From: Polyporus tsugae
Taxonomy: Eukaryota > Basidiomycota > Agaricomycetes > Polyporales > Polyporaceae
Assembly (NCBI GenBank): GCA_024305745.1
Contig: JAHRBS010000002.1
Coordinates: forward strand, 2,852,001 to 2,916,000
Reading direction: 5' to 3'
DNA length: 64,000 bases
Shown in pieces: positions 1 to 64,000 of the stretch. The notes beneath the pieces were generated by a model. That model searched no databases, was not told the origin of the DNA, and saw only the letters and a list, made by a program, of their open reading frames with translations. The position numbers and the translations under genes are program-made. The number at the start of each line of letters is the position of its first letter. Position 1 is the stretch's first letter.

Positions 1-329
1 CACGCTACGGTACGACACGTAAGCAGTGGGGGGCAATCTCAATCAACAAAGGACATACACATTCAACGGCAGATTTGGCCTCGATGTAGTTGAGGATGAG
101 AAACCCTGGGCTACGAGTCTGGTTGGTATCGTTCTGCATACTGAAGGATGACGGCGAGTCAGTTGCTAATGCTCCAGTCGCAACGAACCCGAGGTTTTAT
201 ACTCCATGGAGCGCTTCTGCACGCGCAGAGACTCAGCAAGTGAACAACAACGGCAACGGTAGCAGATCGCTTGCAACATTCTGCAACAAGCAACGGCGGA
301 GCCCGGAGATCGAAGACCAAGCAGGCACG

Positions 330-730
330 AATGGCGACTTCGCCACGTTCGTGCTTCCGCCATCGATAAGGAACGCACAACCCTGCTTCGCATCCTATTG
401 TCTTCTGGCACAGCAAGAGGCCGTCGAACCAAATCCGTGTATTAGGATCCACAGGAACGTCCCAGTGGCACAACCAGTCCCGTGCTTCTCTGTCACCCAA
501 AGAGCGGTGATTAGAACTTTAGAATATCACGCATATCAACTCACCTTCCTATCACATCATCCGCATCCCTTGGGTTTCATTCCGAGCCATCACTTCGGGC
601 GGCGAGCACAAGGCTCCAGATTATGAGTCCGGAGTCAGAACGTCGATCTGAGACTCAATCGACATCGCCGGATTGAGAATGTTGCAGTGGGATGCGTTTC
701 TGGACTGAGAACAAGCATAGGGTCAGAAGG
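330..730 (+). repeat. Dispersed repeat R, copy 1
   Basis: About 400 bp that aligns, with many substitutions, to 985-1385 and to the reverse complements of 7680-8045 and 8050-8490. The best conserved block is GTGTATTAGGATCCAC near 437. A second shared block runs through 'gattccgga/ggagtcagaac' near 625-645. No transposase, terminal repeat or long open frame was seen. It may be a short non-autonomous element or a decayed gene family; the limits are approximate. Confidence 0.6.
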
Positions 731-984
731 CAAGGCAGACATACATACAGCCATGAGGTCGGCGGTGGAAAGTCCGACGTCGGGGGGTTGAGACAAACAC
801 TACCTGATGAATACTGCATGGTCTCAGTATTCTAGACCACCGAGTGGACAACACCCCCAATATCCTACAAACGAGGAGAAGGGATGGTTTCCACGCGGAC
901 AGTTTGCACGTCTGATCACGGCGGATACAGCCAGGCTAGGTCGAGAGGAGTTGAATTGGCAAGACACAAGCAGTGCGTATGACA

Positions 985-1385
985 CGCGGTCCTTCTCCTC
1001 GTCTTGTTGTTATCCGACATATAAGAGCACCTCAAGACAAATCCGTGTATTAGGATCCACACCGACGGGCGTAGAACCCCTGGCACCGCTCCTGCGATGC
1101 TTCTGCATGCCATCCGAAGAGCGATGAGTAGAGCTCCGCTGCAGAGAACATCATACGCGTTTGCTCACCCCCGTTTTCGCATCATCCGTCTGAGTTCCAT
1201 TCCGAACTCATCAGCTTGGGCGGCGCCGGCGAGCGTAAGTGCCCGGATTCGGAATGCCGAGGAGTCAGAACTTTTCGACGTCGCCGATTTATGAAGAACT
1301 AGCAACGTGGCGGCGAGATGGGTTGTCGATATCAGAACAAGCACATGCACCACCTCAGAACCTTCATCATCGAGAAAAACAGTAT
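985..1385 (+). repeat. Dispersed repeat R, copy 2
   Basis: Direct copy of the element at 330-730, about 610 bp downstream. It carries GTGTATTAGGATCCAC near 1044, followed by a block potentially encoding VEPLAPLLRCF. The reverse complement of the 7.7-8.0 kb copy encodes a near-identical MEPLAPLLRRF string, so the family may derive from a coding exon. The limits are approximate. Confidence 0.6.
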
Positions 1386-1724
1386 GATGGACCCTCGCCG
1401 CAATGGCATCGATGGTCGGCAGCGGAGAACGATCGTCCACTCGGACATTTAACAGTGACAGCCGTGTCACAGTCTGGCAGTAGGGTGTGACATAGGGAGG
1501 CTCTGACACCATCGACCCTCTCTCCGCTTTGAGCGAAGAAATGTGAGCGGAAACGGGAAATTCACCGTGCTTGACGCCGCTACGCACAATGCAATAGATA
1601 CCACAATCCATCCCTGCCCCTACCTCGTGCTCAGGCCCGACGCACGTCCACCTTGGATAGCCGCAGCATCCCCAGAATCTGAATCCACCGCCTTTCGTCA
1701 TCCCTCCAGAGTCCTCGCATCACA

Positions 1725-3902
1725 TCAGTCGTCCTTCTTCGCCGGGCCAGGTGCCCCATTCGCACTCCCGTTGCTCGCGTGCCTCAGCCCACTCGACCCC
1801 CTTGGCGGCGGCGGCGGCGGGCCCGCCTGCTGCTGCGCGAATACACTCCCGCCCCCACTCGCAGATCCAGGTGTCGGCGGAAAGTGCGAGTACAAGTTCG
1901 GCGTTGCTGGGGCGGATGGCGCGCCTGGAGCATGTGAGGGGCTGTACGGCGTCCCAGCCGTCGCAGCGGTCGGGAATGGCGACACGGGCGTGTGCGGCGA
2001 CAGCAGCGAGGAGCGTATGGCCGGGGGCGCGCCGAGACCGAGACCGTACGACGGCGACCTGGGCGTCGTGCCCGATTGCGGGGCGTTCGGGCTCCCGGCG
2101 AACGCAGGCGAGTACGGATTCGGGCTGGGCTGCGGGCTGCCGAACGTGCCGGACACGGGCGTGTTGGCGTAGCTGCCGTACGGGGAGCCGCCCTCGACGA
2201 CCCATCCGCTGGCCTGGCGGACGACCCTATCCTTGCCCGAGCGCAGACGCAGGTCGGTTGGGTTGAAGCGCTTGCGGAGGTTCGCGCTGATGCTGGTGGA
2301 TTCGGCGGCGACGAGGCCATTCGTGTGGTCTGCGCCGGTTACGGCATCGACGGCGTGGGCCCCGATCTTGACGGCGTAGCCCATGCAGACGAAGACACCG
2401 CCAACAACTCCAACAACGCTGGGATGCAACGCGTGAGAAAGGACGAACGTGCTTTTTGGTAGGTCTAGCATACCGAATCAAGAACTGCACCAAAGTAGTC
2501 GTACGTTGGTAGATCGTGAGGTGAAGCGGTTCAAGGTCGAACTTGAAGAAGATTCCTGGCGTGCCCCGGTGGTGGTCAAGCACACGCGTGTAATGCGTCA
2601 CGCTGTACTGGTTGGTGTTCAAGGGTTTGGAACGGGGCGGGACGTAGGTGGTAGGCACGACGTGGAGGAAGTATTGGTACGCGACGAATGCTGCGATAAA
2701 AGCGACGTTAGAACACGAGCCGAGCATGTTTGCTATGTCCGCGACGCACGATGGTAGGCCATCTCGAACGAGTTGTCGAGAGGCTGGGTGATATCCGGGA
2801 AGTACGGTCCGAACGAAAACTCCGTAATGACGTGAGATAGGTTCATCACTAGGCTTCGTATTAGCAGTTTCGCCGGTGAGAAACACGACGCAGGAACTCA
2901 CGCTTGTGATCGACGTGTTCGTGGCTGGCGTATCCGTGTCCGAGAGTCGTGATGTGTAGGTTTGCCGTGACCCGCTTCGCGGCTATCGTGCCGTAAATGC
3001 GGCACGCGTTTGCGTCCGGCTGGTGGTTGTAGGTTGGCTTGAAATTGTCTTGGGTCCGACGGAGAATGGTGTCAAAGAAACCACGAGAACTGCGTGATTG
3101 CGCGACAGCCTGACGCACAGAGAGCGCTGCGGCATGTTCTTTCAATACAGTTGCCTGCCCAATGTCGAATTTGGTGCCGTCTCGCTTGAAGCCATCGCTG
3201 AGGTAGAGTCGGTCGCCGACAGCATCACGGAGGTCAATGCTGAGGTCTAGAATCAATGAAGGTCAGGCCCTCGGTTTCTAAGAGGTTTCCAGCAAACAAG
3301 GGAAGGCCTGGAGTGCAAATATGACTCAGGCATGTTCTGGAGCGTATGTTGTCTGCCTCGAATGTCCCTTTTACTCTGCAAACTGTCCTAATGGACGCCG
3401 CACACTGGTCGCCCTGAGCACGCGGAGCCGAATGTGTTTCTAACGGCAAGCCCGTCGATTTTCAACAGGCTCGTCAAAAGCCAGAGGATTCCTGCGACTA
3501 TCAAAATCCGGCGGAGCACTTTGACACTGCGGCGGCAAATGCTTTGGTGGGGGGATGATAAAACGAGAACTCACATTGGCAAGGCATGTTCACCACGATA
3601 TCTACATTGATATCCAGCGTACTCGCCCCTCGGTTTTGGACTCCACTATGAAGGTTTTCGACACCAAACTCGAAGTCCGGCCATCCCCAGATAAATTCGC
3701 CGAGGTCGTTTAGAACAAGCAAGAAAGCAAGGAAAGCGACGAAGACAGTGAGAAAGCCACGAGACTCGGAGCGTGTCTTGTACGAGGCGGGGAGCTTGGG
3801 GAAGGCGTCGAACTGAGCGAGGGGTTGGGGGACGAGGTGGTCGAGCTTGTCGAGGAGCGAGGGGTCCGCGGCCTGGTCGTCGGTCTTGGTCATCGTTGCC
3901 AT
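1725..3902 (-). CDS. ERV41/ERGIC2-family COPII vesicle protein with a long proline-rich tail
   Basis: Predicted integral membrane cargo receptor cycling between ER and Golgi in COPII/COPI vesicles. Five exons splice in frame: 3902-3575, 3246-2902, 2848-2750, 2690-2474 and 2418-1725, giving 560 residues. Family landmarks are the FDAFPK motif near residue 31, a first membrane segment at about 50-68, NMPCQYLSIDLRD at the exon 1/2 joint, NLSHVITEFSFGPYFP, and a second membrane segment (GVVGGVFVCMGY) at about 331-350. Usual family members end soon after the second segment. This one continues for about 210 residues rich in Pro, Ser, Gly and Ala, ending in KKDD, a dilysine-like but unconventional terminus. 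Intron 1 is long for this locus (328 bp). The start was chosen as the first ATG in frame with the conserved N-terminus. ERV41 is preferred over ERV46, but the paralogue call is less certain than the family. Confidence 0.88.
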
Positions 3903-4473
3903 CGTCTAGGCCGATGCAGATGGGGTCGTCGGCGACGAGACGGAGAATAGGCAGCTGCCAGAGCGACCGCAGGGAGGAAGTGGTATAAAGCCAAAGTGTG
4001 TTGCGCAAAGGCGCCCGGTCGACGTGTTCACTTGACCCGTGACCATCACCTCCAGGTCTCGCCTTCCCGCTCTTCCCTTCCTCGAACCTCAATCTTCCGG
4101 CCAACGACCGACGAGCGAGGTTCACCCGCCCGCGGAAATTCCTCAAGTCCATGATTGTGCTCTCTGTGTTTCCGTTTCCTAGTCTCATAAAAGCTGGCCT
4201 TCCCTCGCGACAAGAATCTCATCCAAGCCATGCGCTAGCAACACTGCGCGATCTTTCAAGACATCCCTTGCACATTATTGATGGCGACAAGAACTCCCAA
4301 CCGACGTAGCCGACGAGAGGAGCGCGAGAATCAGGATTTGAAGACAGCACGAGCGGTTCAGAGCCATACAGAAGGTGCGTGTCAACGTAGATGTCGGAAA
4401 TGCCTGGCTTCGACTCCGGACGTTTGCCGATGCTGTAATACAGAATTCGTGGCTGTCTCAGCTTCCTGCCTTC
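3903..4473. other. Intergenic region upstream of the ERV41-like gene
   Basis: No convincing exon was found. A 61-codon open frame on the minus strand (4046-4231) is rich in Arg/Glu and shows no recognisable motif. The stretch probably holds the ERV41-like promoter and the 3' region of the small TUDOR-like gene. Confidence 0.4.
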
Positions 4474-4867
4474 TTATCTCCCAACATCCGCCTCGGGCTT
4501 GACATGGGACAAGGTTCCAGGATTGTGTGCCACGCGGTGTCCGTGCTGGCGAATCGCGGTCAGCCCCGGTACGATCATTCCTTCCCTAGTGCTTGCGTCA
4601 CATCATACTCACCTGGTCTGTGTAGACGACCTTCGGGGGGTTCTTGATAGTAATTCCCATCTCCGGTCCCATTTCTTCGAGATCTTGTTTGTTCTCGATC
4701 ACGGCTTCCACCTGCCATCACGACCGTTGGTTATCCAACACCAGTGGTGTGCCTTGTACCGGACAACTTACCACGCCCCGACGGACTCCCCCTCTGACCT
4801 TCGTCTCAACCAAATCGCCGACTTCTATTACACGGCCTTCCTCGTCCTTCACGCCCTTCGGAACAGG
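4474..4867 (-). CDS. Hva1/TUDOR-like small protein (first exon unresolved)
   Basis: A small gene found only by splicing. The exon ending at 4772 reads KDEEGRVIEVGDLVETKVRGG, interrupted by an intron (4771-4712). Exon 4711-4613 contains GPEMGITIKNPPKVVYTDQ. After a second intron (4612-4546), the last exon 4545-4474 gives HGHRVAHNPGTLSHV and a stop. The pattern V-G-D-x-V-E-T-x-x-R-G-G followed by K-N-P-P-K-V-V and H-G-H-x-V-A-H-N-P fits the hypervirulence-associated TUDOR domain family (Hva1_TUDOR), whose biochemical role is poorly known. All three recognised exons join in phase. The true start is not resolved: an in-frame stop lies just upstream of the first exon, so a short 5' exon is likely further right, perhaps near 4905. 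Family confidence is good; boundary confidence is low. Confidence 0.7.
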
Positions 4868-5877
4868 CCTTCATCAAACCGGTCCTACGAGGTCAAATTG
4901 TACGTACTGGCATTCTGTATTACGATTTGAGCGGTGAGCACTTAAGTATGGGAGTTACGGGCAGACGCTAGTGGTGGGGCTGGTCAAACCAGATCTAGTC
5001 CAGCTGTTCGTTCTGCGCTTCGTGTATATACACGTAGATGGGCTCCACAGTTGTCCCCGCTCTTGCGCAATATATTATTGCCTTGCACCACATTGGTGAA
5101 GTCATTCGTTCTCCACCTCATGCAACGTTACTCCGTTTGCTCCAACTTCAATCGTCTATATCCGGTAAGTGTCGCATCTCCCTCCGATTTAACCATGGGT
5201 GCACCACCGAACGTTCGTCCTATGGGCTATCCCGACGGTATGGGACCGCCCGCGGTGAGATATACTACAGAAGGGATACTTCGTGGGGCCATTTCCGTCT
5301 GCCACCAAGTCCGACTTCCTACCACCTCTCCAAGTGCTCTGCGATTCACTTACTACGCACGCGCCTGTCCGGGCCGGAGGTCTACTGGGGGGATTCTTTA
5401 GTCCGGTATGCTCCGATTTGGGCGCTCCAGTTAACTGGTGTTTTGGATAATGTTTATTATCCAGGGTCTATGCAGCGTTACTCGCGCGCCCCTCTCTCTG
5501 CTCAACAAAGAATGCTTTGTCTTACGCTAGTATATAGTCCAGGGGTCCTGTACCCCGAGCTCTCGTCCTCTCGCCCACGGGGGCTCGTACTCAGCGTCGA
5601 GCTTTCCTTTTTCACCCGCCCTTCCGCTATCCCTTCATAGTTTCTTTTTTTAGCTACGTCTCATGTAGTAGGTACATTCGCCTTCCGCCGGCTTGAGCTC
5701 GGCCCACCGGTCGCGCGAGAGAGCGGTGGCGACGCGGTCTCGGTGGTCCCGCGCAGCTCCCGTAGCGCGCGCCCAATACCATTGCTTTCCGCCCTGCCCG
5801 AGTATAGCGTGAATAGATTCGCCATCTCCACAACGTTATGCACGATGCGTAAGTATAGCCAGACTGACCTGTTCGAA
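4868..5877. other. Unassigned 1-kb region with a 200-codon open frame
   Basis: A plus-strand open frame at 5038-5640 (200 codons) begins with MGSTVVPALAQYII and matches nothing I recognise. A GTAAGT donor-like site near 5165 and a TACAG acceptor-like site near 5270 suggest it could instead be a spliced gene or a decayed one. A TATA-like string (GTATATAC) lies near 5026. The rest, up to the F-box gene, holds only promoter-type sequence. Confidence 0.3.
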
Positions 5878-7556
5878 ATGAGTTTCGCTCAATTGAACGA
5901 CGACGTGCTCCTCAAAATATTCGAGGAACTTCGGCCCGAGGAAGGTCTCCGCGACTTGTCATCGACATGTCGCTGGCTTCGTGCAGCATCCGCACCCATT
6001 CTGTTTCGCTCCTGCCGCCAATACCTAGGTGACACACCCTGGGATGGAAAGACCTACGAGTTCCTTCCTTCCGCGCTGTGGTCGCATGTCCGGTCAGTCG
6101 AGACTCGATATCCCATCCTCCGTGAGGGTTACTCATGCTAGTCTTTGCAGAACGTTGCATATCTCCTGCTTTTGTCCACCATATTCCCAGAGGGACCCAG
6201 ACGTAGTTGACCCCTTGCTCTGCGATGCGATCAGCACCTTCGACGCAGTATTGCCTTCGTTGCCCCGTCTCACGACGCTGCACTTGGATGTGAATACATC
6301 GACGTGCACGGTTTGTTCTGGAAAACCATGCAAAAGATACTCTCACTCCCCCAGTTGCATCATCTAGATATCTGCGGACTCTACATCTGTCCTGCATTGC
6401 TCGCCGACGACAACCCTACCGACTTCACGGTTGCGTCGCTCACCACATTCCATTACACCATGCCCCACTATCGCCACCCATGGAGCTTTCCATCAGAAAT
6501 GTCTACGCTCGACACCCTCATACGAAAGCTGCACGCCTCTCTCGAGAGTCTCGTGCTCCCTGTCGAATCCGCTCCCATCCAGACGATATCCTCTCTGCCC
6601 TGGCCCCGGCTGCGGGAGTTCACGCTCCAAGGTGAACGGTGGTCTAACCCCGCGATCCCGATTGTCACTCTCTTCTCATCCATGCCCTTCCTCCGGTCTC
6701 TCGCACTCGAGCTCTCGGAGCCGGAAAACGCCAGCGCTGGGGTGATCTGGCCGACGGGTCATCCCGCCACACTCCCTTGGCCTGACCTCGAGAGCCTTCG
6801 CGTGTCGCATCCCAACTCCACCGACGACTCGATCTACGCCTCCCTGCCTCCGTCTCTGCGTGGACTGGCGTTGCGGTCGTGGCCACACGAGTGTACCCGC
6901 ATTTACCAGCAGTTGGCGCGGTATGGGAGCACGTCACTGTTCGAGGGCTACAAACGGAGATCATGGAGCTATCCTCTGTCGACGCCTCATAATCTTGTAC
7001 AGGTCCTTCGGCAGTGTGACCTACCCCTCCTGTGCAGCCTCGAGCTCGAGTACAGGGCAGATGCACAGGAGCCCGAACTTCTCCAACTTGTAGTGACCAA
7101 GTTCCCGCACCTGACGACGCTCGAAATCCATCGGTTCCGGAGCGAAAGGCGCGAGGAAGTTCCGGTGGTAAGTCCATCCATTCTTCTTGCGTCACCGGGG
7201 CCGTTGTAACGCTGACACGGTGGCAGAAAGACCTCGCCTCCGCTCTTGCGCCGCTCGCCTCGCTCCGCACGCTGAAGCTCCATCTCAACTTCCCCCACAT
7301 GCCTGCTCCCAACTTCGGCGGTAGAGGCGCCCCCGGTCGGAGCGTGTTGGTTGACGACCCTCGCATCTTTGACGACACGCTGGCTGCAACCGCCGAGCAA
7401 CTTTCCCGGGCGCTGGCCCCGTCGTTGGAGCAGATCTGGATGTACACGTTCAAAAGCGACCCGATGTGGGTTATCTTCCATGTGACTCGCATCTTCTGTG
7501 ATGGGGAGTTGCATATCGGAGCGGTGCGCAGCTTGAAGGATAGGCAGTGGTATTAA
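5878..7556 (+). pseudogene. F-box/LRR-like gene with a single-base frameshift
   Basis: Member of the local F-box family, predicted SCF ubiquitin-ligase substrate adaptors. Exon 1 (5878 to about 6094) encodes the F-box: LNDDVLLKIFEELRP, then LSSTCRWLRAASAPILF. After an intron, exon 2 starts at about 6153 and reads through LPSLPRLTTLHLDV. At about 6291-6300 the frame shifts by one base: the matching downstream reading (DVHGLFWKTM onward) is in another frame and then stays open to the intron at 7168-7226. The last exon (7227-7556) begins KDLASALAPLASLRTL and ends at a TAA. The intact paralogue at 20329-22030 has no shift here. An intron cannot explain the shift because the flanking residues are contiguous in the paralogue. 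It is either a recent pseudogene or a sequencing error; everything else, including splice sites, is intact. Confidence 0.75.
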
Positions 7557-7679
7557 TGTGGTGGTGAATGTAACTAGCAGTGAGTACCGTACGTTTTACC
7601 ATCGGATCAAATAGGCCTCGACGTATGACGACACCGTATACAGGCCCGTAGCGATCTGCTTGATTCCAACGGCGACATG

Positions 7680-8045
7680 GCTTCATCTGCCAGAATTGCC
7701 AGTTGGTGCGTGCGCTTTGTCTCTGTTCGGTGATCACAACGTTGCCAAGTAGGCTCTTCCCAATTCGGCGACATCAACAGGTTCTGACTCGGCACTCCGA
7801 ATCCGGACACTTACACTCTTCGCCCAGCTGCAAGCTGATGGGTTCTGGATAGTCATGGCATGATGGAACCCCTGCAAAAATGATGCGATTGCGGAGGTGA
7901 GCCACCTTAGCGCGTAATCTTATCTGTAGCGGAGCTCTACTCACCGCACTTCGGATAGCACAGAAGCGTCGCAGGAGCGGTACCAGGTGGCAGGGGTTCC
8001 ATACCCGTCGACGTGGATCCTGATACAAGATCTGTCTTGAGGTCC
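7680..8045 (-). repeat. Dispersed repeat R, copy 3 (inverted)
   Basis: The reverse complement aligns to 985-1385 over about 360 bp. Shared blocks include GGATCCACGTCGACGGGTAT, the MEPLAPLLRRF-coding stretch, GAGTAGAGCTCCGCT and TGTCCGGATTCGGAGTGCCG. It lies just downstream of the frameshifted F-box gene. Confidence 0.6.
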
Positions 8046-8049
8046 CCTT

Positions 8050-8490
8050 GTATGTCCGAGGTTCCGATCGCGAATGTCTGTTCTCTTTTCATTCTCCGTT
8101 CTACATATCAGTGTAGGCACTTCTGTTTTACCAGTGACTCTTGCCCGGCCATTCTAAACTGGGCGACCTTCACGACATTTCTGACTCCAGTGCGCTCCAC
8201 GACTGGCTTCTGCCCTAGCCGCCCGACCGGATGCCCCCGAATGGCACATCTCAAGAAGTGATGGTGAGCTACACGTTTGATGTTTCCGCGGTCGTGCTCT
8301 ACTCACCACTCTTCGTTTGGAAAAGAAGCGCAGAGCAAGCGGTGCCAAGGGTTCCACCCGAGGGTTTGGATCCTAATACACGCATTTGTGTCGTTGATCT
8401 CTTGTTGTTTCTAGGAGCGACAACATTAGAAGCATCTCTATGTGTCTTATCGATGGCGGAGGAGTCGCCGTATTATCCCTGCGGAGTCAC
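8050..8490 (-). repeat. Dispersed repeat R, copy 4 (inverted)
   Basis: Reverse-complement match to 330-730, including TGCGTGTATTAGGATCC near 8370-8390 and the GCCATCGATAAG block near 8450-8465. It is tandem with copy 3 and, like it, inverted relative to copies 1 and 2. Confidence 0.55.
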
Positions 8491-8614
8491 GCTCTCTGAC
8501 CGTGCTCGTTATGGCAGATCTCATGGCGAGCCTCTCAGACCGCTTACAATTCTCGTTTGCGGCTCACTGATATCATAGTGAGCTTGCAAGTCACGCTTTG
8601 TACGGTCAGAATCC

Positions 8615-8621
8615 TATATAA
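8615..8621 (+). promoter_or_regulatory. TATA-box-like element upstream of the many-exon hypothetical gene
   Basis: TATATAA lies 73 bp upstream of the ATG at 8694, with a pyrimidine-rich stretch between them. Position and sequence fit a fungal core promoter. Confidence 0.45.
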
Positions 8622-8693
8622 CCTCAGCTCTTCCGGCTTGCCTCCTACCAGACTCACAGTACTATCGTCCTCGCTATACTGTCTTCACCCTCG

Positions 8694-11371
8694 ATGTCCC
8701 ATAACACAACGACTCCAGAGACTCTACGCGAGCCTCTCGTCATCCCTCTCTCTCAGCCACTCCAGCCGGGCTCTGCCGTCGAACGAGTGAGTACCACTAC
8801 GCTATCCTAGATTCCTTTCGTTTGCCTAATAATGACTGTCCGTCAGTGGCTTTGGGACATGTTTATCAGGGGCTTGGTCGACGTCTCCACGTCCGACCGG
8901 ACCCCTCAAGGCGGGGACACCGCCCCGTCCCGTAACCGAAGGACTCCGGCCGGAGCGGACGTGTCTTCATCCGACTCCGAAGAGGCCACAGCATACTCAA
9001 CCGATATGGCCTTTTCCGAGGTGCGCAGATGTGGTAGTCCCGACTGCTCTTTTCGACTCATGCGCTATACGCACAGGACACAACTTACTCCTCTGATTCT
9101 ATACACGGGGTTGCTGGTAAAGGCATCGCAATCGCAGCAGGGGTTAACAAAGGTAGCTCGTATACCAAAGGCAAGCGTATCACGCTCCAAGTGCTCCGGA
9201 ATGTCCCCCTGAAAAACCAGCGGTACCTTATGCACATAGTCCGTTCTTATTTGTTCCAGCCCCAATTATACATCAAATGACGGCTTTTTCATCCTGCAGC
9301 GGATCCTAGACCAGCCGGTCGCTGATATTGAAGATTTCTCAGAGCGCTATGGCGAGTTCCTGGACGAAGCTAATTGTGTGCTTGAACTTGATTGCGGTCT
9401 GTCATTATTATATCAATGATTAAACTTGATAAGTTCGCTAATGCCGTCGCGCATGACAATCACAGGCTCCAACACCACGTTAGTGTCTCCTCTCCCTCAT
9501 GCAGGTGACGTCTGACAGACGTCTTGCAGATGGATTTTAGGCTACAATTGTCGAGAATTATTGATCAAACCTAGCTCCACTGTCGGAGGCAGTACTACCT
9601 ACTCTATGCGCCCGTGGGGCGCCGGAACATCGAGTACAAGAACACAGCCGTTGGGCGAGCGAGCGGTGATATTAGACCACGCTTATATCCGCGGGAGCAA
9701 CCTTCCTGCTCCCGACGATTTGACTACAGGCATAGTCAGGTATGCCGACAATACCGGCGCAGGTACGTACCCCCAGTGCCTAGTAATAAGTCGTGTTGTC
9801 GGTGTTGACGTTCTGTTCATTTAGCGGTTCTACTGCACGACCAGACGTTGAAGATATCCATCAGATGTTACAACTGGTTCGAGAAAAGCTGGAAGGGAAC
9901 CATGTTGTTGGATTACAAGCCTGCCGTGGCTTATGCAGTCACAAGCACGTTCTGTGACAGACCGCGAATGTCTGGTATTCTCTCATTAGGTCTCATGCGG
10001 TGAGTGATAAATGTGTGGTATCCACATGATTGGGGCATTAAGCAGGTTCCCAGTCGCCAATCGGCATTCGGTGGTGCGGTCAATCGTTTGCAAGCGCCAG
10101 TGAGTCCCGGATCCTATCTCAAGTCCTGAGCTCCGGGCACATGATAAATGATTCAAACAACCCACAGGCTTTCCTTGAAACCTTGCAAAACTACATCCCT
10201 CCCGTAGACGTGCGCGTGCATCTACAGATTCTTAGTTAATTATCGGCGCTGATGAGAATGACGTGCCATACATAGGACGGCGGCATCGTTGTATACTTCG
10301 CCCTACGGCCGACGACACTTTACCAAAGCACCACAACCGGCTATCAACTGTGCGTATATACGACATGTATCTCACAAAGCGATATGCTCTAACAAAGTCC
10401 CATAGTCTCGACCGCGAAGCGGAGCATTGGATCTCCTTCAACCAGTGGCCTTGCAAGCTTGAACCGCTCTGGAGCCGGTCCATTTATCTTGTGCCAGAGG
10501 GCGAGCATTGGAGGGTCCGCCTCCTATCGATGACCTTCCAGCGGTACAACAAGGACAAGAGTGCTTATGAATCTTTCGACGATTCGGATGCCGGGACCAT
10601 TACGTTTGGCGATCAAGGTCTTCTCGTACATCTAGACTGCGGCAAGTCTGATTCACTTATGAAAATGCATCCTTTCTGACGGGACTGGGAGTCCTGCAGG
10701 TGCCAGTGTTACTCTGGTTCCCCCGAGCCTCGTCCGTCATATTCGCACGAAGCTGTGGCCAACAGCTGAGAACCAAAAGATTGATGCGGAGTATCAAGAC
10801 ACTCCGTGTTCCCTCGCCAATCCGGCGGTCCCCTTTTACGTACCCAACTACGAGGTTATCGGCATCGTCTACAAGTTTGCAGACGGTCGTGGAAACACGG
10901 TGGAGGTGAACGGACCCGGCAATTACTTCTTCGGTCAGCCAAACCCGCAACGTGCTAGCAACTCGAAGGACAAGGAGGGTTTGATATTTGTTGGACCCCC
11001 AGACGTCCTCCGAGGGGAAGTAATCTTCGGAATGGTGTGTCAAGCTTTATATGAACACTTCTTCATTTCACTCCGTTAACTCACGGTCACTAGAATTTCT
11101 TTCAAACGATGTTTGTTGCATTCCATAATCCTGGCGATGGAGATCCATATGTGAGATTGGCCCCTCAATGGGAGTCACAAATGGTTCAATTTTCTCCGCG
11201 GCATAAGGTGGATAGTAACGTCTAGACCTCGAAATGCGACTTCGTGTACTATTCAGTGAATACAATCAATGTCACAGGTGGATTTTGGTGGCTTCATCCA
11301 AACAATGAAACATCGTATCGAGATGAGAGTCTGCTTGCTATGGAACAACTGCTTATTGACAGCGGAGTGTA
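8694..11371 (+). CDS. Many-exon hypothetical protein, family not recognised
   Basis: Not recognised, but clearly a spliced gene. In-phase exons include 8694-8788 (MSHNTTTPETLREP), a segment from 8847 ending YSTDMAFSE, then GKGIAIAAGVNKGSSYTKGK, RILDQPVADIEDFSERYGEF, WILGYNCRELLIKPSSTVGG, NWFEKSWKGTMLLDYKPAVA, LDREAEHWISFNQWP, TFGDQGASVTLVPPS and NYEVIGIVYKFADGRGN, with NFFQTMFVAFHNPGDGD near 11095-11145. Most intervening introns are 50-70 bp. No signal peptide or membrane segment is obvious. Exon joints near 9960-10240 are uncertain. The 3' end is ambiguous: the reading that finishes WWLHPNNETSYRDES with a TAA at about 11369-11371 is preceded by an in-frame TAG at about 11223-11225, whereas a 67-bp intron ending at about 11278 gives a different C-terminus. 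It may therefore be intact or carry one nonsense codon. Confidence 0.6.
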
Positions 11372-11537
11372 ACCTTTCCAATCCACCACGGACTCGAAAC
11401 ATGGACAAGCTAGATCGAGCTGGCGTGTTCTCGGAGTCAGTAACAGTGCTGGGAAGGGAGAATAATCTACATGTTGTGCATATGGACTACAGTACGATCT
11501 GAACAAAGCAATCGCTAAACAATATAGTCCTGAAGCA

Positions 11538-13303
11538 TCAAAACCCCCACACACCCTCACGCTCGTGACACCTGAAGGCTTCCCGTCGAAGTCGTGGACC
11601 ACCATCCTTCCCAGAACCATCACGGTAGACACTGAAGTTTGTGCTTACGGGCCCGCCCCCATTACTTGGCATCCACAAGCTCAACTTCGCAAGCGATGGG
11701 CTCAGACTGCGCGCAAGCAGAAGCGCCACGTCTTCCAGGGTCTCCGAAAACTTGTCCAGCCCCTCATCCTCAAATATAAACACACTATCTTTGTGCCCGC
11801 CGACGTTTCTCCTGGCAGGTGTCGTCTCGAGGTCCATGTTGACGCGAAGGGTTTGCAAGGACGTGAGCGCAGCGAGCGGACGGACAATGTCCTCCTGTGA
11901 TAAGGTGGTTTCCGTCAGGATCGTCGTCGATAACAACGTTAGCCGGTAACACTCACCACAGGGACAACCAATTCTTCGCTCTGCCGATATCGATACAAGG
12001 TGAGAGAGGTAATGTCCGGAAACGCGATTGCGAGGTGCCGCAAGAGGTCGCATTCCCTTCCATCTGCGCCATACTCGAGCTCCAAGTGCTGCAGCCCAGA
12101 AGATGAACGCCACTCTAAGACGCCTAGCAGGTTGGACGCCGATATCAGGTGGAAAGTGGGCGGGAACCAATGACGTCCGCTCTCATACCTCCAGAGCCAT
12201 TCCTTGACGCATTTGCGCGGGCACGACGGCAGGGCGAGCGTCCGCAGGCATGGGGGGAGATGGGCGAACAGCTCGTCGGTGGGGTCGGGGTTCGCCACCG
12301 TCAGCTCTTCAAGCTCAGGCCACGGGAACGTCGTATCTGGCGGAAGCCCGGGTGGCCAAATCGCTTCGGGGGCAGCGTCCTCAGGCACAACGAGCTCGAG
12401 GGCGAGCGACCGGAGCCTCGGCATATTAGCGAAGAGAAGGATGAGAGGCGTCCGCGGTTCCACCCATCGCATCCCGCGGAGCTTCAGTTCGCGCAGATTG
12501 GGCCACTCGCAGCGGGACATGAGAGCAATCGGCGCGGGTTCGCTGGGGAGTGCGAGGGTGGCGAGGGTGCGGTGGATCTGTTCCAGGACGAGAGCCAGGG
12601 CGTCCTTCTCCACGGAGAGTGCGTATCTCCGGTCACGCGTTAGGATTGCCTCGTATCGGAAGGCGGTGAGGGGAGCACAAGCCCCATCCTCGAATTCGAG
12701 CGTTTCGATGGGGAGCACGACTGGGCAGAAGGTAAGCCCAGTCATCTCGAACTCTCGAAGATGGGGGAGGGACATGGCGAACTGGAGGAACGTCCAATAC
12801 GGGCCGTGCACGACACCAATGTCAGTACGCAGCGAGAGCCTGGCCAACGACGGCATCTGCTGTAATACGTGCTTGATGACGGCCCCGATGAACACCCGGC
12901 ACACGTAGAGGTGTGGGATATGGGATGGGGTGTCGTAGGGTGCGTTCGGATAGTTCAAGTTGTCACGACCAAGGTTTCGGTCCATGCAGCAGTCCATTAC
13001 TGTGAGATGTCTCAAACAGCGAATACGTCAGTTTCTATATGGCACAGTGCGCATAGAAGATTGAGTGACTCACTGTATGTAGGACCACAGGGACGGAGGG
13101 AGGAAAAACTTGGGTGTTGGCGGGGCGATTCCTATAGTACGATGTATTTTACTGAATATAAAGGGGTTGGAGAGACCGCGCAGCCATCTGCAGGTGGACG
13201 AAAGCGGAACGAGGGTGACACGGCTGCCAGACTCGTCGGCCTGGAGTATAAGTCCGAGAAGATATACGAGGACGTCGTCATTCAGGCGGTGAAACTCGAC
13301 CAT
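11538..13303 (-). CDS. F-box/LRR-like protein
   Basis: Predicted substrate adaptor of an SCF ubiquitin ligase. Exon 1 (13303 to about 13072) encodes an F-box: HRLNDDVLVYLLGLI and LSSTCRWLRGLSNPF, ending LWSYIQ. Exon 2 (about 13011-11955) is the long leucine-rich-like body, with repeats such as MPSLARLSLRTD, WPNLRELKLRGMRW, MPRLRSLALELV and LPPCLRTLALPSCP. Exon 3 (about 11894-11538) starts EDIVRPLAALTSLQTLRV. All splice joints keep frame and no internal stop was found, so the gene looks intact at roughly 550 residues. It is convergent with the hypothetical gene to its left, only about 165 bp away. F-box identity is clear from the N-terminus; the ligand or target is unknown. Confidence 0.83.
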
Positions 13304-13538
13304 CGTGCAGTCAGCTCGTAGGGCTCTGCGGGCCCGGAAACGGAGTCAAAGCGAAATGTAATCGCGTCGTATGTAACGGGGATGGAGGGAGAATATAACA
13401 TCGGAGGAAATCAAGTTGGGAACCTGAGGCTGGCCGCAGCGGGCGTGGCGTTCAAGTATTTAGGGCAGGCACGGTGCTTCCGATAGTTGATTATTGTAAG
13501 ACTTAGTACTCGCGTTTTGTCTCGTTGTACACTGCAGA

Positions 13539-13592
13539 TCAAGGTAAAATTGGACCGGAACGAATTGTCTTCAAAATTTAAATTTACCTTGA
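13539..13592. repeat. Short inverted repeat (potential hairpin)
   Basis: TCAAGGTAAA at 13539-13548 is repeated as its exact reverse complement at 13583-13592, with 34 bp between that includes the AT-rich string AAAATTTAAATT. It lies upstream of the minus-strand F-box gene. It could be a hairpin, a dyad binding site or chance. Confidence 0.4.
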
Positions 13593-13849
13593 ATACGTCG
13601 GCAATACGTCGCCGATAGCATTTGACGAGAATATGTCGATGGTTTGAGCTCGACCGTGCACGTGCCCACTAAAACACATGCGTCACCAAGCTACGTCATA
13701 CGTTGAGGTTGAACTCGGGCAGCGTCGTGGCTGCCCGTTCTTCCTCATTCCCCACTCGCGCTCACTGACCCAACCGCAGGTGGCCCCCTTCTGTACTGTA
13801 TCGGGGCCAATAGAGCCTCAGTTGAGGACCATTCGAACACCCAGCGCCG

Positions 13850-14060
13850 AGCAGAGCCGACCTCGGAAGGGCCGACCTTGGAAGAGCCAACCTCCCTTGG
13901 AGAGCCCCCAGGTCCCGGAGAGCCGACCCCAGGACAGGAGAGCCGACTCCCCCAGGACAAATCCCAAAGAGCCGACCCTAGGACAGAGCCGAACCCGGGA
14001 CAGGTCCAGGAGGGCCAACTCCAGAGCCGACTCGCGGTGGCACCCGGACAGCGCCGATCC
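13850..14060 (+). repeat. Degenerate GAGCCGAC-type repeat tract
   Basis: Irregularly spaced copies of a GAGCCGACyC-like unit (gagccgacctc, gggccgacctt, gagccgacccc, gagccgactcc, gagccgaccct, gagccgaactc, gagccgactcg) spaced by roughly 15-40 bp. It has no coding support. It resembles a decaying minisatellite. Confidence 0.5.
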
Positions 14061-15124
14061 CATTGCCCAAGGACGAGACGACCATCCCTTTGGATGGTGC
14101 GCGAAGGTACGTAGCAGTCAGTCCACGCCGAAAGGCCCTTCTTCCCGTCATCTTTCTCGTTCCTGTGTATTGTACCTGGCTGCTTGCCGTTGTAGCGTCA
14201 CAGCCGGGGATGTTCGCGACTCCCGCATGGCGGGCGGCTCCTTCTGCTCCGACATTATCGTAAATTCACGCGAGATGTGAGCTCTCAGCTCGTACTAGCC
14301 CTGCCGTGCGCAATCTCGAGCTCGCGATTCACGCTCTCCAGCCCCTCCGTGACCGCTTCTTCCCCTCGAGCCACGCGTGCTCCACCTGCCACACCCACCT
14401 TAGCGGTCCTCCCTTCTTCGCCGTGCGCTCCGCCTCGACCGCCGTACGCCGCTCAGCGCTCGGCGCTGAACATGTCCGTCTCGTGCCGCAGGGGCGCTCC
14501 GTAGCGTGCGGTCGCTGTTTGCAGGTAGGGACTTGCAGTGAGCTCTATAACCATATCATGTATTAGAGTAGAGAAATATATAGTGTTGGTTTTCTGCATC
14601 TGAACACGTTGCTCATCGTCGATGTTACGAGCCTGAAGGTCAAAGGCCAAGAGCAGGGGAAAGCCGCGCGTGCCAGCACCCAACCCTTCGATGAATTGGT
14701 GATGAATTGTCTATGAATGGTACATTTGATGTGAGTACATTGGTTCTTCCTCTGCAGTCACATTTTGGATAAATTCTAGTTAAAACTTGAATTGAACGTC
14801 AATTTATCGGTTACAAATTTGGCTTGATCTGCAGTGACGTAAGGCTAGCCTATATTTTAAAGCCCGATAGTCAACAGCGTCTATTCAAATAACAAACCTA
14901 TTAGCAAGTTCAAGTTAGGTTAGGTTCGTCGGTAACAACACACTTGAAGTCCCACCATCCCTCCTTCGACGAACTCGTTGTCTATCTTCACCAAGGTGAG
15001 TTTTGGGACAACAATTGCTTGTGTAGAACCTCACCATCATGTGTATATCAGTCTCAGGCTAGTCGGGCCGTACTCTGCTACTATATCCGAGTCTGTCGAC
15101 ATTGTTTCAAAAGAGTCTACTACG

Positions 15125-16973
15125 ATGCCAACGGCGGTCCAAGGCCACTCAGAGCCCTCCGAGGCATCCAGACTCGTGGCGACACAAAAGCGAGCTATTC
15201 ATTTGTAAGGAGTACTTTTAAATAACTCTGTTGCAGTCAGTCTATGTCTCATCATTTTCTACCGCAGACCGACGGACGCCTTTGGTCGGTTGGATGACGA
15301 CAGCCTTCTTGACCTTTTCGAGCACGTCATCGCATGCGGGAGCTTGCGCCCGCTCTCCATGACTTGCAAGTGGATCAGAGAAGCGTGCAAGCCCATATTG
15401 TTTCATCGGAGTCTTTTGCGGATGTCGTACAGATTCAATACTCGAACCCTCATCCCGGAAACGATGTGGCCATATGTGCGGTATGTTTGATTCCTTCCTT
15501 CTTCGACCACCGGAATAATTGTCATGTCTCACAAAAACAGCTTTCTTTTCCTGCATTGCAATTTTCCCTACCTGGAGTATGAGACAGACACCTACTTTGA
15601 CCCCCCGGATGGGTACGACGACGTTTACGCTCCGCTCACCGCCAAGCTATGCCGCCTGCCCAAGCTCCGAACTATCACTATTAGCCACGCTACCGGTGAA
15701 GGGGTTCCATGGGAGGCGATCAACACCATTGTTCAAATACCTCAGCTGCGTAGCCTTCATATCGTTGGTTGTCTGGACGATCGCCGCATCCTCCCTCCCC
15801 AAACCGAGCAGTCGCTGCGTCTCCTGATTAACTCCCTTGCTACTATTGACTATCCATCCTCCGGTTATCGCAGAGCTTCCACCACCGAAATCAAGCTCTT
15901 CTCTGTGCTCTTGCGACAAGTCACTACGCAACAGTCGCTCGAGGCACTCTCGATTCCGAGCGAGTGCGCACCTTTGGACTGTTTGAGCACGACGGATTTC
16001 CCTCGCCTCCGCGAGCTGTCTTTGATCGGGCGACGTCAAGTCATCATGTCGCATTCAGATGTGCAGCAACACATTCCTTACATCTCGATTCTCACCAACA
16101 TGCCTCGTCTCCGGAAGCTAGCATTGACCTTGGCGCAGCCGGTCAACTTTCCACGTCAGGAGATATGGCCTGCGGGGATGAGAGCCGAGTTCCCCTGCCC
16201 AGATCTCCAGGACCTGCTGGTTTCCTACCCCCATCCCGACGACGGGTTCTACGCACACCTCCCTTCTACCCTTCAACGCCTCGCACTTCGATGCTGGCCC
16301 CGCCACTATCTCCATCTTCTCGACCACGATATCAACGATATGACGAAGCTGGGCTGGTATTCACCTATCCTCAGCTCTTCGGAGATGCTCCGAATCCTGC
16401 ACCGCTGCCGTTCGCACAACGTCCGTCATCTGGAACTGGAATTTGAGGAGGATGACAGCGGCAGTGATCTCTTCCGATGCATCCCCAACGTGTTCCCGCA
16501 GCTACAATACCTCATTATTCATCGATACCGTCGTGCTGGTGTCAGCGTGACGCCTGTGGTAGGTGTATCGCTTCTCTCGGCAGTTGCGTACTGACGATAC
16601 CTCACAGGCCACTCTGGCACAAGCTCTGGCGCCCTTGCGCGATCTGCGGGTCCTCCTCTGTAATCTGGACTTTGAGGACGCCCCGGACCCCTTCAGTACA
16701 CATGCACATTTTGATCTTTTCGACACTACGTTGCAGCGTGCAGCGGACGTCCTGGCGGGTTCACTCCCCCTGAGCGTCGAGGTCGTCGGTCTCCTCCTAC
16801 GTCAGGACGTCTCGAGTCGATACGTGTGCTTCCGAATTATTCATGATGTCTATGGCACACGCCGCGCGGAGCACGACAACTTCATGTTCGAGGTACACGG
16901 AATATTGTACGTCATATCAATTATCTATACACGTGAAACATTTCCTCACAACGTCGTCTTCCAGTACCCGTGA
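15125..16973 (+). CDS. F-box/LRR-like protein
   Basis: Four exons, 15125-15204, 15268-15480, 15541-16558 and 16608-16973, splice in phase to 558 residues. The F-box spans the first joint and exon 2: FGRLDDDSLLDLFEHV, then LSMTCKWIREACKPILF. The body has leucine-rich motifs: LPKLRTITISH, IPQLRSLHIVG, FPRLRELSLIGRR, MPRLRKLALTLAQ and LPSTLQRLALRCWP. The last exon starts ATLAQALAPLRDLRVLLC and ends FQYP. The short first exon precedes the F-box, unlike the paralogues that start directly with it. Close paralogue of 53411-55353 (shared IPSECAPLDCLSTTDFPRL). The 5' flank and last exon also have a truncated homologue at 62160-62628. No lesion was found; predicted SCF adaptor. Confidence 0.87.
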
Positions 16974-17341
16974 TATGTCCAGTCTTTCTCGTCCAGAGAG
17001 ATTTCACTGATAGCTTAGCTATCGCACACGTCTCTTATTCGCATTTGTACTGTTCCTCTGTTTCTTGTAGCTATCTTACACGTTCTCGGGGTGGACAATC
17101 ATTGAAACTATGAATGCGGATCAGCTCGGGCGAACCATGGCTCCCAATCGGAAATATGGCGATCCGGCTCCAGGTCGAGGACGATGCATAGCTACGACTG
17201 CTGAGTGAAGAAAAGCTCTTCCCAGAACATTAGCGTGTGCTATGTTTGTTTACGAAGATTAGTACGTACAAGGCCCAAAACGCATCGAGTCTTCTTGGAC
17301 TTGCCCTGCTCTTGTGGCCGTGGGCACTCCCAGATGAGACC
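16974..17341. other. 3' flank of the F-box gene
   Basis: The first ~60 bp resembles the 3' flank of the deleted copy at 62629-62740 (shared ATATGTCCAGTCTTTCTC and CTGATAGCTTAGC), so it is probably 3' UTR. Nothing else was recognised. Confidence 0.4.
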
Positions 17342-17757
17342 CTAGTGGTGCTTGTCGCATAGGAAATGGCGGGCTTGTGTTACGAAGACGAGGTCCGATT
17401 CCCTCGAGGCGAATGTATACTCGACCTTGGATTTCCGCAAATCCACCCATTCCGGAACGGAATATGGCCTTGAGCGGTCAAACGCCTGTTGGAGGATCTC
17501 TGTACCGCGCGCAGGAACCGTCGAGGTGCTAGCTCCTGAACGTCGAAAAACGGAGTCTTTGAGAATCCATACGAGGTATACGCACTGCTTTTTCGTACCT
17601 GTGTCAACGTGGAATTCCTCATCCTCCTCCCCAAACTCAATGAGCACGGTTGAAGCTGGCGCTTGGCAGCACACCGTGCATTGTTCAGACTCATCGAACC
17701 GGTGGAGGTCGCAGTCGAATTCGGAACATAGTTCAGCGATAGTTCAGCAAGGAAGGA
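17342..17757 (-). pseudogene. Fragment of an unrecognised gene
   Basis: A minus-strand frame of about 130 codons reads ELCSEFDCDLHRFDESEQCT, CVYLVWILKD, VPEWVDLRKSKVEYTFASRE and VTQARHFLCDKHH before a stop. It has cysteine/histidine-rich ends. Upstream it meets a stop next to a short direct duplication (CTGAACTATCGCTGAACTAT at about 17729-17748), and no start codon or acceptor was found, so it looks like the 3' remnant of a gene broken by a small duplication. Function unknown. Confidence 0.4.
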
Positions 17758-17996
17758 TCACTATAGCTACCGGAGAGGAACTCTAGGTGGTAAGAGCCAC
17801 GGGTCTACATGTAGCCTGTAGTGAATAATCACGCTGCCGCGATGCGTTGATGCTTCTGTGGGAGTGATACAAGTACCTATTGCTACTGAATACGCATGCT
17901 CTACCGTAAACATTCATGGTGGTGATCGAATGAGCAGTCTCCCCGCCGCCCCCGTCGGAGCTCCATGAGGGACAAGGTTAAATCACGATGATACTC

Positions 17997-19793
17997 CTAC
18001 TTGAAGGCATATAATGAGATCCCCTGAGAAGACGTTAATAGGCAAATAAATGGTAAAAAGCCGGCGGTGCTTACCCGGCCACCAGCGGGGTCGAGCTCCG
18101 CTCGCGAGTCTTGATCGATCTGTTTGATGACTCGGCGAAATAACCTCCACCTCGCGCCACAATCCTCTCGTTGCAACAACCAGAGCTGGAGACCCGATTG
18201 AGGGAGGGTGTTCCCTAAAGCGGCAGCAGTTTGACAAAGCTCTTCAATACTGCCCTCAAAGTAACGTTTGACGACCGCCGGGAATTCCTGCACGGTGCCT
18301 CGAGGCGATTGACTCAGGCAATCGTAAATGGGTGCGAAGGGTATGCAAGGAACGAAGATTTGCCAGTCTCCGACCTATGTTGGCCTGTGTTGCACGATTA
18401 AAATCTGCGTACGGGTGGAGATGACGGCGACGAGGACTCACTACAGGAACATCGTCGTCGCACGATGCTAGGAAACGGTGAACCTCCAAAGACCGAACAT
18501 TGGGAAATGTTTTGGCAATGCAGAGTAAGAGGTCATCGTCTGCATCATCTGCGTGGTACTCGAGCTGGAGGGAGTCGAGAAGAGGGGCAGACACCTTCGT
18601 GAGGATCTCCAGCATATCCGATGCGTGTAGGATAGGCGAGTGACGGGGAAAACATTGATTTCGTTCCCATACATGGAGGCAGTGGTGGGGGGTACAGCGC
18701 AGTGACAAGCGTCGCAAGGATGGGGGGAGATGAGCGAAGATACGGTCTTCCGGGTCAGGGAACGAGATGGTCAATGCTTCCAGGTCCGGCCAAGGTAGTG
18801 GCGATTCCTAACCTTCTGGCCAGAACATCAGCTGCCTTCTATCGATGTCTTTAGGTAACGCGAGCGTGAGGTTCAAGACGCGTAACCTGGGCATCCCAGA
18901 AAACAAAGACACTAGTGGAGCCACGCGTCCTGCACCCGGATGGAACTCTCCATTCAGGGAAAGTTCGCGTAGTTGTGGCCACGGAGCGTGCGACAGGACC
19001 GCTATGGGCGTGATCTCGCTGGGGAGCAGAAGAGATTCGAGGGAACGACGTAGATGTGTGAGGACGAATGCGAGAGAGTCTTGCTGAACCGCGTAGGTGC
19101 GGAGGTACGATCGATCCGAGGGCTGTTCGTACCGAAAGGTGGTGATTGGAGCAAGAATGTCGGCCCATTTGTCCGACGGCGCCTCTCGCGGACAGAGGAG
19201 GAATGTCCCGATTGTAAAGCTGCGAAGCTGAGGAGTCGAAAGAATAGCCGCTATTGAGTCCCATCCGATTCCGTGTACCTCCCGAGCACTGAGCTTCAGG
19301 CATACCGAGCGTAGGTGAGGTATGGCTCGCAAAGTGTCCTTGAGAAATGTGGCGGACATGGTGCCGCAGAGCAAAGGGTCGCTGGTTCACCTGAGTTCTC
19401 TTGGAGAGTCGCTGATGGCGACGAGGTCTGGACACTTGTCTATCAAAGACAGCGTTCTAGAGCACACTCGTTAGCGTCATCGGTAGTATGCTTGTGGTTG
19501 TCGTACACTACCTGATGTAGGGCCACAAAGACCGTGGAATGAATCGTTCCGTATATATGTTGACAGGCGCCTTGACGAGAACCTTGCAGTGACTGAAAAG
19601 CATGGGCATAGTTGCTTCCCGCATCGACCAACATGTCATGGACAATGGGCGGGCGTAGACCGCCGTCCGGCCATAGGTAGTCGAATATGTGTAAGAGAGC
19701 ATTGGTGTTTAGGGCGTAGATTGCGAGTGCAAAATTTAGTACCCGGTGGCGGCTCACTTTCTGTGGGACGTACATGTTTCTCGAGCTCGTCAT
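17997..19793 (-). pseudogene. Decayed F-box/LRR-like gene
   Basis: Several disabling changes are visible against intact paralogues. The F-box exon starts ALNTNALLHIFDYLWPDGG, then the matching continuation (LSMTCWSMREATMP to LWPYIR) is in another frame, implying a one-base change near 19650 in a C-rich run. Exon 2 reads TLSLIDKCPDLVAISDS, then an in-frame TGA before TSDPLLCGTM near 19388. The leucine-rich body (IPHLRSVCLKLS, WPQLRELSLNG, MPRLRVLNLTLA) is cut by an in-frame TAG at 18808-18810 right after FWPEG, and continues SPLPWPDLEALTISFP. The last exon changes frame between RSLHTLRTHLRL and TVQEFPAVVKRYF. Four independent lesions make it a secure pseudogene. The exon 1 donor and the acceptor before ANIGRRLANL are still visible. 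Confidence 0.8.
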
Positions 19794-20056
19794 ATTGCTA
19801 GGATGATGTAAACGTCGAGGCCGTCTGAGAGAGACTAATAGTACTAGTGAATGTTGAACGTTGACCGTAACGTTGAACGGGAACCGCCACCGCGCCGCGA
19901 GTCCGCGACACGGTGCGGTGCTAGACCTGCCCTAAACATTGGCACTGGCCCAGGTTGGAGACGCCCCATTGGCGCCTGACCCATGTCGTCCTTACCTTTC
20001 GTCGATAATATGCACAGTCCAACTGATGCGGAGTGTACACAGGATCCTTGAATAAT

Positions 20057-20140
20057 ATGGTACTAACCCGCGCAAGGCTCACACAGCTGAACGATGACCT
20101 CCTTTTCAAACTTTTCAAACTGTTCCGACCAACTACAGGT
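20057..20140 (+). pseudogene. F-box gene 5' stub
   Basis: From the ATG at 20057 the plus strand reads MVLTRARLTQLNDDLLFKLF followed by FRPTTGIRD. This matches the F-box start of the copy at 5878 (FAQLNDDVLLKIFEELRP...GLRD). Similarity stops at once, and no leucine-rich body follows on this strand; the intact minus-strand paralogue's 3' end begins about 190 bp further. It is a truncated F-box exon left by rearrangement. Confidence 0.5.
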
Positions 20141-20328
20141 ATCCGCGATAGGGCCAGCAGGGCCGCCGTTCTCGTTGGAAATTTGTCATGAGAGCTTCGA
20201 ACGAGGGGGTGTAATCATGCATCGTTACGACGCGTCGCACGGTATGTACAACAACGTACAGTATACAGCCAGATTTGGATCTACAGATCCATTAACAACA
20301 GATTCCGAGTCAAATCGTCCAACACACC

Positions 20329-22030
20329 CTAACACCGCCCCAACAGTACGGCAAAGTCGGGATACGCTTGGACGTGAAGCCGTCCTCCAAGGACGACGCG
20401 CGACACACGGAAGATGGACCACATCAAGCCATGTTCAAACATCCAGATCTCCCGCAAAGACAGAGCCAAGCCGCGAGCGAGTTCGTCCGCGGCACTGCCC
20501 GACGCCTGGGTGCCGACGGACCCAAGACGGAGAAGCTGCGGCCCGTGGTCGGGATCCCCATCGACCCCAGGCTGGGACTCCGTGTCGGCGAAGTCGAGAT
20601 AGAGTTTCAGTGTCCGGAGGGAGGCGAGTGGGGCGAGAGCGTGGGCAAGGTCCGTCTGCGATCGTGCAGGTAGTGTAAGCACTTATTAGCGGATTGTGGA
20701 TGGATGAACTCACCGCTCGGACACCCTCGCCGCCTTCGCTCCGGAAGCGATGGATTTCGAGCGCAGTCAGGTGCGGGAACTTCACGACCGCTAGCCATAG
20801 CAATTCGGGCTCCTCCGCGTCCGAGGCGTACTCGAGCTCGAGGCTACACAGCAGCGGGAGATCACACCTGCGGACGATCTGAGTAAGATCGCGTGCCGGG
20901 GAAATGGGAAAGCTCGACCATCGGTGGGTAGACGCGGAGCCTCGACCATCCAACGGATTCGGATACAGAGGCATGTGGATGTCGGCGAAAATTCGCAAGC
21001 ACCGGTGCGGCCACGGGCGCAAAGCCAGTGTGCGTAGGGACGAGGGTAGGTGCGCATAGATCTCGTCTGCGGGGTGGGGATGCGAGACACGGAAGGATTC
21101 GAGATCGGGCCAGGGGAATGTCGCAGAAAAGGCGCCTTTCGGCCATACCATTCGAGCATTGCTGTTGATATTCTGAGGTTCCGAGAGCTCGAGCGAAAGA
21201 GATCGGAGGGAGGGCATGGATGAGAAGAGGGAGATGATGGGAATCGCAGGGCTGGACCAGCGTTCGCCTCGAAGCGTTAACTCCCGCAGAAGTGGCCAGG
21301 ACACAGAGGACATCGTCTCGACGGCAGCGCATTCCGCGGGCAGCACGAGAGTTTGGAGAGAGGTATGGAGATTACGTATAAGGAAATCGAGCGTAGCCAG
21401 CTCGGATGAAAAACTCAATGGTTGGCGATAGTGGGGCATGATGTAGCGCAGTGTGGTGAGCGGTGCAACTGTGGACTCGTCGAGGATGTGGTTGTCAAGC
21501 AGGATGGGACAAATGTAGAAACGGTCGATCTCTAGATGGCGCAGCGTCTGGAGTGAAAGTACTGTTTTCATGGCTGTCCAGGGGATGCCATGCGTATCGA
21601 GGCAATTTGTCTCTAGTAGTAAAGTTGTGAGGACAGGCAGAGCAGGTAGCACGGCATCGAAGATCGCCCCGCAGAATGCAGTGCAAACCAAACGGTTATG
21701 TGCACCTGAGACGCTTGGGGGTACATTGGCAGAGGGACAAAGGCAGCAAAGCCTCAACTTTCTGCGATGATTGGTATTAGAACTTAGCTTAATTGCTAAC
21801 GGACTGTCAACCGACCTGACATAGGGCCACACGGTGGATGGGAGCATATCGCAAGGCCGATCATCCGAGGAGGGTGGGCGCAAGGGTTGGTAGCACGAAC
21901 TGAATAGGACCGACATGGATGCGGCACGTAGCCGCGGGCATGTGGACGACAGTGACCGGAGGTCCGTAACTGAGCCCGACCGAACGTCTTGGAATAACCG
22001 GTACAGGATGTCGGTGTTTAGACTACTCAA
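20329..22030 (-). CDS. F-box/LRR-like protein
   Basis: Exons 22030-21816, 21761-20714 and 20655-20329 splice in phase to 529 residues. The F-box opens the protein (LNTDILYRLFQDV, LSSTCPRLRAASMSVLF), and exon 1 ends VWPYVR. The body has LRR-like strings: LPVLTTLLLETNC, LQTLRHLEIDRF, WPLLRELTLRGERW, MPSLRSLSLELSEP and LPSSLRTLALRPWP. The last exon starts TDLAHALAPLASLRTL. Neither intron contains an in-frame stop, so readthrough would add residues instead of truncating. It is the intact sister of the frameshifted copy at 5878 (shared IPWTAMK/LFWKTM, MPHYR). It is the last F-box gene before the large repeat array, whose left edge is only about 250 bp upstream of its start. Predicted SCF adaptor. 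Confidence 0.86.
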
Positions 22031-22569
22031 TCTACCGTGATCTGGTTATTACACTGAGAGAATAGGAAAAGTCGTCAAAATGGCTCACCGGTCATGTCCA
22101 TCAGTCATTCTTTCTGTTAACTGGGGTACGTACAACAGAGGCTGATTCTTGAGTTTTGCGGCCTCTGTAGTAACCTGAGGTGAGTATTCCGGTAGGCTGC
22201 ACCAGGTGGGGAGCTTTCGGGACTTGCAGGAGCCTTGGGGTGAACAGCAAGGCGAACTGGTGGTGGATGGTCACGACCTTGCGCCTCGAGGCAGCCTTGA
22301 AGCTTGAAGCTTGGCCGAAAGCGGCGTCATTGCCAAAACGGGTCGGCGCTCCATGGTGCTTAGCAAATCCATCGTTGACCAGAAACCATCACCGACCCCC
22401 GCTCCCCCCCACCCCCGACGGTCCCCTCGACGTACTCCGACATTATCGCCCACATGGGGTTCAGCAGTAAACCGTCCATAAAGCGGACGCAGCCATCGTA
22501 AGTGGCTTGCTCGCTTGCAGAAGCACACCTAATCACTGAAGCCCCCATCACCGCTATTCCCCGTCTGTT

Positions 22570-24217
22570 ACGGTGAATCCTCGATCTTCACGTCCATCTG
22601 ACGGCCGCAGAACGGTATTTGGACACATTCCAGGCGTCCCTGTGGGGTCCACATTCGAGAACCGGTGAGTTCCTGTGCTGCGGCAGCTGCAGCAGCTCCA
22701 GTGTTGAGTTTCACCTTTCTTATCGATCGCGCGCTCATCCCAACCTCGTATAGCCTCTTCCTCCACCATGCCTCTGTGCACTCTGGAATCATGGCAGGTA
22801 TACACGGAACTAAACTCGAGGGGTGCTATAGCGTAGTGCTGTCAGGCGGATACGAAGACGATAAGGATGAGGGGTATCGCTTGTGAGTACTCTGTTTCTC
22901 CACTCATGTCCGATTCATTCCGACGTCCCGGTCATCAAGCACGTACACCGGTTGTGGAGGGCGCGACACAAAAGACGGGGAGAAGGTGTGTCTACCTGCA
23001 ATCTCATAATCAATCCCCCGATCTTACGACTATCCTTCCAGCCACGAGAAGGACCACAGACATGCAACCAGACGTGGGAGAACACCCGAAACGCCTCGCT
23101 CCGCGTGTCCGCGCACACCAAGAAGCCTGTGCGCGTCGTGAGAGGATACAGCTCCAGCTCGGACTTTGCGCCTGCCAGAGGGTATCGGTACGATGGGTTG
23201 TACGTGGTGGATCAGGTGCGCGTTCTGCTTGATTGTCTACGGACAGCCCTAGAGATAAGTGTCCCTGCTAGGCATGGATGGGCGCCGGGAAGAGCGGGTT
23301 CGAAGTGTGCAAAGTCATCCTTAGCGTACGTTCCTACCCTTGACTTTTCCTGCAGAACTATCCTGAAAACGAGGATATAGCGTCTGCCTGACCAGCCCCC
23401 GATCCCCCGACGCGAAGGCACCCTGAACCTCGACCTCTTAGCCTGGGAGGAACCCCGACACTTCTGGAGCGACTCTCCCTCCAGTCCGACCGCGCCTGTC
23501 GGAAAGGGAAAGGAGAGGGCCCATGGTAACGCTGAAGCCGGCCCTAGCCAGGCTCGGAGCAAGCCACACATGAAACTTCCCCCTCCAGCACCGATCCTTC
23601 CAACGACGAACATGGCTGCCGCTCGTGCGCGGCATCCGGGACCGTCGCAGGCGCAGGCGTCGACGAGTGCTCCAGTCATGGACGTGACCGCCCTGCTTGC
23701 GGAGATGCGCGGAGTCGCTGCGAAGCCTCCCCCCGTGTCGACGCCGATTGCAGCCGCGGCTGGTCTGTCCCGTCCTCCAGCTTCGGCTCCTTCGAGCCGG
23801 ACGACTGATCCCCGACAACGCCCGCCTTCCGCCCTGCCAGCCCCAGGCAAGGCCGGTCCGTCCCCTCTTGTGGCTCCAGCTTATGCCAACCGGAGCACCG
23901 ACCCGCGAAGTCGTCCTTCCTCCACCACACAGGCGGGTTCGCCACCCTCTAGAACACATCAGAGGGGCACGCCGTTGATCCCGGTGCAGAACGCTGCCGC
24001 CATTAGGCGCAAACGTTCGTTTGACGCGGATGGGGATGAGCCCGAGGACCTCAAGCGAGCGAAGATTGTTGGTTCAAAGGGAAGCCAAGGCTCGCCTCAG
24101 AAGGGGTGCCCGGGCTCTCGACAGAACCATTCACCCATCAAGCAGGAGACTCGGGAGGTTGTCCCGAGGTGGGATGTGGGTGTGATTGACTTGACGGGTT
24201 CGGACGAGGAGGATTGA
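22570..24217 (+). pseudogene. SRA (YDG) domain protein, copy 1, start codon lost
   Basis: Predicted nuclear reader of modified DNA. Exons 22570-22664, 22754-22882, 22940-22985, 23042-23215, 23272-23325 and 23381-24217 join in phase (444 codons). The SRA fold runs from FGHIPGVPVGSTFENR through VHSGIMAGIHG, VVLSGGYEDDKDEG, FTYTGCGGRDTKDG and RYDGLYVVDQ to GKSGFEVCKVILSRLPDQPP. The ~270-residue tail is Pro/Ser-rich, with a bipartite basic signal (RRKRS...KRAK, about 375-394), a SUMO-acceptor-like IKQE (419-422) and a C-terminal SUMO-interacting motif VIDLT followed by acidic residues (434-444). At the start position used by copies 2 and 3 this copy reads ACG, and no in-frame ATG lies upstream before a TAA at about 22499. 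All splice sites, including the intron 1 acceptor (TATAG at 22749-22753), are good. It is disabled unless another start exists. Confidence 0.7.
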
Positions 24218-24690
24218 GATGTGTCGGTGGCTGAGGGGTTCGTTATGATGTCTGAATTTCGTTAACTGCTATGTCACGACTTGACGATGTTATGTTGCAC
24301 TGGTTTCTCGGTTTATGCTCAGTGGTTCGCTTCTTTACGGTTCTCGTTTCCACGTACTTGGTCGTGTTGTAGTGTTCCAAATCCTGCTGTGTTGCCTCGC
24401 TTTGCATCGAATTAAGCTGCTTATGTTGTGCTTTGGAGTTTATCCAATCCTCTTCCCGTGTGGGACCCATTGAAACCCCGGACTCCTTCCCTTTATTTGT
24501 GGTGTTGCTACAGTAACAAGTGGATGCGCTCACCACCACGAAACTATTACTGTTGTATTGTATTTGGTGTAGTGATGGACTTGTATGACTAAATCATCCT
24601 GTACAAATGCTCATCATCATTCCGGTTCGTTGCGGCTACGTCTACAGGTCATGTCGTGATGGTTCCAAATATTTCGTCAACCCAACGAGG

Positions 24691-25794
24691 TCAGAACTCG
24701 ACAAAGTTCAATAGACTGAGCAATGCGAGGCAAACAGAGTACGCTGAAGTCGTGTATCCTGTACCACCGTTCAGCATCATGGCCCATGGGTGTGCAGACT
24801 CTCAGCGACAAATGCACTCACCAGCAATGTGTAGCGATGGAGTTGTAGTACCAAATCATACTACACGTATTCTCATTATCGTTACAGTTCGTTACGGTTA
24901 CAGTTCATGCCGTGACGGTCTCGGTTGTACCAATCATTCCAACGATGTCAGAACTCCACGAAGTTCAATAGACCAAGCAATACGAGGCAAACGGAGTACG
25001 CCGAAGTCATGTACCCTGTAGCGCCTTCAGTATCCGAGTCATGCTAAGACAACGAATCAAAGTGAACACTCACCAGTGATAGTGAACGCCCCAGAGACGT
25101 CCCCGTAGAGCGCGGAGTATAGGACTGCGAGCACGAGTGAGGCGAGGACGGGGACCAGGATCGCGACGGCGATGCGGCTGAGCTGCCACCCCTCGACGAA
25201 CTCGATGCCGAGATCGGTGCGCGTGGTCAGGACCTGCATGAACTCGTGCCTGCCCTTCATCTGGTCGGGGTTGTGCAGGAAGTAGCGGAGGCGCATGTTC
25301 TTGGACGGGCTGACGCCAGCTGGGCCGATCCGGCGGGGGTAGACGCATGTGTGGTCGGCCTGTGGGCATATTTCGTCAGTTCAAGTTGTCTGCGGCGGTT
25401 ACAAATGGCACTGTGCGCACGTATACCATCGACATCGACCTGGTTGAATGGCTATGACAGTCAGTACCGCCCCAGAGCAAACACAGAGGGGGCGCGACAG
25501 ACTTACCGCACGCCCCGGAGCGAGAACCACTTGCGCCAGAAGGTCCGCAGCTTGTCGTACGACCGCCCGAGCTCCCGCAACAGCGCCGCGTCGTCCCAGC
25601 CCGCCTCGATCCTCAGGTACGTGTAGCTCGACCCGCGGAACGCCTTGAGCGGGAACACGGCCCACTTCGGCTGCCAGTCGTCCGAGCATTGCCGCACGGG
25701 CAGCCCCGCTGCGTAGGGCCGACTCGGGTACGGTTTCGCCTTCGCTTGCAAGGCTGTGACGGGCCCCGGGTATGCGAGCGACTGCAGCTGCACC
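24691..25794 (-). pseudogene. 5'-truncated copy of the RS membrane-protein gene (D1)
   Basis: Contains the last exons only: part of the coiled/RS-C-terminal exon (LRELGRSYDKLRTFWRKWF), the microexon, the membrane exon (GWQLSRIAVAILVPVLASL) and both versions of the terminal exon (25015-24948 and 24758-24691). The coding sequence is identical to copy 3 except isolated changes, for example FTIT instead of FTIA at the base 25077. At 25794 it switches to unrelated U sequence with no start codon, so it cannot make the full protein. Confidence 0.8.
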
Positions 25795-26639
25795 GGGCAA
25801 AGCTGTGCACGTCTGGTAGCCTTGTGCGGTGCAGCATGCGGCAGAGGGGCTTTCCTGCCTTGGAAACAAACACGGACTCAGGGAGACTTGTGTGGAGAGA
25901 CAGCGGGTTGGTGGAGAGACAGCGGGCCATTGAAGGACGGAGAGCGGTCGTTTCAAGTTCAAGAACAGAGAGAGAGAGCACGGGCGTCTGTTTCGGGTAC
26001 TCAGACGTGTCTCGCTTGTGGCTGCATCTCTTGCATCTGCACTCTATGCTATGTACTGCTATGTCTGATGCACACTCGCCCTCTGCCCTCGCCACAGATT
26101 TCGGCCACTGCAGGCTGCGGTCAGCAAACAGCGTCAAAAACCCGGTCAAGAGCAAGGGCGGAGTAGGCAGTTCGGTGTGCGGAGTAGGCCATGGATGTGT
26201 TACGAGAGGCATCGGGCGACCGCGTGTCCAGGTAAGTCCCTCTCCTCCTCCAACGCTACAATCACTCTCTCCGCCCAACCAAGTCCACTCCCCTGCCATC
26301 GCTTCGAGCGAGCGAGCGAGTGCGGCCACTTGCGTTCTTCCGCCCTTTGCACTCGCACGGTGGCGCACGGTGGGAGCAAGTCGACTTGCCAGCCGGAACG
26401 GACACCAGTGGCCGGGGCCTGACGACAAGTCAGCAACGACAGAGCGCGAGTGTTGTGCAAAGTACGATGATGCAACCGGCGCGTGACCAGACATTGCCGG
26501 CGAGTCGGACGGGATGGACGAGAGACGAGCGCGATGTTCTGCCTCCGAGTCCCTTCAACCTCCTGCCCTAGAATCACGCCCACCCTCTCTCGCGCGCGGC
26601 AGGTGAGTCATCCCAAATCTCTCCCGCCATACCTCGCCA

Positions 26640-26935
26640 GCCAGCGCATATAGCTCGGCGCCGCTGGATGCGTATTCATCGCCAGCCACTCCCAGCCTGC
26701 GTTCAGCACGCGAGACAGCGAAGGTGCCTCTGACTACTGCACTCACCACCCCCGGTGTGCCAGCTTGCACATACAGCTCGGCCCCACTGGATGCGTATAT
26801 GCCGCCAGCAACCCCTGGCCTCCGTTCGGTGCGCAAGACAGCCAAGGCAGCGAGCGCCGCTGGATGCATATAGTAAGCCGCCAGCGGCGCCCAGCCTGCA
26901 TTCAGCACGCAAAACAGCCAAGGTGTGTCACAACT
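26640..26935 (+). repeat. Diverged minisatellite in U1
   Basis: Three imperfect copies of a unit containing CTGGATGC(G/A)TAT, at 26664, 26787 and 26860, followed by (C/G)GCCAGC and a CAGC/GTGCGCAAGACAGC(C/G)AAGG stretch. The matching array in U2 is at about 37637-37932. Non-coding as far as can be seen. Confidence 0.5.
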
Positions 26936-29242
26936 CTACTCACCATCCCGATGAGACCCCGGTCGCCCCTGTGCATGGCTGTGCATGGCGAGAGGTGATG
27001 GGATTGAGCCGAAAACACTGAAGTCTTCCGGCATGCGGCCCGGCATTTCGCCGATGGCGAGAATCCAAACAGGAGTTCGTTCATGTCGCCGTGGACATTC
27101 TCCGGGGACATCCCTCTGCGGCACGGCGACGCGCGCCGTCCGGAGTGACACGTCTGCGGGCATGAGCGGGCTGTTATGCGAGGACACGGCGAGAGGGCCG
27201 AGATGCTACAGGTGAGTCCACTCTGGGTGCTTGCTGCTCCGAGTCGGTTTCTGTGTGACCGCGACCTTCGTGCCCATCTCGTTAGGTCTGCTTTAGGATG
27301 AGGAATGGTAAGTGAATGCAGAAGATAAGTCAACGTACCTTTGTGGATGCTGTGCCCGAGACTTCCGGGAGCCGCTTGAACCCTCGTCTCCTGAGTCTGC
27401 CATGGCACCTTATCCATCGACTATCCCTCACCACTAAGCTGTCCACTGCGCGAACTGATCATTGCTCGGCTCACTGAGACGTTCCACAACCCAGTTGCCG
27501 TTGTGGCCTGACTGCTTTAAAAGGTACTGGTTCAAAGACGTGATTAGCAGACGTACGCGCACAGTCAACCGCCGGCATACACACCACAAAACCATGCTTT
27601 GTCGGTGCTGTTGCCACAACTCGATATCGCGCCAGATGTTGAAGGTACGGGAGCTTCTGCCTTGCTGATGGCAAATGGTATTGTGGGTACAGCGACAGAC
27701 ATTCTGTGAACCCCCAAGTTGTAGGAGTGCGAGCACCGAGCAGTGAGAGAGAGAGGGATGTAAAACTGTTGACATCAGGTGACGGATGACTTGGAGCCCA
27801 GTGGAGAGGGGGCCAACTGCGAGAAGGGGAAAGACGACGAGGACCGGCTGTTGCAATGTCATATACCCTGTTAATAATTCCAGAGTCGTTCGAGTGCGCA
27901 CAGGCCAGCCAGCTCATGATGTGACGATGACTTCGGCCATGCATAACCAGGTTTCTGTCACCGCACGGCCCAGTGCCCGGCGCCACTTAGGCTCAAGTTT
28001 CCCCCAACCACTTGTCCATCAATTCCGATTCCGTATCAAACTCTTCTCAGTCTGGTCTCGCACACGACTCTTACAGTGCGCTCCCTCACTAATGCAAGGA
28101 CAAGTCAACATGAATACCAGTGTATCCTCAACTTCAGCCAGACAATTTACATTTCGGACGTGTGCACATACTAGACTTGGTGCTGCAGACCTTCACGCGC
28201 ACTGCGGATCAAGTCACCCCAAATACTAATACTGCTTCGCTTCCGCATGCACATATTTCCCTCCGCCGATGAGAGCCGGGACCATGTTTCAAACCGTGCC
28301 GAGGCCACACTGTCACGATAATATTCCGAAGGTTGTGTTTTCCCTTCGGCCCGGACTGAATATTTGCATCCTCATTGGAGCTCCTGGACCGTCCCCAGCC
28401 ATACAGTCCATGCTGTCCCATTGGGCTACGGGATGCTGGAAATTTTGGTTAGGAAGTAAGACTTGCTTGCATGAGTCTGGGACAGTCAGCGGGACAGAGA
28501 GCCCTCGGTACAGGGCTGCATAGTACAACTTGAGAAGTTGTCTCAATTTGCACATTTCGTGTCTTGAATTTCTGTAGCGACTATCCACAACACTGGGAGG
28601 ATACAGGGTAACTCAATAACAAAGTGAGTTTACGGAGCCAATGAACGTCCATCGCAGAATGACAAGTCTCTCCAGTCGAGTAGATGTGCCCCAGAGGAAA
28701 TGCGTATTAATCACTACGGGTAATGGCCAGCCTGTCGAAATTGTCAGCCAGGTTACGCAACTTCCGCTCGTATTCCAGTTCCACCGGCATGGTCGGCGGT
28801 AAGCTGTCGTGGGATATCGCCGTAGTATGCGTGCAGCCGCAAGGCCAATCGCCCGCTGTTCTCCTGCGCGGCCGAATATCCCGGGATCGTGAAACAACCC
28901 CATCCTTATGCCCAGGGCCTCGATTTACGACCCAACCCAGAGCGAGGATGCGATCAGCGCAAATGGGGCGCCCACTTTGCGAAGCGAGGACAGACCCGCA
29001 TTTGATGCGCTTCCAAGCGCGGGGTTGTATTTTCCCCGGAGGTGGCTAAAGCCATTTCCTCCGTCTCGGCATTTCGTGGATGAACCCATTCGTCCGCAAC
29101 GTTGTGAGGGACAGGTCTCCCGTCCGGCTCGCCCGTGATGTACGTTTATGAGTCTGGCCTTTCGACCGTCATGATTCATGATTTCGGAATGTCGTACGCT
29201 CGGACCGTGTGCACATATCCCGCGCACGGGCCATCCTCTTGC

Positions 29243-29250
29243 TATAAAAG
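29243..29250 (+). promoter_or_regulatory. TATA box in U1
   Basis: TATAAAAG, a near-consensus TATA box, 143 bp upstream of an ATG at 29393. The same site is in U2 at 40240-40247. Confidence 0.4.
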
Positions 29251-29392
29251 GTGTCCGTGAATGCACTGAACGGACAGACTCATCCCCGCCACACTCCTCG
29301 CCTCCGCTGCCAACCATCTCGCTGGACACGAGCCGGCCCCGAGTCTCCGAGTCGACCACCGCGCTCGCAACCTCTGCCTGCAGTCTCTCTGT

Positions 29393-30006
29393 ATGGGATT
29401 TGGTTTGATCGCCGACGCACTCCTGGCATCGCGTGCTGTATGTCCGGTGAGTTATTTGCACGTCTGCCCTGTGCCTAGATCTAAACCATGATTTTCAGTT
29501 CACTCGAGATCCGAGACGATCTTGTACTCACTGTAGATTGACCTCCGCGCGACGCCAAGTTCAATTATCATTATCTACCACCGGATCTGGTGAGTCGGGC
29601 CCGTATGCCGAGTCTTCGTGCTGACAACATCAGCATCTAGATCGTGTCCCGAGTAAGAGTTAACTTTGTGCGACGAGAGTCCGGCACGGTGCCGTCGCCC
29701 CGACCGCAATCTCCCGCTCCTTCAGCACCAACTACCCACTCTAGACTCCAAGCGCGTGAGGACGTGCACATCATGCAAGAATAGTGAAGGTCGCGTACGT
29801 GTTCAACTGCCCGTCACACCAGGTACGTGTTCTCCCAACGGCAGGGCTGACGTCTAACCTCCCTATAGCAGTTCCCGACTACCGGTTCGCGTTTCGACTG
29901 CCGCGACCTCGACTGCCTCACAGTTCGCTTGCGCGTCCAAAACCCCGCAATTCTGGGGCACGCCAAGGCAGTCCTGAATGGACGAAATATATTCCTGTTA
30001 GCATAG
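29393..30006 (+). CDS. Possible small spliced gene in U1
   Basis: Tentative. The frame MGFGLIADALLASRAVCP is followed by a GTGAGT donor (about 29447) and an acceptor TTTTCAG at about 29499. A later segment, KVAYVFNCPSHQ, has a GTACGT donor and a CTATAG acceptor leading to FPTTGSRFDCRDLDCLTVRL, then AKAVLNGRNIFLLA and a TAG at 30004. The middle exon is not resolved because straightforward joins meet stops. It may be a degraded gene. The second copy is at 40390-41003. Confidence 0.25.
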
Positions 30007-33000
30007 TTACAGGCCTCGTACGTACTGACCCCGGCGTGCCGTACGAGCTACCCCTCGTACTCGCCGCGATCGCCCGTCGCGCATGGCCGTTAAGTTCCGG
30101 AATCTGTCGTCAGGCACGCGGGCTGGTGATTCCAGCCGACTCCAGCGTGGACTCCCCGCTGAGAGGCTCGTCGGTGCGCGGCGCCCGCCTGGCGGAGTGC
30201 CATCCTCGTTCATGGCCGTCTTGATTCCAGCCGACTGCGGCCGTCCATGACGTGTTCGTGCCGTCGAGATGTCTTCTGGACTCAGCGGCCAGATGACATC
30301 TCGGGGGTGCCAGATTCGAGCCTGAGGTACACGCTGCACGCGTTCTCTTCTGCTAGTGCATCGGCGGCGGCGGTGTCGATTCCATTTGACGCAAGCTTGG
30401 TGCCATCCCGGACGCTATCTGAGGCGGCTGGAAAGCCATGTAAACTAACTAGTCAGCCGCGTGCACGCGTGATCTAGCCGGGAGACTCACCACGATGGCG
30501 AGCGCACTTCCGAGCATTGTAAACGAGGCCCGTGCCTCAAGAACCACATGCCCTTGATGGGCGGAGGTCGGGAGGCCGTCTGCGGACACCTGTCCAGCGG
30601 GATTCTGAAAATCCTGTCCCCGGGGCCAAGTCGACCTCATGCCCGCCGGGACCGAGTCTTGCGTTCTCGGCATTCGGATGCCCTAAACGCGTCGCGTGGA
30701 CGCGATTACGTCCACCTGAGCTGTACAGATTGACCCAAGTGGCACTGGCCGGCCGTCCAGCCCAGGACTCGAGTTGCCCCCAAGCACCCGTCTTCGACAC
30801 CGCCAACTGCCAAGTTTCAAAAGTCGTCTCTGGCAGCCGGGAATGGTTCGTACGTGCTCCCTGGGACCCACAAACACCGCGTAAAATGTCCGCCGCGCCG
30901 TGAGAAGAGGCGGGCAGGAGAGGTTGCGCCCACTGTGCCGGCCGGAAATAAAACGCAGTGAAATCGCGTTTTTAGCCGGATTTCCAACCTCGTCCTATTG
31001 CCACGAAACCGGCCGTGTTTGATGTAGGGCGATGCATAGGTCCTAAATATAAGTGTTAGCACGCACGGAGATGCAGGTGGCGCGAGGGAGGCGCGGATTT
31101 CTTGCTCACCGTGCACAGAGTTCCCGCCCGCGCACGAGCAGCACCATCCCGGGCTTGCCGGCCTTCGTTTTGGGCTCGTTTAAGCTCGCTTGGTGTGCCT
31201 CGAACGACGGCCGGCCGATCCCAGGTGGAACACGGGGGAGAGGAGGCGAGTGGTGGTGAGACGCGCGGCCCACACCATGAAATCGATGTTTTGCGTCGAT
31301 TTGTGAAACCCTTGCGAGCGGGGCGAAACGGTGCTGGCGAGTCTTGCGGATGTTCGTGGATGTTTGTCCACCACTTGCGCCGGCTGTACGAGGTTGTACG
31401 TGTGAGATATTGCGTGTTTGGTGGGTGCGACGGCCGTGTTTGGCATGCAGCGATGCGAACACTTCACGGCCGGCTTCCGAATGCGTGGCCCCTGCCCCAC
31501 TGTGGATACCGGCGTCCTTGGAGACGTGTTTCTGGCCGCAGGTCAGCGGATCGTTGGCAGAAAGAGGAGATACGGCGGACCTGGCATACTTGCGCTGGGT
31601 GGCGCTGATCCCGGGCATTCCACATGGCCAGACGGCCGTTCCTTCCGCACCTGCACCACCGGGGAACCACGCCAGTCGTGTTCGACACGTTCATGCCGTT
31701 TCTCACTTCTCCGGCGTGTTTGGGAATGTTTTCGGGGCCAGATGAGTGGCGGCTGGCTTGTGGCGAGTTTCGACATGATTTCCGTCACATGTCGCCTTGT
31801 GGACCCTTCGCGTACGCGACGGCGAACATTGCGGAGGATCCGTGGGTGCCTATCGCAGTCATCAGGTCAGTCCAGGGGGCGCGGGGAGAGGAGTTGTGGC
31901 GCGTCGAACTCGCCTTCGTGGGCAGGCGCCAATGTTGAGGTCTTCGGGCCGCCGGTCGCTCGTTCCTTCCGCACCTGTGCCGCCGTCGGCTCGCCAGAGT
32001 CATGGCCTATCGGTCTGAGGTGTTTCCTGGTCTCCTGGCCTGCTTGACGATGTCTTCGAGGCCGTGAGGTATAGGCGGTGGGCGGCCACATGCTCAGACG
32101 CGACTTCTCGCATATGCTGCCTCGAGAGCGAATCGTGTACGCGATGGGGAGAGTCGCCGGGCCATCGTGGGCAGCTGAAATACCCTGCGGGTTAGCGTGA
32201 GACGGGAAAGAAGAGCGTGGACTTACCTCACGCCCGAGGGCTCAAAAACGGCCTCTTGCGCACATGCAGCCGCGTGTACATGCCGTTCGGATGGCTCCGA
32301 GTGTTTCGCTCCAACGCGAAAGAGCCGTCGAGCGGGTTCTGACATGTGGAACGGTGGTGGTGGTAGGCTGGCGCCGCCTGTGGCGAGTACGACGTCGGGC
32401 CGTGCCGACGTTCTCCTGCCGGCTCACAAAGCTCGCGTGTTGCGAGCCATCAGAAGGCGCCGATGGTACAGATTTGAGGTCGCTGGAACGTTGTGAGCCG
32501 TGTGGGTGGTGTACAGAGACGGTCGGGAGCGAGCACGGCTGTCTGGGCGGGAGGACGAGTTTAGGCAGTGCACAAGGCGCACGGTCGCGTGCGTGGTGTC
32601 CAACACTTTCGAGGCATCCGAAAGACGGCAAGAGCTGAAGTTTTGAACACGGTGAGCATGCCGGAAACAGAAACAGCGGGCGGGAGACTGACCTGCGTGC
32701 TTGGGGCGGCGAGCTCGGCCCAGACATGCAGGAATTGGCTTCCCTGCTGCGCACCTGTGACGGAACGCTGGGAAACGCATGCCAAGCGTACTTGCAAGTT
32801 ATTTGGGGGGCGTCGGACGCGTTGAACGATGGCGAATGTCGCATTCGGAGTCTGCGGTTGGAGAGATCAGACGGGTGCGGCCGAGATGGTGGACGGGGCA
32901 CGATGTTTCCGCAGGGAGATCGTAAGATGAGACGCTGATGTACATGATAAGCACAAGCACGAAGCGTACGGAGGCAGAACTCGGGAGCTGGAGGCGGGAC

Positions 33001-33568
33001 ACGGTTGTGGGCGAGGCAGGGCAGGATGCAAGCGGAGAATGTACCGGAGGGTGGAGATGAGTGCCCCGAGTGCAGCCATCCACTGCTGCGAGCGGATTTG
33101 TGCCGGGAGCGATGGCGGGACGTCGTGGAAGGGGGTGGATAGGCCAGTGGACGGCGTTGAGAACGCAGCCAAGAGCGAGAAGGAGCCCGCGAGAAGAGAG
33201 ACGACGAGCGCCTACTCGAGGCGAAAACGCGATCGGAGCTGCGAGTGTGGCCGTGCGAACGAATGGGCGCCCTCGAGCCTCGAGGCAGCCTTAAGTGAAG
33301 CTTGAATTCAAGAGCCCGAAAGCCGCGGCATTGCCAAAACGGGTCGGCGCTCCATGGTGCTGAGCAAATCCGTCGTTGACCATAAACCATCACCGACCCC
33401 GCTCCCCCGGCCCCCGACGGTCCCCTCGACGTACTCCGACATTGTCGCTCACATGGGGTTCAGCAGTAAACCGTCCACAAAGCGGACGCAGCCATCGTAA
33501 GTAGCTTGCTCGCTTGCAGAAGCACACCTAATCACTGAAGCCTCCACCACCGCTGTTCCCCGTCTGTC

Positions 33569-35214
33569 ATGGTGAATCCTCGATCTTCACGTCCATCTGA
33601 CGGCTGCAGAACGGTATTCGGACACATTCCAGGCGTCCCTGTGGGGTCCACATTCGAGAACCGGTGAGTTCCTGTGCCGCGGCAGCTGCAGCAGCTCCAG
33701 TACTTGTTGAGTTTCAACTTTCTTATCGATCGCGCGCTCATCCCAACCTCGTCCAACCTCTTCCTTCACCACGCCTCTGTGCACTCTGGAATCATGGCAG
33801 GTATACACGGAACTAAACTCGAGGGGTGCTATAGCGTAGTGCTGTCAGGCGGATACGAAGACGATAAGGATGAGGGGTATCGCTTGTGAGTACTCTGTTT
33901 CTCCACTCATGTCCGATTCATTCCGACGTCCCGGTCATCAAGCACGTACACCGGTTGTGGAGGGCGCGACACAAAAGACGGGGAGAAGGTGCGTCTACCT
34001 GCAATCTCATAATCAATCCCCCGATCTTACGACTATCCTTCCAGCCACGAGAAGGACCACAGACATGCAACCAGACTTGGGAGAACACCCGAAACGCATC
34101 CCTCCGCTTGTCCGCGCACACCAAGAAGCCTGTGCGCGTCGTGAGAGGATACAGCTCCAGCTCGGACTTTGCGCCTGCCAGAGGGTATCGGTACGATGGG
34201 TTGTACGTGGTGGATCAGGTGCGTGTTCTGCTTGATTGTCTACGGACAGCCCTAGAGATAAGTGTCCCTGCTAGGCATGGATGGGCGCCGGGAAGAGCGG
34301 GTTCGAAGTGTGCAAAGTCATCCTTAGCGTACGTTCCTACCCTTGACTTTTCCTGCAGAACTATCCTGAAAACGAGGATATAGCGTCTGCCTGACCAGCC
34401 CCCGATCCCCCAACGCGAAGGCACCCTCGACCTCTCAGCCTGGGAGGAACCCCGACACTTCTGGAGCGACTCTCCCTCGAGTCCGACCGCGCCTGTCGGA
34501 AAGGGAAAGGAGAGGGCGCATGGTATCGTTGAATCCGGCCCTAGCCAGGCTCGGAGCAAGCCACACATGAAACTTCCCCCTCCAGCACCGATCCTTCCAA
34601 CGACGAACATGGCTGCCGCTCGTGCGCGGCATCCGGGACCGTCGCAGGCGCAGGCGTCGACGAGTGCTCCAGTCATGGACGTGACCGCCCTGCTTGCGGA
34701 GATGCGCGGAGTCGCTGCGAAGCCTCCCCCCGTGTCGACGCCGATTGCAGCCGCGGCTGGTCTGTCCCGTCCTCCAGCTTCGGCTCCTTCGAGCCGGACG
34801 ACTGATCCCCGACAACGCCCGCCTTCCGCCCTGCCAGCCCCAGGCAAGGCCGGTCCGTCCCCTCTTGTGGCTCCAGCTCATGCCAACCGGAGCACCAACC
34901 CGCGAAGTCATCCTTCCTCCACCACACAGGCGGGTTCGCCACCCTCTAGAACACATCAGAGGGGCACGCCGTTGACCCCGGTGCAGAACGCTGCCGCCAT
35001 TAGGCGCAAACGTTCGTTTGACGCGGATGGGGATGAGCCCGAGGACCTCAAGCGAGCGAAGATCATTGGTTCAAAGGGAAGCCAAGGCTCGCCTCAGAAG
35101 GGGTGCCCGGGCTCTCGACAGAACCATTCACCCATCAAGCAGGAGACTCGGGAGGTTGTCCCGAGGTGGGATGTGGGTGTGATTGACTTGACGGGTTCGG
35201 ACGAGGAGGATTGA
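33569..35214 (+). CDS. SRA (YDG) domain protein, copy 2, intron-1 acceptor lost
   Basis: Same architecture as copy 1: SRA fold, basic signal, IKQE and C-terminal VIDLT SUMO-interacting motif. Here the start ATG (33569-33571) is intact. The intron 1 acceptor found in copy 1 (CGTATAG) reads CGTCCAA, so the splice that yields the canonical spacing between FENR and VHSG is not available. The next upstream AG that keeps frame (GTTGAG, about 33711) would insert about 15 residues (starting FNFLIDRA) into a core strand of the SRA fold. Retaining the intron gives an immediate TGA. A 6-bp in-frame deletion relative to copy 1 shortens the linker after the SRA domain by two residues. Other exon joints are intact. 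Function is therefore doubtful, though reading frames are preserved. Confidence 0.55.
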
Positions 35215-35687
35215 GATGTGTCGGTGGCTGAGGGGTTCGTTATGATGTCTGAATTTCGTTAACTGCTATGTCACGACTTGACGATGTTATGTTGCACTGG
35301 TTTCTCGGTTTATGCTCAGTGGTTCGCTTCTTTACGGTTCTCGTTTCCACGTACTTGGTCGTGTTGTAGTGTTCCAAATCCTGCTGTGTTGCCTCGCTTT
35401 GCATCGAATTAAGCTGCTTATGTTGTGCTTTGGAGTTTATCCAATCCTCTTCCCGTGTGGGACCCATTGAAACCCCGGACTCCTTCCCTTTATTTGTGGT
35501 GTTGCTACAGTAACAAGTGGATGCGCTCACCACCACGAAACTATTACTGTTGTATTGTATTTGGTGTAGTGATGGACTTGTATGACTAAATCATCCTGTA
35601 CAAATGCTCATCATCATTCCGGTTCGTTGCGGCTACGTCTACAGGTCATGTCGTGATGGTTCCAAATATTTCGTCAACCCAACGAGG

Positions 35688-36791
35688 TCAGAACTCGACA
35701 AAGTTCAATAGACTGAGCAATGCGAGGCAAACAGAGTACGCTGAAGTCGTGTATCCTGTACCACCGTTCAGCATCATGGCCCATGGGTGTGCAGACTCTC
35801 AGCGACAAATGCACTCACCAGCAATGTGTAGCGATGGAGTTGTAGTACCAAATCATACTACACGTATTCTCATTATCGTTACAGTTCGTTACGGTTACAG
35901 TTCATGCCGTGACGGTCTCGGTTGTACCAATCATTCCAACGATGTCAGAACTCCACGAAGTTCAATAGACCAAGCAATACGAGGCAAACGGAGTACGCCG
36001 AAGTCATGTACCCTGTAGCGCCTTCAGTATCCGAGTCATGCTAAGACAACGAATCAAAGTGAACACTCACCAGTGATAGTGAACGCCCCAGAGACGTCCC
36101 CGTAGAGCGCGGAGTATAGGACTGCGAGCACGAGTGAGGCGAGGACGGGGACCAGGATCGCGACGGCGATGCGGCTGAGCTGCCACCCCTCGACGAACTC
36201 GATGCCGAGATCGGTGCGCGTGGTCAGGACCTGCATGAACTCGTGCCTGCCCTTCATCTGGTCGGGGTTGTGCAGGAAGTAGCGGAGGCGCATGTTCTTG
36301 GACGGGCTGACGCCAGCTGGGCCGATCCGGCGGGGGTAGACGCATGTGTGGTCGGCCTGTGGGCATATTTCGTCAGTTCAAGTTGTCTGCGGCGGTTACA
36401 AATGGCACTGTGCGCACGTATACCATCGACATCGACCTGGTTGAATGGCTATGACAGTCAGTACCGCCCCAGAGCAAACACAGAGGGGGCGCGACAGACT
36501 TACCGCACGCCCCGGAGCGAGAACCACTTGCGCCAGAAGGTCCGCAGCTTGTCGTACGACCGCCCGAGCTCCCGCAACAGCGCCGCGTCGTCCCAGCCCG
36601 CCTCGATCCTCAGGTACGTGTAGCTCGACCCGCGGAACGCCTTGAGCGGGAACACGGCCCACTTCGGCTGCCAGTCGTCCGAGCATTGCCGCACGGGCAG
36701 CCCCGCTGCGTAGGGCCGACTCGGGTACGGTTTCGCCTTCGCTTGCAAGGCTGTGACGGGCCCCGGGTATGCGAGCGACTGCAGCTGCACC
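35688..36791 (-). pseudogene. 5'-truncated copy of the RS membrane-protein gene (D2)
   Basis: Equivalent to 24691-25794 shifted by 10,997 bp and identical to it in the coding parts compared. It ends at the same junction with U (36791/36792). Both terminal-exon versions are present (36012-35945 and 35755-35688). Confidence 0.8.
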
Positions 36792-39700
36792 GGGCAAAGC
36801 TGTGCACGTCTGGTAGCCTTGTGCGGTGCAGCATGCGGCAGAGGGGCTTTCCTGCCTTGGAAACAAACACGGACTCAGGGAGACTTGTGTGGAGAGACAG
36901 CGGGTTGGTGGAGAGACAGCGGGCCATTGAAGGACGGAGAGCGGTCGTTTCAAGTTCAAGAACAGAGAGAGAGAGCACGGGCGTCTGTTTCGGGTACTCA
37001 GACGTGTCTCGCTTGTGGCTGCATCTCTTGCATCTGCACTCTATGCTATGTACTGCTATGTCTGATGCACACTCGCCCTCTGCCCTCGCCACAGATTTCG
37101 GCCACTGCAGGCTGCGGTCAGCAAACAGCGTCAAAAACCCGGTCAAGAGCAAGGGCGGAGTAGGCAGTTCGGTGTGCGGAGTAGGCCATGGATGTGTTAC
37201 GAGAGGCATCGGGCGACCGCGTGTCCAGGTAAGTCCCTCTCCTCCTCCAACGCTACAATCACTCTCTCCGCCCAACCAAGTCCACTCCCCTGCCATCGCT
37301 TCGAGCGAGCGAGCGAGTGCGGCCACTTGCGTTCTTCCGCCCTTTGCACTCGCACGGTGGCGCACGGTGGGAGCAAGTCGACTTGCCAGCCGGAACGGAC
37401 ACCAGTGGCCGGGGCCTGACGACAAGTCAGCAACGACAGAGCGCGAGTGTTGTGCAAAGTACGATGATGCAACCGGCGCGTGACCAGACATTGCCGGCGA
37501 GTCGGACGGGATGGACGAGAGACGAGCGCGATGTTCTGCCTCCGAGTCCCTTCAACCTCCTGCCCTAGAATCACGCCCACCCTCTCTCGCGCGCGGCAGG
37601 TGAGTCATCCCAAATCTCTCCCGCCATACCTCGCCAGCCAGCGCATATAGCTCGGCGCCGCTGGATGCGTATTCATCGCCAGCCACTCCCAGCCTGCGTT
37701 CAGCACGCGAGACAGCGAAGGTGCCTCTGACTACTGCACTCACCACCCCCGGTGTGCCAGCTTGCACATACAGCTCGGCCCCACTGGATGCGTATATGCC
37801 GCCAGCAACCCCTGGCCTCCGTTCGGTGCGCAAGACAGCCAAGGCAGCGAGCGCCGCTGGATGCATATAGTAAGCCGCCAGCGGCGCCCAGCCTGCATTC
37901 AGCACGCAAAACAGCCAAGGTGTGTCACAACTCTACTCACCATCCCGATGAGACCCCGGTCGCCCCTGTGCATGGCTGTGCATGGCGAGAGGTGATGGGA
38001 TTGAGCCGAAAACACTGAAGTCTTCCGGCATGCGGCCCGGCATTTCGCCGATGGCGAGAATCCAAACAGGAGTTCGTTCATGTCGCCGTGGACATTCTCC
38101 GGGGACATCCCTCTGCGGCACGGCGACGCGCGCCGTCCGGAGTGACACGTCTGCGGGCATGAGCGGGCTGTTATGCGAGGACACGGCGAGAGGGCCGAGA
38201 TGCTACAGGTGAGTCCACTCTGGGTGCTTGCTGCTCCGAGTCGGTTTCTGTGTGACCGCGACCTTCGTGCCCATCTCGTTAGGTCTGCTTTAGGATGAGG
38301 AATGGTAAGTGAATGCAGAAGATAAGTCAACGTACCTTTGTGGATGCTGTGCCCGAGACTTCCGGGAGCCGCTTGAACCCTCGTCTCCTGAGTCTGCCAT
38401 GGCACCTTATCCATCGACTATCCCTCACCACTAAGCTGTCCACTGCGCGAACTGATCATTGCTCGGCTCACTGAGACGTTCCACAACCCAGTTGCCGTTG
38501 TGGCCTGACTGCTTTAAAAGGTACTGGTTCAAAGACGTGATTAGCAGACGTACGCGCACAGTCAACCGCCGGCATACACACCACAAAACCATGCTTTGTC
38601 GGTGCTGTTGCCACAACTCGATATCGCGCCAGATGTTGAAGGTACGGGAGCTTCTGCCTTGCTGATGGCAAATGGTATTGTGGGTACAGCGACAGACATT
38701 CTGTGAACCCCCAAGTTGTAGGAGTGCGAGCACCGAGCAGTGAGAGAGAGAGGGATGTAAAACTGTTGACATCAGGTGACGGATGACTTGGAGCCCAGTG
38801 GAGAGGGGGCCAACTGCGAGAAGGGGAAAGACGACGAGGACCGGCTGTTGCAATGTCATATACCCTGTTAATAATTCCAGAGTCGTTCGAGTGCGCACAG
38901 GCCAGCCAGCTCATGATGTGACGATGACTTCGGCCATGCATAACCAGGTTTCTGTCACCGCACGGCCCAGTGCCCGGCGCCACTTAGGCTCAAGTTTCCC
39001 CCAACCACTTGTCCATCAATTCCGATTCCGTATCAAACTCTTCTCAGTCTGGTCTCGCACACGACTCTTACAGTGCGCTCCCTCACTAATGCAAGGACAA
39101 GTCAACATGAATACCAGTGTATCCTCAACTTCAGCCAGACAATTTACATTTCGGACGTGTGCACATACTAGACTTGGTGCTGCAGACCTTCACGCGCACT
39201 GCGGATCAAGTCACCCCAAATACTAATACTGCTTCGCTTCCGCATGCACATATTTCCCTCCGCCGATGAGAGCCGGGACCATGTTTCAAACCGTGCCGAG
39301 GCCACACTGTCACGATAATATTCCGAAGGTTGTGTTTTCCCTTCGGCCCGGACTGAATATTTGCATCCTCATTGGAGCTCCTGGACCGTCCCCAGCCATA
39401 CAGTCCATGCTGTCCCATTGGGCTACGGGATGCTGGAAATTTTGGTTAGGAAGTAAGACTTGCTTGCATGAGTCTGGGACAGTCAGCGGGACAGAGAGCC
39501 CTCGGTACAGGGCTGCATAGTACAACTTGAGAAGTTGTCTCAATTTGCACATTTCGTGTCTTGAATTTCTGTAGCGACTATCCACAACACTGGGAGGATA
39601 CAGGGTAACTCAATAACAAAGTGAGTTTACGGAGCCAATGAACGTCCATCGCAGAATGACAAGTCTCTCCAGTCGAGTAGATGTGCCCCAGAGGAAATGC

Positions 39701-42700
39701 GTATTAATCACTACGGGTAATGGCCAGCCTGTCGAAATTGTCAGCCAGGTTACGCAACTTCCGCTCGTATTCCAGTTCCACCGGCATGGTCGGCGGTAAG
39801 CTGTCGTGGGATATCGCCGTAGTATGCGTGCAGCCGCAAGGCCAATCGCCCGCTGTTCTCCTGCGCGGCCGAATATCCCGGGATCGTGAAACAACCCCAT
39901 CCTTATGCCCAGGGCCTCGATTTACGACCCAACCCAGAGCGAGGATGCGATCAGCGCAAATGGGGCGCCCACTTTGCGAAGCGAGGACAGACCCGCATTT
40001 GATGCGCTTCCAAGCGCGGGGTTGTATTTTCCCCGGAGGTGGCTAAAGCCATTTCCTCCGTCTCGGCATTTCGTGGATGAACCCATTCGTCCGCAACGTT
40101 GTGAGGGACAGGTCTCCCGTCCGGCTCGCCCGTGATGTACGTTTATGAGTCTGGCCTTTCGACCGTCATGATTCATGATTTCGGAATGTCGTACGCTCGG
40201 ACCGTGTGCACATATCCCGCGCACGGGCCATCCTCTTGCTATAAAAGGTGTCCGTGAATGCACTGAACGGACAGACTCATCCCCGCCACACTCCTCGCCT
40301 CCGCTGCCAACCATCTCGCTGGACACGAGCCGGCCCCGAGTCTCCGAGTCGACCACCGCGCTCGCAACCTCTGCCTGCAGTCTCTCTGTATGGGATTTGG
40401 TTTGATCGCCGACGCACTCCTGGCATCGCGTGCTGTATGTCCGGTGAGTTATTTGCACGTCTGCCCTGTGCCTAGATCTAAACCATGATTTTCAGTTCAC
40501 TCGAGATCCGAGACGATCTTGTACTCACTGTAGATTGACCTCCGCGCGACGCCAAGTTCAATTATCATTATCTACCACCGGATCTGGTGAGTCGGGCCCG
40601 TATGCCGAGTCTTCGTGCTGACAACATCAGCATCTAGATCGTGTCCCGAGTAAGAGTTAACTTTGTGCGACGAGAGTCCGGCACGGTGCCGTCGCCCCGA
40701 CCGCAATCTCCCGCTCCTTCAGCACCAACTACCCACTCTAGACTCCAAGCGCGTGAGGACGTGCACATCATGCAAGAATAGTGAAGGTCGCGTACGTGTT
40801 CAACTGCCCGTCACACCAGGTACGTGTTCTCCCAACGGCAGGGCTGACGTCTAACCTCCCTATAGCAGTTCCCGACTACCGGTTCGCGTTTCGACTGCCG
40901 CGACCTCGACTGCCTCACAGTTCGCTTGCGCGTCCAAAACCCCGCAATTCTGGGGCACGCCAAGGCAGTCCTGAATGGACGAAATATATTCCTGTTAGCA
41001 TAGTTACAGGCCTCGTACGTACTGACCCCGGCGTGCCGTACGAGCTACCCCTCGTACTCGCCGCGATCGCCCGTCGCGCATGGCCGTTAAGTTCCGGAAT
41101 CTGTCGTCAGGCACGCGGGCTGGTGATTCCAGCCGACTCCAGCGTGGACTCCCCGCTGAGAGGCTCGTCGGTGCGCGGCGCCCGCCTGGCGGAGTGCCAT
41201 CCTCGTTCATGGCCGTCTTGATTCCAGCCGACTGCGGCCGTCCATGACGTGTTCGTGCCGTCGAGATGTCTTCTGGACTCAGCGGCCAGATGACATCTCG
41301 GGGGTGCCAGATTCGAGCCTGAGGTACACGCTGCACGCGTTCTCTTCTGCTAGTGCATCGGCGGCGGCGGTGTCGATTCCATTTGACGCAAGCTTGGTGC
41401 CATCCCGGACGCTATCTGAGGCGGCTGGAAAGCCATGTAAACTAACTAGTCAGCCGCGTGCACGCGTGATCTAGCCGGGAGACTCACCACGATGGCGAGC
41501 GCACTTCCGAGCATTGTAAACGAGGCCCGTGCCTCAAGAACCACATGCCCTTGATGGGCGGAGGTCGGGAGGCCGTCTGCGGACACCTGTCCAGCGGGAT
41601 TCTGAAAATCCTGTCCCCGGGGCCAAGTCGACCTCATGCCCGCCGGGACCGAGTCTTGCGTTCTCGGCATTCGGATGCCCTAAACGCGTCGCGTGGACGC
41701 GATTACGTCCACCTGAGCTGTACAGATTGACCCAAGTGGCACTGGCCGGCCGTCCAGCCCAGGACTCGAGTTGCCCCCAAGCACCCGTCTTCGACACCGC
41801 CAACTGCCAAGTTTCAAAAGTCGTCTCTGGCAGCCGGGAATGGTTCGTACGTGCTCCCTGGGACCCACAAACACCGCGTAAAATGTCCGCCGCGCCGTGA
41901 GAAGAGGCGGGCAGGAGAGGTTGCGCCCACTGTGCCGGCCGGAAATAAAACGCAGTGAAATCGCGTTTTTAGCCGGATTTCCAACCTCGTCCTATTGCCA
42001 CGAAACCGGCCGTGTTTGATGTAGGGCGATGCATAGGTCCTAAATATAAGTGTTAGCACGCACGGAGATGCAGGTGGCGCGAGGGAGGCGCGGATTTCTT
42101 GCTCACCGTGCACAGAGTTCCCGCCCGCGCACGAGCAGCACCATCCCGGGCTTGCCGGCCTTCGTTTTGGGCTCGTTTAAGCTCGCTTGGTGTGCCTCGA
42201 ACGACGGCCGGCCGATCCCAGGTGGAACACGGGGGAGAGGAGGCGAGTGGTGGTGAGACGCGCGGCCCACACCATGAAATCGATGTTTTGCGTCGATTTG
42301 TGAAACCCTTGCGAGCGGGGCGAAACGGTGCTGGCGAGTCTTGCGGATGTTCGTGGATGTTTGTCCACCACTTGCGCCGGCTGTACGAGGTTGTACGTGT
42401 GAGATATTGCGTGTTTGGTGGGTGCGACGGCCGTGTTTGGCATGCAGCGATGCGAACACTTCACGGCCGGCTTCCGAATGCGTGGCCCCTGCCCCACTGT
42501 GGATACCGGCGTCCTTGGAGACGTGTTTCTGGCCGCAGGTCAGCGGATCGTTGGCAGAAAGAGGAGATACGGCGGACCTGGCATACTTGCGCTGGGTGGC
42601 GCTGATCCCGGGCATTCCACATGGCCAGACGGCCGTTCCTTCCGCACCTGCACCACCGGGGAACCACGCCAGTCGTGTTCGACACGTTCATGCCGTTTCT

Positions 42701-44273
42701 CACTTCTCCGGCGTGTTTGGGAATGTTTTCGGGGCCAGATGAGTGGCGGCTGGCTTGTGGCGAGTTTCGACATGATTTCCGTCACATGTCGCCTTGTGGA
42801 CCCTTCGCGTACGCGACGGCGAACATTGCGGAGGATCCGTGGGTGCCTATCGCAGTCATCAGGTCAGTCCAGGGGGCGCGGGGAGAGGAGTTGTGGCGCG
42901 TCGAACTCGCCTTCGTGGGCAGGCGCCAATGTTGAGGTCTTCGGGCCGCCGGTCGCTCGTTCCTTCCGCACCTGTGCCGCCGTCGGCTCGCCAGAGTCAT
43001 GGCCTATCGGTCTGAGGTGTTTCCTGGTCTCCTGGCCTGCTTGACGATGTCTTCGAGGCCGTGAGGTATAGGCGGTGGGCGGCCACATGCTCAGACGCGA
43101 CTTCTCGCATATGCTGCCTCGAGAGCGAATCGTGTACGCGATGGGGAGAGTCGCCGGGCCATCGTGGGCAGCTGAAATACCCTGCGGGTTAGCGTGAGAC
43201 GGGAAAGAAGAGCGTGGACTTACCTCACGCCCGAGGGCTCAAAAACGGCCTCTTGCGCACATGCAGCCGCGTGTACATGCCGTTCGGATGGCTCCGAGTG
43301 TTTCGCTCCAACGCGAAAGAGCCGTCGAGCGGGTTCTGACATGTGGAACGGTGGTGGTGGTAGGCTGGCGCCGCCTGTGGCGAGTACGACGTCGGGCCGT
43401 GCCGACGTTCTCCTGCCGGCTCACAAAGCTCGCGTGTTGCGAGCCATCAGAAGGCGCCGATGGTACAGATTTGAGGTCGCTGGAACGTTGTGAGCCGTGT
43501 GGGTGGTGTACAGAGACGGTCGGGAGCGAGCACGGCTGTCTGGGCGGGAGGACGAGTTTAGGCAGTGCACAAGGCGCACGGTCGCGTGCGTGGTGTCCAA
43601 CACTTTCGAGGCATCCGAAAGACGGCAAGAGCTGAAGTTTTGAACACGGTGAGCATGCCGGAAACAGAAACAGCGGGCGGGAGACTGACCTGCGTGCTTG
43701 GGGCGGCGAGCTCGGCCCAGACATGCAGGAATTGGCTTCCCTGCTGCGCACCTGTGACGGAACGCTGGGAAACGCATGCCAAGCGTACTTGCAAGTTATT
43801 TGGGGGGCGTCGGACGCGTTGAACGATGGCGAATGTCGCATTCGGAGTCTGCGGTTGGAGAGATCAGACGGGTGCGGCCGAGATGGTGGACGGGGCACGA
43901 TGTTTCCGCAGGGAGATCGTAAGATGAGACGCTGATGTACATGATAAGCACAAGCACGAAGCGTACGGAGGCAGAACTCGGGAGCTGGAGGCGGGACACG
44001 GTTGTGGGCGAGGCAGGGCAGGATGCAAGCGGAGAATGTACCGGAGGGTGGAGATGAGTGCCCCGAGTGCAGCCATCCACTGCTGCGAGCGGATTTGTGC
44101 CGGGAGCGATGGCGGGACGTCGTGGAAGGGGGTGGATAGGCCAGTGGACGGCGTTGAGAACGCAGCCAAGAGCGAGAAGGAGCCCGCGAGAAGAGAGACG
44201 ACGAGCGCCTACTCGAGGCGAAAACGCGATCGGAGCTGCGAGTGTGGCCGTGCGAACGAATGGGCGCCCTCGA
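36792..44273. repeat. Segment U, copy 2 of 2
   Basis: Second copy of 25795-33276, 10,997 bp downstream, with the same internal features: minisatellite at about 37637-37932, TATA box at 40240-40247 and possible small gene at 40390-41003. No difference from U1 was noticed by eye, which implies a very recent duplication or an assembly artefact. Confidence 0.85.
40390..41003 (+). CDS. Possible small spliced gene in U2
   Basis: Copy of the tentative gene at 29393-30006, with the same evidence and limits: good donor/acceptor pairs around two segments, unresolved middle exon, and a TATAAAAG 143 bp upstream of the ATG. Confidence 0.25.
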
Positions 44274-44565
44274 GCCTCGAGGCAGCCTTAAGTGAAGCTT
44301 GAATTCAAGAGCCCGAAAGCCGCGGCATTGCCAAAACGGGTCGGCGCTCCATGGTGCTGAGCAAATCCGTCGTTGACCATAAACCATCACCGACCCCGCT
44401 CCCCCGGCCCCCGACGGTCCCCTCGACGTACTCCGACATTGTCGCTCACATGGGGTTCAGCAGTAAACCGTCCACAAAGCGGACGCAGCCATCGTAAGTA
44501 GCTTGCTCGCTTGCAGAAGCACACCTAATCACTGAAGCCTCCACCACCGCTGTTCCCCGTCTGTC

Positions 44566-46211
44566 ATGGTGAATCCTCGATCTTCACGTCCATCTGACGG
44601 CTGCAGAACGGTATTCGGACACATTCCAGGCGTCCCTGTGGGGTCCACATTCGAGAACCGGTGAGTTCCTGTGCCGCGGCAGCTGCAGCAGCTCCAGTAC
44701 TTGTTGAGTTTCAACTTTCTTATCGATCGCGCGCTCATCCCAACCTCGTCCAACCTCTTCCTTCACCACGCCTCTGTGCACTCTGGAATCATGGCAGGTA
44801 TACACGGAACTAAACTCGAGGGGTGCTATAGCGTAGTGCTGTCAGGCGGATACGAAGACGATAAGGATGAGGGGTATCGCTTGTGAGTACTCTGTTTCTC
44901 CACTCATGTCCGATTCATTCCGACGTCCCGGTCATCAAGCACGTACACCGGTTGTGGAGGGCGCGACACAAAAGACGGGGAGAAGGTGCGTCTACCTGCA
45001 ATCTCATAATCAATCCCCCGATCTTACGACTATCCTTCCAGCCACGAGAAGGACCACAGACATGCAACCAGACTTGGGAGAACACCCGAAACGCATCCCT
45101 CCGCTTGTCCGCGCACACCAAGAAGCCTGTGCGCGTCGTGAGAGGATACAGCTCCAGCTCGGACTTTGCGCCTGCCAGAGGGTATCGGTACGATGGGTTG
45201 TACGTGGTGGATCAGGTGCGTGTTCTGCTTGATTGTCTACGGACAGCCCTAGAGATAAGTGTCCCTGCTAGGCATGGATGGGCGCCGGGAAGAGCGGGTT
45301 CGAAGTGTGCAAAGTCATCCTTAGCGTACGTTCCTACCCTTGACTTTTCCTGCAGAACTATCCTGAAAACGAGGATATAGCGTCTGCCTGACCAGCCCCC
45401 GATCCCCCAACGCGAAGGCACCCTCGACCTCTCAGCCTGGGAGGAACCCCGACACTTCTGGAGCGACTCTCCCTCGAGTCCGACCGCGCCTGTCGGAAAG
45501 GGAAAGGAGAGGGCGCATGGTATCGTTGAATCCGGCCCTAGCCAGGCTCGGAGCAAGCCACACATGAAACTTCCCCCTCCAGCACCGATCCTTCCAACGA
45601 CGAACATGGCTGCCGCTCGTGCGCGGCATCCGGGACCGTCGCAGGCGCAGGCGTCGACGAGTGCTCCAGTCATGGACGTGACCGCCCTGCTTGCGGAGAT
45701 GCGCGGAGTCGCTGCGAAGCCTCCCCCCGTGTCGACGCCGATTGCAGCCGCGGCTGGTCTGTCCCGTCCTCCAGCTTCGGCTCCTTCGAGCCGGACGACT
45801 GATCCCCGACAACGCCCGCCTTCCGCCCTGCCAGCCCCAGGCAAGGCCGGTCCGTCCCCTCTTGTGGCTCCAGCTCATGCCAACCGGAGCACCAACCCGC
45901 GAAGTCATCCTTCCTCCACCACACAGGCGGGTTCGCCACCCTCTAGAACACATCAGAGGGGCACGCCGTTGACCCCGGTGCAGAACGCTGCCGCCATTAG
46001 GCGCAAACGTTCGTTTGACGCGGATGGGGATGAGCCCGAGGACCTCAAGCGAGCGAAGATCATTGGTTCAAAGGGAAGCCAAGGCTCGCCTCAGAAGGGG
46101 TGCCCGGGCTCTCGACAGAACCATTCACCCATCAAGCAGGAGACTCGGGAGGTTGTCCCGAGGTGGGATGTGGGTGTGATTGACTTGACGGGTTCGGACG
46201 AGGAGGATTGA
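44566..46211 (+). CDS. SRA (YDG) domain protein, copy 3, intron-1 acceptor lost
   Basis: Identical in deduced sequence to copy 2: ATG at 44566 present, canonical intron 1 acceptor replaced by CGTCCAA, the remaining exons intact, last exon 45381-46211 with basic signal, IKQE and VIDLT tail. SRA domains flip out and read modified cytosines; fungal SRA proteins without a RING finger are known, but the SUMO-linked tail is my reading of the motifs. It faces the RS gene tail to tail, with about 470 bp between this stop and the distal RS terminal exon. Confidence 0.6.
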
Positions 46212-46684
46212 GATGTGTCGGTGGCTGAGGGGTTCGTTATGATGTCTGAATTTCGTTAACTGCTATGTCACGACTTGACGATGTTATGTTGCACTGGTTT
46301 CTCGGTTTATGCTCAGTGGTTCGCTTCTTTACGGTTCTCGTTTCCACGTACTTGGTCGTGTTGTAGTGTTCCAAATCCTGCTGTGTTGCCTCGCTTTGCA
46401 TCGAATTAAGCTGCTTATGTTGTGCTTTGGAGTTTATCCAATCCTCTTCCCGTGTGGGACCCATTGAAACCCCGGACTCCTTCCCTTTATTTGTGGTGTT
46501 GCTACAGTAACAAGTGGATGCGCTCACCACCACGAAACTATTACTGTTGTATTGTATTTGGTGTAGTGATGGACTTGTATGACTAAATCATCCTGTACAA
46601 ATGCTCATCATCATTCCGGTTCGTTGCGGCTACGTCTACAGGTCATGTCGTGATGGTTCCAAATATTTCGTCAACCCAACGAGG

Positions 46685-46752
46685 TCAGAACTCGACAAAG
46701 TTCAATAGACTGAGCAATGCGAGGCAAACAGAGTACGCTGAAGTCGTGTATC
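46685..46752 (-). other. Duplicated alternative terminal exon of the RS gene (distal)
   Basis: A 68-nt exon copy with acceptor GGTACAG, the same entry phase and its own TGA, encoding YTTSAYSVCLALLSLLNFVEF-like sequence. It lies 257 bp downstream of the proximal version (47009-46942), which is also exactly 68 nt. The duplication includes flanking intron: related sequence continues to GTGTAG(T/C)GATGG, repeated 262 bp apart. Confidence 0.75.
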
Positions 46753-46941
46753 CTGTACCACCGTTCAGCATCATGGCCCATGGGTGTGCAGACTCTCAGC
46801 GACAAATGCACTCACCAGCAATGTGTAGCGATGGAGTTGTAGTACCAAATCATACTACACGTATTCTCATTATCGTTACAGTTCGTTACGGTTACAGTTC
46901 ATGCCGTGACGGTCTCGGTTGTACCAATCATTCCAACGATG

Positions 46942-49900
46942 TCAGAACTCCACGAAGTTCAATAGACCAAGCAATACGAGGCAAACGGAGTACGCCGAAG
47001 TCATGTACCCTGTAGCGCCTTCAGTATCCGAGTCATGCTAAGACAACGAATCAAAGTGAACACTCACCAGCGATAGTGAACGCCCCAGAGACGTCCCCGT
47101 AGAGCGCGGAGTATAGGACTGCGAGCACGAGTGAGGCGAGGACGGGGACCAGGATCGCGACGGCGATGCGGCTGAGCTGCCACCCCTCGACGAACTCGAT
47201 GCCGAGATCGGTGCGCGTGGTCAGGACCTGCATGAACTCGTGCCTGCCCTTCATCTGGTCGGGGTTGTGCAGGAAGTAGCGGAGGCGCATGTTCTTGGAC
47301 GGGCTGACGCCAGCTGGGCCGATCCGGCGGGGGTAGACGCATGTGTGGTCGGCCTGTGGGCATATTTCGTCAGTTCAAGTTGTCTGCGGCGGTTACAAAT
47401 GGCACTGTGCGCACGTATACCATCGACATCGACCTGGTTGAATGGCTATGACAGTCAGTACCGCCCCAGAGCAAACACAGAGGGGGCGCGACAGACTTAC
47501 CGCACGCCCCGGAGCGAGAACCACTTGCGCCAGAAGGTCCGCAGCTTGTCGTACGACCGCCCGAGCTCCCGCAACAGCGCCGCGTCGTCCCAGCCCGCCT
47601 CGATCCTCAGGTACGTGTAGCTCGACCCGCGGAACGCCTTGAGCGGGAACACGGCCCACTTCGGCTGCCAGTCGTCCGAGCATTGCCGCACGGGCAGCCC
47701 CGCTGCGTAGGGCCGACTCGGGTACGGTTTCGCCTTCGCTTGCAAGGCTGTGACGGGCCCCGTGTACGCAAGCGACTGCAGCTGCACCCCTGCGCCGCCC
47801 TTTCCGTCTGCGAACTTCTCGTCCATGATGGACAGCGGGAGGGAGTCGACGGAGGAAGAAGGCCCGTGCCACCGGAGCGCGATGAGGTGCTTCTCGAGCC
47901 GGTGGACGGCGGCGGTGAGCTGCATGTTATGCTCGTGCCAGAGCCCCGCGCGGCGCTCGTAGTCCTGGAGCGTCGTCTCGTGCAGCTGCAGGAGGTGCTC
48001 GAACTTCTCCCACTCCGACCTTGTGCCGTGGGGGCCCCCAGGCGGGCGGATGATGCGGACAGGGGACCTTAAGTGAGATGGCGGAGAGCTCGACCTGAAG
48101 TGATGCACCGAGACAGGACTCGGATGTCGGATTCGAGGAGAACCACCACCCAGTGCGTCGTCGGGAGGTTCCGGATAGAGTGATCGAGTCCGTTTGCGGC
48201 GAGGAGTGCACGGACGACGATAACCTAGGGACGGGTTAGTCCTCCGTCAAGAAGGCTCGCCGTTGATTATTGAGAGCGGCAACTCACGCGGACTGCCAGG
48301 GCTGACTTCCTCATACTCAACGGACGCCGGATGATACTTGGAATGGACCGGGCGCTGTGCAGGACTCCGCGAATAGTCTGTTGCTCCCCGACGCCAAGCT
48401 CGGCCGCCGCGCTCATAAGAAAGACGGTCAGCGTGATATTCCCGTGCGGGTCTGCAAGGACTGCTTGAGCGGGACCTGTTGGTAAAATAATGTCGGACGC
48501 CCTGTGGAACTACTACTAGTAGCAATGCTCGGTGTAAGCATTGTCCGATGCCCTGAGAAGCCCAGAGACTCACTTGGAGACCTTGAATTGGAGCGTGATC
48601 TACGACGGACCGGTGATGGAGATCGAGAACGGGGAGGACGCGTGCGCAGTGACGGACTCCGACTCGGAGTCCGGGACCTTGACCGTTGGCAAGCCTTCGA
48701 GACAGTCGGACTTCGACAAACAACTACAAAGGATTGCGGGCGTCAGAAGACCTTCCTCGAGAACCGCTCCTGGTTGATCATCGAGCGCGCATCGAACTCA
48801 CCGGAAGCCTGAGTTGACGGCGGGCGACGCGCTAACGGCACTAAGCGCTGGGCCGGTGACTGACTTCGCGAGGAGTGCCGTTCTGGTTCCCTACAACTTG
48901 GTGGCGGCCGCGGGAATGCATCATGCGGAACTACATCGGGCTCGCGAGGACTCCTTGATCGGGACCCAGCAGGATATTGAAAATACCGCAGAGCTGAGTG
49001 CTTGGGTTAAGTGTTGTTCGACCTCCGGAAGAAGCTTAGGTGCTTACACGGAGACCTAGAACGCAGTCGTGAATGGGAGCTTAGAACGAGATGCACACGA
49101 TGGCCTGATGATGGAGAGCGAGAGGGGGCCAGATATCTATGCGACGCTTCATCCAGGCGTTTAGAGGTTTCAGAGAGGGTTACAGCGGTGGGCGGCGTCT
49201 GCTGCGACTGAACCGGGCGCCGTGCAGGCGATCGACCTCGCGAAACGTCCGGACTCCGCGACGGCCTATGTTGCCGTACAGGGCGGTCAAAGAGGTCCTT
49301 GAAGTCAGTTAGAGAGTCTCGCGGCGGCCAGAAAGGACCCCGAGACCGAGATCGAGACCGAGATCTATGGCGAGAGGTGACATCCTCTCTCGCTAAATGT
49401 TTTTGTAAGTATTGCCCGGGCACCTGAGAAGCCAGTGTGGCACTTACATCGAGACCCGCCAGGGCGTAGCTCGAAGGATAGTTGCCGAACGCGTGGTGAT
49501 GGAGACCGAGAAGGTGGGCACTCTGTTATAGGCGCAGGCAGAGTTATCATCGTAGACGGCGGGTGACCAATAGTGGGCAGTGCATGATCAACCAAGGGTT
49601 GGTGTTCACTGGCAACCGGAATGGCCTAACGAATGTCAAAACCCGAAACGATCAAGGAACGATCAAGGTTAGTGAAGAATAGTACCTACCTGAACGACGG
49701 CAGATGGAAGAGGTATGCGCAACTTGAATGAGGGCGGAGGATCGACGGATGTGTTGCTGTACTTGTCGCCATCATCGCTTTCTCCTTCATCGCGTTGAGA
49801 AGACTGGGTTGTCGCTGGCTGCATCACTCCGACCAGCCCGCTGCCAGCCCCGGCCGATTCGAGAAGCGAAACTGCGGTTGTCACTGGCGGAGAAAGCGGG

Positions 49901-50315
49901 GCTGTTGTCTGCAGGGATGGAGACGAAGGCTGGGATGGCGTCTTGTGCAAGGCAGCCGGAAATGTCTGCCCTAGGGCAACAGAATCCGGAGGGTGGATTA
50001 CTGAGCATTGGTCAAATTCTTGTATACCGTAGGTTCGTGCTGAGAGTACTCACTGGGAGCCGATTGCATACGAGCAGTGGGAGAAGGGACAGTTTGGGCT
50101 TCGGGCTCAGTGACACGATTTCCACGCCGACCTTTGAACCATACCATGACTTTTTCCGAGCGTGGTGGCCTTTCCTGGGATTCAAGAACATCGTACTGTG
50201 CTTCGAGATCGTGCTGCCCTGGAGAGCCGCGTTGAGCTCGTTCCACGGCTCGAACGAGCCTCTCGAACTCTGCTTCCTCTTGCTCCTCTTGTGCAACCGA
50301 GTAGCTGTTTCCCAT
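46942..50315 (-). CDS. RS-domain protein with two C-terminal membrane segments
   Basis: Not assigned to a named family. The N-terminus, MGNSYS, fits an N-myristoylation signal, followed by a Glu-rich helix (QEEQEEAEFERLVRAVERA). Central exons are rich in Arg-Ser dipeptides (RSRSRTPSRSPS, RSRSRSRG, PPRSRSPSPVRRRSRSNS). Near the end come a helical region (EWEKFEHLLQLHETTLQDYE), then LRELGRSYDKLRTFW, a 25-nt microexon, the membrane exon RIAVAILVPVLASLVLAVLY and a terminal exon YMTSAYSVCLVLLGLLNFVEF ending in TGA at 46942. Resolved joints include 50053/about 50000, 47501, and 47075/47009. Around ten exons are needed and those at 48500-49600 are approximate. The C-terminal membrane hairpin is of a type I associate with uncharacterised Agaricomycete proteins. 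The start is the first ATG of the Glu-rich exon. The 3' half is duplicated in D1 and D2. Confidence 0.72.
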
Positions 50316-51042
50316 GACGAAAGGGAGTCGTTAGTAGGGGTGGATCTCAAGGATGTTTGTCGGGCCATAAAGGCGACTCGAACATAATATATAGTAGCCT
50401 CCGATCCGGGGCGCACAGCATCATCCAGGTTCGATTTTCCCACATTGTGCTTCTAATCAGAAGGTCTACGTGCATGTCGACAAAGGCTCTGCAAGAAAGT
50501 ACGTACATGACTGACTGAAGGCGTCGAAGTTCAGTGTTGCTTGGGATGGATCGTGGCGGTATGGAAACTTCTTTGCCGTAGCGGCGGGCGATGAGAGGCG
50601 ATGAGCTCGGCAGTGTCCAGTGTCTGTTCGCGAGTGTTTCTGTTCGAGTGACTGAGCCCTACTGTCTTCCCCGCTGGGCATTTGTTATTAGTATTTGCGA
50701 ACGTCCAATGACTGGCAGAGTCAAAAACTGTAGAAAGGCCGCAGGCCAGCACAGACCCTCCCGAAGATCCATGACGAACATGACAAGTCCGACCGACTCA
50801 GTACGAGGATGGAGTGTGTGTGGAAGGAAGAGCACCGGCGTGCACTGCCTTACGCCAAATAAATGCAAACAACAGCGCCAGCCAAATATTCGAGCGCTCA
50901 TTTGAGTCCGGCTCGATCCTGGATTTCAGCGGGGATCCTTCACAGGCCCTACAGGTGGCCACGCCGAAATCTTGGAAGAGGTACGTAGACTCTATGTCTG
51001 CTTGATGTCCTAAACGTGTTCATGCTAGTCTTTCAGTGCAGA
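50316..51042. other. Shared upstream region of the RS gene and the next F-box gene
   Basis: Between divergent genes. A CCAAT pentamer lies near 50704. A donor-like AGAG|GTACGT near 50982 and an acceptor TTTCAG at about 51035 suggest a 5' UTR intron for the F-box gene. No separate gene was recognised. Confidence 0.4.
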
Positions 51043-52991
51043 ATGGCACCAGACAGGTATCAGTGGCTCGAAGTTGTCTCCAGTGGCGCAGCGATTCTGA
51101 ACCTACCGCAGCCTGCTTCATCGTTTGAACAATGATACTCTTCTATATGTCCTCGAGCACCTCCAGGGAATGTCCGGTGGCCTTCTCCATCTTTCCGCCA
51201 CATGCCGGGTGCTACGCGAGGTCTGCAAGCCGATGATCTTTCGAGATGTGACCCGCAGGTTGACCACTCCGGTCGTCAACTCCGAGGGGTTCTTTCCCGC
51301 AATGTTGTCGCATTTGATCAAGTACGTCCATCACAGGTTGTTTATATCGAGAAAATAAAACAACTGATGTCGTACTATCTATGAAGATCTATTGTTCTAG
51401 TCGACTGCTGCTCACAGGAGCAAGCGGGACTCTCGGGGTTACCCGAACTCATGAGCGGGTACACAGACACTAGGCTTCTCGATTCTCTAGAAAACCCCTA
51501 CCTCTGCACCTTCCTCGACGGTCCCGAACTCCAATCGTGCCTGAAACACCTGACGTCTCTGCGCAAGCTATCTCTTGCCACAGCCACAACTGAGCCCTGG
51601 GTCCTCCATGGCGTACGGTGGGGCACGTTGAAGGCCATACTGTCGCTTCCCCAACTTGAAGAGTTCTCTCTCCGAGGCCTGACGTTCTCCCCGGTCCTAC
51701 CAGCCCGCGATACAACACCAGAAGCGCTCGGGATACGAAGTCTTGAGCACATCAAGTCTTTCCGGTACGAATCGCCGTCGTTCCGTGTCTCGAACTGGGG
51801 CACCCGAGATTCGTACCCATTCTCCTCTGAGGAGACGATCCTTCGCCGCGTTCTCGAGAAGCTCTACGGCTCTGTTGAGAAATTGACTCTTTCCTCCGAG
51901 GCCGCTCCTATACGGACCATGGCACAGTGGGAGTGGCCGCGCCTGCGAGAGCTCACCCTCACTGGCGAACGGTGGGCGGAACCTCATACGCCGTTTGTCT
52001 CCCTCTTTGCGAACATGCCTTGCCTACGGAAGGTCGCGTTCAATCTTGTTGTGGTGCGCGGTTATCTAACGGAGGCGCCACCGCTTTGGCCGCGCGGGCA
52101 CCGAGCGGCGTTTCCATGGCCGGACCTCACACACTTGTCGCTTTCCCACCCGCACGCCGAAGACGAGGTGTTCGCTCACCTTCCCCCGAGGCTGCAGTCG
52201 TTGTCCTTGTGCTGCTGCCCGCACAAGTCGGAGAAACTATTGCTGGACGGGATAGTTACCTACCCACACCGGTACGAGTACTTGGTCTTGGACTCGTCGG
52301 ACATGCTGGACATCCTTCGTCGTTGCCGAACACCGCATCTGGCCCGCCTCGAGCTCGAATACGACGCTGGCGAGAGGGAGCATGACTTGCTGGAGCATCT
52401 CACGGTGGCGTTTCCGCGATTGACGTCCTTGCAGATCCACCGGTATCGGAACACCGGCACTGCCGACCATCAGGTCCCAGCTGTGGTGCGTATCTACATG
52501 CGGTGGACATTTTACTCCGTTTTCGGCGGCCTGCTCATACTGTGTTGCGACACGACAGGACACAGGCCGTAGGACCATAGACGATGTCGACTTCAAAGCT
52601 GTGGTGAGCTCTAGCCACCTCGACCTTTGGGCCCTACTCACTGCGATTTATGCCTCACTCCCAGGAATCCTTCGGCAGATCGCTGGCCCCGCTGGCCTGC
52701 CTCCACACTGTCAACGCCTACCTCGACTACGAGGACACCCCTCAGCCCGAATTCGACCTTCCGCGGGTCAGGGGGTTCCAGTACTCGAGCCAGGATGTCG
52801 ACAGGTTCACCGCGACGCTGCAAAAGGCTGCGAACGTTCTGGCACGCGCCGTGGGCCCCTCTATCGAGAGCGTGCAGCTGTGGCGGCCGAGAGAAGGAGA
52901 GGGGTACAAATGGCTGGCGTTTCGGGTTGTGCGCGGCTCGTTTGGGGTCGAGGCGAAGTGCGAAGAGGATTGGCGAGTATCAAGACGTTGA
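51043..52991 (+). CDS. F-box/LRR-like protein
   Basis: A short first exon, 51043-51056 (MAPD), joins exon 2, 51112-51321, carrying the F-box: LLHRLNNDTLLYVLEHL and LSATCRVLREVCKPMIF. Exon 3 starts at about 51425 (acceptor chosen to keep phase; less certain) and carries the leucine-rich body: LTSLRKLSLATA, LPQLEEFSLRGL, WPRLRELTLTGERW, MPCLRKVAFNLV and LPPRLQSLSLCCCP. It ends in VPAVV at about 52486. A long last intron (about 180 bp) leads to exon 4, beginning ESFGRSLAPLACLHTVNA and ending VSRR at 52991. No disabling change was found. It is the first F-box gene to the right of the repeat array, so the array interrupts an older cluster. Predicted SCF substrate adaptor; target unknown. Confidence 0.82.
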
Positions 52992-53410
52992 ATGTGAATG
53001 TCGATTTAGTTTATATAAACGCATATCGGGACCTTGTTCAGTGGACGACTTCGCCAGCGACAAATACAACCAAATACAACCCCCTAGGGGCGCCTATTGG
53101 ACTCGGACGGTACTGTCGGTCACGGTCTTCCTGGACAGTCAGGTACCCTTTCCCCAACAGTTAGGACTGCAGCTTCCCTCATCCTCGTCGAATAGTCCGA
53201 TAGCAAGATATCTTGTAAGTGAACCCTCACTGAACCTTCGTACCGTCTTACTTAACTTGAATTCGAGGCGGACAACATCAACCCCTCTCCGACGTCATAC
53301 CGTTCGTTGTCTTCCTTCACGAAAGTGAGCCTTGGAGTAAAGGGTATGATGCAGAACCCCGTGATGTGTCTATCCCCAGCCAGGCCGCCACATCTCTCGA
53401 TATTCGTTCA

Positions 53411-55353
53411 ATGAAGGTACCAACAGTCCGAGTCATTCAAATTCATTCAGAGCCTTTCGAGCCATCCAGAGCCGTGGCAATGCAAAAGCCGGATATTCGC
53501 TCGTAAGCAAATCTTTCAACTTTGTTACATTCAGTGCCCTATCATTTCTACCACAGACAATCCGATATCTTTTGTCGGTTGGATGACGACAGCCTCGCCG
53601 AGCTTTTCGAGCATGTCATCGCATCTGATAGCTTGCACTCGCTCTCCCTGACTTGCAAGTGGATGAGAGAAGCGTGCAAACCAGTGTTGTTTCGTCAGTG
53701 TCATGTAATGACACCACGCAGGTTCGATGCTCAACACTTCGTCCCCGAAACGATGTGGCCATACGTGCGGTGCGCCTAAATCATTTCTTCCCGGAATCAC
53801 TGAAACATGTTGAAATAATAACAACCTAGGTCTCTTCGCCTATACTGCAATTTCCCTCGTCTGGTGTACGAGAGAAACGCAGTGGGCCGCAAGCCGCTGA
53901 ATGGCTCATATGACGACATCTACGCTCCGCTCACGGCTAAGCTATCTAGTATGCCGAAGCTCCGAACAATGATCATCAGCCATGCTCAGAAAGGTGGACT
54001 TCCATGGGAGGCCATTAGTGCGGTTGCTCGAATCCCCCAGTTGCGTAACCTTCATATCGTTGATTTTCTGGACGATCGCCGCGTCCTTCCACCGGAAACC
54101 GAGCGGTTGCTGCATCCCTTGATTACTTCGCTTGCTACCATCGACTATCCATCCTCTGGCTATCGCAGAATTTCCGCCACCGAGATCAAGCTCTTCTCTG
54201 TCCTCCTGCGACAAGCCACTACTCAGCGGTCGCTGGAGATACTCTCGATTCCTAGCGAATGCGCACCTTTGGACTGTTTGAGTACGACGGATTTCCCTCG
54301 CCTCCGCGAACTGTCCTTGATCGGGCGACGTCAGGTCATCACGTCGCATGCCGGCAGTGGGCAACGATACACCCCTTACCTCTCCGTTCTCGCCCACATG
54401 CCCCGTCTCCGGAAGCTATCGTTGGCCCTCGCGCAGCCGATCGACTTGCCACGTCAAGAGATATGGCCTACGGGGATGGAAGCCGAGTTCCCCTGCCCGG
54501 ATCTCCAGGACCTGCTGGTTTCCTACCCCCACCCTGACGACGAGTTCTACGCCCATCTCCCTTCTACCCTTCAGTGCCTCGCGCTGCGCTGCTGGCCCCG
54601 CCACTCCTTCAACTTTCTCGAACAGGACGTCAGCGTGATGACGGGACTAGGCTGGTACTCTCCCGCCCCGACCTCTTCGGAAATCCTCCGAATACTTCGC
54701 CGTTGCCCACCATCGTCCACCGGCAGCGTCTCGCGTCTCGAGCTCGAATTTGTCGAGGACGACCAAGCGGGCGAGCTCTTCCGACTCATTCCGGGTGCGT
54801 TTCCACAGCTGCGGTATCTGATCATTCATCGGTATCGGTACTATGTACGACCGTGGTTCCGAAATGAATCACGCGGTTCCAGTGGTACGTCACCCGTCCG
54901 CGTCCGCGTCCCCTCTTTCAAGTTTCCCCAATTGACTTTCAGTTGACGGTACTATCATACACGTAGGCCACCATCGCCCAAGCGCTTGCCCCTCTGCAGC
55001 ACCTCCGGGTCCTCTTCTGCCACCTTGATTTCGAGCACGCCCCACCCCCGTGTGCGTCCGACTACAGCGGGTTTGACCCTACCTTGCAAAGGGCGGCCGA
55101 CGAATTTGGGAACGCGCTGTCCTCGACCGTCAAAGTGGTCGGTCTCCTCCGCCGCCAGCGACATGGGAATCATTACGTGTACTTTCGCATCGTCCGTGAC
55201 GACCATGATGGCCCCGGAGTGCGCATGCATGCGGAGTGCGACCGGTCCGACCCCATCGTAGACATAGACGGGATTTCGTGCGTCTCCGAGCTTCTACTGT
55301 TGATTTTCATTTTCGAATTCTGTCTGCTCACAAAATTGTTCTTGAGTCGCTAG
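53411..55353 (+). CDS. F-box/LRR-like protein
   Basis: Close paralogue of 15125-16973. Exon 1 (53411-53503) is a short leader. Exon 2 encodes FCRLDDDSLAELFEHV and LSLTCKWMREACKPVLF to WPYVR. Exon 3 has the LRR-like body (MPKLRTMIISH, IPQLRNLHIVDF, FPRLRELSLIGRR, MPRLRKLSLALAQ). The last exon starts ATIAQALAPLQHLRVLFC at about 54967 and ends at a TAG at 55353. Its C-terminus (IFIFEFCLLTKLFLSR) differs from the sister gene. Near 54840 the frame that would lead to a VPVV-type exon end, as in the other copies, is out of phase with the body. A donor at TAT|GTACGA (about 54846) restores phase to the last exon. The gene is therefore probably expressible but may carry an old one-base change. Confidence 0.78.
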
Positions 55354-56168
55354 CGTCGATGATGGTCGCGCATCGCGTCGTGAAGGGATGGTTGGAGCAG
55401 TGTTTGTTTGCCAGACAATCAGGGTATTTTTCGGTGTGTGCCATTCTTCCTTCCATGGACCATGACATGAACTATCGTCGCAAAGGTGTGAAATGCTTTG
55501 TTGACTAAAAGCTCCACTCCTAATTCTATATATATGACAAACCTGTACTGTACTTTCCAAGTAGTCAGAGGGTGGGACGGTGCACTGCAAGCCTCTGGTC
55601 TGACCCTGGACGAGGAGCGACGCGTCCGAGTACGGGATCCGGAAACAACGAAGACCGCTCATGCGTCGAGAGGTACCAGAAGGGACATGGGGTCTCATCA
55701 GATCTCAAAGCCTTGGAATGACCATCAATCACTGACAATGGACATGGACTGGGTTGGGTTTTTGCTTTTGCTTGGATTCACTTCAACTCGGACATCTGCA
55801 TCAACTCCCAAGAACACAAATCGAACTTCGAAGCACACAATCACAATCACACACACTCACACACACGCATCCAAACCCTCGCAGGAAAAAAAAAAACCCC
55901 CAAACCCCAAACCGAATGCGATACAAAACTGCAAAGCGAGCGTACACAGTGACATCAAAAAAACAAAATAAGCTACACAGGTAAGTAATACTAATAGGTA
56001 TATCAGTGTCAGTCACCCGCCGACTCGTGCTCGAAGGCGAACTTGTGACTGCGATAACAAACAATGCGAGGTATTGCGTATGCGTGCGTCGTCCCAAGAC
56101 CTGCAGCAGGGCAGAGACGGAATAGACGACGACAACGACAGCGACAGCAGGAGAAACCAAAAACGGAA
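55354..56168. other. Intergenic region with low-complexity sequence
   Basis: Contains an (AC/TC)-rich tract near 55830-55870 and an A11 run followed by C-rich sequence near 55888-55910. No gene was recognised. The right part is probably the 3' UTR of the minus-strand gene that follows. Confidence 0.45.
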
Positions 56169-58667
56169 TCAGCCGAGCGCATGGCTGAGCGTCACGCTCC
56201 CCGACACCACTGGCAAGTTCGCGTGCGGGTGCGGGTGCGGGTGCGGGTGCGGCCGCACATACTCCTCGCTCGCGAACGCCGCCGAGTCCACGCCTTGCGC
56301 CGACTGAGGCTGAGGTTGGATAAACGCCATCGCCGTCGCCGGTGCGATGCAGTGCAGCGGGGTCAGGCTCGGGCTCGCCGGTGCGGGGGTGGTGGTCGGG
56401 GGCGGGGACGAGAAGCACGGCGCGCACCCGGTGGGCGACTGCAGGCACTGGAGGAAGGTCGCGTGCCATGCGCACCCCGTGGGACTCGACGATCCGGAGA
56501 GCGACGAGGACGCTGACGACGCTGACGACGAGAGGTCGGGCGTGGAGGGGTATTCCGGGGTGGCCATCGCAAAGTCCTGCTGCTGCTGGTGTTGCGGGGA
56601 AGGCGTGCATGGCAGCGCGTAGGTCGGGACAGGGACAGGGACAGGAGACGGCGACGGCGACAAGGACGCAGCACGGAGCGCGGGATCGAGCCACGGCATG
56701 CACTCCGGCTGCACGTACGCCTGTGGCTGGACGTCGATCTGCATCGCGTCGAAGCCCATGTCCATCTCGGGGTACGGCATCTCGAGCTGCGGCTGCGCCG
56801 CGTAAAACCCCCGGCACGGCTGCGAGTGGCGCATCCACGACGCGCACGAGACGGACATCCCAATCACGCGAGGGAGGAGCGGGACGGTGGGCGAGGCCCA
56901 CTCTCCGCGGCGCGCACGGTCGACGGGCGTACCGCGGCCCATGAACGGCACGCCGTTCCGACCCATCTGTTCCGGGACGCACTCCAGCGCATACACCGGT
57001 ACGGAAGCGAGTGGGGGCAGCCTCGGGGGACCGAAGGCCTGAGCACCGGGACTCCAGCCGACATTCGCAGCGGTGTCGAAGGGGTTGAGGCCGTCGTACG
57101 TCTGCGCGTGCGCGTCGAAGAGGAGATCATCGTCCTCGGACTTGTCCTCGTCCTCGTCCGAATCCCAGTCGCTCGAGTATCCAAAGTCCATGTCCGTGTC
57201 GCCGTCCGCGTCGACAAGGGCCGCTGCGGCGCACGACGAGGGAGTGTATAGCGTGAACGGAGGAGTGACCGGAGAAGACGGAACGGAGTCGGAGGCTGTG
57301 CTGGGCGCTTGCGGGAGGAACTGCTGGGCAGCCAGTTTCTCAGCCTGGACGACAGCCTCGAATATCTCCCGGTATGTCTCCTTCCTGTAAAGTACAAGTA
57401 CCAGTCAGCACAAGAGGACTGAGTGGCGAATGAACGGAAGTCACTGCCGCAACTAGGTACAGGCGACCGTTATGCCACGCAAAGTGAATACTCACAGGAA
57501 CTCTACACGTTCTTGGCAAGCGAGCTTCCACAAACCGGTATCGGCCGTCTCGGGTCTGCGTTCACGCGGAGGGAGCTTGAGGCGGTGGAACTGGCAGATG
57601 GTCGGTTCCGCGGGTTCCTCCGTTGCAGGATCCGGGAGGGTGGGCTGCGCACATTGATCCACGAACGCGAGCGCTGGAAGAGATGGTGGGACATCAGAAG
57701 CCGGTGTGGCATCAGGCACTGTATGTGCAAGTGCCTTCGGACGGGGCGTAGGGGGGCGCTCTGGACGCGGCCGCTCTTCAGGAGATGAATTTGGCGGTGT
57801 ACACGAAGTTGATGGGCGGGTGGCCGTGGGGGCACCGACAGTCAGAAGACGCCCGTCCTAAATGAAAGACGTCCGGTCAGGACAAAGAAGGATAGAACAT
57901 GCACCATCACTCACGGTCGTTGCACGATGCGCCCCACGTTCCCTTGGGCCCGAGCGTTCGACACGGGGCTCTCCGGACTTCCCTGTTGTGGGGGAACCTT
58001 GAGGCTGCGGCGCGTCACACGAAGGTGCACGAGAACCATCTCGAAGGCGGCCGACATCAGCACTAGTGGCAGGAGTTTCATTGTCGGAGAGATAGGTCAG
58101 AAGCCGCTGACGCTTCGCGTAGCGCAGCTGCCTCGGGGTCTGGAACTCCTCGTCTTCATCTGCGGCTTTGTCTCCCGCGGCGGCGACGCCGAGCAGGCCA
58201 TCAATATGCACGAGCTCGTAGGCCAGGCGATCGGGGCGATCGGCAGCGTTCTGAGACCGCTTTCTCTTGGATCCTGCTAGAACGGGTACAGACGACGACG
58301 GATGCGGGACGACGACGGAGATCTGCTGCTTCCTTGCGGCAGGACGTTTGTTTCTAGAAGAGGAAGGGGCTGTGCTACTACTGCCAGTGCTGGCCCGAGT
58401 ACGACGCTTACTGGCCGGGGCGGATGGATGCCTGGAAGTCGGATGGATGCCGGATTTGGAGTGGGCCGCGAGGGAGACGGCAGACGGTTTGGGGGCCAGA
58501 GAGATATCGGCGGCGTGTGTGCTGCGGGGATGTGTGCGACGACTTACGGCAGTCTGGGTGTGTGCGAGAAGGTAGGAGGAACGGCTAAGGTTTGTCTGAC
58601 GGCGGACACGGATGCGTGGCGAGCGCCTGGGGCCGTCGACAGGTGGTGGGTGCACGACGAGCGCCAT
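56169..58667 (-). CDS. Large low-complexity protein of unknown function, probably nuclear
   Basis: Three exons, 58667-57915, 57857-57496 and 57384-56169, splice in phase to 776 residues. The N-terminal third is basic and Ser/Pro-rich with several nuclear-signal-like clusters (RRSPRIRVRR, SKRKRS, RYAKRQR). The middle contains ICQFHRLKLPPRERRP and DTGLWKLACQERVEFLKETY, spanning the second joint, followed by REIFEAVVQAEKLAAQQF. This is the only part that looks like a folded, conserved core. Then come an acidic patch (DWDSDEDEDKSEDDD), a Pro/Ser/Thr-rich stretch and a His-Pro repeat near the C-terminus. No catalytic or DNA-binding motif was recognised. The composition suggests a regulatory protein. 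The start is the first ATG of a long open exon, so further 5' exons cannot be excluded. Confidence 0.75.
56223..56252 (+). repeat. Hexanucleotide microsatellite (GTGCGG)5 coding for His-Pro repeats
   Basis: Five perfect GTGCGG units; on the coding (minus) strand they read CCGCAC and encode alternating Pro-His in the C-terminus of the 776-residue protein. Length changes here stay in frame, so this is a likely polymorphic site. Confidence 0.8.
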
Positions 58668-61600
58668 GAAGTTTTGTGGGTGGAGGCGAGGCTGTATTGG
58701 GGGTGGCGGAGTGGATGCTTAGGGGCGTTGCCGGGGTGTGGGGGCACTGGAAAAGGCATGGTGATTGTGGTGAGTAGAGGGACAAGGGAGGGCAGGAGAG
58801 GAAAGAAGGTTACGTTGGATATATGGGGTTGGGTGGTGGAGTGTCAATGGCACGGAAGGGCCGAGAGGATGGAGACGGAAGCGGATGAATTAGAGTGTCA
58901 ATTCGAGACGAGATCGGATATCGATGATGCTCGTTCCGACAATGGCGAGGGGCCGCGAAGGCTGCAGTCAGGAGTGCAAGAAATTCCCTGTCAATCACCC
59001 GCACTCACGCCACGTAACCCCTCACGTAAGCACTAGCCGCCCATGCCGCCGCCTCCCCTAAACACACACGTGACCCCGTTCCCTGCGCACGGACCACCCC
59101 ACGGCGCCTCCTGCGAGCAGCAGACACGAATGAGGCTCCGCGTTAGCCATCCCAGGGAAAGGGCCCAGTAAATCGCGTCCGAAGAGGCCAGGAACCTTGC
59201 TTTTATACGACATGCGAATCCGAGGGATCGGCCCTGCGATCTGTCCGAGCGTGCGCCGGCTGGCGGCTGGGCAGCTGTCCACCGTCCGGGTCCCCACTTC
59301 TCAGAATGGCAAGCGCTGTAGAACCGCTGCGCTGCTAAAACGCTCCTGTCCCCCATCAAGATCTCTCGGTCTGTTAAATTCTCCTGCCTCCTCCGTTCCT
59401 AGTCGCATGTCAACCCCACATTCGCTCGTCGATCAGTGACCACCACATGTTTTCAGATCGGTCTCGAAAGGGAAACACCTGCTGCGTACGCCCTGTAACA
59501 ACGACACCAGCCAAGCAATCGCCTCGAAGTTAGGAGCGAGCTGGCGCACGTACACACATGTCCGATACACAAGTGGCGCAACTGGGCCAAGTATACACCG
59601 CGGCCATGGGTTCGACGACTTTTCGACGTCAGCACGTCTCAGCTCTGAGGTCTCTGATGTTAGTGCGCTTCATGGCAACTAGGCCATATGCAGTGTCCGC
59701 ACACGCAACGCAGCTACTTAGCGTTCCTGGATCCACGGACGGCCCCAGAGCGGACATTGCCCCCTACCCAACCTGTGTTTCTGGTCGGCGGTATGTCGGC
59801 TCCCTCCCACATATCCCTAGCCTAGGGAGGACAGTCGCCAGTCAATCTTACGTGCGTACGGTCTTCCCCCGCTTGGGGCCCTATCTTCATATCACTCACT
59901 GACATCTTTGCGTTGTGATGCCAAAGGGAGACCCGGATCCGAACATGCGCCCGTTCGTTCCTAGGGGCTACGCAAGGGCTACGACACCGCGGGCGACGGC
60001 GATCTTCCAGAGTTTTAGAAGCGCATCGTGGACGCCTTCGATGTGTTCCGCCATCAAGATTCACATGGGAGGACGATGGTGCGTCTTGACCATCACTTTT
60101 CGCCGGCTGGCGTTCTCGAATTCGAAGTTGGCATCTCCTGACGACGATTTGAGTATCAATTCACTTCTGCTTTCGACAGCTCGCAACGCATCACCACCCA
60201 TCAGCCAGAGCGACACACGAAACGAGACGGCGTCGTCTCCCAAGACTGTACCGCCATTATTTAATAGATATAACAGGCTCTAAGTACTGTCTCACGACGT
60301 ACGGGCCATGGCCGACAGCGACCCGAACGTTCGGTTCTCCACCATCTCCTCTGAGGTGCGCGCAACCCTAGATTTCGGCTAGCCTTTCCCATGAGACTCT
60401 CGACCACGACCGTCCGCGCGTTTTCACGGGAGGGAAGGGGGATTCGACGTGCCTACCTTTCGCACAACTACTTCCCTGACGTCCGCCGTTCTTCTTCTGG
60501 CCTTTCCCATGATTTGTTGCCATTCAAGATACGATTTCCGCCGAGCCATGATCGACGTGCCACCCCCCCCCCCGCGCGGAGTTCTGCGCTGTCGCGCGCG
60601 CTGGACACGGATGGGACGTCTCAGGCCATTGCCCTCGGCGTCTCCAATTCTGTGAGCAACATATCAGACGCGTTTCGCGACGGGCGGGCGGGTGGGCGCA
60701 CTTCATGGGCTGCAGGACAAGTGCTTACGTCGGCCGATCGTCCGCGCCCTTGAGCTTGCGCGCCGCGCCAAGTCGGCGTCACGGTTGTCCCGCTCCCGCA
60801 CTGGCAGTTTCGGGCGCATCAGGAGCTCTACCACTCACCCCCTGCCAATTCAGCGTGCATGGGAGTCTGCGGGACCTCCCTTTGATCGTAACTCTTAAGG
60901 CACACTCTGTTGAGTCGAACAGGTCAGTAGTCACGGTGGTCCCTGATGATCGCGTAACGCAATCGCCGAAATTGACCCACGAGCATCGAACAGATGCCGA
61001 GTAGGCAGTCAGAAGTCTAGCGTTCACGTTGGACGGGCCTGGGCCATGCGCCACCTGTCCTTTGGCCCCAACTTTGTCACTGTGTCCAACGGCCGTTGCA
61101 GTCCCAAACCCTCTGCAGGGCGCATCCCGCCACAGCTGGGGGTGGCTAGTATCGGGTCACTGGACGTACTGGAGAGCGCAATCCGTCACAGTATATATGT
61201 TGGGTCCCGCGGAGGAGGAAGCACTGGTAGCTAGCCTCAACACGCGTACGGGCGCGGCGCCGCAATGGGGTTCGTCTGCATTCCCCCCCTTCGCCGAAAC
61301 CCTCATCCTACACCGTGACCCTTATCCATGCAATCCCGCGTCCCAAAAAGCCCGATATGACACGAGGCAACCGCTTAAGGGCATAGAGGCATGTTTAGGG
61401 GATGGATGGCATTCGGGACTCTGATCGGATGACGCGCACGCAGAACACAGCTCGTCGTACGTACTGTCTTCTCCCCAACGCGTACGGCTGCAGAGCGCAT
61501 TTATCTGCGGCCTTATTGTATCGCTACAGAGCGCTTTTCCGCCGTAGCCGTAGCTTCCACTAGTACGCTCCTCCAGAGTGCATCCTGCCGTAGCAGAGCC

Positions 61601-61923
61601 CCCGATGTTGCGCGCGTTGTCGCACTGGTGCATGTGGAAACACCCCCCTTCGCCTCTCGCAAGAGCGTTAGATTGGCGACTCGGACTTGAATGCTGTCCA
61701 TGTAATAAGAGTAGGCGGGTCTGGCCTCCCAATAAATAACTTCAACGCAACAATGCGTCCCAACTAAGTATTCGTGATATTGATTATATTGATTTGTGTT
61801 CTCGGTCGGGCCCGCAGCTGCAGGATTTCCAGGACGTGAGCACTGGCGTTTTAGTCTGGGCGCACGAACTGGTTTTTTAAGCGGTACCCCGGGCTGGCAA
61901 GCGCCTGCGGCTTGTCGAATGTT

Positions 61924-61986
<63 letters not shown>

Positions 61987-62159
61987 GGGCGTCTCTCTCA
62001 TCGGGCCCGGGTTGTATCCATCGCGCTGTGGGCTTCGTCGGAATTGGAGATATAGGTAGAGGTTGCTGAGATGCAGGAGGCGTCCCAGAGGGTGGTAGGT
62101 GTTTGTCTCGTTGGCCGCCTAGTCGGGGATAGATTCGCGATAGGTAGCGAACCTTGTAC
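58668..62159. other. 3.5-kb region without a recognised gene
   Basis: Open frames here show no family motif. A short reading from the ATG at 60308 (MADSDPNVRFSTISSE), followed by a GTGCGC donor and a segment TLDHDRPRVFTGGKGDST, could be remains of a spliced gene, but it reaches a stop. There is an uninterrupted C10 run near 60564 and a long TC microsatellite at 61928-61983. The base composition is less uniform than in the coding regions, consistent with decayed repeats. Confidence 0.4.
61928..61983 (+). repeat. (TC)28 microsatellite
   Basis: Uninterrupted dinucleotide run of about 56 bp. It produces artificial Glu-Arg and Leu-Ser open frames on the two strands. Confidence 0.95.
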
Positions 62160-62628
62160 AATAAACGAGTAACGCAGTCCCACCGCCCCTTCGTCGAACT
62201 CGTTGCCTATCTTCACTAAGGTGAGTTTTGCAATAACATGTGCTTGTGTAGAACTTCATCATCATATGTCTATCCGAGTCAGGCTCAGTCCACCTTTGGC
62301 CACTGGTCAGGTCGTACTCCGCCACTAGTACATCCGCCGCCGGCGAGTCTGCCCACATTACTCTATGTATACCTTACCCTACCTTGCAGCGTGCAGCGGA
62401 CGTTTTCGCAGGAATTCACTCGCGCCGAGAGTTGAGGTCGTCGGTCTCCTCGAACGTCAGGACCACTCGAGTCGATACGTGTGCTTCCGGATAATGCGCG
62501 ATGGCCATGGCACAGCTCGCGCGGAGTGCGATCAATCTATCCTGGAGAGACATGGAGCATCGTACGTCCCGTTCATTATATATACACGTGAAATGTATCC
62601 TCACAACGCCGTCGTCCAATACCCGTGA
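62160..62628 (+). pseudogene. Internally deleted F-box gene remnant
   Basis: The first part (about 62160-62340) matches the 5' flank of the F-box gene at 15125 (shared GTCGAACTCGTTG/GACGAACTCGTTG and TTGTGTAGAAC). From about 62385 it matches that gene's last exon (GCGTGCAGCGGACG at 16733 onward) through VEVVGLL, SSRYVCFRIM and the terminal QYP with its TGA at 62628. The 3' flank is also shared. The whole F-box and leucine-rich body, about 1.6 kb, is missing. The residual reading VEVVGLLERQDHSSRYVCF is open but has no proper start. Confidence 0.75.
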
Positions 62629-62773
62629 TATGTCCAGTCTTTCTCATCCGGAGAGACACCACTGATAGCTTAGCCATCTATCGTTCACATTCATACTGTT
62701 CCTTTGCTTCTCGTAGCTAGCTATCTTCAACTACGCGTCATCACCCGTAAGTTGGGTTGGATGGACCTCGTGA

Positions 62774-64000
62774 TTAAACACCCGCGATCCCAATCTCCTC
62801 TGCTATGATCACAGCAGCCTTCTCACCCACAAGGACAGCAGTAGAACAGGCGTTCTAGCATTCGAAGTCGCAAAGATTAGCCTGTGGAATACGCACACAC
62901 ACTCTGGGACGTACCGCAGCTACGATCGACGGACAGATGGACAGGTCGGCGACCTTGAGGTTCTGCACGCCGTATACATCAAGGCGTGAGTCGACGACCC
63001 CGCCCTTGTCCCGCGACCTCATGGCGCACGTGCCAAGCTGAGGTCGAGCAAGTTAGGAAGTTCCTCCCTCCTCCTTCCGAGGCATACGCTCACCGAATTC
63101 CATGTTGTAATGACTTTGAATGATATGACGTCAGGTCGCGTTTGGTTCAACCGCCGCGTGGACACTCACCGTTAGCTTTCAAGAAGTCGTCGATCGCCCT
63201 GTCGTCCTCTTCGGTATACACGATGTCCGGGGCGTCGGTGGGGACGGGTGTTGTATGGTCTGGCGACGCCGCCGCTGCACTCCCAGCCGGAAACTTGGGG
63301 CGATCGGGGGCGTATTCGCCTCTGTAGGAGGACATGCGTCGGCCGTATTCTCTGCTAAGTTTCCAGGCATGGCGCATTACGGCCAAGTCCTCCTTCCTGT
63401 ACAATGTAGGTGGGAGTCGTCGATCGCAGGCTCTCAAAAATGAGTGGCAGATATGCGTACCGCTTCAGCACACCTGTGTCGAAATCCACAGGCGAGTCGA
63501 CGTCGTGGGCAGAGGTGATGTGGACAGAGCCTGTTCCCATCGGATAAGAGCAGTGTGCGCCTGTGGAGTACACAATGTGGCTGGCAGGCGGGGGCGCCTC
63601 GCCGATGTACCTGGACCGGGGTTTCAGGGACAACCCGAATAGCACACGAGTATAGTACGCGGTCTTCAATGAACTTACCCGGATAGCTGGGCCGCCAATA
63701 TCACCGGTTTGTCCGGCGCACCAGCGTAGAACGATGCCCACCGTTCGGCAAATTCAGCACCGATTTCCCCTACTTCCTGTTCGGATGGACGATAGTGCAT
63801 CGCGCCGTCGAGTCCGCTGAATAAAGAGCCAATCAAAAATCTGCCCCTGCAGAAGGAGGGAACTGCCAACTTTGATCCCATGAGACCCTGACCGTCTTCG
63901 TGCCACTTCGCTGACCACTCTAATGATCGTATTATGGAACTGTTACGGTGCGCATCAAACAAATGAAGCGTACTCTCGTGCTCCCCGGGATCGCCTTGGA
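62774..64000 (-). CDS. Alcohol (methanol) oxidase-type GMC oxidoreductase, C-terminal half
   Basis: FAD-dependent oxidation of a primary alcohol to aldehyde with H2O2 release is the family role. The FAD-binding N-terminus lies beyond the window. Exons: from the edge to 63871 (GEHESTLHLFDAHRN), 63816-63679 (NGLDGAMHYRPSEQEVGEIG), 63610-63461 (VHITSAHDVDSPVDF), 63396-63170 (HAWKLSREYGRRMSSYRGEY), a 20-nt microexon 63113-63094, 63037-62915 (LGTCAMRSRDKGGVV, GVQNLKVADLSICPS) and 62854-62774 (NACSTAVLVGEKAAVIIAEE, stop TAA). All joints keep phase. The microexon reads TTWNS where the family has TTWHS/TTWHC, so the catalytic His is replaced by Asn (codon 63099-63097, AAT). The partner Asn in VAANACST is present. 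The protein ends shortly after the family core, without the long C-terminal tail of yeast enzymes. Confidence 0.85.

What the first reader, a model, noticed from the sequence alone, without database searches (positions are those of the whole stretch)
22283..47788. Tandem 11-kb duplication whose middle copy is a recombinant of the outer two
Segment D occurs three times and spacer U twice, all at offsets of 10,997 bp. D2 shares the D3 alleles at its left end (for example 35064-35065) and the D1 allele at its right end (36074). This is the expected product of unequal crossing over between D1 and D3 on misaligned sister or homologous chromosomes. The exchange point is confined to about 35066-36073. 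The ancestral state would be D1-U-D3, and the reciprocal product would be a single hybrid D lacking U. The near-identity of U1 and U2 makes the event very recent.
Basis: partly seen in the sequence, partly recalled or inferred. Interest (0 to 1): 0.75.

Follow-up and report, generated by a model that had tools for sequence, protein, structure and literature searches.

The report
Non-coding repeat between duplicated host genes
In a Ganoderma-like mushroom genome a 7.5-kb stretch of apparently non-coding DNA recurs, and at the five places where this could be checked it sits between kilobase-long copies of the local gene; the tandem array found here looks like one such sandwich enlarged by a crossover between its outer gene copies.

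Summary
The order is D1-U1-D2-U2-D3; U1 and U2 are identical over 7,473 bp; D2 switches once, at 35066-36073, from D3-type to D1-type alleles. Unequal crossing over between D1 and D3 fits every diagnostic site. An assembler passing twice through a D/U cycle would leave the same sequence, so reads must decide.

The larger result lies outside the finding. U belongs to a diverged, apparently non-coding repeat family. At five of five loci where both flanks could be compared, U sits between direct repeats (about 1.9-3.5 kb) of the local host gene: SRA gene plus neighbour (here), M35 protease, GH85, a weakly LRR-like gene, GH16. The last two were sought after the first three were seen. In Ganoderma adspersum the SRA gene and its neighbour have consecutive locus tags, which indicates that D is host DNA. 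The array ends keep one undamaged-looking copy of each gene: SRA in D1, the neighbour in D3.

Best reading: U entered with a kilobase-scale target duplication that spared both genes, and the direct D repeats then allowed amplification by crossing over. Known relatives are Arabidopsis transposed genes flanked by genic repeats, restriction-modification insertions with long target duplications, and AAV at AAVS1. How U enters new genes is unknown.

The parts
22274..25794 (.). D1: host segment with an SRA gene that keeps its intron-2 acceptor and a 5'-truncated copy of the neighbouring minus-strand gene
22454..24217 (+). SRA-YDG (SAD_SRA, PF02182) gene in D1; spliced model of 445 aa, guided by Ganoderma leucocontextum P0001
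25060..25790 (-). 3' part of the neighbouring gene in D1, cut at its 5' side where U1 begins
25795..33267 (.). U1: 7,473-bp member of a dispersed, apparently non-coding repeat family
30838..31402 (.). conserved core of U1, aligned with 7 other genomic copies (mean column identity 77%)
33268..36791 (.). D2: recombinant copy, D3-type up to 35065 and D1-type from 36074
35066..36073 (.). interval identical in D1, D2 and D3 that must hold the exchange point (or the assembly misjoin)
36792..44264 (.). U2: second copy of U, identical to U1
44265..47788 (.). D3: host segment continuing into the right flank; its SRA copy lacks the intron-2 acceptor AG of D1
47054..48246 (-). copy of the neighbouring minus-strand gene whose open frame and similarity to Ganoderma homologues run across the D3 right edge at 47788; first exon and start not defined

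Best explanation
U is a repeated, apparently non-coding DNA unit that entered a host gene next to the SRA gene together with duplication of 3.5 kb of the target, giving D-U-D. The duplication left one uninterrupted copy of each gene, the SRA gene at the left end and its neighbour at the right end. The two direct D repeats then mispaired, and one crossover between D1 and D3 at 35066-36073 made D1-U-D2-U-D3 with a hybrid D2. Shown: the repeat geometry, the single switch point, the U family, direct host-gene repeats at five of five comparable loci, and consecutive locus tags of the two genes in a relative. Inferred: that insertion and target duplication were one event (long-stagger or replication/template-switch integration, or integration of a circle), and that the second unit exists in the organism.
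For: Single switch point over 54 substitutions, 5 indels and 3 edge sites. U homologues at other loci, mostly 65-77% identical, while D itself has no other copy beyond two short 69-73% matches. Host-gene direct repeats flank U at array B (M35, 3 D and 2 U), array C (GH85, 5 D and 4 U), C17:2.896-2.909 Mb (2.4 kb at 99.4%) and C17:2.758-2.772 Mb (GH16, at least 2.25 kb at 99%); the last two were sought after the first three had been seen. SRA and neighbour are V8D89_001764 and V8D89_001765 in G. adspersum. The neighbour is conserved across the D3 edge, whereas the D1 and D2 copies run into U there.
Against: No reads or sibling strains were examined, so an assembly cycle is open for the second unit. 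U has no consistent termini: junctions are ragged by tens to over 100 bp between loci and no LTR or terminal inverted repeat was found, which speaks against an ordinary transposase. No protein that could move U was found in it, though spliced frames were not searched. Counted by U copy, the second U of the C17:2.90-2.93 Mb locus has a D on its right only: about 3.7 kb read on its left carry no D, which I ascribe to a later insertion that was read only in part. Remnant copies on C1 and C14 gave no clear flanking D within the letters held, and about nine other places with partial matches were not tested. Insertions without a duplication may have been lost by selection, so five of five need not reflect mechanism. 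Consecutive locus tags do not exclude unannotated DNA nearby.
Confidence: 0.58

Rival explanations
1. The second unit is an assembly artefact. The true locus is D1-U-D3, and the assembler went twice round the cycle closed by the 1,008-bp block identical in D1 and D3.
For: U1 and U2 are identical over 7,473 bp and D2 has no private variant at the diagnostic sites; a graph cycle gives exactly this.
Against: Arrays B and C hold distinct, diverged copies in the same assembly, so tandem arrays of this kind exist in the genome. It does not touch D1-U-D3 itself, whose D copies differ at 57 substitution sites.
Confidence: 0.25
2. Circle insertion: a circular molecule carrying U plus a piece of host sequence integrated by homologous recombination at the matching host gene, as proposed for Arabidopsis transposed genes.
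For: It gives D-U-D directly; the paper reports genic flanking repeats homologous to the target site (abstract, section 8 and Discussion of PMC2869330).
Against: The D sequences at the five loci are different genes, so each circle would first have had to pick up a fragment of the very gene it later entered. The repeats in that paper's Tables 4 and 5 are 30-550 bp.
Confidence: 0.25
3. Gene conversion rather than crossover made D2: an array D-U-D-U-D already existed and tracts of D3 or D1 were copied into D2.
For: The right halves of D1 and D3 are nearly identical while the left halves differ by about 3%, so conversion or an earlier exchange did occur; arrays B and C are patchy mosaics.
Against: D2 has no interleaved variants, and U1 and U2 show no difference at all, so one event with one switch point suffices.
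Confidence: 0.15
4. U is resident intergenic DNA of each locus and plain segmental duplication copied it together with D; nothing mobile is involved.
For: Ragged, unconserved U ends and no detected coding capacity.
Against: Arrays start and end with D, and in the window and array B the right-hand gene continues uninterrupted only in the last D; the D genes of the five loci are unrelated while U is related.
Confidence: 0.12

Closest known systems
Arabidopsis transposed genes with flanking genic direct repeats (Woodhouse et al. 2010, PMC2869330; abstract, section 8 and Discussion read)
   Same: Inserted DNA is flanked by direct repeats of host genic sequence homologous to the target site; chimeric repeats are reported.
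   Different: There the insert is a gene and the repeats in Tables 4 and 5 are 30-550 bp; here it is a non-coding repeat family, the repeats are about 1.9-3.5 kb, and tandem arrays follow.
Restriction-modification systems inserted with long target duplication (Nobusato et al. 2000, not read; described in passages of PMC3874152 and PMC3031569)
   Same: Insert-with-long-target-duplication geometry, and the stated expectation that direct repeats allow tandem amplification by unequal crossing-over.
   Different: Bacterial, coding element, duplications of the order of 100 bp.
Adeno-associated virus integration at AAVS1 (Henckaerts et al. 2009, not read; cited in a passage of PMC2900306)
   Same: [quoted passage not shown] the citing authors link the gene duplications to the gene apparently being essential.
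   Different: Needs viral Rep; no Rep-like protein or binding site was looked for specifically in U.
Cassandra retroelement tandem arrays (PMC7215508, abstract read)
   Same: Repeat-(spacer-repeat)n arrays around a non-coding element, ascribed to recombination between its flanking repeats.
   Different: Cassandra's repeats are its own LTRs; here the repeats are local host genes that differ at every locus.

Membership tests
Unequal crossing-over product | middle copy is a left/right hybrid with one switch point | tested here: met
   54 substitutions, 5 indels and 3 edge sites, one switch
Unequal crossing-over product | the duplicated spacers are identical at the time of the event | tested here: met
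   U1 = U2 over 7,473 bp
Unequal crossing-over product | reciprocal single-D product or physical read support | not testable with these tools
   no reads or sibling strains available
Insertion with long target duplication | insert flanked by direct repeats of target sequence | tested here: met
   5 of 5 loci at which both flanks could be compared; by single U copy, one copy on C17 has D on one side only; C1 and C14 remnants inconclusive
Insertion with long target duplication | target is single-copy and without the insert in relatives | tested here: inconclusive
   SRA and neighbour have consecutive locus tags in G. adspersum; the DNA of relatives was not seen and the other four loci were not tested
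LTR or TIR transposon | terminal direct or inverted repeats at the element ends | tested here: not met
   shared exact 10-mers between first and last 600 bp: none in U1, one direct in the B copy, one 11-bp direct and one inverted in the C copy;
Autonomous transposable element | encodes a transposase or reverse transcriptase | tested here: inconclusive
   10 of the longer ORFs of U1: no Pfam match above cut-off; the 405-aa ORF found no homologue; other and spliced frames not searched
Helitron | 5' TC and 3' CTRR ends (recalled, from no call) | tested here: not met
   none of the four U copies with both ends read starts or ends so at the D junction; Helitron_like_N occurs elsewhere in the genome, 6 matches

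The most novel reading that the evidence does not exclude
U is the founding example of a fungal mobile DNA that carries no gene and inserts by re-replicating kilobases of its target, so that each insertion into a gene comes with a spare copy of that gene; the giant direct duplication spares the host gene and at the same time provides the homology by which the element later multiplies into D-(U-D)n arrays.
Probability: 0.3. Interest if true: 0.85.

Novelty: new variant of a known kind. Interest (0 to 1): 0.55.

Why it matters
If kilobase target duplications regularly accompany U insertions, one process would explain gene-sparing insertion into gene-dense DNA, birth of tandem gene copies (SRA, M35 protease, GH85, GH16) and their later mosaic evolution. 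It also offers natural cases for testing replication-based insertion models in a eukaryote.

Tried and rejected
U as a protein-coding gene: U against its array-B homologue shows no codon periodicity overall (mismatches 489/464/488 by phase; one 300-bp window nominally below 0.05; none of nine regions), indels of mixed length, no Pfam match above cut-off for 10 ORFs and no homologue for the 405-aa ORF. One result points the other way: among 70 gaps of 2-30 bp, 35 are multiples of three, about 23 expected; they lie among frame-shifting gaps, so I do not count it as coding.

U as a known RNA: Rfam gathering search of the whole window gave 0 matches, ARAGORN 0 tRNAs. The 33-pair palindrome of the core is paired in 91% of cells; for both helices tested, 6 pairs change on both sides against 4.4 in shuffles (120 of 500 reach it), while percentage paired and covariation score are reached by only 16 and 13 of 500, a level that related sequences can reach without structure. 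I do not claim RNA structure.

U as LTR, TIR or Helitron element: not supported. U as centromere: its GC is 59%, whereas predicted Ganoderma leucocontextum centromeres are described as low in GC (passages of PMC10817607). Subtelomeric preference: the five loci lie 121-391 kb from a contig end, but on only three contigs, contig ends are not proven telomeres, and a partial match lies at C8:1.976 Mb, so it stays a remark. 'D2 hybrid of the outer two' as a general rule: arrays B and C do not show a simple hybrid.

First look at C17: comparing the pieces with each other gave no D; D appeared only with the further pieces.

Literature: no paper describing this element was seen in the listings; few of the listed papers were opened, so this says little about absence from print.
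Full report
What is there. The window lies in a 43.2-Mb genome of 18 contigs, at C15:2852001-2916000. The C-terminal ORF of the SRA gene matches a Ganoderma leucocontextum protein at 85% identity, so the genome is a Ganoderma or close kin. The order is D1 (22274-25794), U1 (25795-33267), D2 (33268-36791), U2 (36792-44264), D3 (44265-47788). U1 and U2 do not differ over 7,473 bp. Of 54 diagnostic substitutions in the aligned 22.2-25.1 kb part, D2 has the D3 base at 53 and the D1 base at one, 36074; the five indels are D3-type; three further sites at the right edge are D1-type. The exchange lies in 35066-36073.

What is in D. D holds an SRA-YDG gene on the plus strand (PF02182) and part of a minus-strand gene without a Pfam match that has homologues in several Polyporales genera. 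So D looks like ordinary host DNA; the DNA of these relatives was not seen. Searched against the whole genome, D has its three copies and two short 69-73% matches at C15:2.739 Mb. The minus-strand gene runs on across the right edge of D3, and 3 of the 4 homologues aligned extend well across it (P0008, P0010, P0005; P0012 starts just beyond it), while in D1 and D2 it is cut there and its frame runs into U. The D1 SRA model, guided by the G. leucocontextum protein, splices with an intron 2 ending in AG at 22753; in D2 and D3 that AG is gone (D1 ...CGTATAG|CCTC, D3 ...CGTCCAACCTC) and the model uses a different intron. Expression was not tested. By eye, of 12 residue substitutions between D1 and D3 outside that stretch, D1 has the G. 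leucocontextum residue at 9, D3 at 2, neither at 1, and D3 has a two-residue deletion; at one of the nine at least, G. adspersum shares the D3 residue. So the better-kept SRA gene is at the left end and the uninterrupted neighbour at the right end; D2 has neither.

What is U. U matches other places in the genome in colinear fashion: C15:3.0095-3.0263 Mb at 72-77%, C13:0.395-0.436 Mb at about 66%, three places on C17, and partial matches on C1, C2, C5, C8, C9, C13 and C14. It shows no coding periodicity against its nearest homologue, no terminal repeats, no Pfam match above cut-off in 10 ORFs and no Rfam match. A core of about 565 bp aligns among the 8 copies used, chosen because they matched. 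The junctions with D are ragged: the shared body starts some tens to more than 100 bp inside, at different distances at each locus.

The pattern. At array B (C15) three copies of a 1.9-2.0-kb piece carrying the 3' part of an M35 protease gene alternate with two U; the gene is uninterrupted only at the right end. At array C (C13) five copies of a 3.4-kb piece with at least the 3' part of a GH85 gene alternate with four U. Having seen three loci, I looked for direct repeats beside the C17 copies. The first comparison gave none; with further pieces, C17:2896309-2898708 and 2906325-2908723 proved 99.4% identical and enclose a U; the gene there has an LRR_8 match below the curated cut-off (20.8 against 27 bits). 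A further U and a diverged D (80-92%) follow; about 3.7 kb read to the left of that U carry no D but an ORF that looks to me like part of a LINE (by eye, not searched), so I take it as interrupted by a later insertion. C17:2757900-2760154 and 2770161-2772423 match at 99%, carry a GH16 gene and enclose another U (the second copy is known by position only). So at 5 of 5 loci with two comparable flanks the structure is D-(U-D)n and the D genes are unrelated. C1 and C14 were inconclusive within the letters held; about nine other places with partial matches were not tested.

Mechanism. D-U-D around one locus is the geometry of an insertion with a long target duplication. It could arise by a long-stagger or template-switching integration, or by integration of a circle that already carried D. 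I lean to the first because the five D genes differ and U has no fixed ends, but this step is inference. Once D-U-D exists, mispairing of the D copies gives D1-U-D2-U-D3 with a hybrid D2, which is what the window shows. Uneven D1/D3 divergence (53 of 1,789 against 4 of 1,726, p = 6e-12) and mosaic arrays B and C (U1/U4 of array C differ at 150 columns in one 500-column block and at fewer than 10 in 13 of 16 blocks) show that exchange among copies has happened repeatedly. In array C the inner copies D2-D4 and U1-U3 are nearly identical (0-2 differences per D block, at most 5 per U block) while the outer ones are diverged.

What is known. Woodhouse et al. (PMC2869330; abstract, section 8 and Discussion read) describe Arabidopsis transposed genes flanked by genic direct repeats homologous to the target and propose circle insertion. 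Passages of PMC3874152 and PMC3031569 describe restriction-modification systems inserted with target duplications of the order of 100 bp and note that such repeats allow tandem amplification. A passage of PMC2900306 cites partial duplication of the AAV target locus. Cassandra arrays (PMC7215508, abstract) show the same repeat-spacer alternation with the element's own LTRs. The combination seen here, a non-coding family with kilobase duplications of different host genes, was not seen in the listings.

Limits. No reads, no sibling strains and no fungal DNA other than this genome were available. The second unit may be an assembly cycle. Selection may have removed insertions without a spare gene copy.

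Noticed in passing
window 14948-17023, 53541-54707 and 62176-62678: Direct paralogous blocks (78-83% identical) in the flanks; the ORFs at 15491-16591 and 53822-54943 look like F-box/LRR-type proteins by eye but have no Pfam match.
   Followed up: partly
window 6318-7299 and 20583-21581: Inverted pairs of about 74% identity, apparently further members of a protein cluster.
   Followed up: no
C1:5222751-5223288 and C1:5234374-5234988: Segment beside a U remnant is repeated at 99-100% about 12 kb away with its two parts in swapped order; parts of it are dispersed repeats.
   Followed up: partly
array B U1/U2 and array C U4 against U1-U3: Blocks of about 20-30% divergence inside U copies that otherwise differ by a few percent or less, as if a very different U lineage had been copied in.
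   Followed up: partly
window 31149-31225: Imperfect palindrome with a 33-pair stem in the U core, 91% of cells paired across 8 copies, with weak covariation.
   Followed up: yes
U1 against its array-B homologue: 35 of 70 gaps of 2-30 bp are multiples of three although no codon periodicity of mismatches is seen.
   Followed up: partly
L025 1-485 (C14): Dispersed repeat of 485 bp, 86-88% identical at one C9 and three C14 places, next to a U remnant.
   Followed up: no
C15:2739202-2739687: Two short matches (69-73%) to the minus-strand gene part of D: a possible diverged paralogue of that gene 130 kb away.
   Followed up: no
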